Source: Psychromonas sp. L1A2
GTDB taxonomy: Bacteria > Pseudomonadota > Gammaproteobacteria > Enterobacterales > Psychromonadaceae
Direction of reading: 5' to 3'
DNA length: 64,000 nt
Assembly: GCF_009828855.1 (NCBI RefSeq)
Contig: NZ_WUAG01000001.1
Location: forward strand, 2,046,001 to 2,110,000
Below, in pieces: positions 1-64,000 of this stretch. Under the pieces are notes generated by a model, which did no database searches, had not been told where the DNA came from, and worked only from the letters and a program-made list of their open reading frames with translations. Each line of letters opens with the position of its first letter. The first letter of the stretch is position 1. The translations under genes and the position numbers were made by a program.

Positions 1-1
1 A

Positions 2-544
2 AGACCTGAAAATATTATGATCGAAAACAATGGATTAGTGAAAATAATTGATTTTGGTTCCACTAAAGTGGCTGGATTGATGGAAATAAACTCCCCATTA
101 ACACATCAAGATAACTTAGGTACTGCGCAATATACTGCACCAGAATATTTTCTGGGGGAATTAGCAGCTAGTAATGCTGATATATTTTCATTAGGCGTGA
201 TCACTTATCAAATGCTAACTGGAAAATTACCGTTTGGTACTGAAATCGCTAGAGCTAAAACTAAATCAGCACAAAAGCGTTTGCAATATCGTTCGGTTCT
301 AGACGATGAGCGTGAAATTCCAGCATGGATTGATGATACTCTTTGGAAATCACTTAACCCGAATCCTCAACATCGCTACCATGAATTATCCGAGTTCTTA
401 TATGATTTACGTAATCCCAGTAAGGATTTTTTAAATAATATTCGCCCTCCTCTATTAGATCGAGATCCGTTGTTATTTTGGAAAGGATTATCCTCTGGAT
501 TAGGCATTATTATTATTATGCTCTTATTATTTCAATCCAAGTAA
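2..544 (+). CDS. Ser/Thr protein kinase, C-terminal part (gene runs off left edge)
   Basis: The frame is open to the left edge, so the true start lies outside the window. The visible part begins in the catalytic loop (RPENIM), followed by the Mg-binding DFG motif (IIDFGST), the activation-segment end TAPEYF and the helix-F region DIFSLGVITYQMLTGKLPFG. This is the C-lobe of a Hanks-type kinase. It ends in one hydrophobic segment (GLGIIIIMLLLF) followed by a three-residue tail, so the protein is probably anchored in the inner membrane with its kinase domain in the cytoplasm. Proteins of this layout in marine gammaproteobacteria often carry an N-terminal PP2C phosphatase domain. That part is not visible and is only a possibility. 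No partner gene can be read from this side. Confidence 0.88.
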   Translation, partial: RPENIMIENNGLVKIIDFGSTKVAGLMEINSPLTHQDNLGTAQYTAPEYFLGELAASNADIFSLGVITYQMLTGKLPFGTEIARAKTKSAQKRLQYRSVLDDEREIPAWIDDTLWKSLNPNPQHRYHELSEFLYDLRNPSKDFLNNIRPPLLDRDPLLFWKGLSSGLGIIIIMLLLFQSK

Positions 545-955
545 TAAATAGCTTACTCGAGATTAAACATCAATCATCAAGTTATACCGATTACATTAAA
601 AGTAAGTGCTCTAAATTTAGTGCAGGACAAAGACTTAGTTTAAGGCATAAGTTGGACCTTTGGGCGGTTAACTAAAACAGTTTAATACTTTAACCTTTAC
701 GAAACTTATAGCGATAAATAAGTTATTTTAATACGTAAAATAACTTATTTAATTAGTGATTGATGGTAAGTTTTTTTGATTATATAAAGAATGAATTAAT
801 GTACTACACAAGCGAAAAGAAATTATTAAGCTACTTTTAACTTGTGTGTTGAATCATGACAATATTTAAATATGAATTAATAGTGTGTATTACTGTGTTT
901 TCTAAAATAATCCCTATAAAAAATAGTCCCTATAAATAATTTAATTGTTAAGAAA
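545..955. other. Intergenic region with one MITE copy
   Basis: The 411 bp between the kinase gene and the convergent MATE gene hold a degenerate MITE copy at 585-768. The remainder is AT-rich and I see no gene in it. Confidence 0.6.
585..768 (+). mobile_element. MITE family 1, degenerate copy
   Basis: It starts TACCGATTACATTAAA after a TTA trinucleotide and contains the family's internal landmarks (GACTTAGTTTAAGGC, TTTACGAAA, AAGTTATTTTAA, GTGATTGATGGTA). The right end is altered and the right-hand copy of the 3-bp target duplication is not recognisable. The internal part is diverged from the other copies, so this looks like an old insertion. It has no coding capacity. Confidence 0.75.
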
Positions 956-2443
956 CTAGGTTTTATTGTTTTTGCTTTCACTCTTATCGTCTTTGTACAG
1001 CTGCTCAGCTAAGCTTTCTTCACTATCTGCACACATATAAATACGACTAGAGCAAAAAGGTGTTAACGGTAAAGCGGAAGTTAGATTCAGATCATCTTCA
1101 CTGTCATTATTAACTTGCTCATTCATTCCTAACTTATTAAGAATTCGTTGTGCCCAAAACCATGAAATCAACCCAAATAATATAGCGCCTACCGCTTGGC
1201 CAGCAACCACGCCTAAAGCACCAAACCACAGACCACCAAAATAAACAAAAGGAATAGTGCCGATCGTTGCTTTACCTATATTCATGACGGTAGAAGTACT
1301 CGGATATCCTAAATTGTTAAAGGTGCCGTTAGCAATGAACATCACACCGTTAAATATAAAGACAATACACAGCCAAGTGCAGTAAAAATCAATCATTTCA
1401 GCGGCATCACCCTCGGCTCCAAAAGCACTAATAATATGGTTTTTAAACAGGCCAATAATTACTGCTATCACCACTACATAAGCGGCAGTGAATTGTAGTG
1501 CTCGTTTATTAGTCAGGCGCACGCGGTCGTATAATAACGCCCCAAAATTTTGTCCAATAATAGGGCCAACTGCACCAGAAATAGCAAAGATCATACCAAA
1601 AGCAACTGGCAATAAACGCCCTATGACAGCCCAACCGGCAACATAGCTATCTCCAAATGATGCAATCATCATAGTCACATAAGCATTGCCTAAAGGAGTC
1701 GCGATATTGGTGCTCATTGCAGGGATAGCTACGTTAAATATTTCTTTTTGATCTGCAAGCCACTGACTATAATTAAATTTCCCCATTAATTTATGAATAT
1801 GTGTAACACCATATAACGCTACCCAAGCAACGGCAAACCGAGAAATAACAGAAGCAATAGCAGCACCATGTAAACCTAAGCCAAAAGCAAATATAAACAG
1901 TGGGTCTAATACCGCATTCACTCCGCCACCCGCCAATGTTGAGTACATAGCAAGTTTAGCATCGCCAACGGAACGTAAAGCTGCACCGGCACTCATTGCC
2001 ACACATAAAATAGGTAAAGACGGTAATAGAATACGTAAATAACTAACCGCTAAATCATGTGTTTCACCTTGAGCACCAATTAAACTAACCAATTCAGGTG
2101 CAAAATACCAAGTCAAACCTGCAATGATAACGCCAACAATAAAACCAGAAACTAAAATATTAATGACTAAACGCCGGGCTTTTTCTCTATCTTGTTGCCC
2201 TATTGCCCTTGAAACTAAAGCGGTCATCGAAATCGATAAACCAATACTGATAGATGTGGTAAAGAAAGCAATCGTACCCGCATAACCAACCGCCGCAGCG
2301 AGTTCTGTTTCACCGAGAAGGCTAATAAAAAAGAGATCAGCCAAATCTACAATAAATAGCGCTGTTAAACCAATCGCATTGGTAGATGACATAACAATAA
2401 TATGATTAAAAATATTACCGCTAACAAATTTTCCTTTCACCAT
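956..2443 (-). CDS. MATE family multidrug/Na+ efflux transporter
   Basis: A 495-residue polytopic membrane protein with the two-fold repeated MatE architecture, about 12 transmembrane helices by inspection. Family-typical stretches include ADLFFISLLGETELAA near the N-terminus (the usual 'D..fvg.lG...laA' pattern), SRAIGQQDREKARR after helix 2, and LGNAYVTMMIASFGDSYVAG at the start of the second half. MATE proteins export cationic drugs, dyes or metabolites in exchange for Na+ or H+ across the inner membrane; the substrate here cannot be told. A hydrophilic tail of about 50 residues (445-495), rich in Asp, Glu and Ser, is longer than usual. The gene stands alone; its upstream region contains a MITE copy (2501-2660) whose near end lies 57 bp before the start codon. 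Confidence 0.9.
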   Translation of the reverse strand: MVKGKFVSGNIFNHIIVMSSTNAIGLTALFIVDLADLFFISLLGETELAAAVGYAGTIAFFTTSISIGLSISMTALVSRAIGQQDREKARRLVINILVSGFIVGVIIAGLTWYFAPELVSLIGAQGETHDLAVSYLRILLPSLPILCVAMSAGAALRSVGDAKLAMYSTLAGGGVNAVLDPLFIFAFGLGLHGAAIASVISRFAVAWVALYGVTHIHKLMGKFNYSQWLADQKEIFNVAIPAMSTNIATPLGNAYVTMMIASFGDSYVAGWAVIGRLLPVAFGMIFAISGAVGPIIGQNFGALLYDRVRLTNKRALQFTAAYVVVIAVIIGLFKNHIISAFGAEGDAAEMIDFYCTWLCIVFIFNGVMFIANGTFNNLGYPSTSTVMNIGKATIGTIPFVYFGGLWFGALGVVAGQAVGAILFGLISWFWAQRILNKLGMNEQVNNDSEDDLNLTSALPLTPFCSSRIYMCADSEESLAEQLYKDDKSESKNNKT

Positions 2444-2500
2444 AAGCTAAATTCCAAATACAAAACAAGAGAGTATGAAAATCAAAAGGCTCAATAATAA

Positions 2501-2660
2501 TACCAATCACAATAAATAGCTTATCTATTTTACTTGTTAAAACAGCCCACTTCCTCGTTATAAATTTCGTAAAGGGAACAGCCATTTACGTCAATTTACG
2601 CCTTGAATTGTACTGTTTTTCCAGCGCAAAATTTAGATAACATATTTAATGTAATCGGTA
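2501..2660 (-). mobile_element. MITE family 1, short (160-bp) copy with TAA duplication
   Basis: This element runs from TACCAATCACAATAAATA to the inverted end GTAATCGGTA and is flanked by TAA on both sides (2498-2500 and 2661-2663). Its inside matches the copy at 18324-18483 in reverse orientation, including the nested arms CGTAAATT and AATTTACG. It therefore folds as one long imperfect hairpin. No reading frame of note is present. Confidence 0.9.
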
Positions 2661-2777
2661 TAAAACGATATTGGATTGAGCTATTCGTGACTAAACAATA
2701 GATAAATTATATAAAAATAAAGTTAAAGCAGATGAGTATAGTGGATATCAAACAAGGTGACGAGGCTAGAAATGAAA

Positions 2778-2800
2778 AAAGCCAGCAAGATGCTGGCTTA
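2778..2800 (-). terminator. Rho-independent terminator of the alginate lyase gene
   Basis: The stem AAGCCAGCA / TGCTGGCTT with a 3-nt loop is followed, on the minus strand, by a run of six T. It lies about 30 bp after the stop codon of the gene at 2827-4413. Confidence 0.85.
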
Positions 2801-2826
2801 AACAATGTTAAAAAATTAACTAACTA

Positions 2827-4413
2827 TTATTTTTTGTATTCATCATGTGATGTTTTAATTTTGTAGAAAGTAGCTTGTACAAAATCTTCTGGGTCACCTG
2901 TGTTGTTTTGGTTGTATGCACCCACTTTAAAGTACATGTAACGACCACCTTGGTCATAACCACTTTTACTCATATCAACAACTTGAACTGCATCATCTTT
3001 TCCATCACGTTTTACTGTAACAGTCATGGTGTTGCCTTCAACTTTAATTTGGTATGAGAATACTTCACCTAACGCAATACCATCATCAACTTCACCACTT
3101 AAATCGCCTACTAAACTAAAGTAGTTATCTGAACCTTCAAGTGTATTTTCATGTGCAAAGTAAACTGAACCTGTATCTCTGTTTGGTAATTTACGGTAGT
3201 AAAGGCGGATTGGCTCATCATCTTGATCATGGATTTGACCGATAATGAAACGACCTACTTGGCCTAACTCACCTGTAGAAGTTGTACTATCTACTTTCAT
3301 TGTTACATCTAACGTACCGTCTACACCACCAGCTGCTTTAAGATCTGCTTCTGGCGCACTACCAAATACCCAGTTGTTTTTGTTAACCCCTTTAGTAGAG
3401 ATAGACTTATCTCCTCGGCGTAACATTTCACGCATTTCAGTACGTGTGTATTTAGTGTTTTTAGAGGTACGAGTTCCTTTAATGAATGTTTTAATCACTA
3501 AACCGCCATCATCACCCGTATAAAATAGTTCAGGTTGTTCGTAACCTTGGTTTAAGTACCATTCATCTACATTATCAGGCTTACCATTTTTATCGTGATC
3601 AAATGGTTGTGATAAATACCATGTTGTTAAGTCAAAGTTCTCACCTGGTTTATTACCTGCTAATGGCACTGCTGGAATTGTTGGAGATTTTAGTGGCACA
3701 TCCCACCACGTTTTTTTACTACAATCAGAAACGGCTGAATCACATTTTAAAGGAACATGCGTACCGAAGTCTCCTAAGCGCAATGCTTTCATTTTAGCTT
3801 TTTCTTTTGCTTTTTTCGCTTTTGCTGCTTTATCTAGTATTTTATTTTCTGCTGCATTAGCTGCAATAACGTCATCAGTAATAAATTCATTTGGAAGACA
3901 AGTATTAACTGCACAATTTACTGCATAAAACTCAGTAACACTATTCCACATATTTTTAGTATTACCATGCCCTACGTATTTAACGTAACGCGCTTTAACA
4001 GCTGTAAATGGGAAGCGTTCGATTGATGTTACCTTACCAGACGAATTCATACCCTCAAGAACAGTTGTCCATGTATTGCCATCTTCACTAACTAAGATAT
4101 CAAATTTACTAGAACGTTGGTGTCCTTTAGAAAATGCAATACGCACTGCATCAAATTCAGCAACTTGACCGTAATCTAAAGTAGCGTAAGCATTATCACC
4201 ACTTGCTGACCAACGCGTTGAAATGTCACCATCGATTAAACGATCTGGGCCATTTCCGTCATGAACACTAGATTCTGTAGCAACAACGGTTAGTGCCGTT
4301 TGAGTACCTGCTAAGTTAATTGGACCTGTTGGCGCATCTGCTGTAGTAGCACAACCTGATAATGCAACAGCAATAGAAGTACTTAAAAATAAACTTAATT
4401 TTCCGTGTTTCAT
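2827..4413 (-). CDS. Lipoprotein alginate lyase, PL7 family, with F5/8C (CBM32-like) domain
   Basis: A secreted, lipid-anchored polysaccharide lyase of 528 residues. The signal peptide ends in a lipobox LSGC with Cys21. Residues about 40-165 form a discoidin/F5-8C-type carbohydrate-binding domain (RLIDGDISTRWSA ... FDAVRIAFSKG). A Lys/Ala-rich linker follows (195-210), and residues about 255-525 are the PL7 'alginate lyase 2' fold. The three PL7 signature blocks are visible: RTEMRE (324-329), QIHD (393-396) and YFKVGAYNQ (494-502), which supply the catalytic Arg, Gln, His and Tyr of the family. It should cleave alginate by beta-elimination at the cell surface. The M/G preference cannot be read. 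It is a lone gene without an adjoining alginate utilisation locus, with its own terminator. Confidence 0.93.
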   Translation of the reverse strand: MKHGKLSLFLSTSIAVALSGCATTADAPTGPINLAGTQTALTVVATESSVHDGNGPDRLIDGDISTRWSASGDNAYATLDYGQVAEFDAVRIAFSKGHQRSSKFDILVSEDGNTWTTVLEGMNSSGKVTSIERFPFTAVKARYVKYVGHGNTKNMWNSVTEFYAVNCAVNTCLPNEFITDDVIAANAAENKILDKAAKAKKAKEKAKMKALRLGDFGTHVPLKCDSAVSDCSKKTWWDVPLKSPTIPAVPLAGNKPGENFDLTTWYLSQPFDHDKNGKPDNVDEWYLNQGYEQPELFYTGDDGGLVIKTFIKGTRTSKNTKYTRTEMREMLRRGDKSISTKGVNKNNWVFGSAPEADLKAAGGVDGTLDVTMKVDSTTSTGELGQVGRFIIGQIHDQDDEPIRLYYRKLPNRDTGSVYFAHENTLEGSDNYFSLVGDLSGEVDDGIALGEVFSYQIKVEGNTMTVTVKRDGKDDAVQVVDMSKSGYDQGGRYMYFKVGAYNQNNTGDPEDFVQATFYKIKTSHDEYKK

Positions 4414-5197
4414 TGGAACCCTTATTTATATTATTTAATGATGTAACAAATACAATTTCAACCTGTATAAAATGATTTTTTATATCCGCCAAATCTGCAA
4501 ATGATGTTCTTTATTTCTTGCTTATTAGACTACATTAAGTTTTTCTAGTAAGTATTGAAGATTGTCAGAAAGTCTAAACTAGATCGCAGTTTGGACATAA
4601 AATTGGCAAGAAGTTAGATCTACTGAAAGTTTAATTAAAAAACCTCATGCCTATATAATAGGCACTCTAGCGTTTTAATAAAGAATTAAACATCAACTAG
4701 AGAACAAAAATATCCCCCATCACTAAATAATTTAATTGATTAAAAACAACGTTTAGAATATTTAAAATGTAAAAATATAGATCATGATTTGATACTTGAT
4801 AATTGGGGGTTTTAAAATCTGATTAAGGAGAGCCGATAAAAAACACTCGCTTTCATTTGTGCTTCCATTTGTATTATAAAAATGCAACGAAAATATTTAT
4901 TTCATACATTTTTAAATCCATTTTATGAATATTCCCTTTATATTGAATTCAACATCACTCACTTTTTATTGATAGATCTAGTTCATTGATAACTTTATTG
5001 TCGATGCGATATCGATTAGCTAATTAGATAACAAATACCAGTCTGTTTATCGTTCTTTTTTTTATGTTAGATGACCTGAATTTATAATAATTTAACCCTG
5101 TTTTATCACTTCTCCTTAATTTTTTAGTTGAATATGTTAATGTATATTTACTGAACTTAGCGTTATTCATAAATGTATTTTTAATGGAGAACTTCTA
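4414..5197. other. Long AT-rich intergenic region between divergent lyase and acnA genes
   Basis: About 780 bp containing the promoters of two divergent genes. An inverted repeat at 4572-4596 is described separately. No gene, repeat or RNA was recognised in the rest. Confidence 0.5.
4572..4596. promoter_or_regulatory. Inverted repeat, possible operator upstream of alginate lyase
   Basis: GTCTAAACT and AGTTTGGAC form a 9-bp inverted repeat (one mismatch) spaced by 7 bp, about 160 bp upstream of the lyase start codon. A 25-bp dyad of this spacing suits a dimeric regulator, but no regulator gene is near and the assignment is speculative. Confidence 0.25.
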
Positions 5198-7936
5198 ATG
5201 AACAAGTCGATACAATCTTTACAAGAACTTGAAATTAATGGTGAAACTTGCCACTACTATAGCTTCCAAGGGTTATCTGACAAATATGACCTTTCCCGAT
5301 TACCCTTCGCCGCAAAAATCCTACTAGAAAACCTATTACGACATGCCGATAGAGATTTCGTACAACAACAAGATATCGACATTTTAGCCAAATGGGATGT
5401 AGATAATTGGCAAGATACAGAAATCGCCTTTGTCCCCTCTCGTGTAATCTTACAAGATTTTACAGGTGTGCCCGCCGTTGTTGATTTAGCAGCTATGCGT
5501 GATGCCATTGTAAAAATGGGTGGACAAGCTGACAAGATTAACCCCTTAAATCCAGTAGAACTGGTGATTGACCACTCTGTCATGGTAGATGTCTTTGGAC
5601 AAGCTGATGCAATGCAGCAAAATACGGCCATTGAGTTTCAACGTAATAATGAACGTTATCAATTTCTACGTTGGGGACAACAAAGTTTTTATAATTTTAA
5701 AGTAGTACCTCCCGGTCGAGGCATCGTACACCAAGTTAATTTGGAGTACTTAGCAAGAGTTGTTTTTAACAAAGCAGAACAAGATAATTTACTTTATCCA
5801 GACACCTTAGTAGGTACTGATTCACATACCACCATGATCAATGGTTTAGGCGTTTTAGGTTGGGGTGTCGGCGGTATAGAAGCCGAAGCGGCTATGTTAG
5901 GTCAACCCGTTACCATGTTACTACCTGAAATTGTTGGTTTCGAATTAATTGGACAGTTACCCGCAGGTACAACAGCTACAGATTTAGTATTGACCATCAC
6001 GGAACAATTGCGTGCAGCAGGTGTTGTAGGGAAATTTGTAGAATTCTTTGGTGAAGGAGTGAATCAGCTGACTTTAGCTGATCGCGCAACCATTGCTAAT
6101 ATGGCACCTGAATATGGTGCAACCTGTGGTATTTTCCCTATTGATCATCAAACTATTGATTACTTAAAATTAACTGGTCGCGATGACCAACATATCGACC
6201 AGATTAAAGTTTATTTAAAAGCAATGGACATGTGGGGAACAGAATCTCAACAAAATGCTATCTATCATCACCGCTTATCGCTAAAACTTGATGATGTAGT
6301 CCCTTCTATCGCAGGACCTAAGCGACCACAGGATAGAATTTCATTAGATACAGCAGGAGCTGCTTACCGTGACTGGTTAGATTTGCAAAGTAACGTTAAA
6401 CAGATAAATTATAGTCAAGATAAAAATAGTTTTGAAAGTGAAGGAGGCCAATCTTCGACGTTATTACCCGCAGACAATGGAGATGCCGGCGTTCCTTGCC
6501 ACTATGACGGTGAAGATTTTGTATTAAAGCATGGTTCAGTCGTTATTGCTGCGATTACCAGTTGTACCAACACTTCTAACCCATCTGTATTAATTGCCGC
6601 AGGATTATTAGCAAGAAATGCAAGACAGCGAGGATTAAATGTTAAACCTTGGGTTAAAACGAGTTTTGCGCCTGGTTCACAAGTGGTTACTGATTATTTA
6701 CTTAAATCTGGATTAAATGAAGACTTGGACGCGCTTGGGTTTCAATTAGTGGGGTACGGTTGTACTACTTGTATCGGTAATTCAGGTCCTTTACCTACTG
6801 AAATCAGCAAAGCCATCCACCAGGGAGATTTATCTGTCACCTCGGTTTTATCGGGTAATCGCAATTTCGAAGGACGTATTCATCCAGAGGTACAAGCCAA
6901 CTATCTCGCTTCACCTCCTTTAGTCGTTGCCTATGCATTAGCTGGTAATATGAAAATAGACCTTGTCAAAGAATCACTAGGTGACGACGCCTCAGGTAAT
7001 CCTGTTTATTTGCATGATATATGGCCAGATAACCAAGAAATTAAACAATTTATCGAAAACTCTATCGACAGTTCAATGTTTACTAAACGTTATTCAGATG
7101 TTTATAGCGGCAATAAAGACTGGCAAGCATTAGACGTGATACAAAGTAAAAAATATAATTGGCCAGATTCTACTTACGTTAAATTACCGCCCTTTTTTGA
7201 TGATATTAGTTCACAAATCCCCAAAATTAATGACATTAACAATGCTCGTTGTTTATTAAAGTTAGGTGATAGTGTGACGACTGACCATATATCGCCTGCA
7301 GGTTCAATTGCACTAGATAGCCCTGCTGCTGAGTACTTACAGAGTGCAGGTGTTTCTGCAAAAGATTTTAACTCTTATGGTTCTAGACGTGGCAACCATG
7401 AGGTCATGATGCGTGGTACTTTCGCCAATGTACGTTTGCGCAATTTATTAGCGCCCGGTACAGAAGGTTGTTGGACACGAATGATGCCATCGGGCGAAAA
7501 AATGAGTGTATTTGATGCGGCTATGCAATATAAGCAACAAAACATACCTTCAATTGTCTTAGCGGGTAAAGAATATGGAACAGGAAGTTCGCGGGATTGG
7601 GCTGCTAAAGGGCCTGCACTATTAGGTGTTAAAGCAGTCATTGCACAAAGTTATGAACGAATTCATCGTTCTAACTTAGTGGGTATGGGAATCTTGCCTT
7701 TACAATTTATAGGTGACGATAGTATTGATTCATTAAACCTAACCGGTGAAGAGCAATTCAGTATTCCAGCGGTAAGCGCAGGACAAAAAACGGTAACGGT
7801 ATCGGTTGTTGATAAAGATAATAATAAACAATCTTTTGAAGTCAAAATTAGAATCGATACTCCCAATGAGTTTAGTTATTACCAAAATGGAGGAATACTG
7901 CATTATGTGTTACGTAATTTAGCAACGGAAAAATAA
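5198..7936 (+). CDS. acnA: Aconitate hydratase A
   Basis: This enzyme interconverts citrate and isocitrate in the TCA and glyoxylate cycles, using a [4Fe-4S] cluster in the cytoplasm. The protein is 912 residues, in the range of AcnA/IRP1-type aconitases. The cluster ligands are visible as Cys456 in SCTNTSNPS and Cys522/Cys525 in GYGCTTCIGNSGPL. The substrate loop DSHTTMINGLGVLGWGVGGIEAE and the swivel domain stretch GKEYGTGSSRDWAAKGP are also intact. The ATG is preceded by GGAGA at a good distance. It is a single-gene unit, followed by a hairpin terminator about 90 bp downstream. No prpB/prpC neighbours exist, which argues against the AcnD role. Confidence 0.97.
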   Translation: MNKSIQSLQELEINGETCHYYSFQGLSDKYDLSRLPFAAKILLENLLRHADRDFVQQQDIDILAKWDVDNWQDTEIAFVPSRVILQDFTGVPAVVDLAAMRDAIVKMGGQADKINPLNPVELVIDHSVMVDVFGQADAMQQNTAIEFQRNNERYQFLRWGQQSFYNFKVVPPGRGIVHQVNLEYLARVVFNKAEQDNLLYPDTLVGTDSHTTMINGLGVLGWGVGGIEAEAAMLGQPVTMLLPEIVGFELIGQLPAGTTATDLVLTITEQLRAAGVVGKFVEFFGEGVNQLTLADRATIANMAPEYGATCGIFPIDHQTIDYLKLTGRDDQHIDQIKVYLKAMDMWGTESQQNAIYHHRLSLKLDDVVPSIAGPKRPQDRISLDTAGAAYRDWLDLQSNVKQINYSQDKNSFESEGGQSSTLLPADNGDAGVPCHYDGEDFVLKHGSVVIAAITSCTNTSNPSVLIAAGLLARNARQRGLNVKPWVKTSFAPGSQVVTDYLLKSGLNEDLDALGFQLVGYGCTTCIGNSGPLPTEISKAIHQGDLSVTSVLSGNRNFEGRIHPEVQANYLASPPLVVAYALAGNMKIDLVKESLGDDASGNPVYLHDIWPDNQEIKQFIENSIDSSMFTKRYSDVYSGNKDWQALDVIQSKKYNWPDSTYVKLPPFFDDISSQIPKINDINNARCLLKLGDSVTTDHISPAGSIALDSPAAEYLQSAGVSAKDFNSYGSRRGNHEVMMRGTFANVRLRNLLAPGTEGCWTRMMPSGEKMSVFDAAMQYKQQNIPSIVLAGKEYGTGSSRDWAAKGPALLGVKAVIAQSYERIHRSNLVGMGILPLQFIGDDSIDSLNLTGEEQFSIPAVSAGQKTVTVSVVDKDNNKQSFEVKIRIDTPNEFSYYQNGGILHYVLRNLATEK

Positions 7937-8025
7937 GATTTTAGGCTTCTAAATTATTTTTGGCGTTGTATCTTTTCTAGATCCATATATAGAATAGATC
8001 TTTTGATGTTTTAATACTTGTGAAT

Positions 8026-8060
8026 AAACACAGATCATACTGTTGGTCTGTGTTTTTCCT
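8026..8060 (+). terminator. Probable terminator of acnA
   Basis: AAACACAGA and TCTGTGTTT form a perfect 9-bp stem around a 12-nt loop, followed by more T residues (TTCC). The loop is longer than usual, so efficiency is uncertain. Confidence 0.6.
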
Positions 8061-8094
8061 TACCATTTTTACTACTATTTTCAGTATAGATACC

Positions 8095-8150
8095 TTTTTA
8101 TAGTCATTTGAATTTTTATAGTTATTTGAGTTTTTATAGTTATTTGAATT
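8095..8150. repeat. 18-bp tandem repeat, three units
   Basis: Units of TTTTTATAGTTATTTGAA follow head to tail at 8095-8112, 8113-8130 and 8131-8148 with single-base differences, and a partial unit continues. The array is AT-rich and non-coding. No spacers are present, so it is not CRISPR. Confidence 0.8.
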
Positions 8151-8265
8151 TTTATTTATTGGTTTCAACCATTCATTCAATGTTCGACCATTTGAATTTA
8201 TCAACTCGTTTTACAATGTCTATTTCAACGACCCAGTAATCTGAAAATACGAGCCCTAACATTAA

Positions 8266-8330
8266 TACCAATTACATTAAATAAGTTATTTTAACCAGTA
8301 AAATAGTTCAGGTGGTTAGTGTGATTAGTA
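8266..8330 (+). mobile_element. MITE family 1, internally deleted 65-bp copy
   Basis: Both ends of the family are present (TACCAATTACATTAAATA ... GTGATTAGTA) joined directly through AAGTTATTTTAACCAGTAAA, with exact TAA duplications at 8263-8265 and 8331-8333. The complete duplication shows that it inserted as, or later shrank within, a genuine transposition unit. Confidence 0.85.
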
Positions 8331-8414
8331 TAAATACATCCACCAGCCAATATCATAAAAATCACAATGATTGTCACAATACCTATGCCCATAAAAAATC
8401 CCCCCTATAACACC

Positions 8415-8521
8415 CATTAAAATGGTATTTATGGATAATATATAGCATTAAAGACCATTTTAATGTTTTTTTAAAAAACGAAAAAATCACAGGTCACAAG
8501 AACCAATAAAACGGTATTTAA
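8415..8521 (+). promoter_or_regulatory. Leader of HipBA-type operon: 12-bp inverted repeat and repeated motif
   Basis: CATTAAAATGGT (8415-8426) and ACCATTTTAATG (8454-8465) are perfect inverted repeats 27 bp apart, followed by seven T. The segment ATTAAAATGGTATTTA at 8417-8432 recurs as ATAAAACGGTATTTA at about 8507-8521. These repeats, 100-200 bp before the antitoxin start, are candidate autoregulatory operator sites, or alternatively a terminator-like leader. The motif does not resemble the E. coli HipB operator. Confidence 0.4.
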
Positions 8522-8613
8522 TACTTAAATTAAGCAATAACAACCACTTTAATAGTATTAGTTAACTTTATTTTCCCACGTGGTATAGTGTTATTAATAG
8601 AAACGGAGGTAGC

Positions 8614-8961
8614 ATGAATATTAATGATAGTCCGAGAGTTATAGCAGAAATATTAGGTGAACGACTTAAACAAGCACGTTTAAATGCAAACCTTTCTCAA
8701 GAAGCACTCGCTTTAATGGTCGGCTTATCTAAAAATACTATTATTAACGTTGAAATAGGAAGAACTAAGCTAGAAACAATGATTGCTGTTATGCAAGGTC
8801 TTGGTTTGCTTGACCAACTCTCTCTTTTCCTTCCGGAGCAACCCGTTTCACCAATACAAATAGCTAAAATGAAAGGTACAGAACGTAAACGCGCCTCTAA
8901 AAATACAACCCAATTAGATAAGCTAAAAAATAACAATCAAGAGAGTGAACTCGAATGGTAG
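8614..8961 (+). CDS. HipB-like antitoxin, XRE-family helix-turn-helix protein
   Basis: A 115-residue DNA-binding protein with one XRE-type HTH at about residues 13-65: ERLKQARLNANLSQEALALM, then VGLSKNTIINVEIGRTKLE. A basic, probably flexible tail follows (KGTERKRASKNTTQLDK). It directly precedes the HipA-type kinase and overlaps it by 7 nt. This is the normal order for HipBA modules, in which the antitoxin neutralises the kinase and represses the operon. The start is supported by a strong Shine-Dalgarno (ACGGAGGT) 5 nt before the ATG. It is longer than E. coli HipB (88 aa), mainly at the C-terminus. Confidence 0.88.
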   Translation: MNINDSPRVIAEILGERLKQARLNANLSQEALALMVGLSKNTIINVEIGRTKLETMIAVMQGLGLLDQLSLFLPEQPVSPIQIAKMKGTERKRASKNTTQLDKLKNNNQESELEW

Positions 8962-10271
8962 AAGCAGTCAGTGTTAAATATAAAGAGCATGAAGTCGGTG
9001 CGCTAAGCTTTAATAGTGAGACGGGCTTAGGTGCTTTTGAGTATGACGCCAGTTTCATCCGTAAAGGCATTGAGCTTTCACCTCTTAAAATGCCTTTATC
9101 GAAAAATATCTATAGCTTCCCTGGTCTTGAAAGAGAAACCTTTAAAGGACTACCTGGTTTAATTGCAGATTCACTCCCTGATGACTTTGGTAACTCAGTA
9201 TTAAATGCATGGGTTGCAAGTCAAGGTCGAACACCAGACAGTATATCGCCACTTGAAAGACTGCAATATACAGGAAAACGAGGAATGGGTGCATTAACTT
9301 ACTCCCCTGCAACTCAAGTTAAAAAATTTAATGCTTCAAATAAAATAGAAATACAATCACTAGTGTCCGTTGCACAAGAAATATTAACAGAAAGAGATAA
9401 CTTTAGTGCTGAACTAAAACATCCAGACCAACAAGACAAACAAGCAATGCTATCGCTTATGTCTGTAGGAATGAGTGCGGGTGGCGCAAGACCTAAAGCC
9501 GTATTAGCTTTTAATGAAGACTTCACACAAGTTAGATCAGGTCAAACCAACGTTCCAGTAGGCTATAAACATTATTTAATGAAGTTTGACGGTGTAAGTG
9601 AGCACAATAAAAGTAGTGAAACATTTGGTGACCCAATGGGTTTTGGCGCGATGGAATATGTTTATTATTTAATGGCTCGTAGCTGTGGCATTACTATGAC
9701 TGATTGCCATTTATTAAATGAAGGGGAAAGACGGCACTTTATCACTGAACGGTTTGATAGGATCGGGAATCAAAAAGTTCATACGCAAACTCTTAACGGT
9801 CTGGCACATGTAAGCTATAAACAGCCAGGTTCTTTTTCCTATGAGGAATTGATAGGCATAGCCAGACAATTAAAATTAAGCCAAGTAGAAGCAATGCAAC
9901 TATTTAAACGTATGGTATTTAATATAGTAGCAAGAAACCATGATGATCATGCTAAGAACTTTGCATTCATATTAAATGAACAAGATAAGTGGGCATTATC
10001 CCCTGCTTATGATATTGCATACAGCTACAAACCCGGTAATAAATGGGTGAATAATCACTGGATGAGTCTTGCAGGTAAAAGAGATAACTTCAATCGTGAA
10101 GATTTTTACAAATTCGAACGTCTCAGCCCTATATTTACTAAAGCAAAAATCAATGAAGTGATTGATGAAACGATTGAAATGGTTTCTCGATGGAAAATCT
10201 TAGCCATTGAACATGAAGTACCACGTTCATTAATAGAGGAAGTAAATAAAAACTTAAGGTTACACATCTAA
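8955..10271 (+). CDS. HipA-family Ser/Thr kinase toxin
   Basis: A 438-residue HipA-type kinase, close in length to E. coli HipA (440). Seen in the sequence: the N-terminal HipA_N region, the glycine-rich P-loop-like GMSAGGARPKAVLAF, the nucleotide-binding Lys region HYLMKFDG, ITERFDR, the catalytic loop NHDDHAKN (328-335; Asp330 fits the catalytic base) and the metal-binding PAYD (Asp353). All core residues appear intact, so the kinase is probably active. E. coli HipA phosphorylates glutamyl-tRNA synthetase and causes growth arrest; the target here is unknown. Translation is coupled to the antitoxin through a 7-nt overlap. The protein is also similar in layout to YjjJ-type stand-alone kinases, but the upstream HTH gene favours a HipBA module. 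Confidence 0.92.
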   Translation: MVEAVSVKYKEHEVGALSFNSETGLGAFEYDASFIRKGIELSPLKMPLSKNIYSFPGLERETFKGLPGLIADSLPDDFGNSVLNAWVASQGRTPDSISPLERLQYTGKRGMGALTYSPATQVKKFNASNKIEIQSLVSVAQEILTERDNFSAELKHPDQQDKQAMLSLMSVGMSAGGARPKAVLAFNEDFTQVRSGQTNVPVGYKHYLMKFDGVSEHNKSSETFGDPMGFGAMEYVYYLMARSCGITMTDCHLLNEGERRHFITERFDRIGNQKVHTQTLNGLAHVSYKQPGSFSYEELIGIARQLKLSQVEAMQLFKRMVFNIVARNHDDHAKNFAFILNEQDKWALSPAYDIAYSYKPGNKWVNNHWMSLAGKRDNFNREDFYKFERLSPIFTKAKINEVIDETIEMVSRWKILAIEHEVPRSLIEEVNKNLRLHI

Positions 10272-10339
10272 CGTAAAATTGATCAATCTTTTAACTCGTA
10301 GGCATATCTCTTTTATATTCTTTGTTACCCTAATTAAGG

Positions 10340-10377
10340 TAGTGAACAGATAACATCTTTATGTTGACTGTTCACTA
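10340..10377. terminator. Hairpin between convergent hipA-type gene and opgH
   Basis: TAGTGAACAG and CTGTTCACTA form a perfect 10-bp stem enclosing a second short stem (ACAT/ATGT). There is no clear T-run on either side, so it may act as a bidirectional 3'-end stabiliser rather than a classic terminator. Confidence 0.45.
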
Positions 10378-10466
10378 TGAGTATCAAGAATCGCTTTGTT
10401 AATTGCTTAATTATTCTTTATTTCTTTAGTTATTTAGAATAACTAAAAGTTACTTAGATAAATTAA

Positions 10467-12668
10467 CTACTTAGGTAAATTAGAAAGTGCTTTGAATAGA
10501 TTCGGTGTGGCTAACACTTCTGTTTGTTCTTGTTTAGTTAAATAACTCACTGCTTGATTGATATCCATAGCTTCACTAATTTTCATAGCGGCAGTTGCTT
10601 CAACAGAATTAACCTGCCCACGAGGACGCGGAGGGATATGATCAACAAAAGTCAAATGAATAGCATGCCATTGAGGGTTACTAGCTAATTCTACTAAGTT
10701 AGGACAACGCCTTAAAGTTTCTTCGTAAAAAAGACTTATCTCATCCATAGATTGTCGAATCAGCGGTCTTTGAGTCTCATCAGGAGTTTGTAACAAGTGC
10801 ATTTTTTTTATCAGGCCTCCCAACCACCAAGAGCCAGTCAACATAGATAAAGGTACAGAAAGCAACATACCCGCAATAGCTGGCGATAACCATACTAACA
10901 ATGCCAAAGAATTGAAATAGGCAGCAAAGGTTAAAAACACACCAAATATCATGTGCCAACGATGTCGATAGAATAAGTATTTAACAGGTAAGCTACCGTC
11001 ACCACGACGCTGTGGCTCCCAACCAGAATCTTGACCAATTAAAATCGACATAACAGCCCCGCTATGAATCAGCATCATAATAGGTGCAATAAGAGCAGAT
11101 ATAATCACTTCAAGAATGAAACTGAACGTTAATACAATAAAACCACCAGCACTTTTCCTTGATTTTCCATCAAGCATGTATGAAATAAATCCAAGTGTTT
11201 TTGGTGTAAATAAAATGATCATCGTAAATATAAACAAACTCAAAGCACGCGCGGCATCCATCGTCGGCCAAGATGGAAAAAATGAAAATTCGTTAGCAAA
11301 ATATTCAGGTCGAATAAATTCAGCTTGTAAAGAAAGTCCTAGCCCAACCATAATAAGCATTAACCATAGCGGAGAAGATAAATAAGACATAATCCCCGTC
11401 AGCAAATGTATACGGCTCACCCAATGTAAGCCTTTAGCTGTAATAATACGACCATGTTGTAAATTACCCTGACACCAACGACGATCTCTAATAGCAAGGT
11501 CGGTCATTGTAGGAGGACTCTCTTCATAGGACCCCTCTAAGTCCGAGGCAATAATAACACTCCAACCAGCTCGTCGTATTAACGCGGCTTCAACAAAGTC
11601 ATGACTAAGAATATGTCCACCAAACGGAGGTGGGCCTTTAAGATCTGGTAAACCCGCAGAAGACATAAATGCTTCACTACGTATAATGGCATTGTGCCCC
11701 CAAAAATTACCTTCTTTATCTGTCCACCAAGCAAGGCCACTCCCTACTACAGGCCCATATATACAGGTTGCAAATTGTTGTAATCTAGCCATTAACGTAG
11801 TGCCATTAATTAACTGCGGAATAGTTTGAATTAACCCAGTATCAGGATCAGCTTCCATACGACGAGTTAGTTCTACTATCGTATCAGCTTCCATTAAACT
11901 ATCAGCATCTAATACTAATAAGTGATCATAATTACTGCCCCAACGACGACAAAAATCGGCTACATTACCTGCCTTTCTTGCGGTATTTTTGTGCCTACGA
12001 CGATAGTACACATTAATCGTTTTACCTATCCGCTCTCGTAATAAATGAAAACAAGTTTCTTCTGCTAAAATGACATCAGGGTCAGTTGTATCACTTATCA
12101 CAAACCAATCAAACGCACTTCCCTCTCCTAATTTACTAACAGCAGAGGCCATTACGTCAATTGAAGCAAAAACTTGATCGGGTGCTTCATTATAAGTTGG
12201 CATTAATACCGCGGTTCTACTCATTAATTTTGTTGTTAAGCACTCAGAGGGACATCGTCTTTGACGAAGCACTAAAAAGAACCCCACAATTGAACTACTA
12301 AAAGCGACGGTGATCCAACTAAACGTTAAACCGAATAAAAGTAGAAATAAATATTGAACAAAGGTCACTTGCCCAACAGTCAAGACTGAGCGCATTTCAT
12401 TGATACCCCAGATAGACAGCAATAAAGCAGAGCCAAGTACTAACAAGCGTCGTCCCCCATGAGAATCACAACCGTTAGCATTGATTGGAGAACGTTTATT
12501 TTTTGTATCAAAACTATCTAAGGATTGTGCGGGCATATTGCCGACAACCTGGTCTGGCATTCCTGGTTTAACATCCGATAAACTTGAATGAATTGCTTTA
12601 GAACCGTCTACTTTAATATCAGATTGCCTATCAAATTCATCGAGTTTTAAAGAACTTAATTTGTCCAT
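10467..12668 (-). CDS. opgH: Osmoregulated periplasmic glucan glucosyltransferase
   Basis: OpgH (MdoH) is the inner-membrane GT2 glycosyltransferase that polymerises UDP-glucose into the linear beta-glucan backbone of osmoregulated periplasmic glucans. Visible: two N-terminal membrane helices, the GT2 domain with PTYNEAP, the metal-binding DAD in LVLDADSL (254-256), FWGHNAI, SHDFVEA and RDRRWCQGN (394-402; the R-W product-binding motif), then several C-terminal membrane helices. At 733 residues it is shorter than E. coli OpgH (847), mostly at the termini. A TTG start 12 nt further upstream is possible, but ATG at 12668 is preferred; it overlaps the end of opgG by 13 nt, indicating translational coupling. 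Confidence 0.95.
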   Translation of the reverse strand: MDKLSSLKLDEFDRQSDIKVDGSKAIHSSLSDVKPGMPDQVVGNMPAQSLDSFDTKNKRSPINANGCDSHGGRRLLVLGSALLLSIWGINEMRSVLTVGQVTFVQYLFLLLFGLTFSWITVAFSSSIVGFFLVLRQRRCPSECLTTKLMSRTAVLMPTYNEAPDQVFASIDVMASAVSKLGEGSAFDWFVISDTTDPDVILAEETCFHLLRERIGKTINVYYRRRHKNTARKAGNVADFCRRWGSNYDHLLVLDADSLMEADTIVELTRRMEADPDTGLIQTIPQLINGTTLMARLQQFATCIYGPVVGSGLAWWTDKEGNFWGHNAIIRSEAFMSSAGLPDLKGPPPFGGHILSHDFVEAALIRRAGWSVIIASDLEGSYEESPPTMTDLAIRDRRWCQGNLQHGRIITAKGLHWVSRIHLLTGIMSYLSSPLWLMLIMVGLGLSLQAEFIRPEYFANEFSFFPSWPTMDAARALSLFIFTMIILFTPKTLGFISYMLDGKSRKSAGGFIVLTFSFILEVIISALIAPIMMLIHSGAVMSILIGQDSGWEPQRRGDGSLPVKYLFYRHRWHMIFGVFLTFAAYFNSLALLVWLSPAIAGMLLSVPLSMLTGSWWLGGLIKKMHLLQTPDETQRPLIRQSMDEISLFYEETLRRCPNLVELASNPQWHAIHLTFVDHIPPRPRGQVNSVEATAAMKISEAMDINQAVSYLTKQEQTEVLATPNLFKALSNLPK

Positions 12669-14254
12669 TGATACATCCAAGTTTCTGCTTTACGACCATC
12701 TGAAAAAGCTAAGTCTAACCGTAATTCAATTAACTCTAGGTCTAAGGGATCAAGTTCAAATGTAACACGATAGCCATTATTATGAGGGTTATCAGTCACT
12801 ACGATATTATGAATTTCGCCAGCAGAATTTTTAACGGTTGCTTCAGGAGCTTGCTTTTCAACATTAAGCAATGGGTTAGGAAACTTATAATCAATAACAA
12901 ATAAGCGTTTGGGTGTTGGTCCATTAATACCAGCACGTCCACTTTTTGTTGAATCAACAATTGCTTCACCTTGTTCAACGGTAGGTTTTGTCCCCCAAAA
13001 TAAGCGGTAAGAAAATTGATATTCAGAACCAGCGGGAATCACTTTACTAGGAGCCCAATAAGCAACAATATTATCGTTTATTTCAGAGTCAGTGGGAATT
13101 TCAACCAACACTACGGCGCCTTTAGACCAATTACCAACAGGTTCAACCCATAAACTAGGACGACGTTCATATTGAGCCTCTAAATCCTCGAAATTATTAA
13201 AGTCACGATTGCGTTGAATAAGGCCAAAACCTAACGGTGCATTATCTGAAAAAGCACTAATTTGTAGGTTAGTGGGATTTCGTAATGGACGCCATAACCG
13301 TTCCCCTCGTCCATTAACTATCAATAATCCATCAGAGTCATGAACACGAGGACGGAAGTCATCTACATTTTCACGACCGTATGAAGAAAACATAAACATA
13401 CTTGTTTCAGCGGCTAAACCTACTTTATCTAAATCGACCCGAGGAAAAAGTGTCGCTTCAATGTCCATCACCGTATTTTCACCTGGACGTATAGTAAAAC
13501 GATAGGATCCTGTTGTGCTCGGACTATCTAACAACGCATAAACAACAATTGAGGCACTTTCATTAGTTGGTTTTTCAATCCAAAAAGCACGAAAACTAGG
13601 AAATTCTTCGCCTTCAGGATCCGCTGTTTTTAACGCTAAGCCTCGTGAAGATAATCCATATGCTTGATGTTTACCTAAAGACCTAAAATAACTTCCTCCT
13701 TGAAAAACAGCTAGTTCATCGAAGTAGTTTGAATTATTTAAAGGGTTATGCAAACGCAGTCCAGCAAAACCAATATCCTCGGTGGGTAATGGTTTTTGCA
13801 TGACTTCCCCTGTAGTAAACATGCTAGGGTCATAACGTAAGTGAGTAGAAACACCATCATCCACAATCGCGACTTCCACAGTTTCTTTGAAATAAAAGCC
13901 ACGATGAAAAAGTTGCATTTGAAATGGTAACTCCCCCCCTGCCCAGATCGAAGAAATTGGATTAAAACGAATATCCCGATATTCATCGTAATTCAAATCT
14001 TGCAAACTAGAAGGTAAAGTAAGATTAGGTTCTTGGTAAGCTTCTTTAGACAGTTTACGCGCTAAATCTGTAACCGTGTTACGGTCAAATTTTCCATTAA
14101 TAGTGTAAAGTGCTTTCGTTGAATTCATCGTTTTTGATGTTTCAGCTTGTGTCACTAAAGGAATAATTGAAATAGTTATACTGGGTAACAAAAAGCCCAT
14201 TAGACTCAATTTTTTACAAAAGTTGGAACGTAAAGACTTGTGTAATAAATGCAT
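12656..14254 (-). CDS. opgG: Periplasmic glucan biosynthesis protein OpgG
   Basis: OpgG (MdoG) acts in the periplasm on the glucan backbone made by OpgH and is required for branched glucan production. The 532-residue protein has a long N-terminal signal region (positively charged up to about residue 16, hydrophobic to about 35, then TQAETS). Family stretches are visible: YRDIRFNP, FFHRGFYF-like LFHRGFYFKETVEV, GFAGLRLHNP, YFRSLGKHQAYGLSSRGLAL, FWIEKP and the C-terminal Ig-like part. Length fits the family (about 510). It is the first gene of a two-gene opgGH operon, as in enterobacteria, and has a 740-bp non-coding region upstream that may hold an osmoregulated promoter. Confidence 0.95.
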   Translation of the reverse strand: MHLLHKSLRSNFCKKLSLMGFLLPSITISIIPLVTQAETSKTMNSTKALYTINGKFDRNTVTDLARKLSKEAYQEPNLTLPSSLQDLNYDEYRDIRFNPISSIWAGGELPFQMQLFHRGFYFKETVEVAIVDDGVSTHLRYDPSMFTTGEVMQKPLPTEDIGFAGLRLHNPLNNSNYFDELAVFQGGSYFRSLGKHQAYGLSSRGLALKTADPEGEEFPSFRAFWIEKPTNESASIVVYALLDSPSTTGSYRFTIRPGENTVMDIEATLFPRVDLDKVGLAAETSMFMFSSYGRENVDDFRPRVHDSDGLLIVNGRGERLWRPLRNPTNLQISAFSDNAPLGFGLIQRNRDFNNFEDLEAQYERRPSLWVEPVGNWSKGAVVLVEIPTDSEINDNIVAYWAPSKVIPAGSEYQFSYRLFWGTKPTVEQGEAIVDSTKSGRAGINGPTPKRLFVIDYKFPNPLLNVEKQAPEATVKNSAGEIHNIVVTDNPHNNGYRVTFELDPLDLELIELRLDLAFSDGRKAETWMYQWTN

Positions 14255-14996
14255 ATATTTAAACTCTTAAGTGTTGAATAAAAAACAATTAACTAAACTA
14301 ACCAGCCAAATAAATTCAATGCAATACAAAATCAATCCTAACGAGATATACGCTTTTTTTGTATTCTCCAAATATAATTAAATAGAATAATATTTTAAAA
14401 ATACGGAGTAATTCATTTAAGTACTTGATTTAATGATTCGTATATTAGAATTTAAAAATAGTTTTATTTTGATATAAAATAACTTTTAAATTCATAAAAA
14501 ATACACAATTAGTAATAGTTAAGTAGATAAAACAAAGACTTTCATAACTATCGACTACTAAATGAACTATAAGTTCTAAAATAATCATCAATAGAATGAC
14601 TTAATACTGAGAGATATTAATGACGATCATAATGTCAGTTGATCCTTCTATAGAGATCTGACTTTTATCTACATTTTTAATTTTTTATTTGTAATACGTG
14701 TGGGCTAGAGGCTTTGAAGTAAGATGAAAAACTACATCTGTTTTTTATTTGAGTTGGAGAATAAAAATACAAACTTAATATGACCATAAAACACCAATAA
14801 GATGAAGCGAGTACATAAACCTAAGATCATGATTAAAAGCATTAACGACGTACTACAAATTCATTTGATTAAAACATACGACGTTTTCATCAAAAAAACA
14901 CGGTGAATTAAGGTAGATAAATAGGATATCCAATTTGCATTTCCAACTAATAAGGTTGAGTATATTAACCACTTATTAATCAAGTAGAGAGTGGAT
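14255..14996. other. AT-rich intergenic region between divergent opgG and yigL
   Basis: About 740 bp without a convincing reading frame, repeat or RNA. It must contain the divergent promoters of opgGH and yigL, but no box was clear enough to call. Confidence 0.5.
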
Positions 14997-15803
14997 ATGT
15001 ATCAGATTGTTGCATCAGATCTGGATGGCACATTGTTGACATCTAAACATCAAATAACAGCTTATACCAAACAAGTCCTCACACAATTACACCAACAAGG
15101 AAAAGCCTTTATATTTGCTACAGGCCGACATCATGTAGATGTTGCAGATATGCGCAAAAAAGTTGGTATTCCTGCTTTCATGATCACCTCTAATGGTGCA
15201 CGTGTTCATAACAGCGACAATCAAATCATTTTTGAAAAGAATATTAATCCACTGATCATTCAAAACATGATGAAAATCCTTGCAACAGATAACACTATTC
15301 AAGTTAATTTGTATCAAAAAGATGATTGGTTAGTTAGCCGAGAAGATTTTTACGACACCAATAACCGTGAGCACTTCTCCTATAAAGTCTTTGATATCAA
15401 TAACCCGCCAGTAGATGGCATCGCAAAGATATTTATAAAACATCAAGATCGAAGCCACGATAAATTGGCGTTATTAGAATCTAAACTTAATCAGTTATTT
15501 GCAGATAATGTCCATATCACTTTCTCATCACCTTGTTGTCTTGAAATCATGGATGTAGGTGTATCGAAAGGACAAGCGCTTGAAGCCGTTGCTAAAATAA
15601 AAGGTTACGAATTAAAAGATTGCATCGCTTTTGGTGACGGTATGAATGATTTTGAAATGCTTTCAATGGCAGGAAAAGGCTTAATAATGCAAACAGCACA
15701 TCACAAAGTAAAGGAAGCTTTACCCAACCTTGAAGTAATTGGTAAATGTGACGATGAAGCAGTGGCAAATTACCTTTCTAACTATTTGTTAATAAAAGAT
15801 TAA
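14997..15803 (+). CDS. yigL: HAD-IIB sugar/pyridoxal phosphate phosphatase YigL
   Basis: A 268-residue Cof-type HAD phosphatase. Motif I is ASDLDGTLL with nucleophile Asp8 and Asp10, motif II is MITSNGA, and motif IV is FGDGMNDFEMLSMAG. The start MYQIVASDLDGTLL, together with FATGRHHVDV, MITSNGARVH and GVSKGQALEAVAK, matches E. coli YigL closely. YigL dephosphorylates pyridoxal phosphate and phosphosugars and is a target of the SgrS sugar-stress RNA in enterics. The frame extends to a GTG at 14991, but ATG 14997 is chosen because AGAGAG lies at proper spacing before it and the family begins MYQ. It stands alone between opgG and the KefB-like gene. Confidence 0.92.
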   Translation: MYQIVASDLDGTLLTSKHQITAYTKQVLTQLHQQGKAFIFATGRHHVDVADMRKKVGIPAFMITSNGARVHNSDNQIIFEKNINPLIIQNMMKILATDNTIQVNLYQKDDWLVSREDFYDTNNREHFSYKVFDINNPPVDGIAKIFIKHQDRSHDKLALLESKLNQLFADNVHITFSSPCCLEIMDVGVSKGQALEAVAKIKGYELKDCIAFGDGMNDFEMLSMAGKGLIMQTAHHKVKEALPNLEVIGKCDDEAVANYLSNYLLIKD

Positions 15804-15985
15804 TCACATTTAACATTATAAAAAAACAAACAAACATTAAACTACTAAGTGATGCTACATGCATTCTAACTATCTTTAAAACAGATAAAAGGTAAGTCTA
15901 CAGCAAATGGAATTGCAGTAAACTTGTCCTGTTTATTATCTACTCATAGTACTCATGAAGTTAACTATCAATCATTTTTTAAAAT

Positions 15986-17623
15986 CTAATTATGTTCTAC
16001 AGGCTCTGATGATGCTAAGGCTTTTGTAACTTGGCTATGTTGCACTAACAACATGGCAGTCTCATGCTGTGCATGTACAAAAGAATTAATAGAAAGATCG
16101 GCTAGCAGTTCCTTTTCATCTAAGCTATTAATTTTAACCACTAGATTGGCTTGAGGGTGATATTCCAATACTGACTCACAAATTATCTTAATATTTCGAA
16201 TCGAATTAACCGTCAAAATAATACTAGAAGATAACTCTATTTTGAGTGACTCTAATACTGGTTGTTTATCTAAGTGACCAAAATAAGCGTGATAGCCTCT
16301 TTTTCTAGCAATTAAGACATGTTGCAAGTTATCTGAAATGATCAAGAAATTCTTATTTTTACTGTGTAACTCTTTAGCAACTATTCTGCCTAACGTATCA
16401 AAACCACAAATAACCGTGTGGTGATCAATCGCTACTGGCGTAATTTTATCTGCTTCAAAAAACTCAGTAACAAACAGAGAAGCCAATTTATAAATATTAT
16501 TAACCATAAATGGCGTGATGATCATCGATAACACAGTCACCAAAATAAGGAAACCGCCAAGCTCTTCAGACAATAAGTTTTGACTTGTTGCTAAAGCAAA
16601 AATAGCAAAGGAAAACTCTCCTACCTGACACAACGCCAATGCAGATTTTATAGAGTCACTTTTATTCGACTCTTGTCTTATTAAAAAGTACACAACTGTT
16701 GCTTTAACCAGCATTGTGGTCACTAAAATACCAGCAACTAAATGCAAATGAGTTAAGAAATAAAGGACATCTATTTTAGTGCCGATGGAAAAGAAAAAGG
16801 CTCCTAATAATAAATCTTTATAAGAAGCAATATCAGACTCAACTTTTACATGGAAATGACTTTCAGCAATGATCATGCCCGCAATAAAAGCGCCTAAAGA
16901 ATAAGTAAACCCCATTTCATGAGCAACCAACGACGCACCTAATACAATGGTTAAAACAGAGCCAAGAAACATCTCTTCCATTCTAGCTCTACTTGAAAAG
17001 TGTAATAACCATTCAATAATTTTTTTACCTAACGTGAACATGAAGACAATGACTAAACAGGCGTAAAGTGTGGTTTTTAGCAAAACATCACCAACTGATA
17101 GCCCTTCTTTTGCTAAAAAACCAATTAACAACAAAATAGGAATAACCGCTAAATCTTGGAATATTAAAATCGCTACCGACTTTTCTCCATAAGGCGTCAC
17201 AATATCTTTAGATTTTTTAAGATAAGTCACTACGATTGCCGTTGACGATAAACTAAAAGCCAAAGCAATAATAATCGCAGAAGTGGTATCAAGATTAACT
17301 AAGTAAAAAGCGATTAAAAAGATAATCACAGAGCTCGCAACAACTTGCACAAAACCATTTACGAAAATTATTTTGCGAAGCTTTTTCAGTTTAGAAAAAG
17401 ACATTTCTAAACCTATGGTAAACATCAAGAAAACAATACCAAACTCGCCTATTAACTCTAGTGATGAAAGATCTGCATGACCATTAAAATCAAAAATATT
17501 ACTGATAATGGTGCCCGTGATGATATACCCCACGATGTGTGAAATAGCGAATTTAGTAAGCACAATATTAATAATACTTGCGATGGCTAATGAGATAGCA
17601 AGAATAATAAGTATCGAGTCCAT
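15986..17623 (-). CDS. CPA2 cation:proton antiporter (KefB/YbaL-like) with TrkA-N domain
   Basis: A 545-residue inner-membrane protein. About the first 385 residues form the CPA2 monovalent cation:proton antiporter core with 12-13 helices; GEFGIVFLMFTIGLEMSF, FSLSSTAIV and the LGAFIAGMIIAESHF helix are typical. The remainder is a cytoplasmic RCK/TrkA-N Rossmann domain beginning HHTVICGFDTLGRIVAKEL (about residue 400), whose glycine-rich turn binds a nucleotide. KefB/KefC proteins release K+ in exchange for H+ during electrophile stress; here there is no ancillary KefF/KefG gene, so a general K+/H+ or Na+/H+ antiport role is equally possible. It is followed, across a long gap, by the Na+/H+ antiporter nhaD. 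Confidence 0.88.
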   Translation of the reverse strand: MDSILIILAISLAIASIINIVLTKFAISHIVGYIITGTIISNIFDFNGHADLSSLELIGEFGIVFLMFTIGLEMSFSKLKKLRKIIFVNGFVQVVASSVIIFLIAFYLVNLDTTSAIIIALAFSLSSTAIVVTYLKKSKDIVTPYGEKSVAILIFQDLAVIPILLLIGFLAKEGLSVGDVLLKTTLYACLVIVFMFTLGKKIIEWLLHFSSRARMEEMFLGSVLTIVLGASLVAHEMGFTYSLGAFIAGMIIAESHFHVKVESDIASYKDLLLGAFFFSIGTKIDVLYFLTHLHLVAGILVTTMLVKATVVYFLIRQESNKSDSIKSALALCQVGEFSFAIFALATSQNLLSEELGGFLILVTVLSMIITPFMVNNIYKLASLFVTEFFEADKITPVAIDHHTVICGFDTLGRIVAKELHSKNKNFLIISDNLQHVLIARKRGYHAYFGHLDKQPVLESLKIELSSSIILTVNSIRNIKIICESVLEYHPQANLVVKINSLDEKELLADLSINSFVHAQHETAMLLVQHSQVTKALASSEPVEHN

Positions 17624-17909
17624 GTAGGGCCTTAAGTAAGAGAGTTAGTAGTCAATAATATATAACGTAGATCACATCTCACAAACTATTTTCTCAAAAT
17701 AAATGGCCAATAATTAATTATTTTTATATTAAAAAAAGATATCTATGCACTTTATTAACAGTTACTTACCGACTACTACGGAATAAAACATCCTATCTTT
17801 AACAATATGTAATAAATGATGAAAAATTAAGCATAAAAATATAACTACCCCCATTACCGTACAAGGTGCTTTACTCAGTCATTAGCTTGATTTCAAATCA
17901 AGACCCAAC

Positions 17910-17984
17910 ATGAATACAATGGCTAGTTCATATCTGTATAGTTGGCTTTCAAGCAAACGACCTAAAGGGCAAGCAGTGAAGTAA
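17910..17984 (+). CDS. Possible 24-residue small protein (uncertain)
   Basis: An ATG-initiated frame encodes MNTMASSYLYSWLSSKRPKG followed by QAVK and a TAA stop. It lies in the least AT-rich part of the long spacer before nhaD and has a balanced amino-acid composition, a basic C-terminus and several aromatic residues. Against it: no Shine-Dalgarno is visible, the frame is very short, and I do not recognise a family. It could be chance, a leader peptide, or part of a structured RNA. I list it only because the surrounding island is compositionally distinct. Confidence 0.15.
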   Translation: MNTMASSYLYSWLSSKRPKGQAVK

Positions 17985-18323
17985 ACATCTTGGTTGTTAG
18001 ACAGTATCGATGTTTCTTTATTTTTTACCTCTTAATTATTAACTCTCAAATTATTAGCTCTCTAATTATTAAGAAGACTAATAATCTATGTAGCCTGTAA
18101 ATTAAAATAAGATAAGACACAAAAGAAAACACTTCAGAAGTAAACATCCCAAGAACACTATGCCTGACCACTAAAGGAACAATAAATAAGTAAACTAATT
18201 AAATAATCATACAAATAGACAATATATTGACCGAAGATAAGGTTTTAAGCCAAAAAGTGATTAAACTTTTAACATTCAGATTATTAATGCAAAAATAATT
18301 TTTCTAAAAAAATCTTTAACTTA

Positions 18324-18483
18324 TACCGATTAGATTAAATATGTTATCGAAATTTTGCGCTGGAAAAACAGTTCAATTCAAGGCGTAAATTGACGTAAAT
18401 GGGCATTCCCTTTACGAAATTTACAACGAGGAAGCAGGCTGTTTTAACACGTAAAATAGATAAGCTATTTATTGTGATGGGTA
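18324..18483 (+). mobile_element. MITE family 1, short (160-bp) copy with TTA duplication
   Basis: Runs from TACCGATTAGATTAAATA to GTGATGGGTA with exact TTA duplications at 18321-18323 and 18484-18486. Nested inverted arms are visible: GTAAATTGACGTAAA against TTTACGAAATTTAC, and AAAACAG against CTGTTTT. The transcript of either strand would fold into a long hairpin. It ends 60 bp before the nhaD start codon, so it may affect that promoter. Confidence 0.92.
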
Positions 18484-18543
18484 TTACACATTAAATGACA
18501 ATGAAAAATCTATTCGTGCTTACACAGTTTTAAAGGGGATAAA

Positions 18544-19908
18544 ATGACCACAAAAATAGAAGGCGCAGAAGGTGTAATTCATGCTGTTGACTTAGCCGTT
18601 AGACCATTTGGTTGGCTATTATTGACCATATTCGTTGTTGGATATTACTTTATTGCAGCGGAAGAAAAATACCATATCAACAAAGCTAAACCCGCCCTGT
18701 TCACTGGCACATTTATGTTTATGTTACTCGGTGGATATTACGCAGTAAACGGATTAGATTTTAGAGCATTCGATACTGAAATTGCACATCTTATATTAGA
18801 GATTGCAGAAATATTCTTCTTTTTATTCGTTGCAATGACTTTCATCGAAGCGCTCATTGAAAGGAATGTATTTGATGCGTTAAAAGAAAAACTCTTAAAA
18901 TCAGGGTTTAATTATAAAAAACTGTTTTGGGTAACAGGCCTTCTGGCGTTCTTTATATCACCCGTCGCAGATAACTTAACAACCGCCCTTATTCTTTCAA
19001 CTGTATTAATCACTATAGAAAAGAACAACAAAGCATTTCTTATCCCTGCCGCCATTAATATCGTTGTAGCAGCAAATGCTGGTGGTGCTTGGTCTCCATT
19101 TGGTGATATTACTACATTAATGGCGTGGTCAGCAGGTAAAGGTACATTCATTGACTTCTTGTTCCTATTTCCATCAGCTGTTATTGGTTGGGGCATTACA
19201 GCGTTCTTACTGTCTCGATTTGTACCAGAAGGTGCTCCTGAAAAAATTGAAGGAGCAGAACCCGTTAAGATTCACAAAGGTGGTAAAGTCATTATTGGCC
19301 TAGGTATTTTCACCATTGCATCAGCAGTATTAGGTAAACAACTCATGCATTTACCACCAATGTGGGGCATGTTATTTGGCCTTTCATTATTACAACTTTA
19401 CGCATACACACTTAAAAAATATCATAAAAATGATATTCAAATTTATAAGTCTGTTTCAAAAGTTGAAAATGACACCTTGTTATTCTTCTTTGGTATCTTA
19501 GCAGCGGTGGGCGCACTTCACTTTGCAGGTTTCTTAAACCACGCAGCTAAACTTTATACATTATTTGATCCTATGTACGTCAACATGGGTGTCGGCTTTT
19601 TATCAGCGATTGTTGATAACGTACCTGTGATGTCTGCCGTCTTAAAGTCATCACCAGATATTCCATTAGCACAATGGATGCTGGTGACATTAACGGCAGG
19701 TGTAGGGGGTAGCATGATATCTTTCGGTTCTGCTGCAGGTGTTGGCGTAATGGGCAAGCTAAAAGGTATTTATACATTTAGTGCCCACATGAAGTACTCG
19801 TGGACAATCGTCATCGGTTATTTTGCTTCAGTAGCCGTTTGGTATATCCAATTCGAAGTGCTTGGGCTTTATATTAAACCAACCGTTCAAGCGATTGCGG
19901 GACATTGA
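18544..19908 (+). CDS. nhaD: Na+/H+ antiporter NhaD
   Basis: A 454-residue inner-membrane antiporter of the NhaD type found in marine and haloalkaliphilic bacteria, which exports Na+ (and Li+) in exchange for H+. It has about 12-13 helices. The inverted-repeat cores carry acidic residues in ISPVADNLTTALILS (Asp143) and SAIVDNVPVMSAVL (Asp358), with GGAWSPFGDITTLMAW and GGSMISFGSAAGVGVMG as the paired glycine-rich loops. The start is supported by AAAGGGGATAAA before the ATG. It stands alone, has a MITE just upstream and a hairpin downstream. With the KefB-like gene next door, this forms an ion-homeostasis neighbourhood. Confidence 0.95.
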   Translation: MTTKIEGAEGVIHAVDLAVRPFGWLLLTIFVVGYYFIAAEEKYHINKAKPALFTGTFMFMLLGGYYAVNGLDFRAFDTEIAHLILEIAEIFFFLFVAMTFIEALIERNVFDALKEKLLKSGFNYKKLFWVTGLLAFFISPVADNLTTALILSTVLITIEKNNKAFLIPAAINIVVAANAGGAWSPFGDITTLMAWSAGKGTFIDFLFLFPSAVIGWGITAFLLSRFVPEGAPEKIEGAEPVKIHKGGKVIIGLGIFTIASAVLGKQLMHLPPMWGMLFGLSLLQLYAYTLKKYHKNDIQIYKSVSKVENDTLLFFFGILAAVGALHFAGFLNHAAKLYTLFDPMYVNMGVGFLSAIVDNVPVMSAVLKSSPDIPLAQWMLVTLTAGVGGSMISFGSAAGVGVMGKLKGIYTFSAHMKYSWTIVIGYFASVAVWYIQFEVLGLYIKPTVQAIAGH

Positions 19909-20231
19909 TTTAAAAAAACATTTTAATCTTTAAAAAATAGAATATGTTCTTTAGCATTGCTTAGGAGCATATTCTTTTCATCTCGCAGTAGCGTGTACAA
20001 GCACGATAGCATTTGAAAACAAAATAATTCCCCGACTAATACTTAACTGCTAATGACAAAATACTCATTAGCATTCATACAACGACATAATGTCATGTAA
20101 ACTGTTCAACAAAATCAGTAGTGATAAAAAAATGGAAGCAAATAAGTAATATTTATTCATTTACTATTGCAATTAACACCACTCAGCGTAAAACGTATTT
20201 TTTAAATGTTCTTCAAAGGAGAAGATAGCAA
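19909..20231. other. Intergenic region between nhaD and arfA
   Basis: Contains the nhaD terminator hairpin (19940-19980) and the arfA promoter region. Nothing else recognised. Confidence 0.5.
19940..19980 (+). terminator. Probable terminator of nhaD
   Basis: GAATATG (19940-19946) pairs with CATATTC (19968-19974), extended inward by partial pairing, and is followed by TTTTC. It lies about 30 bp after the nhaD stop codon. Confidence 0.6.
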
Positions 20232-20453
20232 ATGGCTAAACACAACAAAAAGGTTAAAGCACAAGCGTTAACCCTAAACTCAGTACCAAAACAAACTGAC
20301 CTAGCACGTGGTACGATTAACCACTCAGCAATGGCGGCGTTAGTTACCAGTAAAATTTTTTGTATGAGAGTCGTTAAAGCGAAAAAAGGCAAAGGTTCGT
20401 TTAACCGTAAAACAAAACACTCTAACCAAAAGTGTTATCAAATAGCAGCTTAA
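20232..20453 (+). CDS. arfA: Alternative ribosome-rescue factor A
   Basis: ArfA recruits release factor 2 to ribosomes stalled on mRNAs without a stop codon, as a back-up to tmRNA. The 73-residue protein carries the family core at about residues 27-63: GTINHSAMAALVTSKIF ... RVVKAKKGKGSFNRKTKHSN (compare GTIN/NAIEALL and KGKGSY.RK.KH in E. coli ArfA). The N-terminal 25 residues are an extra basic segment. AAAGGAGA lies 10 nt before the ATG. The last codons form the left arm of a 17-bp terminator-type hairpin with the stop codon in its loop (separate entry). This is the known arrangement by which arfA mRNA is cut short, so that full expression depends on failing tmRNA. Confidence 0.9.
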   Translation: MAKHNKKVKAQALTLNSVPKQTDLARGTINHSAMAALVTSKIFCMRVVKAKKGKGSFNRKTKHSNQKCYQIAA

Positions 20454-20479
20454 GAGCCATTATTTGATAACACTTTTTT
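20428..20479 (+). terminator. Terminator / RNase III-type hairpin overlapping the arfA 3' end
   Basis: AAAAGTGTTATCAAATA (20428-20444, inside the coding region) pairs perfectly with TATTTGATAACACTTTT (20461-20477), 17 bp. The 16-nt loop contains the arfA stop codon (20451-20453), and a six-T run overlaps the end of the stem. Termination or RNase III cleavage here would give a message lacking a stop codon. Confidence 0.9.
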
Positions 20480-20535
20480 ATATTTAATTGAAGATCTAAC
20501 CCGTAATGTTTAAGACAAGAACATAAACTTGGTCG

Positions 20536-20575
20536 ATACTGTTATTTAAATGCGCTCTTATTTAAATAACAGTAT
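20536..20575. other. Perfect 16-bp hairpin of unknown function
   Basis: ATACTGTTATTTAAAT (20536-20551) and its exact complement (20560-20575) enclose the 8-nt loop GCGCTCTT. No T-run follows on either strand, so it is not an ordinary terminator. Candidates are a transcript-end structure, a cruciform or a protein site. Confidence 0.6.
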
Positions 20576-20598
20576 GATTTAAATTAACACACTGCTTA

Positions 20599-20757
20599 TA
20601 CCAAAAGAATTAATAAGGTGATCATTCTTGCTGGTTAAAATCACCCCTAACTGCGTTGTGAGTTTTGAAGTGAGAACAACTATCTCCTAAAACTCACGAC
20701 TTATTAGTGTTAATTTTTCCTGCGCAATCTCCGATCACTTATTTAATTCCATTGGTA
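20599..20757 (-). mobile_element. MITE family 2, 159-bp copy with TTA duplication
   Basis: It begins TACCAAAAGAATTAATAAGG and ends in the inverted counterpart TTATTTAATTCCATTGGTA, with exact TTA duplications at 20596-20598 and 20758-20760. It is the inverted near-identical twin of 50764-50922, with about six mismatches by eye. It shares GCGCAGGAAAAA (in reverse) and the TACC/GGTA ends with family 1. Confidence 0.92.
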
Positions 20758-20865
20758 TTAATTTGAAAGTTTATTAAGCTTACTACCTCATAGTGTTAAG
20801 CAAGGTTTATCTTTATCGAAATTGATTGTTCAACTAACAGATAAAGTCATTAAGTAAGCCGTCTT

Positions 20866-21483
20866 TTAAAGCGGTTTAATTAGCCTAAAAGTGAGGTTGA
20901 CTCTAACTGCTACACTGCGTTGTGTTTTAGTAATACAGTGTTGCCAATGATGTTGTAACGCACCATGCATTAGCAACAAACTGTTATGTTGAAGTTCGCA
21001 AGTCAATTTTTGAAGTTTATCTTGATTATGTTTTAATATAAAACGACGAGTATCTCCCAAACTGTATGACGCTATCACAGGATTTTCTCCTAATATTCTC
21101 TCATTATCAGCATGGTAACCCACTGAATCTTGTCCATCTCGATATAAGTTTGCAAGTACACAATTAAAGCGATATCCCGTCATAGTTTCTATTTTTGTTT
21201 TCAACGATAGCAATTTTGGAGTGAACTCAACTGTTTCATATAACTTTTGATAACCACCCTCAGCACTAACACCGTAATCCCCAAACCAAGCGGTTAAACG
21301 CGGTTGTAAGTGACGGTGATCATAAATGGTTATTGACTCCTGTCGCCAAATTGGCGAATTTAACAATTCAGCAAATAGCGCTGAAGCGTCATCCTCTAAT
21401 AATAATTGCTGCCAACAGGTAACCATGCCATCACTGTTAATAAGTTGAATCGGTGGTTCATCGTCAAAAAGGGACAAAGTCAT
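20866..21483 (-). CDS. AlkB-family 2-oxoglutarate/Fe(II) dioxygenase
   Basis: A 205-residue dioxygenase of the AlkB/ALKBH2-3 type, which removes methyl and etheno lesions from DNA or RNA bases by oxidation. The iron ligands are visible as His124 and Asp126 in GYHADNE and His182 in HHWQHC. The 2-oxoglutarate-binding arginines are Arg194 and Arg200 in RVNLTFR. NLYRDGQDSVGYHAD and SLGDTRRF are typical of the ALKBH3-like bacterial subgroup rather than of E. coli AlkB itself. It is monocistronic, with GGAT before the ATG. An Ada-type regulator is not nearby, so its regulation cannot be read from the sequence. Confidence 0.92.
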   Translation of the reverse strand: MTLSLFDDEPPIQLINSDGMVTCWQQLLLEDDASALFAELLNSPIWRQESITIYDHRHLQPRLTAWFGDYGVSAEGGYQKLYETVEFTPKLLSLKTKIETMTGYRFNCVLANLYRDGQDSVGYHADNERILGENPVIASYSLGDTRRFILKHNQDKLQKLTCELQHNSLLLMHGALQHHWQHCITKTQRSVAVRVNLTFRLIKPL

Positions 21484-21778
21484 GAGTAATCCGAAGTTAA
21501 ATCAAATTGAAGGTATTATATTTAAAAAATATCTTTATAAAAGATTCAGTGTCAAAAAGAATCGCCCATGATGTAAACCTACCTAAATAAACTAAATTAC
21601 GAATAAAAAAACTGATAAAGCAAGGTTATTGTAGTGTATTTCTCAGTCTAATCAGCTTTGAATAACCAGTTATTATTTCTATGATTTTCTTTGAACGACA
21701 CAAAATTAACGTCACATCACAATATTATCCATAACTTAATTTAATTACAAAATCCGGTTTTAATTCAAATAAAAAATA

Positions 21779-22417
21779 TTAACAAATCGTCCCTGCCCCA
21801 AAGTTGATGTCTTTATCATTATCAACAATGGCTTGTGCTGCAATGGCTAAGCCTTCTACTATAGTGTCTAAAAACATAGTGGGTTTACTGCCATCAATGC
21901 ATTGATTGGTCATTAAGGGAATATGAACAAAACCGTGGTTGATGTTGGTATCTCGTAGGTAATGTTGAATGCCATAAAAAAGATGATTACAAACAAACGT
22001 ACCTGCGGTGTTAGACAATTGTGCAGGTATGCCTTTATCTTGCATCGCTTTTACCATCGCTTTAATGGGTAAGGTCGAAAAGTAGGCATCTGGCCCATTT
22101 CCCAACACTTTTTGATCAATCGGTTGATTGCCGTCATTGTCGGGAATGCGGTAATCATCAATATTAATAGCGACTCTTTCAGGCGTAATGGCACTACGAC
22201 CACCAGCTTGCCCTACTGTCATCACATAATCAGGTTTGTGGGTTTCAATTGCGCTAATCACAGCATCAATAGAGGTTTGTAGTACCACGGGAACAGTACA
22301 TGTTACTACCCTTGCCCCTTTAAGTTGGAGCCCTTCTAATCGTTTAACTGCTTCTAGTGCGGGATTTAGTTCATCTCCGCCAAAGGGTTCAAACCCAGTA
22401 ATCAATAATGTTTTCAT
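21779..22417 (-). CDS. pcp: Pyroglutamyl-peptidase I
   Basis: Cysteine peptidase (family C15) that removes N-terminal pyroglutamate from peptides in the cytoplasm. The 212-residue protein has the family start [16 protein letters not shown], Glu80 in [18 protein letters not shown], the nucleophile Cys143 in [14 protein letters not shown] and His165 in GFVHIP, the full catalytic triad. GAGG precedes the ATG. It is the last gene of a DUF969-DUF979-pcp operon, 8 bp after the DUF979 gene. Together with pxpABC on the other arm of the locus it provides free 5-oxoproline for hydrolysis to glutamate. Confidence 0.96.
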
Positions 22418-22425
22418 GGTTAACC

Positions 22426-23331
22426 TCAGAATGCTAAGAAATAGATAAGGAAAGTATTAATCGTCAACATTAATAAACCCGGTACAAGTTGTAGATAGAT
22501 AATCTGATTTTTGTTTTTCAGCGCAAGCAACGCAGCGGGTACAATATTAAAATTAGCGGCCATTGGTGTCATTAACGTTCCACAATACCCTGACAGCATA
22601 CCAATTACACCGATGATAATCGGATTACCACCTTGTTCAATCATTAACAATGGAATGGCGACACCGGTGGTAATAACCGCGAAGGCAGCAAAAGCATTGC
22701 CCATGATGATAGTAAATAGCGCCATACCAAATGTGTAACACAAGACATAAGCAAATAAGTTATTATTAGGGATGATTTCTTTCACGATTTGAGAGACAGT
22801 GTCACCTACGCCCGCTTCCCCAAATAAATAACCAAGTGCGGCTAAAAATTGCGACAAAATAGCAGCCCAACCAATGGTATCAATTAAACGACGGCCTTCA
22901 TGAACGCTTTGCTGAACCGTGCCTTTTGTGATCACGATTGCCACAATTAAAGCGAGTACAGAACTTATCCCTAATCCAATTAATGCACTAGAATCCGTCG
23001 TTTTTGACCATAAAATAGTGCCAACAGGAATAATAATAGCCGGGATAAACAAACTATTTTTTAGGTTTTTAGCACTTTCCATTCTAAATTTTTCTTCAGA
23101 ATGTCCGTAACTGCCGATTCCCATCAGTCCACATGCCGCTATTAAGGTCATCATCAAGACCATCACGCCTACAAACCAATCCGGTAGCATTACGCCAAAA
23201 GTAAATGAGAAACCATAAATTAACCAAAACAGCCCGGTTCCAATGCGTTTTTTATTGCTTTTATCAGCAAACGTTTGCGCTGCGAATATTATTAATAAAA
23301 GCCCAGTGGCTTGATATACATATTCTAACAT
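22426..23331 (-). CDS. DUF979 family membrane protein, probable pyroglutamate permease partner
   Basis: A 301-residue integral membrane protein with about 9-10 hydrophobic helices and no catalytic motif. It matches the DUF979 family, whose members sit beside DUF969 and pcp in many bacteria; the stretch [20 protein letters not shown] near the C-terminus is typical. It overlaps the DUF969 gene by 7 nt, so the two are probably co-translated as a two-part transporter. The repeated [10 protein letters not shown] and [15 protein letters not shown] segments look like re-entrant transport loops of ion-transporter-superfamily proteins. Uptake of 5-oxoproline is inferred only from neighbours. Confidence 0.85.
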
Positions 23332-24017
23332 TCTGATTCCTCCGATGCTTTTAATACCGCAATCGCTTTCTTTTGTTCAATTTTTGAAAAGATAAAGAAA
23401 ATAATAATAGAGGCTAAGGCAGAAGGAAGTGCCCAGACGTACATGTCATCAAGCTCCATTGTATAACCCGCTTCATTTAACACACCTTTAATCAGTAACA
23501 AACCACCACTGCCAATAAATATAAGTTGGCTAAAAAAGTTACCAAAATTTTCACTGACTGCAGCAAAGGCTCTCACACGCAAGCGTTGATTGTCTGTAAT
23601 GCTTGGATTTTCCGTCACGGCTGCAGCTTCGGCCATTGGCGCTATCAGTGGGCGAACCATTGAAGGATGCCCTCCTAAACTTAATCCCATTGCATTGGTG
23701 ACCTTTCTTAGTATCAAATAAGCAAAAGTGACTTTACTAACAGAGGCGTTTTTCATCGACGAAATGAGGATTTCAGCGCGCTCCTTCAATCCATAATGCT
23801 CTAGCAAACCAATCATAGGCAGAATAAGAATAAACAAAGACATATAACGATTCTGAGTAAATGAAGAACCTAAAATACTGAGTATTTCTATTATTTGTAA
23901 ATGTGCAATCAATCCAGTGACTACACCCGCAATAAGAATAACAAGTAAAGTATTTAACCTTAACATGAACCCAATTGTGATTATCGCTATGCCAATTAAT
24001 GGCCAAAAATCAATCAT
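23325..24017 (-). CDS. DUF969 family membrane protein, probable pyroglutamate permease partner
   Basis: A 230-residue membrane protein with about 5-6 helices, first gene of the DUF969-DUF979-pcp operon. The stretch LSLGGHPSMVRPLIAPMAEAAA and the following NFGNFFSQLIFIGSGGLLL are characteristic of DUF969. No enzyme motif is present. With DUF979 it resembles the two halves of a secondary carrier split into two genes. The strict association with pcp and, here, with pxpABC suggests that pyroglutamate or a pyroglutamyl compound is the substrate; this is inference. A candidate operator lies about 90 bp upstream of the start. Confidence 0.85.
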   Translation of the reverse strand: MIDFWPLIGIAIITIGFMLRLNTLLVILIAGVVTGLIAHLQIIEILSILGSSFTQNRYMSLFILILPMIGLLEHYGLKERAEILISSMKNASVSKVTFAYLILRKVTNAMGLSLGGHPSMVRPLIAPMAEAAAVTENPSITDNQRLRVRAFAAVSENFGNFFSQLIFIGSGGLLLIKGVLNEAGYTMELDDMYVWALPSALASIIIFFIFSKIEQKKAIAVLKASEESEC

Positions 24018-24107
24018 TGTAACTTTTCCCTATAGTTATGTTTTATCGGTATAAACCTTTCTACTCATTACTTATGGATACTTGTAATTAATATAAAGAT
24101 CTCAATC

Positions 24108-24133
24108 AAATGCGATTTACATGTGTTTTACAT
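24108..24133. promoter_or_regulatory. Candidate operator, copy 1 (near DUF969 start)
   Basis: AAATGCGATTTACATGT (24108-24124) recurs 443 bp downstream with two changes. It is followed by GTTTTACAT, the inverse of the ATGTAAAAC that precedes copy 2. It lies 91 bp before the DUF969 start. The likely binder is the MarR-like protein at 27493-28029. Confidence 0.5.
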
Positions 24134-24541
24134 ATATATCGAACTCATTTAACAGCATCATCTGTGCCATTAATTTTTTTAAGTTGAATAATTCAAAAAA
24201 AATATCGTGAGTGCCCATAAGCCGTGCCTCAATCAGTATCAATTAAATATTGCTCGTCTAATAACAAAAATTTTGTAAGTAATATTGAGCCTGACAAATG
24301 TGTTTCAGTGCACTGTTTTGGTGTGTAACGCCCCAAGATAGCGTGAAAATCCACTACCTAATTCAATACTGACAACTAAAACTGACTTTGCATGCAGTAT
24401 TCAATATTTGAAACGTTCAAAAAATATAATCATATAAATCAGTATATTGTGTGAATTTTTAGTATGAAAATCGTTTTGTGATCAATAAATGTGCTGAAGA
24501 TCCAACCATTTGGTATGTAATGTGCAGTGATTGTGAATGAA

Positions 24542-24567
24542 ATGTAAAACAAATACGATTTACACGT
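24542..24567. promoter_or_regulatory. Candidate operator, copy 2 (near DctP start)
   Basis: ATGTAAAAC (24542-24550) followed directly by AAATACGATTTACACGT (24551-24567). The second part matches copy 1 in 15 of 17 positions. It lies 49 bp before the start codon of the DctP gene, a suitable place for repression. Confidence 0.5.
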
Positions 24568-24615
24568 AATATGTAATTGAATTGTTATTTTTAGTTAATT
24601 GATAAGGGATAATCT

Positions 24616-25581
24616 ATGAAAATGTTCAAATTGGCAGCACTCACTCTTGCAGTGATCAGTTCAGCAACAACTTCTGCGGCAACACGTTGGGATATGGCAA
24701 CCCCTTATGTGGATGCGACACACCATACTCAAAATAATATTCAATTTGCTGAAGATGTTAAAACAGCAACGAATGGAGAATTAGAAATTATCATCCATTC
24801 AGGTGCTTCGTTAATTAAACATAAAGAAATCCCTAAAGCAGTTCGTAGCCAGCAAGTTCCTATTGGTGAAGTTTTTATTGGGATAATGGGAAATGATGAT
24901 CCCATTTACAAATTAGATAATATTCCTTTTTTAGCGACTGACTTCGATCAAGCGAAAAAACTATACGCAATATCTAAAGCAGCGCTTGAAGCTAAATTAG
25001 ATGAAGATGGTCTGATGTTGTTGTATTCAGTACCTTGGCCACCACAAGGTATCTACAGCCAAGAACCTGTCAATAAAATCGAAGACTTTAAAGGGGCAAA
25101 ATTACGTTCTTATAGCTCTACACTTTCTCGCTTAGCTATTCTTTTAGAAGCCTCTCCAACAACAGTACAAACAGTTGAAATTCCTCAAGCATTCTCAACA
25201 GGTATTGTGGATATGATGATCACGTCACCAACCACAGGTGTAAGCAGTCAGTCTTGGGATTACGTTAGTCACTATACTGATGTTCAGGCATGGATCCCGA
25301 AAAATATGGTTATCGTAAATAAGCGTGCATTTAGACGTTTAGATAAACCGGTACAGTCTGCTCTGTTAGCTGCTGCTGCAAAAGCTGAAACACGTGGTTG
25401 GGAAATAGCTATACAAGAAACCAAAGATAAAACGGCTGAATTAGCTGCACACGGAATGACAGTCACAGAGCCTAGCGAAATATTAATGACCGAACTTAAA
25501 AAAGTAGGTGAAAATATGGCCGCAGAATGGGCAGAAGAAGCAGGAAGTAAAGGCAAAGCCTTGTTAGAAGAATACAAGTAA
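24616..25581 (+). CDS. TRAP transporter DctP-type solute-binding protein, probably pyroglutamate
   Basis: Periplasmic receptor (321 aa) of a tripartite ATP-independent transporter. The signal peptide is MKMFKLAALTLAVISSATTS, cleaved near Ala22. The DctP fold is indicated by FAEDVKTATNGELEIIIHSG, the conserved Arg region GAKLRSYSS that contacts carboxylate ligands, VQTVEIPQAFSTGIVDMMITSP, and the long C-terminal helix region. Bordetella pertussis DctP6 and DctP7 form a pyroglutamate-binding DctP subfamily. The co-transcribed pxpABC genes make the same ligand likely here, although the sequence alone does not prove it. AAGGGAT precedes the ATG. It is the first gene of a seven-gene operon extending to 30413. 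Confidence 0.9.
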   Translation: MKMFKLAALTLAVISSATTSAATRWDMATPYVDATHHTQNNIQFAEDVKTATNGELEIIIHSGASLIKHKEIPKAVRSQQVPIGEVFIGIMGNDDPIYKLDNIPFLATDFDQAKKLYAISKAALEAKLDEDGLMLLYSVPWPPQGIYSQEPVNKIEDFKGAKLRSYSSTLSRLAILLEASPTTVQTVEIPQAFSTGIVDMMITSPTTGVSSQSWDYVSHYTDVQAWIPKNMVIVNKRAFRRLDKPVQSALLAAAAKAETRGWEIAIQETKDKTAELAAHGMTVTEPSEILMTELKKVGENMAAEWAEEAGSKGKALLEEYK

Positions 25582-25623
25582 CACATTTACCTTTATTAAT
25601 AACCCATTAAGGAGAGCCTGATA

Positions 25624-26184
25624 ATGAGAACAGTATTAGATAAACTCTATTTTTTTTCTGGTGCATTATCAGGACTTTGCATTGTTGCCATATGTGTCGT
25701 CATTTTAGCGCGCGTTATCGGTAGGTGGTTTAGCATTGAAATTCCATCAAGCGACGATTTTGCTGGCTTTTTATTAGCAGCTGCCAGCTTTTTAGGATTG
25801 GCTTATACCTTTCGCAGTGGCGACCATATCAGGGTTAATTTATTTATCTCTAGGTTACCAGCTTCTTTAAATCGCTGGATAGAACGGTTTATTTTAATCA
25901 TTGGTTCCATACTGATCATTTATCTTACCTGGCAGTTGGCTTTATTGGCATTGGAATCACATGAATATAACGATTTATCATCTGGCTATATTCCAGTTCC
26001 GCTTTGGATAGTCCAATTACCCCTGGGCATAGGTATGGTTACTTTCAGCATTGCTATTCTTGACCAAATCTTTTGCCATCTATTTTTCGGGCAAATGTTA
26101 CCAAAGTCGGAAGAGGAAGCATTAGCTGATAGCCAACAAATCGATATAACAACCCCAGATTCATTAAACACGGAGCGTCAATAA
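25624..26184 (+). CDS. TRAP transporter small permease (DctQ family)
   Basis: The four-helix small membrane subunit (186 aa) of the TRAP system, which bridges the binding protein and the large permease. Four hydrophobic segments are visible at about 10-32, 45-65, 87-108 and 125-150, with a hydrophilic C-terminal tail of about 30 residues. The family pattern SSDDFAGFLLAAASFLGLAYTFRSGDHIRV, the second-helix DctQ signature with Arg/His after it, is present. AAGGAGAG lies before the ATG. The stop codon overlaps the start of the large permease gene by one base (TAATG), typical of DctQM pairs. Confidence 0.9.
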   Translation: MRTVLDKLYFFSGALSGLCIVAICVVILARVIGRWFSIEIPSSDDFAGFLLAAASFLGLAYTFRSGDHIRVNLFISRLPASLNRWIERFILIIGSILIIYLTWQLALLALESHEYNDLSSGYIPVPLWIVQLPLGIGMVTFSIAILDQIFCHLFFGQMLPKSEEEALADSQQIDITTPDSLNTERQ

Positions 26185-27488
26185 TGAATGAGATGATGAT
26201 TGGATTTATTTTACTGTGTATTTTATTTGCTTTATTAGCCAGTGGCTTTTGGGTTGCTTTTACATTAATTGCAGTTTCAATTACAGGCTTGGTATTAATT
26301 GGCAATGATAACTTTGGCTTGTTATTTGGTACCTCAACCTGGGCATCCGTTTCCGATTGGTCTTTAGCTGCCTTACCGTTATTTATTTGGATGGGTGAAA
26401 TACTGTTCAGATCGAATCTATCAAAAGATTTATTTAAAGGTTTAACGCCGTGGCTGAGTCGTGTACCCGGTAAACTATTGCACGTTAATATTTTAAGTTG
26501 TGGTATTTTTGCGGCGGTATCAGGTTCGTCTGCAGCAACGGCAGCTACCATAGGTAAAATGACATTACCTGAGCTTAAACGCCAGGGTTACGATGATAAA
26601 ATGGCCATCGCAACCTTAGCAGGTTCCGGTACATTAGGTTTACTGATACCACCTTCTATTATTTTAATTGTTTACGGCGTTGCTGCTGAGGTCTCTATCG
26701 GTCGTTTGTTTATGGCGGGTGCATTACCCGGCATCATGCTGGTTATTTTGTTTATGGGATATACGGCTTTTTGGTCTTATAGACACGCGAATAAAACGCC
26801 ACAAACAGAAAGAATTTATACCTGGTCTGAAAAGTTTTCATCACTGTTACGCTTAATTCCTATTGGCACGTTGATATTTTTTATCATTGGTTCAATTTAC
26901 GCAGGATTAACCACCCCGACTGAAGCAGCAGCTTTTGGTGTAGTTGGTTCCTTAATTTTAGCGGCGACAAGTCGTTCATTATCGATGAATACGTTTATTG
27001 ATAGCTTAATGGGTGCAGTCAAAACCTCATGTATGATCATCTTTATACTCGTCGGTGCTGCGTTTCTTACAATGGCAATGGGCTTTATTGGTATACCACG
27101 TATGTTGGCAGAAAATATAGCGTTATTAGAATTATCGCCTTATATGCTGCTTTTTATATTAACCATTATGTTTATTATACTGGGTTGCTTTTTAGATGGT
27201 ATTTCTGTTGTGGTATTAACGACTTCAATTGTTCTACCAATGGTAATGGAAGCTGGAATCGATCCCCTCTGGTTCGGTATTTATATTGTACTCGTCGTAG
27301 AAATGTCTCAAATTACCCCGCCTGTTGGTTTTAATTTATTTGTTATTCAAAGCCTAACTGGGCGAAATATACTTTTTGTCGCCAAAGCGGCCTTACCCTT
27401 TTTCTTTTTACTACTTGCCGCTGTTTTAATTGTCACGATTTTTCCACAAATTGTCACTTGGCTACCACACACAATGACTAGAGGTTAA
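26184..27488 (+). CDS. TRAP transporter large permease (DctM family)
   Basis: The ion-coupled transport subunit (434 aa, about 12 helices) of the TRAP system, moving its substrate with Na+. Typical DctM segments are seen: SLAALPLFIWMGEILFRSNL, FAAVSGSSAATAATIGKMTLPELKRQGYD, GSGTLGLLIPPSIILIVYG, TPTEAAAFGV and EMSQITPPVGFNLFVIQ. All the paired glycine/serine/proline loops that form the substrate site appear intact. It overlaps dctQ by one base and is followed 4 bp later by the MarR-like regulator, with the regulator's Shine-Dalgarno (AGAGG) inside its last codons. Confidence 0.93.
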   Translation: MNEMMIGFILLCILFALLASGFWVAFTLIAVSITGLVLIGNDNFGLLFGTSTWASVSDWSLAALPLFIWMGEILFRSNLSKDLFKGLTPWLSRVPGKLLHVNILSCGIFAAVSGSSAATAATIGKMTLPELKRQGYDDKMAIATLAGSGTLGLLIPPSIILIVYGVAAEVSIGRLFMAGALPGIMLVILFMGYTAFWSYRHANKTPQTERIYTWSEKFSSLLRLIPIGTLIFFIIGSIYAGLTTPTEAAAFGVVGSLILAATSRSLSMNTFIDSLMGAVKTSCMIIFILVGAAFLTMAMGFIGIPRMLAENIALLELSPYMLLFILTIMFIILGCFLDGISVVVLTTSIVLPMVMEAGIDPLWFGIYIVLVVEMSQITPPVGFNLFVIQSLTGRNILFVAKAALPFFFLLLAAVLIVTIFPQIVTWLPHTMTRG

Positions 27489-27492
27489 CAAC

Positions 27493-28029
27493 ATGGTTAA
27501 AGAAACCAATACCAATAAAGATAAAAATGAATATATCCCTATTTTATCATCTTCACATTTAGGTGGCGAAAATGCACAGGCATTAAGTGAATTCGAATAT
27601 GGCTTAGTCATGGTTAACAACGCGTTTCAACGTTGGATGCAATCATGTAGTACCGCTTGTGAACAACATAATTTAAGTACTTTAGATAACCTAGTTATTC
27701 ATAACATTTATCATCGCGAGCGTGCAAAACGCATCACTGATGTGGCTTTCACCTTAAATTTAGACGATAGCCATAACGTTTCATACTCTGTGAGAAAATT
27801 AGTTAAATGCGATATGTTAAAACACGAAAAGCGTGGAAAAGAAACGTATTACAGCGTCACAGCTGCCGGTAAAAAATATTGCTTAGAATATGCAAAAATT
27901 CGTGAAAAGTGTCTGATTCAAGCACTTGACCATCTGTCTGTCGATAGCTCACTCAGTGAGGTGGCTAAATTAATGCGTACCCTTTCAGGTGTGTATGCGC
28001 AAGCTTCAAGAGCAGCAAGTTCTCTATAA
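27493..28029 (+). CDS. MarR-like winged-helix transcriptional regulator
   Basis: A 178-residue winged-helix DNA-binding protein of the MarR type. The central wHTH (about residues 75-130) reads IYHRERAKRITDVAFTLNL, DDSHNVSYSVRKLVKCDML and KHEKRGKETYYSVTAAGKKY, that is a recognition helix followed by a wing. Flanking helices would form the dimer. It is embedded between the TRAP permease and pxpA genes in one transcription unit, so it most likely controls this locus in response to pyroglutamate or glutamate. The repeated motif in the divergent spacer (24108-24133, 24542-24567) is its candidate operator. Whether it represses or activates cannot be told. Confidence 0.85.
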   Translation: MVKETNTNKDKNEYIPILSSSHLGGENAQALSEFEYGLVMVNNAFQRWMQSCSTACEQHNLSTLDNLVIHNIYHRERAKRITDVAFTLNLDDSHNVSYSVRKLVKCDMLKHEKRGKETYYSVTAAGKKYCLEYAKIREKCLIQALDHLSVDSSLSEVAKLMRTLSGVYAQASRAASSL

Positions 28030-28043
28030 ATAAGGAAAATTCA

Positions 28044-28799
28044 ATGTTAATTAATTGTGATATGGGTGAAAGCTACGGTGCTTGGGAAATGGGCCAAGAT
28101 AAAGAAATAATGCCTTTTGTCGATATGGCGAATATTGCCTGTGGTATGCACGCATCTGACCCGAGTGTAATGTTAAGGACGGTACGCTATGCAAAAGAGC
28201 ACGACGTAAGCATAGGTGCTCACCCTGGATTTCCTGATTTACAAGGTTTTGGACGACGCTTCATAGAGATGCCTACAGAAGAATTAAAAGCCTATGTTAT
28301 TTATCAATTAGGTGCTTTAAATGGTATTTGCCAAAGTGAAGGTGTTTCCATCAGTTATGTAAAACCACATGGTGCGCTTTATAATGCCATGATGAAGAAA
28401 GACGAGATTTACATCGCGTTACTCGAAGTCATTGCTAGCTATGATATTAATTTGCCTTTAACGATTATGGCCGTACCTGATCATCTTCATTACTCAACCT
28501 TAGCGGAGCAATACGGCGTTAAATTAATATTCGAAGCCTTTGTTGACCGTACCTACCTTTCAGACGGTCGTTTAACATCAAGAACTCAACCTGGGGCATG
28601 CCATGACGATTTAGCCGTTATTTGTACGCAAGCTATGAAACTCATCTCTGAACAATCGGTAACCAGTATTGACGGTCAAGAAGTAAAGATTAAAGCAGAT
28701 ACCTTATGCATACATGGTGATGGAAAACTAGCAGCTGATATTGCAAAAACCTTAAGAAAAAGCATCACTGAATACACAGAGTCAATGAAATGCAAGTAA
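28044..28799 (+). CDS. pxpA: 5-oxoprolinase subunit A
   Basis: PxpA (LamB/YcsF family, 251 aa) is one of three proteins of the bacterial ATP-dependent 5-oxoprolinase, which opens 5-oxo-L-proline to L-glutamate. The family start NCDMGESYGAWEMG, ANIACGMHASDP (metal/substrate region), GAHPGFPDLQGFGRR, KPHGALYN and CIHGD are all visible and intact. AAGGAA precedes the ATG. It overlaps pxpB by 10 nt, which points to coupled translation of the complex. The protein acts in the cytoplasm downstream of the TRAP importer encoded in the same operon. Confidence 0.96.
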   Translation: MLINCDMGESYGAWEMGQDKEIMPFVDMANIACGMHASDPSVMLRTVRYAKEHDVSIGAHPGFPDLQGFGRRFIEMPTEELKAYVIYQLGALNGICQSEGVSISYVKPHGALYNAMMKKDEIYIALLEVIASYDINLPLTIMAVPDHLHYSTLAEQYGVKLIFEAFVDRTYLSDGRLTSRTQPGACHDDLAVICTQAMKLISEQSVTSIDGQEVKIKADTLCIHGDGKLAADIAKTLRKSITEYTESMKCK

Positions 28800-29473
28800 A
28801 GCTAGTTAACGAGAATAGCCTTATCATCTATTTTGCAGAATCAGTCAGTATTGAGACGGCTGATTTTATTAACTATGTTTACCATCGATTAAATGAAGAC
28901 TTAGGTGATGTCATTGAAAATATTATCCCTTCTTATACCTCTATTTTATTGAGCTGTCATTCTCGTAAAATTGGTTTGCAAGCATTTTTAAGGCTGGTTA
29001 ATAGTGCGCTAAATAACTTACAATCAAACCAAATTGATGACTTTAAACCTGAGCAAATTGAACTACCCGTTTACTATGGAGAAGAAGTTGCCTTAGATCA
29101 TGAAGATATTTCGCAACATACCGGATTACCCTTTTCAGAAATAATTAAACTGCATACCAGTGAATATTACCGTGTTTTCGCTATTGGCTTTGCACCAGGT
29201 TTTGCTTTTTTAGGCAATATTCCCACACAAATAGCCATGCCGCGCAAGAAGAGCCCAAGAACAAAGGTACCAAAAGGCAGTGTTGCTATTGCAGATAGGC
29301 AAACGGCAGTATATCCGAATCAATCTCCCGGTGGTTGGCAGATTATAGGACGGACTCCTGTTAATTTACTTGATATTACAACAAAGAATTTGAGTAAATT
29401 TTCAATGGGCGATCAAGTGAAATTCAAAGCAATAGATAAACAAACATTTCTAGCCATGGGTGGCATACTTTAA
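28790..29473 (+). CDS. pxpB: 5-oxoprolinase subunit B
   Basis: PxpB (KipI/allophanate hydrolase subunit 1 family, 227 aa) works with PxpC in the ATP-dependent activation step of 5-oxoproline hydrolysis. Family motifs are IIPSYTSILL, VYYGEEVALDHEDISQHTGL, GFAPGFAFLG, PRTKVPKGSVAIADRQTAVYP and SPGGWQIIGRTP. Length matches E. coli PxpB (218). It overlaps pxpA by 10 nt and is followed after 16 bp by the preferred start of pxpC. In Bacillus the homologue KipI inhibits the sporulation kinase KinA, but the pxpA/pxpC context here supports the oxoprolinase role. Confidence 0.95.
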   Translation: MQVKLVNENSLIIYFAESVSIETADFINYVYHRLNEDLGDVIENIIPSYTSILLSCHSRKIGLQAFLRLVNSALNNLQSNQIDDFKPEQIELPVYYGEEVALDHEDISQHTGLPFSEIIKLHTSEYYRVFAIGFAPGFAFLGNIPTQIAMPRKKSPRTKVPKGSVAIADRQTAVYPNQSPGGWQIIGRTPVNLLDITTKNLSKFSMGDQVKFKAIDKQTFLAMGGIL

Positions 29474-29489
29474 AGGTGACAAGCAATCA

Positions 29490-30413
29490 ATGACATTACG
29501 AATTAAGCAAGCAGGTGCATTAAGTTTAATCCAAGACCTCGGACGCTTTGGTTATCAAGATGTTGGGGTAACAGTAGGCGGTCCAATGGATAATCATGCT
29601 TTTTACTGGGCAAACCGATTACTGGATAACCCACCAAACGCTTCGCAAATTGAAATTACTATGGGCCCTTTTGCTGCTATTTTTGAAAAACCGACCACTT
29701 TCTCTCTTTGTGGCGCAGAAGTAGTCGCAAAGTTAAATAATCAAATAATCAGTAATTGGCACTCATGTTTAGCAAAATCAGGTGATGTTTTGTCCTTAAG
29801 TTTTCCTAAAAAAGGCTTGCGTACTTATCTTGCAATCGCTGGCGGCTTTGACGTACCTAAAACGCTTGGGAGCACGAGTACTGTTGTCAGAGACCAATTC
29901 GGTGGAATGACACAACAAGGTGACAAATTACGTGATGGCGATACCCTACCTTATCAACCTAACGTGTCTTTATTTTGTCGTGGTGTACTAAAACAATTTA
30001 TCCCTGACTACGCTGAGACAATCAGGATAGGTGTGCTGCCAACTTATCAATTTGATCAATTTGATGAAAAAGCGATCAATACTTTTTTAAACGAGATTTA
30101 TACCGTAACACCTTTAATTGATAGAATGGGTTATCGACTTGAAGGTGCGACGATTGATTTTCCTGATCAACATTTTATTTCTGAAGGCATTGTACCGGGC
30201 TCGATTCAAATTCCAGCCAATGGGCAACCAATCGTATTAATGCGAGATAGACAGTCCATTGGTGGTTATCCAAAAATAGGTTGCGTTTGTAATAGAGATC
30301 TCAACTTACTGGCACAAGCGACGCCTGGCACCAAGATACAGTTTTTCCTACAAGATTTATTGGAAGCTGAAGCGGAACTTCAACAAGAACAGCATTATTT
30401 TTTCAATCTATGA
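29490..30413 (+). CDS. pxpC: 5-oxoprolinase subunit C
   Basis: PxpC (KipA/allophanate hydrolase subunit 2 family, 307 aa) completes the oxoprolinase. Motifs seen: IQDLGRFGYQDVGVTVGGPMD, the family's N-terminal signature; GLRTYLAIAGGFDVP; LGSTSTVVRDQFGG; SEGIVPGSIQIPANGQPIVLM; and GGYPKIGCV. The frame extends to a GTG at 29460 overlapping pxpB, but ATG 29490 is chosen because it starts MTLRIKQAG as in the family and has AAAGGTGA upstream. It is the last gene of the TRAP-MarR-pxpABC operon. No clear terminator was found in the 120 bp after it. Confidence 0.95.
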   Translation: MTLRIKQAGALSLIQDLGRFGYQDVGVTVGGPMDNHAFYWANRLLDNPPNASQIEITMGPFAAIFEKPTTFSLCGAEVVAKLNNQIISNWHSCLAKSGDVLSLSFPKKGLRTYLAIAGGFDVPKTLGSTSTVVRDQFGGMTQQGDKLRDGDTLPYQPNVSLFCRGVLKQFIPDYAETIRIGVLPTYQFDQFDEKAINTFLNEIYTVTPLIDRMGYRLEGATIDFPDQHFISEGIVPGSIQIPANGQPIVLMRDRQSIGGYPKIGCVCNRDLNLLAQATPGTKIQFFLQDLLEAEAELQQEQHYFFNL

Positions 30414-30536
30414 CAAATCAATTTATGATGATAGGTATAACAAATTTAAACTTTTGGTAAAAAGACTAAACTTAAAAGCCTAATCAACATAAATGACAGA
30501 GCTTATAAACAGGTCAAAAAATTTTGATTAATAAGC

Positions 30537-31022
30537 TTAAAATTTTCCTATCGCTAAAACGGTTTTAGCAGTAACCATATTGCCTTTCATTGTTTTTATT
30601 GTTTTTATTGTTTTTATTGTCACATAATAAGCATGATTATTACCGCCTGAACAAGGTGGCATGTATGCCCCTTCTTTATCCCATCCTGCGCCGCGATGAG
30701 CTTCAATGATGGTGAATTTTATAGGTAAGTAAAATGAATGTCCTGGTACTGATGGAATATCTACTACTTTAGACATTGCATCAATACTATAACTCATACG
30801 ACCATGTCCTCCGTTATCCATTTTTTTAGAGTCACGGTCACTATATTCTAAAACAATTGAATCAGAACCTGATGGAAAATCCATTACATGCAAATTAGGC
30901 ATTGCCGTGCTTTCCCCACCAAATTTATCACATTGCTGTTCAACGGGGATTTTTACACCATCCCACACTATCGGATAGTTTAACTTTAAGTGCTGAAGCA
31001 TACGTAGAGAAAGATGAAGCAA
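30537..31022 (-). pseudogene. Remnant of a secreted-protein gene truncated by MITE insertion
   Basis: The frame encodes about 150 residues (YPIVWDGVKIPVEQQCDKFG ... GHGRMSY ... AHRGAGWDKEGAYMPPCSGG ... YYVTIKTIK). I do not recognise the family with certainty; the 'WDG..IP' start and GHG pattern recall PEBP-like proteins weakly. Its only start codons are a TTG inside the MITE boundary and an internal ATG. In the +1 frame just upstream, IASSFSTYASALK reads like the end of a signal peptide that would join LNYPIVWDG if one G were removed. The natural start is thus missing beyond the MITE duplication at 31023-31025, and a frameshift is likely. Near the C-terminus a 9-bp tandem repeat encodes IKT units. 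Confidence 0.5.
30592..30618. repeat. 9-bp in-frame tandem repeat
   Basis: GTTTTTATT occurs three times head to tail, encoding IKT repeats (KTIKTIKTMK) on the minus strand near the end of the broken gene. Unit length keeps the frame, so copy number could vary without breaking it. Confidence 0.7.
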
Positions 31023-31025
31023 TAA

Positions 31026-31390
31026 TACCAATCACACTAATTAAGTTATCTAAACTTTATGCAGGAAGAAGGATTTGCTCTAAGGCTAAAATTTAGCCTT
31101 TCGAAGATTAATATCAATCACACTAATTAACTGATTTATTTTACTGGTTAAAATAACTTATTTCTTTGTTGTAAATTTCGTAAAGGGAACAACCATTTAG
31201 CTCAATTTACGCCTTAAACTAAGACATTTTTCCTGCGTAAAATTTAGATCACTTATTTAATGTAATCGGTATAACTTCGTTTATCGTCTATCGGAGAGTT
31301 AACCAAAAGATGTTAATTCTTTAATGGTTGTTTCTTTTTGCAAAAATTACAACGAAGAAATAAGTTTTTTTAACGAGTCAAATACAAAAT
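31026..31390 (+). mobile_element. MITE family 1, long copy interrupted by another MITE, right end degraded
   Basis: Starts TACCAATCACACTAATTAAG after TAA (31023-31025) and continues to GCCTTTCGAAGATTAA, where another element is inserted. It resumes CTTCGTTTATCGTCTATCGG ... AATGGTTG ... ACGAAGAAATAAG. The order matches the uninterrupted long copies at 41696 and 50525. The last 30 or so bases and the right duplication are not recognisable, so the end coordinate is approximate. Confidence 0.75.
31112..31271 (-). mobile_element. MITE family 1, short (160-bp) copy nested in another copy, TAA duplication
   Basis: Runs from TATCAATCACACTAATTAA to GTAATCGGTA with TAA at 31109-31111 and 31272-31274. 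Sister copies read GATTAACTTCG without interruption at this point, so the TAA was duplicated by the insertion. This gives direct proof of a 3-bp target duplication. Confidence 0.93.
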
Positions 31391-31439
31391 AAGTTCAACT
31401 TGATAAGTTCAACTTGACAAGTTAAACACAATGTATAAA

Positions 31440-31470
31440 ACGCTATTGAATGGTGGTCACTCAATAGCGT
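31440..31470 (-). terminator. Terminator of the TAXI TRAP operon
   Basis: ACGCTATTGA and TCAATAGCGT form a perfect 10-bp stem with an 11-nt loop. On the minus strand it is followed by TTTTA. It lies 25 bp after the stop codon of the fused permease gene. Confidence 0.8.
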
Positions 31471-31494
31471 AATGGTTACTTGGTTAATGGAAGG

Positions 31495-33399
31495 TTAAGA
31501 ATTTACTGCAGCTTGTTCGATAACTTCATTTTTTGATAAACGATAATTGATCAACGTTACCACCACAATCACTACAATACCGGCAAGATTGATATAAAGG
31601 TAAGGTACTAACATTGTAAAACCTGACACGAGTAACATTGTACGGGCTGGTAACGATAATTTCGTCGCTAAACGCCCTTCGATCGTTCCTGCAAAAGCAA
31701 TAATCAAACCAACGGTTAAAATAATTGCAATAATGAAATCTACATTCTTCCCTTCCATCCAAATAAGACCTGAAAAAGCCATCATAATCGGAATGATAAA
31801 GAAGCCCTGTGCGAGTTTAAAGGCTTGAATAGCAGACTTCATAGGAGATGTATTAGCAATCCCTGCTGCAGCAAATGCCGCTAATGCGATAGGAGGGGTA
31901 ACATTAGATGTTTGTGATAGCCAAAATACAATCATATGGGCAGCTAATAACCCAACGCCTAACTCAGTCAAGCTTGGAACAGCCATAATCGATAATACGA
32001 TATAAGCTGCCGTTACTGGTAAGCCCATCCCTAAAATAACCGCTGCTATGGCAATAAGACCTAATACGGACCACAGATAGCCTCCTGACAACGCCATTAA
32101 GAACTGTGTAAATTGCAAACCAATACCTGTTTGTCCTACTACCCCCACAACAATACCAGCGGTACCACAAGCAACTGAAATAGGCAACGCAAGTAACGCA
32201 CCTTCTTTCAGACCTTCAAAGAATACGGGGATAGTGATACGACTATGCTTACGACACATTGCAGCAACTAAAATAGCAACACAACCAGCAATACCAACCA
32301 AAATTGGTGAGTAGCTCATTAACAATAGACTCGTTATTAAAATTAATGGCACTAAAAAATGCCAGCCATTTTTCAAAACGACAGATATTTTTTCAGTAAT
32401 TTCCATGCCTTCTAACCCTAATTTACATGCCATTAAATGAACGTAAAGTAAGGTACAAGCAAAATATAGAATAGCGGGCGCGATAGAAACTAATAAGATT
32501 TCACTATAAGGAATACCTGTAAATTGTGCCATTACAAAAGCACCCGCTCCCATTACTGGCGGCATGATTTGTCCCCCCGTTGATGCAGCAGCTTCAATCC
32601 CTGCAGCTTGCTCTGGTTTATAACCAAGCTTTTTCATCATTGGAATGGTTAAAGCACCTGTTGTTACCGTATTAGCAATAGCAGATCCTGATATTGACCC
32701 TAAAGCTGCTGAAGCAATAACACTGGCTTTAGCTGGTCCACCTCGATATTTACCTGCAATAGAAAATGAAGCATCAATAAAGAACTTTCCAGCTCCAGTG
32801 ACTTGGAGAAATGCTCCAAATAAGACAAAGATGAAAACAACCCCAGCAGCAATAGCAAGTGGTGCACCATATACTCCATTAGTTGAATAGATATGAAATC
32901 TAACAATTTCTTCTATTGAAAATCCCTTACTAGCAACAGAAGCAGGTAAGTAATTACCAAAAATGGCATAGGCTAAAAATAATGCAGCAATCAAAACCAT
33001 AACAGTCCCAACAGTACGACGGGTTGCTTCAAGTAATAACACTAGAATGATTAAACCTGATAATTGGTCAAGAAATGTTAACCCGTCCATTAAAAATGAG
33101 ATGTCATCATAATCGAAATAAATAATATGATAAGAAGCCCAAGCAATCGCGGCAATAAATACTACATCGATTAAACGTCCGGCAAGATAAAGCAGGGTCG
33201 ATTGTTGAGATTTAATTAAAGGGATTGTAAAAAAAACTAATATTAACGCCCAGCTTAAATGAACAGGTCTAAATACAGGGGCTGATAAGTCTGCGGTGAT
33301 GCCTTGCCAAATTTGAAATACAGATAACGAAATTGCAGCAAGAGCAGCAATTAATACCATTTTGTCCGAGACCCATTTACTTGTTGTTGATTCACTCAT
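31495..33399 (-). CDS. TAXI-type TRAP transporter fused permease (DctQM)
   Basis: A 634-residue membrane protein in which the small (four-helix) and large (12-helix) TRAP permeases are fused, as is usual for TAXI systems. Large-subunit signatures are GKYRGGPAKASVIASAALGSISGSAIANTV-type loop, AAASTGGQIMPPVMGAGAFVMAQFTG and GMGLPVTAAYIVL, plus SQTSNVTPPIALAAFAAAGI. The frame extends upstream to 33441, but the ATG at 33399 is chosen because GGAGAG lies 4-5 nt before it, while the upstream ATG has no ribosome site. It follows the binding-protein gene (33620-34546) with a 220-bp gap. The substrate is unknown; known TAXI systems include glutamate-type substrates, which would suit the neighbouring pyroglutamate locus. 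Confidence 0.9.
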   Translation of the reverse strand: MSESTTSKWVSDKMVLIAALAAISLSVFQIWQGITADLSAPVFRPVHLSWALILVFFTIPLIKSQQSTLLYLAGRLIDVVFIAAIAWASYHIIYFDYDDISFLMDGLTFLDQLSGLIILVLLLEATRRTVGTVMVLIAALFLAYAIFGNYLPASVASKGFSIEEIVRFHIYSTNGVYGAPLAIAAGVVFIFVLFGAFLQVTGAGKFFIDASFSIAGKYRGGPAKASVIASAALGSISGSAIANTVTTGALTIPMMKKLGYKPEQAAGIEAAASTGGQIMPPVMGAGAFVMAQFTGIPYSEILLVSIAPAILYFACTLLYVHLMACKLGLEGMEITEKISVVLKNGWHFLVPLILITSLLLMSYSPILVGIAGCVAILVAAMCRKHSRITIPVFFEGLKEGALLALPISVACGTAGIVVGVVGQTGIGLQFTQFLMALSGGYLWSVLGLIAIAAVILGMGLPVTAAYIVLSIMAVPSLTELGVGLLAAHMIVFWLSQTSNVTPPIALAAFAAAGIANTSPMKSAIQAFKLAQGFFIIPIMMAFSGLIWMEGKNVDFIIAIILTVGLIIAFAGTIEGRLATKLSLPARTMLLVSGFTMLVPYLYINLAGIVVIVVVTLINYRLSKNEVIEQAAVNS

Positions 33400-33619
33400 T
33401 TGACTCTCCGAAGGCAGTATGGAAACCACCTTCTCACTCATTATTGTTATTATTGTGGCTTCGTATGAAGGCTTGTATTTGATTACAGTAGATTTTATAA
33501 AGGGATTTAAAACGACTTTACAGATGCAATCAAAATAATAATTTAATTTTTAAATCATCATCTAAGTTCCCTTTCTCATTTTTAGATTTAAGAGAAAGGA
33601 AACCAAGAATTGACAGGAT

Positions 33620-34546
33620 TTACATCTGTTCTTTTAAGTATTTTAATGAACCAGGATGTAAGTCGATTCCATTTAATTTGTTCATGTTTTCAAGCGTTGT
33701 GAATTTAGTTACGCTAATAACTTGATTAATTTTGCTCATATTTTCAAAAGCAACTTTAGTCATTTGGTAAGCAAGATCAGTATCCATGTTTTTATTTACA
33801 ATCAGGATATTCCAAACTGCTGGAGCATTAAATGCGCTAACATTTTTGTAGCTTTCCGCTGGTACTTCAATTGCTTGGTAAGATGCATTATCTTCAGACA
33901 CTTTTTTAAGTTCATCTGCTGTAAATGATAAAATTCGAATCTTATGTGTAAAGGCTAATTCGGTAATAGCACCCACACCAACACTTCCAACAATAACACC
34001 AGCATCAATTTGTCCTGCTGAAATAGCATTTGTTGTTGCAGTGTAATTTAAAGATTGAGCATCGATATCTTTATCTGTAATACCTAGAGAAGCAAGGATG
34101 TTAGTGGCACTTACACGCGTACCAGATCCTGGAGCACCTAAAGATATACGTTTACCTTTCAAATCTTTAATTGATTTAATATCTGAGTCTGCAGGTACAA
34201 TGAATTGCACTACATTTGGATATAAAGCAAATAAAACAGATACGTCCATTTTACGAGGAAAAGGTTTAATACCTTGATGAGCTTGTAATACAACATTACC
34301 CATGGCAATACCAGCAAGCTGTCTGTTAGATGAAACTTTGATGGTATTCTCTACTGATGCAGCTGTAACTTCTGCTCGCATGTCAAAGTCTTCTATATTT
34401 TCACTCCAGATTTTAGCTAAAATGCCACCTAGAGGATAATAGGTGCCACTTTGGCTACCGGTTCCAATCGTGTAGTTTTCTGCCATTGCATTAAAAGAAA
34501 ATAGGCACGCAAGCCCAATGATTCCATTTTTGAAAATATGTTTCAT
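33620..34546 (-). CDS. TAXI family TRAP transporter solute-binding protein
   Basis: Periplasmic receptor of 308 residues with a signal peptide (MKHIFKNGIIGLACLFSFNA, cleavage after AMA). The TAXI start YTIGTGSQSGTYYPLGGILA is diagnostic, followed by ASVENTIKVSSNRQLAGIAMGN, LKGKRISLGAPGSGTRVSA and AGQIDAGVIVGSVGVGAITEL. It delivers a small organic acid to the fused permease encoded downstream on the same strand. AAGGAT precedes the ATG. Characterised TAXI receptors bind glutamate or glutamine, for example in Thermus; the ligand here is not determinable. Confidence 0.93.
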   Translation of the reverse strand: MKHIFKNGIIGLACLFSFNAMAENYTIGTGSQSGTYYPLGGILAKIWSENIEDFDMRAEVTAASVENTIKVSSNRQLAGIAMGNVVLQAHQGIKPFPRKMDVSVLFALYPNVVQFIVPADSDIKSIKDLKGKRISLGAPGSGTRVSATNILASLGITDKDIDAQSLNYTATTNAISAGQIDAGVIVGSVGVGAITELAFTHKIRILSFTADELKKVSEDNASYQAIEVPAESYKNVSAFNAPAVWNILIVNKNMDTDLAYQMTKVAFENMSKINQVISVTKFTTLENMNKLNGIDLHPGSLKYLKEQM

Positions 34547-35071
34547 AAGTAATCCTTCTTATTGTTTAACAACACATTTAAGTGATGCGATTTAGTGATA
34601 TATTTAATAAAATAACTTTTTGTATTAAGTGATACAGATTCCTGTTTTAACAGATAAACTATGATGTATTTGTTAAAGCTTTGTTGCACAAAAGATTACC
34701 ACTAAAGTAAATTCAGGCAATGCTTTGATCTCACAAAGATAAAGGTCTTTAAAGCTTATATAGCTTTTTGGGGGAGGAGATTATATAGATGAAACCGTTG
34801 AATCACTAGATAAATTTTATTTACAAACAACAGCTTACATTTAAATCACATAAAAAATATTATTTTTTATTATTTAATTCACTAAAATAAGTGTGAAAAA
34901 TTGAAGTTCAGTACTGTGAGTTTCGTCTTGTAATTAACCGATTATATTACTGATAACTTATATTTTTATGTGAAAATTGAGTATATTTATCACCGTTCTA
35001 TAGCAATTTAACCATATTGATTAGAATGTATTTTGCTAACGTGCAACTTTTATTATGAGTACCAACCATAA
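34547..35071. other. Intergenic region between divergent TAXI receptor and sulfotransferase genes
   Basis: 525 bp, AT-rich. A short hairpin AAAGCT/AGCTTT with following T residues occurs at 34751-34769. No gene or repeat element recognised. Confidence 0.45.
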
Positions 35072-35719
35072 ATGAAAATGAGTAATATGAATGAAGAAAG
35101 TAAAATATTTGTTATTGGGCTTCCGCGCACAGGAACAACAAGTATTAGCGTTGCAATGTTAGAGGCAGGTTTTAAAGTTGCTCATACCGCCTTTACTAAG
35201 GAGGCTTTTAGACTCGCTAATGTAGTATCTGATGCCCCTTGTTTTTCGGACTTTAAACAATTAGATCAACTATTTCCTGGCTCCAAGTTTATTTATTTAG
35301 ATAGAGAGCTTCAGCATTGGTTACCGTCCATGCAACGTTTGTTAAATAAAATGGCGCCGGACCTTAAACCTAAAACAGGCAGCTTTAGCCCTGTATTGAA
35401 AAGGTCATTTAATGACACCTTTGCTACTCATGATGACAATTTATTGAGTGATCTGCATTTAAAAAATTGTTATTTAAAACACAAAAAGCAAGTACAGAGT
35501 TATTTCAAGGGACGTGAAAATCTACTAATAATTAACTTAAGCGAGCAGGATAGCTTTTATAAATTATGTTTGTTTTTATCCTTACCTTACCAAGATGGGC
35601 AATTATTTCCGCACCTGAATCAGGGTTCACAAGTTGCAAACTGGAAAGCTTATAAACATAAAAACAAAGTCAGTAGTTTTAGTTCAGGTAAAGACCACCG
35701 TCAATTCTTTAATTATTAG
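35072..35719 (+). CDS. Sulfotransferase-family P-loop protein
   Basis: A 215-residue protein with the PAPS-binding 5'-phosphosulfate loop VIGLPRTGTTSISVAMLEAG near the N-terminus, followed by SKFIYLDRELQHWLPSMQRLL, which fits the 3'-phosphate-binding strand-helix of sulfotransferases (FIYL.R....W). It belongs to the Sulfotransfer_4-like group of short bacterial members. The acceptor is unknown, and no sulfation or polysaccharide gene lies nearby. The start is not supported by a Shine-Dalgarno; the internal ATGs at codons 3 and 6 are alternatives. It is monocistronic. Confidence 0.75.
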   Translation: MKMSNMNEESKIFVIGLPRTGTTSISVAMLEAGFKVAHTAFTKEAFRLANVVSDAPCFSDFKQLDQLFPGSKFIYLDRELQHWLPSMQRLLNKMAPDLKPKTGSFSPVLKRSFNDTFATHDDNLLSDLHLKNCYLKHKKQVQSYFKGRENLLIINLSEQDSFYKLCLFLSLPYQDGQLFPHLNQGSQVANWKAYKHKNKVSSFSSGKDHRQFFNY

Positions 35720-35909
35720 TAACCATTAATAATTTTACGTATCTAATATCAACCCAAGATAAGCAAATTGATACTGTACTGTTAATTTTACCTATTCTGT
35801 ATTAAATCTGCCCCGAGTAACTCATTATTGCTATGGTGATTTGCTATGAATTACAAAAAACTAACGACACTGGATGACATGAGAACGTAGCATATTAATA
35901 TTTGATCCC

Positions 35910-35955
35910 ATTATCTAGAATAACGGTTATCTAGAATATAGGTTATCTACAATTT
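35910..35955. repeat. Short tandem repeat GGTTATCTAGAATA
   Basis: About three imperfect units (ATTATCTAGAATAAC, GGTTATCTAGAATATA, GGTTATCTACAATTT) lie just downstream of the trmN stop codon. They are non-coding. Confidence 0.6.
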
Positions 35956-35971
35956 CACGTGTAAATACACT

Positions 35972-36697
35972 TTACATTTTTAAATAAAAGTCTTTAGTTA
36001 AACTAATATAAGGAGAAGAGTAATCTAACCCATCATGAATTGTTAGTTCGCTTTGCTTGGCTATCACTGGATAACCAGATTTTATTAACTCTATTAGCAC
36101 ACGTGTAGCGGGTTTATTTATTGTGGTTTTAACATAGGTAAGCTTTGATATTTGTAGCGAATTTTTCTCATTTGAAGCATCGTCCAATAATCTAATAAAG
36201 GCCTCTCCTTCTTGTTTTGGTAATACAAAACTTGCTAATCCATCATTATTTAATAACTTTTGGCAACAGGTAATTAAGGTTTGATGTGAAAGCATTGAAG
36301 TATGTCGAGCCACTGCACGTTGGGTCATTTTAGATTCTTCACCCGAATTAAAATACGGTGGATTACAAATAATAGAGTCAAAGGTTTTATTGGCTTTAGC
36401 AAACTCTTGTAATGGGCAATAAATTACCGCTAACCTCGATGACCAGGGGCTATTGATACAATTATCTATTGCGGCTTTAAAAGCATTTTCTTCTATTTCT
36501 ATCGCACTAATATGTGCGGATTGATTTCGCTGTGCGCACATAATGGCTAAAAGCCCTGTTCCACATCCAATGTCCAAAATAGTTTTAGCTTTGTCTACTC
36601 TTGCCCATGCGCCTAGCAAAATAGCATCAGTACTGACCGGCATTCCACACTGTGCAGCAGTAATGTGAAATTGTTTGAAAGTAAAATCTTTAGCCAT
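35972..36697 (-). CDS. trmN: tRNA1(Val) (adenine(37)-N6)-methyltransferase
   Basis: SAM-dependent methyltransferase (YfiC/TrmN6, 241 aa) that methylates A37 of tRNA-Val1. Seen: the N-terminal FTFKQFHITAAQCGMPVSTDAILLGAWA typical of YfiC, the SAM-binding motif ILDIGCGTGLLAIMCAQR and the N6-adenine catalytic motif ICNPPYF. Length matches E. coli YfiC (245). It is a single gene divergent from purC; the convergent neighbour upstream of its terminator region is the sulfotransferase gene. Confidence 0.93.
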   Translation of the reverse strand: MAKDFTFKQFHITAAQCGMPVSTDAILLGAWARVDKAKTILDIGCGTGLLAIMCAQRNQSAHISAIEIEENAFKAAIDNCINSPWSSRLAVIYCPLQEFAKANKTFDSIICNPPYFNSGEESKMTQRAVARHTSMLSHQTLITCCQKLLNNDGLASFVLPKQEGEAFIRLLDDASNEKNSLQISKLTYVKTTINKPATRVLIELIKSGYPVIAKQSELTIHDGLDYSSPYISLTKDFYLKM

Positions 36698-36897
36698 CTT
36701 CGTTTTTTGCCTTATTGTTTATAATCGCTGGATCAAATAAGTTAAATATTAAAAATATAATTAATAAAAACCCTAAATATTTATTATAACCGCCCTAATT
36801 CTTTTTGGCATGATTAGTCAGTTACAATCTGATATCATTCTGTCTTTAATTCCCTGCAGAATTTTCTGCTCACTTTGGCTTTTTATAGGATATTTTT

Positions 36898-38001
36898 ATG
36901 AGTCTTGCCGACAAAGTATTAGCTGTAAACAACGATTTACCAATTCGTACAGATCAGCCAGTCCACAGTGGTAAAGTGCGTTCAGTTTATTGGTTAACAG
37001 CTAAAGATAGCAAACGCTTAATTGAAGAAAAAGGTTACAACGTACCAAATGATGCGCCATTAGCCATTATGGTAATCAGTGATCGTATTTCTGCGTTTGA
37101 TTGTATCTGGCATGGTGAAGGTGGTATGAATGGTGTTCCAGGTAAAGGAGCAGCACTAAATGCAATATCAAATCACTGGTTCAAACTATTTAAAGAGCAA
37201 GGCTTAGCTGACAGCCACATTTTAGATATCCCACACCCTTTTGTTTGGATTGTTCAAAAAGCACGTCCGGTTATGATTGAAGCCATTGCGCGTCAATACA
37301 TTACAGGTTCAATGTGGCGCGCTTATGAAAAAGGTGAGCGCGAATTTTGTGGGATCTCAATTGATGAAGGTTTACAAAATAACACTAAACTACCTGAATT
37401 GTTGATTACGCCTTCAACTAAAGGCATTTTAAAAGGTGTTCCCGGCGTTCAAGAAGTCGATGATGTCAATATTACTCGTCAAAATATTGAAGACAACTTT
37501 GCTGCCTTTAACTTTACATCTCCTTCTCATATCAATGATTACGAAAAACTATTAAAAGAAGGGTTTGATGTGATCAGTGCCGAGCTAGCTAAATTAGACC
37601 AAATATTTGTTGATACAAAATTTGAATTTGGTTACGTGACAGATAAAGCAGGTAATGAAAAACTTATCTATATGGATGAAGTCGGTACACCTGATTCTTC
37701 ACGTATTTGGGATGGTTCAGCTTACCGCGAAGGTAAAATAGTTGAAAATTCTAAAGAAGATTTTCGACAGTTATTACTCAAACACTTCCCAGACCCAGAT
37801 ATTCTGCTAAACAAGGATCGTATGCAGGAGCGTTTTGCATTAGCAAAAGATAATGCTTTACCAGAAGCTGTATTGATGCAAATTTCTAAAACTTATACAA
37901 ATATTGCTGAAAAAGTGGTTGGTAAGAAAATTGAATTATCCGACAACCCTAAACAAGAAATTATTGATATCCTTCGTGAACAATATAATTTAATAGATTA
38001 A
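36898..38001 (+). CDS. purC: Phosphoribosylaminoimidazole-succinocarboxamide synthase
   Basis: SAICAR synthetase, which joins CAIR and aspartate with ATP in purine synthesis. The 367-residue protein is of the longer type found in Vibrio and relatives rather than the 237-residue E. coli form. Signatures are [55 protein letters not shown] and [26 protein letters not shown] precedes the ATG. A strong terminator follows 70 bp after the stop. No PurR box was evident upstream. Confidence 0.96.
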
Positions 38002-38073
38002 GGCTGGCCGTTAATGCCTTGTTAATAAAAGAGTTTATAAACAAGGTTATTTAAGTTAATTAACGCTATTATT

Positions 38074-38098
38074 AAGCAGGACATTGTCCTGCTTTTTT
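38074..38098 (+). terminator. Terminator of purC
   Basis: AAGCAGGAC and GTCCTGCTT with a 3-nt loop, followed by TTTT. A classic Rho-independent terminator. Confidence 0.9.
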
Positions 38099-38130
38099 GT
38101 ATCTGCTGTTTTTAATTTAGGAGAATTATT

Positions 38131-38322
38131 ATGTCAATGGGATGGGTTATCTTCATCATTGTGTTAGCGTTAGGCATTATATTAAGCAACATCTTGTTAT
38201 TAAAAAAAAGTGCCAACATGAAAATTCCAGACAGTGTAGTAAAAGCGATGCAAGAAAAGAAAGACAGAGAGGCACGAGAGCAACTTGAACAAGAAAAAAA
38301 GGCACAAAAAAAGCCTGATTAA
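38131..38322 (+). CDS. DUF2897 family small membrane protein
   Basis: A 63-residue protein with one N-terminal membrane helix (GWVIFIIVLALGIILSNILL) and a charged cytoplasmic tail rich in Lys and Glu (KAMQEKKDREAREQLEQEKK), probably helical. This layout and the MKIPDSV segment match DUF2897, a small family of marine gammaproteobacteria with no known function. TAGGAG lies 8 nt before the ATG. Its last codons are part of the hairpin that serves as the bamC terminator on the other strand. Confidence 0.85.
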   Translation: MSMGWVIFIIVLALGIILSNILLLKKSANMKIPDSVVKAMQEKKDREAREQLEQEKKAQKKPD

Positions 38323-38338
38323 AGAATTAATCAGGCTT
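38309..38338 (-). terminator. Terminator of dapA-bamC, overlapping the end of the DUF2897 gene
   Basis: AAGCCTGATTAA (38311-38322) and TTAATCAGGCTT (38327-38338) form a perfect 12-bp stem with a 4-nt loop. On the minus strand it is followed by seven T. The arm includes the DUF2897 stop codon. Confidence 0.85.
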
Positions 38339-38423
38339 GATGTTTATTGTCTACAAGATTTAAAACCATTTATTTAAACTGTTTCAAACTTATAGTCGTC
38401 AAATAAACCTTTTTAAATTTAAT

Positions 38424-39542
38424 TTACAAAGGTTTAGTTTGTTGATCATTCTCTAAAATAACACTACGAATATTATCTGTAATACTTAAGTAAAGTTCAG
38501 TCACTTGTTGGCCAGATAATGGTTTCTTATCTGAGTCTAACCACGTTAGTGATGTATCGTCGCCGGTTAAATCTCCAAGTTGAACAAAGTACTCACCTTC
38601 TTCTAAATCAATTGGGTTTAAGTTTCTTTCAGACCAATAATCTTCGTCTTGAGATACAAATCTAACTAAGAAATAGCCTAAGTTCTTATCATTATCAACT
38701 GGTTTAAAACTCATTAAGCTAAGTAGTGAAGGTAACTTATTCCAGACATCAATAAACTCTGAATCAATAATCCAAGCTGTTTGATGGTTATCATCAAAGC
38801 CGAGTTTAATAGGTAATGGTTTATCGTTTGCTGCTTGTAACGCTTCAGATTGCTGTTTGACGTAGGCAAATTGTAGCATTTCATTTATAAAACGAATTTC
38901 TATATTGCGTTTAGTACGCCCTTTTAAAATATGTTTTATTTCTTCACCATCATTTAGTGCTTCATAACGTTTAGCATCAACCACTAGCGAAACACTACGG
39001 TCATCTGTACCTTTCTCTATTTGTAATTTATACACACCTTCTTCGTGATAGGTATTAGTACTAATAGAACCATAAGATCTCTCTGTGATCACAGGGCCAG
39101 TATCGATTGTTAAAGTATCAATATTACTATTAACGGGTGTTGAATTTTTATAAGCTAAATATTCAAGCGCCAAATCCCATACTGTTAATTGTGTATCGAC
39201 TTGTTGTTTAAAAGCATTAAACCAGACTTTAGTTTCAGATAAATCAGAATCTAACAACACACCATCTAAAACCGGCATTAACTGACTTGGAGGTCGCACA
39301 TCAACATCAGCCCCCATTAGACCAAATTGGTTCTGTTGCTCTGTTAATGTGGGAATTTCAAAAGATGATCGATTTTCTACTGTTGAAAAAGTACCGCTAT
39401 CATATTTATCAATTAAGGTGACTTCTTGATAATCAAAATCACCTTGTGCTTTTGCTCTGTCTTGGAAACGGGCACAACCAGTCACTGCAGAAGTAAGAAT
39501 GACTAGTGTAGCAATTTGGGTTAACGCTTTATTTTTTTTCAT
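38424..39542 (-). CDS. bamC: Outer membrane protein assembly factor BamC
   Basis: Lipoprotein component (NlpB/BamC, 372 aa) of the BAM complex that folds beta-barrel proteins into the outer membrane. The signal peptide ends in a lipobox AVTGC with Cys23. The mature start ([16 protein letters not shown], then [10 protein letters not shown]) resembles the BamD-binding unstructured segment, followed by two helix-grip domains; the second includes [14 protein letters not shown] and YFVRF-like [20 protein letters not shown]. It overlaps dapA by 4 nt (ATGA), the same dapA-bamC order as in E. coli. Confidence 0.93.
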
Positions 39543-40420
39543 GAAAGTAATTTTGCTTCAATTAATGCATTACGAACAATGCCTTGATATTGTTCAGATA
39601 ATGTCGTTAATGGTAAACGTAATGTAGGAGTAGGAATTAAACCCAACTCCGCACAAGCCCATTTCACTGGGATTGGATTCGCTTCATGGTATAAATTTGT
39701 ATGTACAGGCATTAACTGATTATTGATTTCAAGTGCTTTATCGACTTCGCCATTCAGTGCAAACTCACACATCTGTGCCATTTCGACAGGTGCAATATTA
39801 GTCGTTACTGAAATAACACCATGCCCACCTTGTAGCATAAAATCACAACCTGTTGAATCATCGCCACTGTAAAGTAAGAAATCAGCAGGTAAAATTGCTT
39901 TTAATTCAGCTAAACGTTCTAAATCACCTGTTGCTTCTTTAATACCAATGATATTTGGAATTTTAGCTAAACGTGCAACCGTTTCTGGCAACATATCAAC
40001 AGCAGTACGGCCTGGTACGTTATATAAAATTTGTGGCAATTCACAAGATTCTGCAATTGCTTTGTAATGAAGGTATAAACCTTCTTGTGTTGGCTTGTTG
40101 TAATAAGGAGTTACATTTAAACCAGCAACGATACCACTATTAGTAAATAATTTACTTAATGCAATGGCTTCTGATGTTGAATTAGCACCATTACCAGCAA
40201 TAACAGGTATTCGACCTGCAGCATACGCAATAGTTCGCTCAACCACTTTTACATGATCATCAACACTAAATGTTGCTGATTCACCAGAAGTCCCAACGGC
40301 TACAATAGCAGCTGTCTTTGATTTAATATGAAACTCAACGAGTTCTTTTAATGCAATATAATCAATTTCGCCAGTCTGATCCATTGGGGTCACGAGTGCT
40401 ACAATACTACCTGTTAACAT
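39539..40420 (-). CDS. dapA: 4-hydroxy-tetrahydrodipicolinate synthase
   Basis: First committed enzyme of lysine and diaminopimelate synthesis, condensing pyruvate with aspartate semialdehyde. The 293-residue protein has the Schiff-base Lys161 in GIKEATGD, Tyr133 in [13 protein letters not shown] and the TSGESAT pocket (44-50), at the same positions as in E. coli DapA. AAAGGAGC precedes the ATG. It is co-transcribed with bamC. Confidence 0.97.
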
Positions 40421-40643
40421 GTAAATGCTCCTTTTATTGAGCGTCCAATGTTACTTTTGCAAGGCTTTAAAAACAAGAAGAAAAATGAACTGATTAACAC
40501 TCTTAGCGAATATTTACGACATTCTTGCTTATACTCACCTTTTTGTAAGCTAATTGCTTGAATATACACCGACTATAGGCTTTGATGGCTTTCAATCTTC
40601 ACGTATCATGATTAAAAATTTTTTAAATGAAAAAGAGGTTAAA

Positions 40644-41495
40644 ATGCAAGCAGATATTTTTGATGTAACCGTGCAAGATTTTCAAACAGTTATTGCCCAA
40701 GGTTCAGTCAATAAACCTGTGTTGGCGGTTTTTTGGTCTAGCCAATGCACTATCTGTCAATCTTTATTGCCTTTACTTGAGCAATTACAAAGAGAACATG
40801 CAAACGGTTTTACATTAGCAAGAATTAATTGTGATACCGAGCATCAAATTGTACAACACTTTGAAATAAAAAGTGTTCCAACTGTGTATATGTTTGTAAA
40901 TGGACAAGGTGTTGATGGATTTGCAGGTGAACAGACATCGGCATTTATTAATGATTTTATTAATAAACATCTACCCGATCCTGCAATGGCACTGCTAGGT
41001 GATGCACAAACGTTATTCGCTCAAGGCAACCTTGATGAAGCGAAGTCAACAATTCTTCAAGCACAAAAGCTAAATGAGACAGATAATCAAATAAAACTCG
41101 CATTGGCGCAAATATATTTAGCGTTAGGTGAATTTGAAAATGCCAAACCTATTCTTGCAGAGATCCCAATGGCAGATCAAAATATGATTTATCATAGTTT
41201 AATCTCTGAATTAGAGTTAGCAGAGCAATCTTCACAAACACCTGAAATAACGGCATTAGAAGCTGACTTATTAAATGCACAAGATAAATTGCCTATCCAA
41301 TATCAACTGTCTATCCAATACCATCATGTTAAACGCTATCAAGAGGCACTTAATTTGCTATATAACTTGTTAAGCAAAGATCTTGGTTATGAAAATGGCG
41401 ATGCTAAAAAAACAATGTTAGATATTTTAGCCACCATTGATGACGCCGCATTAGTTTCTGAATATCGCCGTAAGCTTTATAGCTTGTTGTATTAA
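40644..41495 (+). CDS. cnoX: Thioredoxin-fold chaperedoxin CnoX (YbbN)
   Basis: CnoX combines a thioredoxin domain (about 1-110) with C-terminal TPR-like helices (about 120-283) and protects proteins from oxidation while passing them to GroEL/DnaK. Seen: VLAVFWSSQCTICQSLLPLLEQL with a CxxC pair (Cys35, Cys38) and the cis-proline loop IKSVPTVYMFVNGQGVDGFAG, then helical repeats such as LFAQGNLDEAKSTILQAQKLN. The frame extends upstream to a TTG at 40554, but ATG 40644 is chosen: AGAGGT precedes it and the resulting 283 residues match E. coli YbbN (284). E. coli CnoX has only one of the two cysteines, so this copy may be redox-active. Confidence 0.9.
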   Translation: MQADIFDVTVQDFQTVIAQGSVNKPVLAVFWSSQCTICQSLLPLLEQLQREHANGFTLARINCDTEHQIVQHFEIKSVPTVYMFVNGQGVDGFAGEQTSAFINDFINKHLPDPAMALLGDAQTLFAQGNLDEAKSTILQAQKLNETDNQIKLALAQIYLALGEFENAKPILAEIPMADQNMIYHSLISELELAEQSSQTPEITALEADLLNAQDKLPIQYQLSIQYHHVKRYQEALNLLYNLLSKDLGYENGDAKKTMLDILATIDDAALVSEYRRKLYSLLY

Positions 41496-41503
41496 CTGAT
41501 TTA

Positions 41504-41537
41504 AATGCAGCTTTAATAGTATAAAGCTGCATTTCAT
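41504..41537 (+). terminator. Probable terminator of cnoX
   Basis: AATGCAGCTTTA and TAAAGCTGCATT form a perfect 12-bp stem with a 6-nt loop 8 bp after the stop codon. The T-run after it is short, so strength is uncertain. Confidence 0.65.
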
Positions 41538-41695
41538 TATTCAACGCTACATCGAGTTATTTTATATATAGTTATTTAATATAGGTTTAATTTCAGATAG
41601 GTTTAATTTCAAATAAGCTTTAATTACAAATAAACAGTATGCCACGGTAACAATAGCAACCATTTTACTTTCACATCGAAAACTCTTTCATATAA

Positions 41696-41915
41696 TACCG
41701 ATCACATTAAATAAGTGATCTAAATTTTGCGCAGGAAAAATGACTTAGTTTAAGGCGTAAATTGAGCCTTTCGAAGATTAACTTCGTTAATCGTCTATCG
41801 GAGCATTAACCAAAGGATGCTAATGCTTTAATGGTTGTCCCCTTTACGAAATTTACAACGAAGAAATAAGTTATTTTAACAAGTAAAATAGATCAGTTAA
41901 TGAGTGTGATTGATA
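41696..41915 (+). mobile_element. MITE family 1, long (220-bp) copy
   Basis: Runs from TACCGATCACATTAAATAAG to GTGTGATTGATA. Left flank is TAA (41693-41695); the right flank is TGA, one base from a perfect duplication. It contains the extra block absent from short copies, from GCCTTTCGAAG to AATGGTTG, which includes the inverted repeat GATTAAC TTC GTTAATC. Confidence 0.9.
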
Positions 41916-42138
41916 TGATTATCTCCTTCAAATAAAGCACCTCTAAATTGACACTACAAAATCAACCTACGAAACAAACTATTAACGTAAAAGAAGCATT
42001 TACCATTGCTACACATGATTAAGTAATACAAATAAAACTATATCCAAATAGACTTTTGTATATAATGCCTCGCCCTATTTTTTGTCCTTATGAATTACTC
42101 ATTTTATTGATACTTTTAGTTAATTTCTCGGAATATAC

Positions 42139-42999
42139 ATGCAACATAAATCAACCACACAAGCTATTTTACTGTTAGTGCTAGCAAATTTACTGGCTTC
42201 TTTGTCTGATGTTTCACTAAAAGTATTGAATGGTGAAGTACCGACTTTTCAATATGTGTTTATTCGACAAATGATCAGTTTACTTTTTATTTTTCCATTT
42301 TGGATAAGACTGTCAACAATAAAATATAAAGATGGTTTTGATATGATCACCTTTTGGCGAGCACAATTTATTGTTGGTGGAAGTGCCTGTGCAATGATTG
42401 CTATTACGCATTTAACATTAGCCACAGCAAATGCCATGTTTTATGTTGCTCCACTAATGATGCTACCGATGTCTATTTTTCTTCTCAAAGAAACGCCCCC
42501 ACTTAGTAAATATATTGCGACGGGTATTGGTTTTATTGGCGTTTTGATTGTATTACGACCCGATCAGTTCCATTGGGCAGCTATTGTTGCCTTAGGTAGC
42601 GCATTAACAATGGCTTTTTGTAATGTGTTTATTCGCCGCCTACCCGCAGGACAACATCTAATATCAACTTTATTTTGGACGACGGTAATGACTTTACCAC
42701 TGGCTTTATTTCTCGCATTATTCGAATGGAATGAAATATCGATCACGAATATATTATGGATCGTGGCTATCAATATATTTGTATTGGGTTATCACGGGCT
42801 AGTCGTTATTGCTTATAAAAAGGCCGATGTAAGTAATATTGCATTAGCTGAATATTCTGGATTAGCGTTTGTAACGCTGTTCGGGATAATGTGGTTTGAT
42901 GAAATACCAGACTTATTAACGGGGCTAGGTATACTACTAATTGTTATTCCAATGATGCCACTTCCTTGGAAAAAATGGTTAACTAAAGTTAAAAGGTAA
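42139..42999 (+). CDS. EamA/DMT-family transporter
   Basis: A 286-residue inner-membrane protein with 10 predicted helices in two EamA repeats (drug/metabolite transporter superfamily). The typical N-terminal repeat LVLANLLASLSDVSLKVLNG and the loop FIRQMISLLFIFPFW, the ITHLTLATANAMFYVAPLMMLPMSIFLLKE helix pair and the second-repeat end ALAEYSGLAFVTLFGIMWFDE are visible. Members export amino acids, nucleosides or other metabolites; the substrate cannot be assigned. The gene stands alone with a MITE 220 bp upstream. Confidence 0.9.
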   Translation: MQHKSTTQAILLLVLANLLASLSDVSLKVLNGEVPTFQYVFIRQMISLLFIFPFWIRLSTIKYKDGFDMITFWRAQFIVGGSACAMIAITHLTLATANAMFYVAPLMMLPMSIFLLKETPPLSKYIATGIGFIGVLIVLRPDQFHWAAIVALGSALTMAFCNVFIRRLPAGQHLISTLFWTTVMTLPLALFLALFEWNEISITNILWIVAINIFVLGYHGLVVIAYKKADVSNIALAEYSGLAFVTLFGIMWFDEIPDLLTGLGILLIVIPMMPLPWKKWLTKVKR

Positions 43000-43180
43000 C
43001 AAGCTAAAACGCTTAATAAAAACAATTGTCTAATGATGAACTTTCATTAAGTCGATAGATTGCTTTTTATCATTTAATAACGTACTTTCATGTTAATTTT
43101 TTTAATGAGATTATTTACCTTTCTATTGATGAATTGATGAATTAGAAACAGAGGAAAATAAACATAACAAAGGACCAAAA

Positions 43181-43378
43181 ATGAAAGTTATTAAGTTTTT
43201 ACCCTTTATATTTTTAATGTCACTAACCGGCTGTGAAGTATTAGGCCCCTCAGTAAAAGTAACAGGCCCAAAGGTCATTGTTAATGATTCACAACATGAT
43301 GAAGTTATCCATGTTAAAGAGACTAAAAGTAAGGGGACCTTTTGTCCGCCTGGCCAAGCTAAAAAAGGAAGATGTTAG
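43181..43378 (+). CDS. Small lipoprotein of unknown function
   Basis: A 65-residue protein with a short signal peptide ending in a lipobox SLTGC (Cys18), so the mature chain of 48 residues is lipid-anchored. The mature part is polar, with VKVTGPKVIVND, an acidic/His stretch and a C-terminal CPPGQAKKGRC segment whose two cysteines could form a disulfide. I do not recognise the family. A run AAAGGACC precedes the ATG. The convergent neighbour is bioD. Confidence 0.75.
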   Translation: MKVIKFLPFIFLMSLTGCEVLGPSVKVTGPKVIVNDSQHDEVIHVKETKSKGTFCPPGQAKKGRC

Positions 43379-43428
43379 AGGCCTATCTGTTCATTCCTAG
43401 TTATATATTGCTAAGTATGTATTGATAG

Positions 43429-44139
43429 TTAACCATTAAAATTAACATCAATATATAAGCTTAAATCCTGTTCATTTATGTTGCCTAAAAATGGAATAGT
43501 TCCTAATAAAGGTGCATCAATGAACTCTTTTAACGTATTAATATTTTGCTCAACATAAGGCATATCATGCTGTAGGTGATTAGCAACCCATCCCGCTATA
43601 GTTAATCCACTTTGTTCGATAGTTTTTACTGTTAATAAGGCATGATTTAAACATCCTAACTTTAAACCTATAATCACTATCACTGGTAGTTGTCTTTCTA
43701 TCACCCACTCAGAGAAAAGTTGTTGATTATTAATAGGTAAGTGCCAACCACCTGCCCCTTCTACAAATAAAAACTGTGCTTGCTGCTGTTGTAAAAAATC
43801 TAAACCTTGATTGATTAATGTTAGGCATATAGGCTGTTCATTTTCTATTGCCGCAATATGGGGAGCAATAGGTTGTTTGTAAGCAATGGGATTCACTTCA
43901 TCGTAACCTACTTTAAGCGTACTATTTTGTTGTAGTATTAAAGCATCTTCATTACGCAATCCTAAATGTGTTTCTTCACATCCTGCTGAAATGGGTTTAT
44001 AGGCTAACGTACTTTTATGTTGTTTACTTGCTGCTTGTAATAACGCTTTAGTACAGACTGTTTTACCCACATCGGTATCCGTACCTGTAATAAAATAAGT
44101 GCCTGATTTTAAATTTGTTAATGATTGTAATTCAGTCAT
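43429..44139 (-). CDS. bioD: ATP-dependent dethiobiotin synthetase
   Basis: Closes the ureido ring of biotin by carboxylating 7,8-diaminopelargonate with CO2 and ATP. The 236-residue protein has the P-loop ITGTDTDVGKTVCTKALLQA, the substrate loop YKPISAGCEE and the FVEGAGGWHLPI motif. It is the last gene of the bioBFCD operon, 18 bp after bioC. Confidence 0.95.
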   Translation of the reverse strand: MTELQSLTNLKSGTYFITGTDTDVGKTVCTKALLQAASKQHKSTLAYKPISAGCEETHLGLRNEDALILQQNSTLKVGYDEVNPIAYKQPIAPHIAAIENEQPICLTLINQGLDFLQQQQAQFLFVEGAGGWHLPINNQQLFSEWVIERQLPVIVIIGLKLGCLNHALLTVKTIEQSGLTIAGWVANHLQHDMPYVEQNINTLKEFIDAPLLGTIPFLGNINEQDLSLYIDVNFNG

Positions 44140-44157
44140 TTTTTATTCTCTGTTCTA

Positions 44158-44994
44158 TTAACTTTTCGCGTCAGCTATGACATAACATACTTGATAGCTT
44201 AAGTTATATAAGCCGTCATTATCGATAAAGGGTTGATAACCTTTTTCTAATTGCTTTATTAATTGTCTGCCCATGGTTCTATTTTTTTGACCATCGTGGA
44301 CATGATTTGCACCAATACCTTTTAACGCTTTCATCACTTCAATGACATTAGTATATTTTTTTACATGGGTTTCAGTCGTAATACGGACACGGTTAAAACC
44401 TGATAATTGTAATGCTTCTTGAATTTTTTCTTGAGTTAAAAAGTGATTAATATGTTTATTAGTGTCTACTGTTTTCCAAGCTTGTTGTAACTCTATTAAC
44501 GAACCATTTAACAAAGTCGAAAAACATAACTGTCCTTTCTCATTTAATGCTTTTTTAGTTTGTATTAAACAGTTTGTGAGATGTTCACTCCATTGTAAAA
44601 CTAAGTTAGAAAAAATCAGATCAAATTGTCTAGTCATGAACGGGAGTACATCAATATCTCCTTGTACACATTGACAACGAGTGACTCCTCTTTCGGTTGT
44701 TTGCTTTAACATTTCTGCAGACAAATCAAAACAAGTTAACTGAGCTGCTTTATTTACTTCATTAAATAAAGCTGAAAAATAACCAGTACCGCAACCAAGA
44801 TCTAAGATTGTATTTACTTGTATTATTGGCTCACCTATCAACCCCATTAGATGATGCCCGACCTCTCTTTGTAAATCAGCAAATTGATCATAATGTGCAG
44901 CCGCTTTTGAGAAAGAAGCTTGAACTGCTTTTTTATTAATTTTTTTGTCAATTTGCTTTGGATTAATCCATTTATTACTGATCGAGGTTTGCAT
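44158..44994 (-). CDS. bioC: Malonyl-ACP O-methyltransferase
   Basis: BioC (278 aa) methylates malonyl-ACP to start synthesis of the pimeloyl chain on the fatty-acid machinery. It has the SAM-binding motif ILDLGCGTGYFSALF preceded by the family-typical VQASFSKAAAHYDQFADLQREVG, and DLIFSNLVLQWS as motif IV. It overlaps bioF by 20 nt, indicating coupled translation. The bioH partner that demethylates the product is not within this window. Confidence 0.94.
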   Translation of the reverse strand: MQTSISNKWINPKQIDKKINKKAVQASFSKAAAHYDQFADLQREVGHHLMGLIGEPIIQVNTILDLGCGTGYFSALFNEVNKAAQLTCFDLSAEMLKQTTERGVTRCQCVQGDIDVLPFMTRQFDLIFSNLVLQWSEHLTNCLIQTKKALNEKGQLCFSTLLNGSLIELQQAWKTVDTNKHINHFLTQEKIQEALQLSGFNRVRITTETHVKKYTNVIEVMKALKGIGANHVHDGQKNRTMGRQLIKQLEKGYQPFIDNDGLYNLSYQVCYVIADAKS

Positions 44995-46159
44995 TAATGG
45001 CCTGTTTTATCTGTTTAACTAAATATTCAATATCTTGTTTTTGATGGTTTGCTGTTAATGTCACTCTTAGCCGAGCAGTATTATTAGGCACAGTAGGAGG
45101 ACGAATAGCCGTTGTCCAAATACCTGATTTTTTGAGCGTTTGGCTCACCGTAATAGCAATATCACTTAACCCTATCAAAACTGGTTGAATAGCTGTGTTT
45201 GAAGGCATTAATGGAAGTTCAAACTGCACAGCTAATAACTTAAAATAGGCAATCAATTCAAATAAGTGATCTCGTCGCCATTGTTGTGTTTGTACTAACC
45301 GAGCTGACTCTCCAATACAATAAACCATAGCAGGTGGTAATCCTGTGGTGTAAATATAAGGTTTTGAAAAGTTAGTAATATAATCTATCAACTGACTAGA
45401 GCCTGAAACAAAAGCACCGCCAACACCTAATGCTTTACCAAAGGTCGACATATAAATATCTATATCGTTATTATTAATATTTTGTTCTACCGCGCTGCCT
45501 TTGCCGTCTTTCCCTAAAACACCTAAGCCATGCGCATCATCAATCATTAACCATGCCTGATGAGATTGACATTGTTGTTGTAATGAATGGATTGGAGCAC
45601 AATCACCATCCATACTAAACACGCCCTCTGAAATGATCAGTTTATTGTCGTTCTCAACATTAGCGCTTAAAATAGTCTGTAAATGCTGCATATTGTTATG
45701 TTTAAAACGTTGCATTTTCACAGGGCTATTCGCGCCAGCTTCCAATAAAGATGCATGATTTAACTTGTCTTGAATTAATAAATCATTTTTAGACAGTAAT
45801 AATTTTATTATTGCTTGATTAGCTGAATAACCAGAACTGAACAAAGCGATAGACTCAACACCTAACCATTCTTGTAATTGTTGAGTGACGTCGTGGTGAA
45901 CCTGATTGTATCCAGTGACTAGGTATGAACCACCACTACCAATACCAAATAAATCTGCCCCTTTTTTCCATGCATTAACTAAAGCAGGATCTGATGCTAA
46001 TCCAAGATAATCATTACTTGAAAAATTAAGATATTGCTTTCCATTAACGCCAATATAACGTGATTGTTTACCACTAATAGGAACAGAAGAACGATATAAA
46101 TGTTGTGACTTTCGCTGTTCAAGTTGTTCATTAATAAAAGCGAAAGGTTTAATTGGCAT
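44975..46159 (-). CDS. bioF: 8-amino-7-oxononanoate synthase
   Basis: PLP enzyme of the alpha-oxoamine synthase family that joins pimeloyl-ACP and alanine. Seen: FSSNDYLGLASDP near the start, GSGGSYLVTGYNQVHHD, the cofactor Asp in DDAHGLGVLGKDG and the PLP lysine in STFGKALGVGGAF. The frame begins at 46180, but the ATG at 46159 (MPIKPFAFINEQL) is preferred because AGAGAGA lies 5-7 nt upstream; it gives 394 residues, close to E. coli BioF (384). Third-position order in the operon is bioB-bioF-bioC-bioD. Confidence 0.95.
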   Translation of the reverse strand: MPIKPFAFINEQLEQRKSQHLYRSSVPISGKQSRYIGVNGKQYLNFSSNDYLGLASDPALVNAWKKGADLFGIGSGGSYLVTGYNQVHHDVTQQLQEWLGVESIALFSSGYSANQAIIKLLLSKNDLLIQDKLNHASLLEAGANSPVKMQRFKHNNMQHLQTILSANVENDNKLIISEGVFSMDGDCAPIHSLQQQCQSHQAWLMIDDAHGLGVLGKDGKGSAVEQNINNNDIDIYMSTFGKALGVGGAFVSGSSQLIDYITNFSKPYIYTTGLPPAMVYCIGESARLVQTQQWRRDHLFELIAYFKLLAVQFELPLMPSNTAIQPVLIGLSDIAITVSQTLKKSGIWTTAIRPPTVPNNTARLRVTLTANHQKQDIEYLVKQIKQAINANLDQ

Positions 46160-46209
46160 GTATTCTCTCTTATCTTTCATATCATTTATAATTGTAATAA
46201 GTGAGAAAA

Positions 46210-47337
46210 CTAGAGCTGACTTGTTGCATCGTAAAAGAGTTCGTCTTTTTCTGCATGGCGTACAATCGCTGCATCTACTTTCTTTTCTGTTTCATAAGGC
46301 GAAAAATTAATTTCTTCTTTGTTAATACCTAGTTTATTAAACAAACGCATATCTGAATTTTCATCAGGATTTGCTGTGGTTAATAATTTACAACCGTAAA
46401 AAATAGAATTTGCGCCAGCCATAAAACATAAAGCCTGTGTTTGCTCAGACATATCTTCACGACCAGCTGATAATCGAACATGTGATTTAGGCATTAAAAT
46501 ACGTGCTATAGCGATAGTTTTAATAAATTCGAAGTCATCTAGATCATCTACATTTTCTAAAGGAGTCCCTTTTACCTTAACTAATTTGTTAATAGGCACA
46601 CTTTCAGGTTGCACGGGCATATTCGCTAATTGCACTAATAAACCAGATCGATCTTTCCCTTCTTCACCTAATCCTACAATACCCCCACTACAGACTTTCA
46701 TACCGGCACTGCGAACATTATCTAAAGTATCCAGTCTTTCTTGATACGAACGGGTAGTAATAATTTCACCATAATATTCAGGTGATGTATCTAAATTATG
46801 ATTGTAATAATCTAAACCAGCATTAGATAATTGCTGAGCTTGATGATCATCAAGAGAGCCTAATGTCATGCATGACTCTAACCCTAGTGATTTTACCTCT
46901 TTAATCATTTCAACTAGATAAGGCATATCTCTTTGTTTTGGATTCTTCCAAGCCGCGCCCATACAGAAACGAGTTGAACCAGTTGCTTTGGCATCTTTAG
47001 CTGCTTTAATTACCTTTTCAACTTCCATTAATGTTTCTTTTTCAAGGCCTGTATCATAACGTGCACTTTGTGGACAATATTTACAGTCTTCTGGGCAAGC
47101 ACCGGTTTTTATAGATAACAATGTGCTGACTTGTACTTGATTATTAGGAAAATTCGCACGATGTACCGTTTGTGCTTGAAACATTAGATCCATAAACGGT
47201 AACGCAAATAAGGCATTCACCTCTGTCACCGTCCAATCACGTCTAACTTGCGAGTTATTAACTATGCTCTCAGGCATAGTACTTGCCATTACATTTGACG
47301 TAGTGCTTGTTGTTGTCTTTTGCATCGTATTTAACAT
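46210..47337 (-). CDS. bioB: Biotin synthase
   Basis: Radical-SAM enzyme inserting sulfur into dethiobiotin. The [4Fe-4S]-binding cysteines are Cys81, Cys85 and Cys88 in [35 protein letters not shown] and RLSAGRE are further family motifs. The 375-residue protein is about 30 residues longer than E. coli BioB at a Ser/Thr-rich N-terminus (residues 1-30), so the annotated start may be too early; an internal ATG at codon 17 or 21 is possible. It is the first gene of bioBFCD, divergent from bioA. Confidence 0.96.
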
Positions 47338-47367
47338 TATCTAATAACCTAGCTTGAAAAGTATTTG

Positions 47368-47410
47368 GTTAGTTTAATGTTGAAAGATACACTGTCAACT
47401 TAAAACAACC
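47368..47410. promoter_or_regulatory. Candidate BirA operator in the bioB/bioA divergent spacer
   Basis: The 98-bp spacer has an imperfect dyad: TTTAATGTTGA (47373-47383) against TCAACTTAAA (47395-47404), framed by GGTT and AACC. Position and size fit a shared bio operator bound by BirA-biotinyl-AMP. The sequence matches the published TTGTAAACC-type half-site only loosely. Confidence 0.4.
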
Positions 47411-47435
47411 AATTAACTTTACATGCGATTATAAA

Positions 47436-48734
47436 ATGAACAATAAAAGTATATTAAGTACTAAAATCGATTTGTCCTACGATAAGCAACACATTTGGCA
47501 CCCTTATACATCAATGACGGCACCTATTCCTTGTTATCCTGTGGAAAGCGCTGATGGATGCCTAATATCTTTACAATCTGGTGAAACATTAATAGATGGT
47601 ATGTCATCTTGGTGGGCTTGTTTATTTGGTTATAATGTAAAAGAACTTAATGAAGCAGCAACTGATCAGTTATCTAAAATGTCACATATTATGTTCGGAG
47701 GGTTAACACATCAACCTGCAGTCGACCTTGCTAAAACATTAGTAGAAATAACACCGAGAGGATTAGATAAAGTCTTCTTTAGTGACTCGGGAAGTGTCGC
47801 TGTAGAAGTAGCAATGAAGATGGCGCTTCAATATTGGCAATCTTTAGGTAAATCAAAAACAAAATTTATAGCCCTAAAGAAAGGTTATCACGGTGATACT
47901 TTTGCTGCTATGAGTGTCACTGATCCAGAAGGGTCAATGCATGAGCTTTACCAAGATTTTGTTGCCAAAAATTTTTTTACTGAACAACCTAACATAACAT
48001 TTGATCAACCTTGGCATGACAATGCAATGGACGATTTAACACAACTATTAAGACAACATCATACCCAAATAGCCGCATTAATATTAGAGCCAATTGTTCA
48101 AGGTGCAGGGGGAATGTATTTTTATCACCCTCGTTATCTAAAAGCAGCTCGCAAATTATGTGATGAATACGGAGTGTTATTGATCGCCGATGAAATAGCC
48201 ACAGGATTTGGAAGAACGGGTAAATTATTTGCCTGTGAACACGCCAATATTAGCCCAGATATTTTATGTTTAGGTAAGGCAATAACCGGTGGTTATATGA
48301 GTTTTGCAGCAACACTCGCCACAACACATGTAGCAACAACCATTAGTGAAGGCAAAGCAGGTGTTTTTATGCACGGCCCTACTTTCATGGGTAATGCGCT
48401 GGCTTGTGCAGTCGCAAATGCGAATTTAAAAATGTTGTTAACAATAAATTGGCAACAATTAGTCTCTACCCTATCAGATCAATTGCAGAACCAACTTAGT
48501 CGCTGCAAAACATTGCCTAGTGTAAGTTCAGTCAGAGTGTTAGGTGCGATTGGCGTTATTGAATTAAATCAAGCCGTGAATATGGTGGAGATACAAAAAC
48601 AGTTTGTAGACTTAGGGGTATGGATCCGCCCTTTCGGTAAGTTAATATATTTGATGCCACCTTACATTGCATCAGAACAACAAATAAATAAATTATGTGA
48701 TGCCATTTTCCAAGTGTGCAAAACGATGGACTAA
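47436..48734 (+). CDS. bioA: Adenosylmethionine-8-amino-7-oxononanoate aminotransferase
   Basis: Class III PLP aminotransferase (432 aa) that uses SAM as amino donor to make 7,8-diaminopelargonate. Seen: HIWHPYTSM near the start (substrate pocket), SWWACLFGY, DSGSVAVEVAMKMALQYW, YHGDTFAAMSVTDPEGSMH, the PLP-binding DEIATGFGRTG and the Schiff-base lysine in LCLGKAITGGY. It is divergent from bioBFCD and presumably shares its operator, as in E. coli. Confidence 0.96.
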   Translation: MNNKSILSTKIDLSYDKQHIWHPYTSMTAPIPCYPVESADGCLISLQSGETLIDGMSSWWACLFGYNVKELNEAATDQLSKMSHIMFGGLTHQPAVDLAKTLVEITPRGLDKVFFSDSGSVAVEVAMKMALQYWQSLGKSKTKFIALKKGYHGDTFAAMSVTDPEGSMHELYQDFVAKNFFTEQPNITFDQPWHDNAMDDLTQLLRQHHTQIAALILEPIVQGAGGMYFYHPRYLKAARKLCDEYGVLLIADEIATGFGRTGKLFACEHANISPDILCLGKAITGGYMSFAATLATTHVATTISEGKAGVFMHGPTFMGNALACAVANANLKMLLTINWQQLVSTLSDQLQNQLSRCKTLPSVSSVRVLGAIGVIELNQAVNMVEIQKQFVDLGVWIRPFGKLIYLMPPYIASEQQINKLCDAIFQVCKTMD

Positions 48735-48965
48735 CCACTCCAATCCTATATTTTAAGTGACGTTTGAATCGTAAAATACAGTGGTAAAATCAGTGTTACC
48801 CACTACACCGGCGAAAGCTTAAGATTATATGCGCGATTAAAGGTCAATAGTGCCATTAATATAGAGTGAGAGGCTTGTATCTAAATCTGGCCGAGGTAAT
48901 ATATGCAGCTATCAATATTTTTAGTATAAAACAGTTAAGACTGTGATTATGGAGCACTATTTAAG

Positions 48966-50366
48966 ATGTCAAAAACACTCATTGTTGATATTTTCAACAG
49001 CAAATTTGCATTAGGCAGCCAAGTAACAGTAAAAGGTTGGATCCGCACTCGACGTGATTCAAAAGCTGGCATCTCTTTTCTAAATATTTATGACGGTTCA
49101 TGCTTCGATCCTATTCAAGCTGTTGTCCCTTCAGAATTAGAAAATTATACTGCTGATGTATTAAATTTATCAGCGGGCTGTAGCGTTGCCGTTACTGGTG
49201 AATTAGTTGAAAGCCCAGGAAAAGGCCAACAGTTTGAGCTACAAGCAACATCAGTAGTAGTGCATGGTTTTGTACAAGACCCAGATACTTACCCAATGTC
49301 AGCTAAGCGACATAGTATTGAATACATGCGTGAACATGCTCATCTTCGTCCTCGTACTAACATGTTTGGTGCAGTAACACGTGTCCGTAACTGTTTATCA
49401 CATGCTATTCATAACTTCTTTTATGAGCGTGGATTTAACTGGATCAGCACACCTATCATTACAGGTAGTGACTGTGAAGGTGCTGGTGAAATGTTCCAAG
49501 TTAGTACATTAGATATGGAAAACTTGCCGCTCAACGCTGAAGGTAAAGTGGATTACAAAAAAGACTTCTTCGGTAAAGAAACATTCTTAACGGTTTCTGG
49601 ACAATTAAATGCTGAAACGTATGCTTGTGCATTAAGTAATGTTTACACATTTGGTCCTACATTCCGTGCAGAAAATTCAAATACAACACGTCACTTAGCT
49701 GAATTCTGGATGGTTGAACCTGAAATTGCTTTTGCTGATTTGTCTGATGCAGCGCAACTAGCAGAAGATATGCTGAAATATGTATTTAACGCCGTATTAA
49801 CAGAACGTGCTGACGACATGGCCTTCTTTGCAGAACGTGTCGATAAAGAAGCAATTACACGATTACAAAACATGGTTAACTCTGAGTTTGTCCGCATGGA
49901 TTACACTGATGCCATTGATATTCTACAAAAATGTGACAAAACATTTGAATACCCTGTTGAATGGGGCGTAGATTTACAGTCTGAGCATGAACGTTACCTA
50001 GCTGAAGAACATGTTGGCGCACCCATTATCCTACAAAACTACCCTAAAGATATTAAAGCTTTCTACATGAAACTAAATGCAGATGGTAAAACAGTAGCGG
50101 CAATGGATGTATTAGCGCCAGGTATCGGTGAAATCATCGGTGGTAGTCAACGTGAAGAAGACTTAGTCGCATTAGATAAACGTCTTGAAGAAATGGGCTT
50201 AGATAAAGAAGATTACAGCTGGTACCGTGATTTACGTAAATACGGAACCGTACCTCATGCTGGGTTTGGCCTTGGTTTTGAGCGTCTGGTTTCTTACGTA
50301 ACAGGTGTACAAAACATCCGTGACGTAATTGCATTCCCTCGTGCACCAGGTACGGCTGAATTCTAA
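48966..50366 (+). CDS. asnS: Asparaginyl-tRNA synthetase
   Basis: Class IIb aminoacyl-tRNA synthetase of 466 residues, the same length as E. coli AsnS. The N-terminal OB-fold anticodon-binding domain (about 15-100) begins [24 protein letters not shown]. The catalytic domain shows the class II motifs: motif 2 [21 protein letters not shown] and motif 3 [33 protein letters not shown] precedes the start by about 14 nt. A strong terminator lies about 100 bp downstream. Confidence 0.97.
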
Positions 50367-50461
50367 AAATTGCAGATTAAAGATGGCTTATTGATTTGTT
50401 CATGAAATTATTAGCTTGATGCTCGATTATTAAACAGCTTATATTTTTAAATTTAGCAATC

Positions 50462-50490
50462 AAAAAAACCAGCTTCACGCTGGTTTTTTT
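50462..50490 (+). terminator. Terminator of asnS
   Basis: AAAAAACCAGC / GCTGGTTTTTT with a 5-nt loop; the T-run continues to seven. Confidence 0.9.
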
Positions 50491-50524
50491 ATGTTTCTTT
50501 TTTACTATAGTTTTTAATGTTTTA

Positions 50525-50744
50525 TACCGATTACATTAAATATGTTATCTAAATTTTGCGCTGGAAAAACAGTTCAATTCAAGGCGTAAATTAAGCCTTT
50601 CGAAGATTAACTTCGTTAATCGTCTATCGGAGAATTATCCAAAAGAGGTTAATGCTTTAATGGCTGTTCCCTTTACAAAATTTACAAGGAAGAAGTGGGC
50701 TGTTTTAACAAGTAAAATAGAGAAGCTATTTATTGTGATTAGTA
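50525..50744 (+). mobile_element. MITE family 1, long (220-bp) copy with TTA duplication
   Basis: Runs from TACCGATTACATTAAATATG to GTGATTAGTA with exact TTA duplications at 50522-50524 and 50745-50747. It has the same length and internal order as 41696-41915, including GATTAAC TTC GTTAATC. Confidence 0.93.
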
Positions 50745-50763
50745 TTACACCGACAATTGATTA

Positions 50764-50922
50764 TACCAATGGAATTAAATAAGTGATCGGAGATTGCGCA
50801 GGAAAAATTAACACTTATAAGGCATGAGTTGTAGGAGATAGTTGTTCTCACTTCAAAACTCACAACGCAGTTAGGGGTAATTTTAACCAGCAAGAATGTT
50901 CACCTTATTAATTCTTTTGGTA
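50764..50922 (+). mobile_element. MITE family 2, 159-bp copy with TTA duplication
   Basis: Runs from TACCAATGGAATTAAATAAG to ATTAATTCTTTTGGTA with exact TTA duplications at 50761-50763 and 50923-50925. About six mismatches separate it from the inverted copy at 20599-20757. It sits 19 bp from the neighbouring family 1 element. Confidence 0.93.
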
Positions 50923-50939
50923 TTAAATGACAGATACAA

Positions 50940-50965
50940 AAAAGCACAGCCTGAGCTGTGCTTTT
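50940..50965 (-). terminator. Terminator of purF
   Basis: AAAAGCACAGC / GCTGTGCTTTT, 11-bp stem and 4-nt loop, followed on the minus strand by further T residues. Confidence 0.9.
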
Positions 50966-50984
50966 CATAAAATAAAAGACTAAA

Positions 50985-52499
50985 TTAAGATTCGTTATAC
51001 ATCTCTAAATTAGCAATTTCTTCTTTTTGAGTTTGTACTTTTTTAGCATCTTCGCTACGTAAACTTGCTAAATAATCAAAGTATTCTTTGTTAATACCTG
51101 GCGTGACGTATTTACCGTCGAAAACCGAACATTCAAATTCTTTGATTGCAGGATTTTGTTTACCAACTGCATCTTTTAAATCTTGTAAGTCTTGGAAGAT
51201 TAATTTATCTGTACCGATACAATCACTGATTTGTTCAGCGTTGCGACCATGTGCAATCAACTCTTCCGGTGTAGGCATATCAATACCATACACATTTGGA
51301 TAACGAACTTCAGGTGCCGCTGATGCTAAATAAACTTTCTTAGCGCCTGCTTCTCTTACCATTTCAATAATCTGTTCCGATGTTGTACCACGAACAATTG
51401 AATCATCTACTAACAGTACATTTTTACCTTTAAATTCAGCTGAGATAGGGTTCAATTTACGACGTACTGATTTACGACGTTGAGTTTGCCCTGGCATGAT
51501 AAAAGTACGACCGATGTAACGATTTTTTACAAAACCTTGACGATAAGGAAGGCCTAATTCAACAGAAATTTCTAATGCAATATCATTTGACGTTTCTGGA
51601 ATAGGGATAACCGCATCAATTTCTAAATCTGACCATTCACGTTTAATTTTAGCACCTAATTTACGGCCCATTTCTAATCGTGCTTCATATACCGAAATAC
51701 CATTTAATGTTGAATCAGGACGAGCAAAGTAAACGTACTCGAAGATACAAGGCGTTAATGATGTTTTTTCAGCACATTGTTGAGTAAATAATTTTCTGTT
51801 TTCTGTAATGTATACCGCTTCACCCGGTTCAACATCACGTAGAAATCTAAAACCAATAGTATCAAGTCCAACACTTTCAGAGGCAACGATATACTCTATA
51901 TCACCCTCATCAGTTTGGCGAGACCCAAGCACTAAAGGTCGAATACCATCTGGATCACGAAAAGCAATTAAACCATGATCAATAATCAATGCAGTTACTG
52001 CGTAAGCGCCGCTAATTTGTTTATGCACTTCAGAGATAGCATTAAAAATATCGTCTGGTGATAAGTGATCCATTTTTGTTTTATCTAATTCAGCAGCCAA
52101 TGTATTTAATAACAACTCAGAGTCTGAAGTAGTATTAATATGGCGACGAGATTTAATTAATGCGGCACGTAGGTCTTTTGCATTAGTTAAGTTACCGTTA
52201 TGCGCTAATGAGATACCCCAAGGTGAATTAACATAGAATGGTTGAGCTTCAGCAGCACTAGAGCTACCTGCAGTAGGATAACGAACATGGCCAATACCAC
52301 TGTTACCTTTTAAACGTTGCATGTGTTTAGTTTCAAAAACATCTTTTACTAAACCGTTTGCTTTACGTTGTTTAAAGTTACCATTGTAAGTTGTCACAAT
52401 ACCAGCAGCGTCTTGCCCACGGTGTTGCAACACGGTCAACGCATCATAAATACTTTGATTGACAGGAGTTGAACCAACTATACCTACTATTCCACACAT
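50985..52499 (-). CDS. purF: Amidophosphoribosyltransferase
   Basis: First enzyme of purine synthesis, making phosphoribosylamine from PRPP and glutamine. The 504-residue protein has the Ntn-type nucleophile Cys2 ([10 protein letters not shown], no propeptide), the glutaminase motifs [14 protein letters not shown] and [10 protein letters not shown], and the PRPP-binding loop [17 protein letters not shown]. It lies downstream of cvpA, as in E. coli, but a hairpin terminator (52534-52560) separates the two, so purF may have its own promoter or be attenuated. Confidence 0.97.
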
Positions 52500-52533
52500 A
52501 AATTAAAGCCTTTCTATTTTTAAGAGAGTTCAC

Positions 52534-52560
52534 AAAAAAGCACAAACCAATGTGCTTTTT
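52534..52560 (-). terminator. Hairpin terminator/attenuator between cvpA and purF
   Basis: AAAAAGCACA / TGTGCTTTTT with a short loop; the minus strand continues with T residues. It lies between the stop of cvpA and the start of purF. Confidence 0.75.
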
Positions 52561-52590
52561 AATTGAGGACTAATTTTTGCTAATCAACGA

Positions 52591-53094
52591 TTAAATTTTG
52601 GTTGATTGTATATTTTTTAGAAAGCTTGATGAGCTTTCTAAATGTTCGAAAAACCATGTAATAACAATAGCAAAGTGAGGAGGTAATTGAGCCTCTTTCC
52701 ACCATAGCGTTTCTTCGAATGAGGTTATGTAGTCAGCGAAAAACAATAATGCACTAACAATCAAAATACCACGTATTGCACCAAAGATAACACCAAGTAA
52801 CCTATCGGTACCTGATAAACCTGTGACTGCAACAAGACGGTTAATAATGTAATTGACGAGAGCGCCAATCAATAATGTAGCGATGAAGAGAATCGCAATA
52901 GCGGCACTATTACGTATTTTAATATCTTCAATACCGGTGATGAATTGAGCCATTTCGGGATAAAAATTGCTGGCGACAAAAAATGCAGCAAACCAAGTGA
53001 CGAGAGAGACAGCTTCTTTTGTGAAGCCGCGAATCAAACTAATTAATGATGATAAACCAATTACACCGAGTATGGCGAAATCAAACCAATTCAT
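52591..53094 (-). CDS. cvpA: CvpA family membrane protein
   Basis: A 167-residue inner-membrane protein with four helices, matching CvpA (colicin V production protein, 162 aa in E. coli). The start MNWFDFAILGVIGLSSLISLIRGFTKEAVSLVTW is typical, as is GTDRLLGVIFGAIRGILIV. CvpA is linked to colicin V secretion and envelope stress resistance; its molecular activity is not settled. It is placed between dedD and purF, conserved in gammaproteobacteria. Confidence 0.94.
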   Translation of the reverse strand: MNWFDFAILGVIGLSSLISLIRGFTKEAVSLVTWFAAFFVASNFYPEMAQFITGIEDIKIRNSAAIAILFIATLLIGALVNYIINRLVAVTGLSGTDRLLGVIFGAIRGILIVSALLFFADYITSFEETLWWKEAQLPPHFAIVITWFFEHLESSSSFLKNIQSTKI

Positions 53095-53167
53095 ACTATC
53101 CCTAAATATTGTAGTGAGTCTTTGACGCGCGCATTCTATCAGAGAATGTTTTAAAAGGCTTCAAAAA

Positions 53168-53776
53168 CTAAGGTGCAATTGGATTAAATGGAACTAACTT
53201 GCCATTTAAACTCGTTAAACTTTTTAATCTTGGTAGCTTTTCTTCTAACTTTTGTTTTGAAACGTCTGGACCAACAAACACACGAGTTAACTGTCCATCA
53301 ATGACTTCTTTAGGGACGGTATGAGCTTGGAAGCCAGCTTTGCTCAGTTTTTTAAGCAATGTGTTAATATTTGCTTTATTTTGAAAAGCCCCCAATTGAA
53401 TAGTCCAAGCAGGATCATCAAAGACAGGCGCTTTAACCACCACTGGTTTAGGAGTTGGCGTTTCAACCACAGGTACTTTTTTATCTTCAATAACAACCGT
53501 TGGAGCCACTTCTTCAACTTGCCAATCAGAAGTATTTACTGTGTCAATTTGTTGTTGATCAGTCGGTTCATTTTCAATAACGAGTTGTTCGTCATTAACG
53601 GCAGTTGTTTCAGGGAAAGTTTTAGAATGTTCTTTTAATTCAGGTTTAATAGGTGTTGCAACAAATTCTTGTTGATAGGTTGTTTTTTTCCCGTCAATTA
53701 ATGAGGGTAAAAAGATAACAACAAGTGCAACTAAAATGATGACGCCTACCAAACGGTTTTTAAACTGAGATTCCAC
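53168..53776 (-). CDS. dedD: SPOR-domain cell division protein DedD
   Basis: DedD (202 aa) is a bitopic membrane protein recruited to the septum by binding denuded peptidoglycan. It has a short cytoplasmic start (MESQFKNRLVG), one helix (VIILVALVVIFLPSLI), a Pro/Val/Glu-rich periplasmic linker (about 35-125) and a C-terminal SPOR domain (about 125-200; WTIQLGAFQNKANINTLLKKL ... TRVFVGPDVSKQKLEE). The first 30 residues match E. coli DedD (NRLVG.I.LVAL.V..LP.L.DG). It lies 13 bp after folC. Confidence 0.93.
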   Translation of the reverse strand: MESQFKNRLVGVIILVALVVIFLPSLIDGKKTTYQQEFVATPIKPELKEHSKTFPETTAVNDEQLVIENEPTDQQQIDTVNTSDWQVEEVAPTVVIEDKKVPVVETPTPKPVVVKAPVFDDPAWTIQLGAFQNKANINTLLKKLSKAGFQAHTVPKEVIDGQLTRVFVGPDVSKQKLEEKLPRLKSLTSLNGKLVPFNPIAP

Positions 53777-53789
53777 GCTCTATACCTTG

Positions 53790-55088
53790 CTAATTGGTTA
53801 AAATATCTGAAACGGTGTGAAAAGAACCGAATACAATCACTATATCAGATGCGCCAACATTCTTAACTACCTTATCAACAGCACTGACAACATTTTTATA
53901 ACAGGTCACAATATGATCATTGTTTAAGCTTTTTTTGTAAGCCTCTAAAAGAGTCTCTGCTGAAGCCCCTCTATAACAATTTAAGTCGACAAAACTATAA
54001 TCTGAAATTTGTAAATTGATTGCAGACAAGGTTGTAATCATGTCTTTATCTGACAACATGCCAACAATTCCATGTACTTTACAGTTCCCCCCTTTAGTCT
54101 CTTTTAAACGTTTTAATTGAGATGCTAAATATTCTGCAGATTGAGGGTTATGGGCAACATCGATATACAGGTCACAATCGTAACCGGTCAAGGCTTGTAG
54201 CCGACCAATCAATGATGCACTTTCAATGGAAGTAATCAATTGTTCAGGTTTAATATTAAGCGCTAAGGCTTCAATTACCGCAAGCGCTGTTGAGGCATTT
54301 TGCATTGGCATTAATGTTTGCTTAATGGGCGATAATGTTTGTTTACCATTCCATGCCCAAGTATTGTCATCAAGTACTTCAAAAGAGAAATCTCGGGAAG
54401 CCAATTTTAATTGTGATGAAATAGCAGCTGCATGGTCAATAATTGATTGTGGCACATCGAGCTCTCCGCAAATAGCTGGTTTATTTGCTCTGAATACGCC
54501 TGCTTTTTCAAAACCAATGACTTCTCGATCACTACCAAGCCAATCAATATGATCTATCCCTATCGTAGTCACCACACTAATATCTGACTCAACCATATTG
54601 GTTGCATCTAAACGCCCACCTAGCCCTACTTCTAACAGGATATAATCACATTGCTGTTGTTGTAAAAGATATAAACACGCTAATGTTGCATATTCAAAGT
54701 AACTAAGTGATATATCAAGACGTGCTTTTTCAATAACAGCAAATGCTTCACAATGCTGTTGATCATCAAGTTCAACAGAATTAATACGAAGACGTTCATT
54801 ATAACGGTGGATATGAGGAGAACTGTAGACACCGACTTTGAAACCTGCATCAATCAGTATTTTTTCTAAATAAGCGCAAGTCGTTCCTTTACCATTAGTA
54901 CCTGCAACGGTAATTACTTTTGCATCAAAATTGATTAGATTTAAACGTTTACCCACTTCAGTAATTCGCTTTAGACCTAATTCAATGACATTTGGGTGTA
55001 GTTGTTCTAAATGTTTTAACCAAGTCGCTAAATCATTAGCAGAAAAAGACGCATTTTCAATTTTAGTTGTCATAGAGTTTTGTCGCAT
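53790..55088 (-). CDS. folC: Bifunctional folylpolyglutamate/dihydrofolate synthase
   Basis: Adds glutamate to dihydropteroate and to folates with ATP. The Mur-ligase-type P-loop ITVAGTNGKGTTCAYLEKIL, GVYSSPHIHRYNERLRI, EVGLGGRLDATN, IDHIDWLGSDREVIGFEKAGVFR and IDVAHNPQSAEYL are visible. The frame extends to 55115, but ATG 55088 forms a TAATG overlap with the truA stop, and ATG 55073 is a second candidate; both give a length near the family's 420-430. In E. coli accD lies directly upstream; here truA does. Confidence 0.94.
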   Translation of the reverse strand: MRQNSMTTKIENASFSANDLATWLKHLEQLHPNVIELGLKRITEVGKRLNLINFDAKVITVAGTNGKGTTCAYLEKILIDAGFKVGVYSSPHIHRYNERLRINSVELDDQQHCEAFAVIEKARLDISLSYFEYATLACLYLLQQQQCDYILLEVGLGGRLDATNMVESDISVVTTIGIDHIDWLGSDREVIGFEKAGVFRANKPAICGELDVPQSIIDHAAAISSQLKLASRDFSFEVLDDNTWAWNGKQTLSPIKQTLMPMQNASTALAVIEALALNIKPEQLITSIESASLIGRLQALTGYDCDLYIDVAHNPQSAEYLASQLKRLKETKGGNCKVHGIVGMLSDKDMITTLSAINLQISDYSFVDLNCYRGASAETLLEAYKKSLNNDHIVTCYKNVVSAVDKVVKNVGASDIVIVFGSFHTVSDILTN

Positions 55089-55873
55089 TAAATGTCTAAA
55101 AATAAAGGACCGCAAGCAGGTCTTGGTAAATCAAATTTTTCTGGGTAATCCACTTCAACAAGATATAAACCACCGGGTTTAGCTGTTGCTGCCGCTTTTG
55201 ATCTGTCTTTATAACTAAGCAAAGTACCTAACCAATCAACAGGTTGTTTGCCTTGCCCTACTTCAATTAAACTTCCAGCAATATTGCGCACCATGTGGTG
55301 TAAAAATGCATTGGCTTTAATATCAATAATAATAAAATCACTACGACGTGTAATATTTAAAGACTCAATGCTACGCACAGGGCTATTTGCCTGGCAATGT
55401 AATGCTCTAAAAGAAGTAAAGTCATGTTCACCAACTATAAACTGTCCTGCTTGCTGCATTATATCTGCATCTAAATCACAGTGATAATGGCTTAAACCTT
55501 TACTTAAAATACCCGGACGGTAAACACCATTATAAATAATGTAACGGTAACGACGTGCCGTTGCACTAAATCGTGCATGAAATGACTCATCAACTTCTTT
55601 AACCCAGCGTACTGCTATATCGCCGGGTAATTTAGCATTCACACCTAATGTCCAAGCACTCACTTGTCGGTCTGAATTGGTTTCAAAATGAACAACTTGT
55701 CCAGTACCATGAACACCGGCATCAGTTCGTCCTGCACAATTGACTGTTACGGGATGGTTTGCAATATTTGATAATGCTTTTTCTAGCTCTTCTTGAACCG
55801 AATTAACTTCTTTTTGTCTTTGCCAACCAAAATAATTAGCACCATCGTATTCAATACCTAAAGCTATGCGCAT
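55088..55873 (-). CDS. truA: tRNA pseudouridine(38-40) synthase
   Basis: Converts U38-U40 in the anticodon arm of many tRNAs to pseudouridine. The 261-residue protein has the catalytic Asp51 in [19 protein letters not shown], the start [19 protein letters not shown] and the C-terminal [20 protein letters not shown]. Its stop codon overlaps the likely folC start, so truA heads a truA-folC-dedD-cvpA cluster. Confidence 0.96.
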
Positions 55874-55997
55874 TCGAAACCATCCTTTGAAAAAACGCTA
55901 GTATATACAAATGTTTAAAAATTTAAACCAACAACAAGCAGTTAGCGATGAACAACTTCATTAACTGACGAAAAATCAATCAACAAAATACAGATAT

Positions 55998-56023
55998 AAA
56001 AATGGCAGCCAAGGCTGCCATTT
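55998..56023 (-). terminator. Terminator of topA
   Basis: AAATGGCAGCC / GGCTGCCATTT, nearly loop-less 11-bp dyad, followed on the minus strand by TTTTTATA. It lies 18 bp after the topA stop codon. Confidence 0.88.
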
Positions 56024-56040
56024 AAAGAAAGTTTAAAACG

Positions 56041-58701
56041 CTATTTTTTAGCTTTCGCTTTTTTAGCCACTTTCTTTTTAGGAATTTCTTCTACCCATTT
56101 ATTATCAATATACTTAGCCGTCCAGCCTGTTGCTTTTTTATCTATTTCTGTCATCACATATTGTTCTTTATTTTTACGGCTATAACGAACAACAGCTAGA
56201 TTGCCTTCGGGATCTTTTTGAGGCGCATCCGCTAGGTAATAAAACTTCTCAGAAATTCTATCGCGGAATTTAGCTAACTCAACCACTTTAGGCGCACGTG
56301 TTTCCCGAGAGCGAGGGAATGTACTTGCCGCTAAGAAGATACCTGCAGCGCCATCACGAAGAATGAAATAAGCATCACTTTGCTCACATTCTAATTCAGG
56401 TAAATGCACTGCATCTTCTTTGGGTGGAGCCACTTCACCACTACGTAATATCTTACGTGTATTTTTACATTCTTCGTTAGTACAATCCATGTATTTACCA
56501 AAGCGGCCATCTTTAAGCTGCATATCGGTACCACACTTATCACACTCAACAATTGGGCCGTCATAACCTTTGATTTTAAACTCACCAAATTCGACGGTAT
56601 GACCATCACAAAGTGGATTATTGCCACAAACATGTAGTTTACGTGTTTCGTCGATTAAGTAACTATCCATTGCTGTATCACACTTAGGACAACGATGTTT
56701 TGCCATTAAAGCTGCTGTTTCAAGGTCTTCAGAACTTAATATATCTTCAACTTCTTCACCATCAACTAAATTGATCGTGGTTTTACAACGTTCTTTTGGT
56801 GGTAATGCATAACCAGAACAACCAAGAAAAACACCTGTACTCGCAGTACGAATACCCATTGGACGGTCACAAGTTGGGCAAGAAACTTCATCAATAATAA
56901 CCGGATCATTAAGACGCATTCCACCTTCTTCAACAGGTAATTCGGCTTTATCAAGTTGAGTTGTTAGGTTTTTATAAAATCTATCTAACTCTTTATGCCA
57001 ATCCGCATTACCTTCTGCTATAGCATCTAACTTTTCTTCCATTGCTTTTGTGAAGTCGTAGCTCATTAAGTCAGTAAAGTTTTCAGTTAAACGATCGGTA
57101 ACAATTTCACCCATTTTGACCGCAAAGAAACGACGTTTGTCGACTTTCACATAACCACGATCTTGAATGGTTGAGATAATGCTTGCGTAAGTTGATGGTC
57201 GGCCAATACCTTGCTTTTCTAATTCTTTAACCAATGCCGCTTCAGAGAAACGTGCAGGTGGTTTAGTAAAGTGTTGTAGTGGCTCTAGTTCAACTAAGGT
57301 TAACTCTTCACCCACTTTTAAATCTGGTAGATGAATTTCATCAGCTTTACTTTTTGTTACTGGTTGTGCTTTCGTCCAACCTGCAAAACGTAACGTACGA
57401 CCTTTTGCACGTAATTTATAATCGCCAGCTTGAATAACCAACGTTGATGAATCGTATAATGCGGGTAGCATTTGACACGCTAAAAATTGACGCCAAATAA
57501 GCTCATATAAACGTTTTGCATCTTTGTCTGTTACATCAATCAATTCGGCACGTTGTACAACATCCGAAGGACGGATTGCTTCATGGGCTTCTTGCGCCCC
57601 TGCTTTACTGCTGTATGACACTGCATTTTCTGGTAAATAATTACTACCAAATTCTTTTTCAATAAACTCACGAGCAGATGCAACAGCATCTTTACTTAAG
57701 TTTGTTGAATCGGTACGCATATAAGTAATGTAACCTGCTTCATACAAACGTTGAGCAAGCATCATGGTTTTCTTAACACCGAAACCCAAACGCGTACTCG
57801 CTGCTTGTTGTAAAGTTGAAGTGATAAATGGTGCACTTGCTTTACTGGTTGTTGGCTTATCTTCACGAGAATGTAGTGTGTAAGTCGCATCTTTTAATGC
57901 GTCTACAGCAACGGCTGTTTCTTGTTCATTAACAGGTGCAAAAGTTTTATCATTTTGTTTATAAACTTCTAAACGTAAAGAGGTGTTGTCTTGAGAAATA
58001 GTTTGAGCATGAAGGTCCCAGAACTCAACAGGGTTAAATGCTTTGATTAAACGTTCACGTTCGACCAATAATTTAACAGCAACAGATTGAACTCGGCCTG
58101 CAGATAAGCCTCGTGCTACTTTTTTCCAAAGTAACGGTGAAACCATAAAACCAACTAATCGGTCCAAGAAACGACGCGTTTGTTGAGCATTTACACCATC
58201 AACATTTAATTCAGTTGGATGTTTAAAGGCTTCTTGAATCGCTGATTCTGTAATTTCATTAAAAACAACACGTTGATACTTACTGTGATCGCCCCCTAAA
58301 ATTTCTCTAAGGTGCCAAGCAATCGCTTCCCCTTCCCTATCCAAATCGGTTGCGAGATAGATAGTGGGAGCATCTTCAGCAAGTTTTAATAATTCATCAA
58401 CTACTTTTTCTTTGCCGGGTAAGATTTCATAATTTGCAGCCCAGTTATTTTTTGGGTCAATCCCCATTCGAGTAACTAATGCAGCTTGTGTTCTTTTTGC
58501 TGTTTCTTTTGCTTTTTGGGCGGGAGTTAAACCAGCTAAAGATTTTTTCTTTTTAGCATCAATAGATTTTTTAGCACTACCACTTGTTGGTAAATCACGC
58601 ACGTGCCCAACACTTGATTTTACAATAAAATCTTTGCCTAAATATTTATTGATTGTTTTTGCTTTGGCAGGTGATTCTACGATAACCAGAGATTTGCTCA
58701 T
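56041..58701 (-). CDS. topA: DNA topoisomerase I
   Basis: Type IA topoisomerase that relaxes negative supercoils. The 886-residue protein (E. coli 865) has the TOPRIM domain ([15 protein letters not shown]; metal motif [10 protein letters not shown], Asp119/Asp121), the active-site Tyr327 in [11 protein letters not shown], and C-terminal zinc-ribbon units with CPTC, CPKC and CDKC starts. A Lys-rich end ([12 protein letters not shown]) may bind DNA. In E. coli topA neighbours sohB and yciK, and the same group is present here. Confidence 0.97.
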
Positions 58702-58832
58702 ATTGCTTTAATACCTAATAAATAGTCTTGTTTCAGAAAGAATGTTAACTCGTCCAATGAATTTCTCTTTTTTATATAATCCAAAGTTTTAACTAATAGC
58801 AACCTATTTTTTATATTTTTGGAAGATACAAA

Positions 58833-58864
58833 TAAAAAGCCGACTTGTTAATCGTCGGCTTTTT
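58833..58864 (-). terminator. Terminator of sohB
   Basis: AAAAAGCCGAC / GTCGGCTTTTT, 11-bp stem with a 9-nt loop, T-run on the minus strand. Confidence 0.88.
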
Positions 58865-58885
58865 AACATATTTTAATGCATAAAG

Positions 58886-59935
58886 TTATTTAAACATTCT
58901 TGATACATTAGTTTGCATTATAGTTAAAAAACTGGATTCTACAGATGAAGCGACACTTTTTCCTATTTTTTCAGCTAATTTTTTACTTTTTTGATAACGG
59001 ACTTGAACAATATGTCTAGAATCGAGTTGTTCTAACAAGTAATCATCGCTTGTTTGGATTTTATCAACCAATTCAAGATCAAGGGCTTGCGAACCATACC
59101 AATGCTCACCAGTGGCGATTTTATCAATATTTAATTGTGGGCGATGCTCACTCACAAAATGTTTAAATAATTGATGTGTTTCTTCTAATTCTTGTTTGAA
59201 CTTCTCACGACCCAGGTCATCGTTTTCGCCAAACATAGTCAATGTTCGTTTGTATTGGCCTGCAGTAAGTTGTTCAAATTCAACATCATGTTTTTTGAGC
59301 AATTTATTAAAATTAGGAATTTGTGCAATAACACCGATTGAACCAATAATAGAAAAAGGAGCTGCTATTACTTTATCTGCAACACAAGCCATCATGTAAC
59401 CACCGCTCGCAGCCACTTTATCAACAGAGATCGTCAGTGAAATATTCTTATCTTTTAAACGTTGTAATTGTGAAGCTGCAAGTCCATAACCATGTACCAT
59501 ACCGCCGCCACTTTCTAAACGTACAAACACTTCATCTTTTTCAGATGCTACGCTTATAATAGCGGTGATTTCTTCACGCAATGAAGACACTTCCTTTGCA
59601 TCAATGCTTCCTTTAAAATCAATCACATAAAGCTGTGGAGAGTTTTCTGGCTGTGACGTTTTACTTGCTAATTTCTTTTCTTCTTTTTGTTTTATTTTAA
59701 GTGCTTTTTTATCTTCTTTATGTTGTGCTTTTAGTTGAGCAGAAGTTAATAATTGTTCTGATATAGACTTTTTTGTTTCGTTAATTTTTTCAGACAGATC
59801 CGTTATTTCTAACTCACCTTTTTTGGCTTTTTGTTTACTCGTTAAGGCTATAATTGCAATTAAAATAGCAACGATAGTGATTAAAAATGTGATAGCTTTG
59901 GCTAAAAATAACCCGTACTGTAATAAATAATCCAA
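58886..59935 (-). CDS. sohB: Inner-membrane peptidase SohB
   Basis: S49-family signal-peptide-peptidase-like serine protease of 349 residues (E. coli SohB 349). An N-terminal helix (about 8-32) is followed by a Lys-rich coiled-coil-like segment (45-95) and the protease domain with RLESGGGMVHGYG and the nucleophile region VAASGGYMMACVADKVIA (Ser177). It is divergent from yciK and upstream of topA on the same strand; a terminator separates it from topA. Confidence 0.95.
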   Translation of the reverse strand: MDYLLQYGLFLAKAITFLITIVAILIAIIALTSKQKAKKGELEITDLSEKINETKKSISEQLLTSAQLKAQHKEDKKALKIKQKEEKKLASKTSQPENSPQLYVIDFKGSIDAKEVSSLREEITAIISVASEKDEVFVRLESGGGMVHGYGLAASQLQRLKDKNISLTISVDKVAASGGYMMACVADKVIAAPFSIIGSIGVIAQIPNFNKLLKKHDVEFEQLTAGQYKRTLTMFGENDDLGREKFKQELEETHQLFKHFVSEHRPQLNIDKIATGEHWYGSQALDLELVDKIQTSDDYLLEQLDSRHIVQVRYQKSKKLAEKIGKSVASSVESSFLTIMQTNVSRMFK

Positions 59936-60061
59936 AATAAATCCTCTTTATATAATATATGCGCTTATCATGACAAAAAATGTCCCAACCTACAAAAGAG
60001 TTTGAGTGTTTTTTTTAAAAAAAAGTTATCATGTCACTTTTTACTAATAAGAGACTATTAA

Positions 60062-60796
60062 ATGGATTACATCGCACCTGATAATTTATTAGCAGATAAA
60101 ACTATCCTAATCACTGGCGCTGGTGCTGGTATAGGTAAAGCGTTAGCCATTAAATGTGCTGAACTTGGCGCTAATGTGATTCTATTAGGAAAAACAGTTA
60201 AAAAGTTAGAAGCAGTTTATGATCAGATTGAAGCGTTAAATAAAAAATCTGCCGCTATTTTACCTGTAGACCTAAATGGTGCCACTGAAGAGCATTATCG
60301 TGATATGGCTGATACGGTATTACGTGAATATGGTAAATTAGATGGGCTTGTTCATAATGCTAGTCATTTAGGCGTATTAAGTCCTTTCACACAAATTGAA
60401 AATACAATGTGGGATCAGGTAATGCAAACTAATCTCAATGCTGGATTTTTAATGACTAAATATTTAATTCCAGTATTAGAAAAGGCACAAAATGCTAGTA
60501 CAATATTTACAACGTCAAGTGTTGGTCTTAAAGGTAGAGCATATTGGGGTCCTTATAGCGTTTCTAAGTTCGCAACAGAAGGCATGATGCAAGTAGTTGC
60601 CGATGAATACGAAAACAGCTCTCTGCGCTTTAATGCGATTAACCCGGGTGCAACTAAGACTGCAATGCGTGCCAGTGCCTACCCTGCTGAAGATGTCAGT
60701 TTACTTAAAACACCAGAAGAAATTTTAGCCGTTTATTTGTACTTATTAGGCGATGATAGCATCCAAGTTACAGGACAACGATTCAACGCTCAGTAA
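60062..60796 (+). CDS. yciK: YciK family short-chain dehydrogenase
   Basis: SDR-family NAD(P)-dependent oxidoreductase (244 aa) with the cofactor motif TGAGAGIGKA (about 21-30), VHNASHLGVL and the catalytic YSVSK (Tyr and Lys) after a TTSSVG serine. It matches YciK, whose natural substrate is unknown. The ATG has no strong Shine-Dalgarno. It is divergent from sohB, keeping the yciK-sohB-topA neighbourhood of enterobacteria, though yciO/btuR are absent here. Confidence 0.93.
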   Translation: MDYIAPDNLLADKTILITGAGAGIGKALAIKCAELGANVILLGKTVKKLEAVYDQIEALNKKSAAILPVDLNGATEEHYRDMADTVLREYGKLDGLVHNASHLGVLSPFTQIENTMWDQVMQTNLNAGFLMTKYLIPVLEKAQNASTIFTTSSVGLKGRAYWGPYSVSKFATEGMMQVVADEYENSSLRFNAINPGATKTAMRASAYPAEDVSLLKTPEEILAVYLYLLGDDSIQVTGQRFNAQ

Positions 60797-60900
60797 TGCT
60801 ATAACAGCCTAACTCAGTACTCTAGTCGCCCTCACCCTTTCTTTATTATAAAGTAATAAGCGCAATTACCTTCTGCGCAATTACCTTCTGATAGATAAAT

Positions 60901-60925
60901 AAAAAGGCAGCTAGGCTGCCTTTTT
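60901..60925 (+). terminator. Terminator of yciK
   Basis: AAAAAGGCAGC / GCTGCCTTTTT with a 3-nt loop, 104 bp after the stop codon. Confidence 0.88.
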
Positions 60926-60989
60926 GTTAACTAGTTTTTCATTAAATGATTTTAATTAAATTAAAACCTAAGCAAAACTTGTGTATTAA

Positions 60990-61071
60990 TACCTATTACA
61001 TTAAGTATGTTATCTAAATTTTGCGATGGAAAAACAGTTCAATTCAGATAAGCTATTTATTGTGATTGGTA
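60990..61071 (+). mobile_element. MITE family 1, internally deleted 82-bp copy with TAA duplication
   Basis: Has the left half (TACCTATTACATTAAGTATG ... TTTTGCGATGGAAAAACAG) joined to the right end (AGATAAGCTATTTATTGTGATTGGTA), with TAA at 60987-60989 and 61072-61074. The right duplication directly touches the lpxM stop codon (61075-61077, minus strand). Confidence 0.9.
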
Positions 61072-61074
61072 TAA

Positions 61075-62043
61075 CTATTCTTTATATATTTTTAACCCTT
61101 CTTCAGGTCTTGTTTTAAATAGTTTTAGCGTCCACATATATTGAGCTTTATTTTCATTGATCACTTTTTCAATAGCGGCATTCATTAAATCAGTATCTTG
61201 TTGTTCATTTCCACTTGGAATTGTATTTAAAGGCGCGTGACAAATAACATCTATTTTGCCTGTTTTAGCGTTATAAGATGTATAAGTAGGAATAACCACG
61301 GCACGCCCTAATTTAGCCAAGCGTCCAATGACTGGCAGTGTTGCTTTTTGGGTTGCATAAAATGAGGAAAAAAGACTGTTGTCACGTCCATGATCTTCAT
61401 CTGGCAGATAGTAAAAATGTGCTTTATCTCGTAAGCTTTTAATACAAGGTTTTAAACCTTCACTACGGTGATAAAGTGTTCCTTTATCATTCAATCTACT
61501 AAAACGAGTTCGATAGTTGGTAACAAACCAATCGAAAATAGGATTGTTATAATCATTAAACATACTAGATAAAGGATAACCACGAGCTGAAATCGCAGCA
61601 ACACCCGCAAAATCAACACCATAACAATGTGGGGCTAAAAAAATGATAGCTTGTTCAGCCGCTTCAGCTTCTTTTACAAAGTGTTCACCAACAAAGTTAA
61701 TACGTTTACGTAAAAAACTTTTACTACGAAAAGCTATTTCACCTAGTGAAAGCGCTATTTGAGCAACTGAACGAAAATTTTCTCGCATGAGCGCATCTTT
61801 TTCTAATTCGGTATATTCAGGAAAACACAATCCAAGATTGATAAATGCAATTCTTTTACGTTTTTTTAAAAAATTAGCACTATAGAGTTTATCCGCAAGC
61901 CATGCTGCAAACTTATCTTTTGAAGAGGCAGGTATGTAACTGCAAATAAATAATAAAGCTAATAGTAGCCAAGTTCCCCAGTATTTTGGAAGGAAATGCT
62001 TTGCTTTAAGTGAAGTATCAAAACGAGAATTATATTGGGTCAT
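61075..62043 (-). CDS. lpxM: Lipid A late acyltransferase, LpxM-like
   Basis: Inner-membrane acyltransferase (322 aa) of the HtrB/MsbB family that adds a secondary acyl chain to Kdo2-lipid A. The catalytic HX4D motif is His139-Asp144 in APHCYGVDFAG. An N-terminal helix (about 23-38) anchors it. The stretch YLPDEDHGRDNSLFSSFYAT followed by KATLPVIGRLAKLGRAVVIP follows the LpxM (MsbB) pattern rather than LpxL. It is a single gene with the SRP RNA gene just upstream on the same strand, and a MITE abuts its stop codon. Confidence 0.88.
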   Translation of the reverse strand: MTQYNSRFDTSLKAKHFLPKYWGTWLLLALLFICSYIPASSKDKFAAWLADKLYSANFLKKRKRIAFINLGLCFPEYTELEKDALMRENFRSVAQIALSLGEIAFRSKSFLRKRINFVGEHFVKEAEAAEQAIIFLAPHCYGVDFAGVAAISARGYPLSSMFNDYNNPIFDWFVTNYRTRFSRLNDKGTLYHRSEGLKPCIKSLRDKAHFYYLPDEDHGRDNSLFSSFYATQKATLPVIGRLAKLGRAVVIPTYTSYNAKTGKIDVICHAPLNTIPSGNEQQDTDLMNAAIEKVINENKAQYMWTLKLFKTRPEEGLKIYKE

Positions 62044-62092
62044 ATTTAGACCTTTAGAAACTAAGAGTGATTAGATTATATAGAGATATTTG

Positions 62093-62210
62093 GGTGGGTG
62101 GTAGACCTCCCAGCAAACTCTCGGCACTTGAATCACCTACTATGGCTGCTGCCTTCCGGCTCTGACCAGGTTAATAAGTTATCAATGCGAGAAACCAAGA
62201 GGCCTACCAT
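62093..62210 (-). ncRNA. ffs: 4.5S (small bacterial) signal recognition particle RNA
   Basis: On the minus strand the conserved SRP domain IV tip reads CCTGGTCAGAGCCGGAAGG then CAGCAGCCATAGTAGG, nearly the E. coli sequence including the GGAA tetraloop and the asymmetric internal loop that bind Ffh. The ends GGTAGGCCTCTTGG and CTGGGAGGTCTACC pair as the long closing helix, and the 3' end CCACCC resembles E. coli. It guides nascent membrane proteins to the translocon with Ffh and FtsY. Exact ends are estimated. Confidence 0.95.
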
Positions 62211-62217
62211 TGTCACT

Positions 62218-62241
62218 GCATCAAGCCTTAACACTTGATGC
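62218..62241 (-). other. Leader hairpin between the ffs promoter and the mature RNA
   Basis: GCATCAAG and CTTGATGC, a perfect 8-bp stem with an 8-nt loop, lie between the predicted transcription start and the mature 5' end. It would be removed with the 5' leader, which in E. coli is cut off by RNase P. Confidence 0.5.
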
Positions 62242-62246
62242 GAGGA

Positions 62247-62274
62247 ATTATACGTAAGCAGAATCATAATTCAA
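62247..62274 (-). promoter_or_regulatory. Promoter of ffs (sigma-70 type)
   Basis: A consensus -10 box TATAAT (62247-62252) and a -35-like TTGAAT (62269-62274), 16 bp apart on the minus strand, put the start about 30 nt before the mature RNA. Confidence 0.65.
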
Positions 62275-62719
62275 TAGATAAATGAGTATAATGAGTCTAA
62301 GCGATTAAATAGTCAGCACTTTTAGCAAATAATATTTAGTATGGTTAAAAATAGTAATTAAAACGGTGCAATCCAGGCTTTTTTCAACTTTATAAATATG
62401 ATTTCTTTTAATACGGCTCAAATTAAAGTTAATAAATAAAGTCGCTAAACTTATTTTTTTAATTTACAAATTCGAAAATGTACTGAATTACGACACTATT
62501 AATTTGTTAATTTAATAAGCGTTGAACAAAAGAAACGAAATTAATCACGCTAGTTTGTAATTAATCTCTGTTCAGGAAGAAAAGTGTTAACCTTATTAAA
62601 GATGGGGCAATGATTGAAAAAAGAGAGGAAGCGAAGTCCTCTTCTTTAACTAAGTACATCAATTAATAATTTTAACTTTGTATGCGATTAGAAATAATAA
62701 ATAAGTGTCAAAGTAAACA

Positions 62720-64000
62720 CTAAATAATACCTTTTATAATTCGATCTGCTTTAACTCTCTTTAAGCGAGATATTAATTGTTTAACTTTATCTGGATACGT
62801 CGCCATATCATCAATATCTCGATAACTTTCAATCAAACGCGTATGAGAAAGAATATTGGATAGCTCTTCATTAAACTGTGTGCTTAATTGTTGTTCCGGG
62901 TCATCAATTAATAAACCATTTTCAAGATCCAAACGCCAAGCCCTTGGATTGAGGTTATGGCCTGTTAATAATGAAAAACGTTGATCTGAATAAATACCTT
63001 TTAAATGAAAACTATTGGAATCATGTTTCCATAAATGTAATTTTAAGTGCCCTTGCAAAATAGAAGTATGATGCTTCTTAGCAAAATTGCGTAGGTTTAC
63101 TTCATAAAGATAAGGTAAAGCAGCAATCGTTTTAAAGGGTTTATCTTCAGGAATATAAAAGTCATTTGCGGTTTTATCGCCAACAACAATAGTAATATTA
63201 ACTTTACGTTTTAATAATGCTGAAATATCACGAGATAGAGCAGTCGGTAAATTGAAGTAAGGTGTAAATAAAATTAATTCTTTTTCGGTAGAGTGAAAGA
63301 TAGCTCTAATGACTTTATTTAATAAGTTTTTCTTTGTACCAATCCCAGTGAGAGGTCTGACAGCTAGACCATTACATTCAATTGGATCGAACCGATAGCC
63401 AGACAGTTTTAAGTTACGACTTAAGTTTTTATGTTCTTTTTTAAATTCATTAAACTTAGGCACAACAGGTGCATTAAGTTGAACAACCGCTTCACTATTG
63501 ATAATCACCTGTTGAATATAATCAACCATAGAGTCTGCTAATGCGTTGTCTGTGATTAACCAATAACGATCAAATCGATAACGTTCTTGCTGATGGAGGT
63601 AAATATTATTAATACTTGCGCCACTGTAAAAAACAACATTATCGAAAATAAAACCTTTTAAATGTTGTACACCAAAAAGTTCTTTTCGTTTCACAGGCAA
63701 ACCGATTATTTTAACGCCGCGGCCTTTTAACTCAGCAACTTTTTGATACCAGGTTGTATTCGTATCCCCTCCCTTTTCAGCCCCAATTAAACCTCGTTGT
63801 GCTCGATGAAAGTCAATACAAACAGTAATATCCATGGACGGATAATTGTTTTTTGCTTGATATAAAGCATTTAGGACTTCCTCACCTGCATCATCCGCTT
63901 CTAAATATAAAGCGGCAATATAGATACGTTTAGTTGCGGAATTTATCTGCTGAAATAACTCTGTTTTAAATGCTTTAGTGGTTAATAAGCATCGTACATT
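62720..64000 (-). CDS. pssA: CDP-diacylglycerol-serine O-phosphatidyltransferase (partial, runs off right edge)
   Basis: Phosphatidylserine synthase of the phospholipase D superfamily, first step to phosphatidylethanolamine. Both HKD motifs are intact: HLKGFIFD and HLKGIYSD, each followed by GAS or GHNLN. The frame is open without a stop to the window edge; upstream of the first in-window ATG (63835) it reads ATKRIYIAALYLEADDAGEE, which matches the E. coli PssA N-terminal region, so 63835 is not the start. The 426 visible residues correspond to E. coli residues from about 40 to the end (451). VVGDKTANDFYIPED and NPRAWRLDLENGL are near-identical to E. coli. The N-terminus lies outside. Confidence 0.95.
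   Translation of the reverse strand, partial: NVRCLLTTKAFKTELFQQINSATKRIYIAALYLEADDAGEEVLNALYQAKNNYPSMDITVCIDFHRAQRGLIGAEKGGDTNTTWYQKVAELKGRGVKIIGLPVKRKELFGVQHLKGFIFDNVVFYSGASINNIYLHQQERYRFDRYWLITDNALADSMVDYIQQVIINSEAVVQLNAPVVPKFNEFKKEHKNLSRNLKLSGYRFDPIECNGLAVRPLTGIGTKKNLLNKVIRAIFHSTEKELILFTPYFNLPTALSRDISALLKRKVNITIVVGDKTANDFYIPEDKPFKTIAALPYLYEVNLRNFAKKHHTSILQGHLKLHLWKHDSNSFHLKGIYSDQRFSLLTGHNLNPRAWRLDLENGLLIDDPEQQLSTQFNEELSNILSHTRLIESYRDIDDMATYPDKVKQLISRLKRVKADRIIKGII

Follow-up and report, generated by a model that had tools for sequence, protein, structure and literature searches.

The short repeats of the Psychromonas sp. L1A2 genome are, with high probability, non-autonomous elements of about 160 or 220 bp that are moved in trans by transposases of the IS630 family, duplicate a 3-bp TNA target and keep a hairpin interior. 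Exact ends, a 3-bp duplication, empty sites (of a repeat and of an IS630 copy) and IS630 elements of the same genome with a similar terminal 25-30 bp were observed directly; from these sequence features we infer that the IS630 transposases recognise the repeat ends and move the repeats. A dense repeat family is thereby provided with a candidate partner, and its class is corrected from IS5 to IS630 type.

The window (the whole 64-kb stretch of DNA that was analysed) holds eleven such elements, which are not chance resemblances since all of them score in the covariance model (E-values from 3e-34 to 0.012, the latter for the broken copy at 31026; the elements at 2501 and 50764 were among the model's own sequences). 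As expected of MITEs, the repeats are short, have inverted ends and contain no transposase gene. The 160-bp class is represented at 2501..2660 (minus strand, which is the model strand, with 167.4 bits versus 49.1 on the plus strand; flanks TAA/TAA), 18324..18483 (plus; TTA/TTA) and 31112..31271 (minus; TAA/TAA), the 220-bp class at 41696..41915 (plus; TAA/TGA) and 50525..50744 (plus; TTA/TTA). Two internal-deletion derivatives of 65 and 82 bp were found at 8266..8330 and 60990..61071 (both plus; TAA/TAA), and a shortened, degraded copy of 184 bp at 585..768 (plus; TTA on the left, AGT on the right; 44.8 bits with covariance model R1). The element at 31112 is nested inside a 220-bp-class copy on the plus strand, 31026..31390 (end approximate), whose right end is unrecognisable. 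F2, a sister family of F1, contributes two 159-bp copies, 20599..20757 (minus) and 50764..50922 (plus), both flanked by TTA/TTA. The sequence-only reading had listed nine elements, and all nine starts proved real, as did the two length classes, the exact TTA or TAA on both sides of six elements (2501, 8266, 18324, 31112, 50525 and 60990) and the TAA/TGA pair at 41696; both F2 copies had escaped it, and the nesting of 31112 in 31026 had not been named. An Rfam scan of the window gave only SRP RNA above the family gathering score and no match to the repeats; the corresponding scans of loci L267 and L301 yielded nothing at E <= 1 and only a tRNA above the gathering score (the remaining matches lying below it), respectively.

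Genome-wide, the end sequence TWATACCNATNACANTAA occurred 273+270 times with at most two mismatches, versus 74+60 times for the backward pattern. Identical 3-bp flanks were counted at 84 of the 105 distinct full-length repeats found in this genome, and identical 4-bp flanks at none; in a first sample, identical flanks were missing at 9 of the 56 loci having two ends. Congener repeats as well as repeats and flanks collected later had been selected by identical flanks and were left out as evidence for the duplication. TGA and TCA are also found duplicated on both sides, in repeats and in IS copies alike: the duplication is really TNA, of which the TWA of the sequence-only reading is a narrower form. 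Nested insertions, of a repeat in a repeat and of an IS in a repeat, yield empty sites that fit a 3-bp duplication. Removal of the 31112 element together with one 3-bp repeat restores a sequence identical to 41696 in 46 of 52 and to 50525 in 47 of 52 positions, while the same join with 2 or 5 bp removed leaves only 27-28 of 50-53 identical. Likewise, the IS630 copy IS-B at L459 was inserted at a TTA of a 160-bp repeat, and its joined flanks align gap-free to the intact copy L016 (95.6% identity over 160 nt). A further nested case, L278, is ambiguous between 2 and 3 bp due to a 1-nt indel (without gaps, a 2-bp repeat gives 46/53 and a 3-bp repeat 40/52 identical positions, although a 3-bp repeat suits the first 8 nt), and L454 gave no empty site because its far flank is unlike IS-A. 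The earlier claim of a 3-bp duplication at TACC-ended MITEs is thus borne out by identical flanks and empty sites, and the genome-wide search for copies without a consistent duplication, which that reading had offered as its own refutation, left the claim standing.

The predicted transposase with matching TACC ends elsewhere in the genome does exist, in the IS630 family: two elements of 1090 and 1110 bp, with 2 and 8 complete copies seen, carry TACC...GATC ends that resemble those of the repeats over the terminal 25-30 bp. Their ORFs exceed the curated NF033545 cut-off (114.9 and 113.5 bits; cut-off 100) and contain the DDE_3 catalytic domain. The two frames overlap; annotated Vibrio and Photobacterium copies are given as a single CDS of 1036 bp which, being no multiple of 3, suggests a frameshift. 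When nine IS ends were scored with two repeat-end matrices, 17 of the 18 scores exceeded all 7716 background TACC sites and the remaining one was reached by two of them. Having ends in common with IS630 elements of the same genome, the repeats are good candidates for IS630-derived MITEs. The end triplets (positions 8-10) of the two own IS630 lineages, TCC and CCG, are unequal to those of F1 and F2; the lineages are therefore candidate partners rather than the proven exact cognate. Beyond the ends, no similarity between repeat interior and IS appeared in the blastn listing, from which most short matches were filtered out. A search of plasmid records matched 171 entries, of which 40 were listed and 7 retrieved.

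Identical 3-bp TNA flanks (including TGA and TCA) surround 15 of 21 complete IS630 copies from several genera, and unlike flanks the other six; a first tally had favoured identical flanks (15/18), and the recount without that demand added the IS-B copies L453, L454 and L461, all with unlike flanks. By their transposase these elements belong to IS630, but the TA duplication of that family was not found in them, as judged from the TNA flanks and the gap-free IS-B empty site: the family thereby gains a branch that duplicates 3 bp, TNA. For the IS630-Tc1-mariner group, PMC8533490 describes a TA duplication (TATA in Sailor), unlike the 3-bp TNA of the partner elements, and no IS630 with a TNA duplication was found among the literature matches listed, a coverage that lies outside most subscription journals. 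With such a branch set against the TA rule, target-cut geometry becomes comparable inside one enzyme family: the transposase would make cuts staggered by 3 nt at TNA, thereby duplicating it, and would act in trans on the TACC ends of the non-autonomous repeats. The canonical IS630 parse takes TA as the duplication and puts the outer TWA down to coincidence or target preference. In its favour, TA adjoins the CC...GG core on both sides; yet the empty sites contain no extra TA, the outer 3 bp are identical in the large majority of repeats and IS copies counted above, TGA and TCA recur on both sides of either, and the gap-free L459/L016 join refutes it, so that we regard this parse as extremely improbable.

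Elements of the IS1031-type subgroup of IS5 make a TNA duplication, and an IS5-type transposase elsewhere in the genome had accordingly been proposed by the sequence-only reading. This proposal is not supported and appears very improbable: both the TACC ends and the TNA duplication belong to the IS630 copies, and none of the five DDE_Tnp_1 matches in the genome is IS5-like, by Pfam or by eye, these being IS4-type copies and pieces matching DDE_Tnp_1_3, which we take to be IS982; DDE_Tnp_4 gave no match in this genome. Around the genes at the five loci no TACC ends of the repeat kind were seen, except at L082, where an IS4-type gene lies beside one IS630 copy. Nor was a TACC/TWA pair present at 28 congener DDE_Tnp_1 loci sampled from more than 150 matches, and the congener IS5-like elements inspected carry other ends, e.g. 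GGGCGTGTTGATC with CTAG; an IS5/IS1031-derived MITE is thus rejected for want of an IS5-type element with the same ends, within two Pfam families in the own genome and the sampled congeners. As intergenic long hairpins in many copies, the repeats also resemble REPINs, which would be moved as single-stranded DNA by a RAYT (Y1) transposase. Y1 transposition is not known to result in a 3-bp duplication, and the genome contains no Y1_Tnp match at E <= 0.001, which refutes a RAYT partner here unless the Y1 enzyme is very diverged; the repeat-bearing genomes G007, G013 and G018 are likewise without a Y1_Tnp match, whereas in the genus as a whole 19 of 24 genomes do have one. The probability of this origin is practically negligible.

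In the diverged subfamilies of about 160 bp, the whole element folds from one end to the other into a single imperfect hairpin, a better description than the "nested hairpins" of the earlier reading; the 220-bp class is the same repeat with an additional hairpin. In an alignment of 18 diverged sequences (17 of 21 representatives, L013, L096, L300 and L327 being left out, plus one Thalassomonas copy), 28 of 47 base pairs showed changes on both sides. Paired cells amounted to 91.2% compared with 34-49% in slid controls, cells changed on both sides to 107 compared with 41.4 (sd 5.3) in shuffles, and none of 500 shuffles reached any of the covariation measures. Such an interior is no random filler: the fold is very probably selected while the element is mobile, as the diverged subfamilies keep both the hairpin and two mismatches that were never repaired (columns 40/126 and 41/125, G.A and A.A inside GGAAAAA/TTTTAAC). 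Most likely it would act as a single strand, either as RNA within read-through transcripts or as DNA. Alternatively, the fold may have no single-strand role, the ends covarying as double-stranded sites of one and the same transposase and the inner arms by palindrome correction during replication. In every IS lineage the two ends agree, and end triplets therefore covary in the IS as well, the strand tests are mixed, and of the 11 symmetric loop positions all but two are Watson-Crick in 3 to 15 of the 18 sequences; but helices 3 and 5, which lie 39-68 nt inside the ends, covary most strongly (both-sided changes in 12/15 and 6/6 pairs, respectively), the two mismatches persist in 18 of 18 sequences though correction would remove them, and most copies across families measure about 160 or 220 bp (some 149-150, 202-209 and up to 237 bp). 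We therefore consider this alternative doubtful, if of appreciable weight. Apparent long elements at L305 and L340 are really different repeats lying side by side.

As to which strand would act, the evidence is mixed. Among homology-oriented copies, 136 of 142 fold better on one strand, a preference that could be explained by shared descent. G.U exceeded A.C on internal branches in the two F1 classes (14:3 and 24:9); the ratio was 1:3 in F2, 15:6 (p = 0.08) for F1+F2 and 86:66 over the 18 representatives, and slid controls showed a similar G.U excess for the 220-bp class and partly for F1+F2. A consensus fold without G.U collapsed as a strand control and was excluded from these tests.

With the covariance model the fold was detected in 108 out of 345 genomes from the order, against none of 36 matched by blastn outside the genus; one copy count is a floor (at least 150 copies, with 150 of 6015 candidates scored). 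A blastn search with one repeat against 20,395 E. coli records gave no match. In plasmid records the repeat ends produced one partial Pseudoalteromonas match and the F2 ends none; none were found in a phage collection, and four end-pattern matches in viral contigs showed no visible paired end. Literature matches listed for the end sequence as text look unrelated.

The closest known pair is ERIC/MITEPlu5 with its IS630 partners, the CCC-type ISPlu3, ISPlu8 and ISPlu19: according to PMC6267812, it is likewise a short palindrome in hundreds of copies with a very strong predicted fold and a same-genome IS630 with similar ends, but of 123-127 bp and with a TA duplication, in contrast to the 160/220 bp, TACC ends and 3-bp TNA found here. 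One strand of ERIC also folds better (computed, -61.8 versus -45.2 kcal/mol). YPAL/RU-2 of Yersinia is comparable as an intergenic, palindromic mobile repeat of about 168 bp with a stable RNA fold, but reportedly lacks TA termini and has duplications of 3 to 26 bp (PMC2229807 and PMC2759123). RUP of Streptococcus pneumoniae is a MITE paired by its ends with IS630-Spn1, though of 107 bp and with a TA target (PMC2229807). With covariation this deep, the long-standing question of strong folding in ERIC-like bacterial repeats becomes open to direct test. It is possible, if speculative, that the repeats are ancient, order-wide mobile structured single strands of 160 nt, moved by an IS630 branch whose target duplication changed from TA to TNA, with a one-strand fold that mobilisation, or a harmless stay in transcripts, would require; if true, the transposon cargo across the order would be the fold itself, and ERIC perhaps a distant cousin. 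Homology to ERIC by sequence was rejected, the similarity being not significant (24 of 300 shuffles were as good). An internal-loop motif, absent from the one YPAL/RU-2 copy tested, may offer a lead: the CAAGGC.../...CAACGCAG loop appears on the same strand in 155 of 197 pooled copies, 8 of the 18 diverged representatives and ERIC, and also in 240 of 20,000 shuffles (1.2%).

All nine elements of the first repeat family (F1; 160- and 220-bp classes with TACC ends) that the sequence-only reading had claimed were present where it had placed them; the same TAA or TTA on both sides was borne out in six of the nine, and the one described as TAA/TGA is the element at 41696. The element at 585 no longer has its right flank; the 220-bp copy at 31026 is interrupted by that at 31112. 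Two additional 159-bp copies (20599-20757 and 50764-50922), with ends TACCAATGGAATTAA and TACCAAAAGAATTAA, belong to a sister family, F2. The shortened repeat at 8266 is located upstream of a gene of HipA type (8955-10271), and 62105-62200 holds a bacterial small SRP RNA gene.

Searches of the whole genome (4.34 Mb, 2 contigs) scored 40 of 204 candidates with the 160-bp query, 40 of 184 with the 220-bp query and 40 of 172 with F2; the covariance model matched all 150 candidates scored out of 6015, so that the copy number is at least 150. Two recognisable ends were found at 56 of the 60 loci from the 160- and 220-bp searches, with identical 3-bp flanks at 47 of these 56 (23 TAA, 23 TTA, 1 TCA) and identical 4-bp flanks at none. 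The genome-wide tabulation of flanks proposed by the sequence-only reading upheld the 3-bp duplication: among 105 distinct full-length copies (the own-genome loci at hand after merging) the same 3 bp stood on both sides in 84, and the same 4 bp in none; in element orientation, the 84 pairs comprised 54 TTA, 28 TAA, 1 TGA and 1 TCA. F2 copies favored TTA over TAA in this orientation (27:7, p = 0.0008) and F1 copies showed no such preference; the two ends may differ in their role at the target. An empty site is revealed by the nested element at 31112: removal of the element plus one 3-bp repeat left 46/52 identity to 41696 and 47/52 to 50525, whereas removal of 2 or 5 bp instead lowered identity to 27-28 of 50-53. 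At least 14 head-to-tail 15-bp units (TAATGCCGATTACAT) resembling a repeat end occur at G000:C1:107671-107883.

A scan of approximately 1.76 Mb of DNA (overlaps counted) for unpaired TACC ends that stand an IS length apart and carry equal flanks gave 15 pairs, two of which represent one 1090-bp element, IS-A (loci L028 397-1486 and L082 22-1112; 99.2% identical, flanked by TTA and TAA); a relative from Shewanella sp. PS-2 (L296) was among the 15. The two overlapping ORFs of IS-A matched the IS630 profile NF033545 with 114.9 and 113.5 bits (cut-off 100), the second also DDE_3. With the first ORF as query, 19 of the 24 genomes of the genus gave matches, the own genome contributing 28 matching pieces. 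A second IS630 lineage, IS-B (1110 bp), is represented in the own-genome loci examined by eight complete copies, which show 98.6 to 100% identity to one copy among them; because the copies are so alike, their sequences suggest recent movement. One IS-B copy sits at TTA within a 160-bp repeat, and its joined flanks align gap-free with the intact repeat L016 (95.6% over 160 nt); the duplication made by this IS630 copy is therefore 3 bp. Flanks were identical in five of the eight copies; the other three differ and adjoin broken IS-A copies. Two of the latter lie about 0.69 Mb apart on contig C2, L454 1078-2187 adjoining IS-A positions 575-1090 and L461 1013-2118 adjoining positions 1-578, and look like a single insertion split into halves when IS-B copies recombined; at L453 a third IS-B lies within an IS-A copy missing 95 bp.

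Plasmid records also carried IS630 copies with TACC ends, from Vibrio sp. HDW18 and Photobacterium toruni (both TAA flanks), Aeromonas caviae and Spartinivicinus ruber (both TGA) and A. media (TCA); the V. halioticoli copy had flanks TAA/TTA, and ends of this kind were not seen for V. campbellii. NZ_AP026896.1, labelled plasmid in PLSDB (4.94 Mb, 18 listed features), is more like a chromosome. The same 3 bp stood on both sides in 15 of 21 complete IS copies with both flanks in view; the six unlike cases were three IS-B copies, two from congener G010 and that of V. halioticoli. Scoring nine IS ends on two repeat-end matrices gave 18 scores, 17 of them higher than that of any of the 7716 background TACC sites; the remaining score was reached by 2 of these sites. 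IS and repeat ends are alike in the TACC tip and, further in, in TAA..TATGTGATCTAA. The triplet at positions 8-10 varies among IS lineages and among repeat families, and tends to agree between the left and right ends of one IS.

Both strands of the repeat fold better than shuffles, one of them much more so (z -4.3 and -8.0), and among homology-oriented copies one strand folds better in 136 of 142. The consensus fold, from an alignment of 18 diverged sequences with few gaps that included further two-ended subfamilies from Colwellia, Thalassomonas, Thalassotalea and Psychromonas, has 47 pairs, 28 of them changed on both sides; the inner helices hold most such changes (12/15 and 6/6 pairs). Paired cells amounted to 91.2%, versus 34-49% in slid controls, and 0 of 500 shuffles reached any of the measures. 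The adjacent mismatches at columns 40/126 (mostly G.A) and 41/125 (mostly A.A) are Watson-Crick in none of the 18 sequences, other symmetric loop positions in 3 to 15.

Selection on the repeat as a single strand is likely. Pair changes to G.U exceeded those to A.C on internal branches of the two F1 classes (14:3 and 24:9) and were close to 1:1 on terminal ones (24:20, 63:62); internal branches gave 1:3 for F2 and 15:6 for F1 and F2 together, and cells across the 18 representatives 86:66. Such an excess may also come from biased substitution, since slid controls gave a comparable excess for the 220-bp class and partly for F1 and F2 together. By raw counts from crude ORF calls, which four copies overlap, 38 of 95 own copies with both neighbors called lie between convergent and 5 between divergent genes; between tandem genes the folding strand is sense in 33 copies and antisense in 19.

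According to the accounts cited, a MITE with an IS630 partner is an already known kind, because Photorhabdus MITEPlu5 (ERIC-like, 552 complete copies, very strong structure) has ends resembling IS630 CCC-type elements and duplicates TA (PMC6267812), and RUP is paired with IS630-Spn1 (PMC2229807). The present repeats differ from these pairs in their 3-bp TNA duplication and deep covarying fold, and thus represent a variant. Sequence similarity to ERIC was not significant; the better-folding ERIC strand has a loop CAAGGC...CAACGCAG, which the test used for ERIC also scored in 155 of the 197 pooled copies of the repeats and in 8 of the 18 representatives. We rate this as a lead, since 1.2% of shuffles have the loop too.

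With blastn, at most 13 candidates being scored per genome, the repeats had matches in 20 of the 24 genomes of the genus and in none of 36 outside it; one partial match fell in a Pseudoalteromonas record. The covariance model (E <= 1e-5; E-values rough, some matches weak) gave fold matches in 108 of 345 genomes and 23 of 108 genera of the order, including congeners G006, G011 and G021, all without blastn match. Colwellia, Thalassotalea, Thalassomonas, Pseudoalteromonas, Shewanella, Psychromonas and others were among the matches listed from an end-pattern scan of genome contigs, and TWA-flanked repeats were present at five of nine loci outside the genus with a script that required identical flanks. 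In Colwellia sp. C1TZA3 (L301 1355-2764) a repeat lies just downstream of a tRNA gene cluster.
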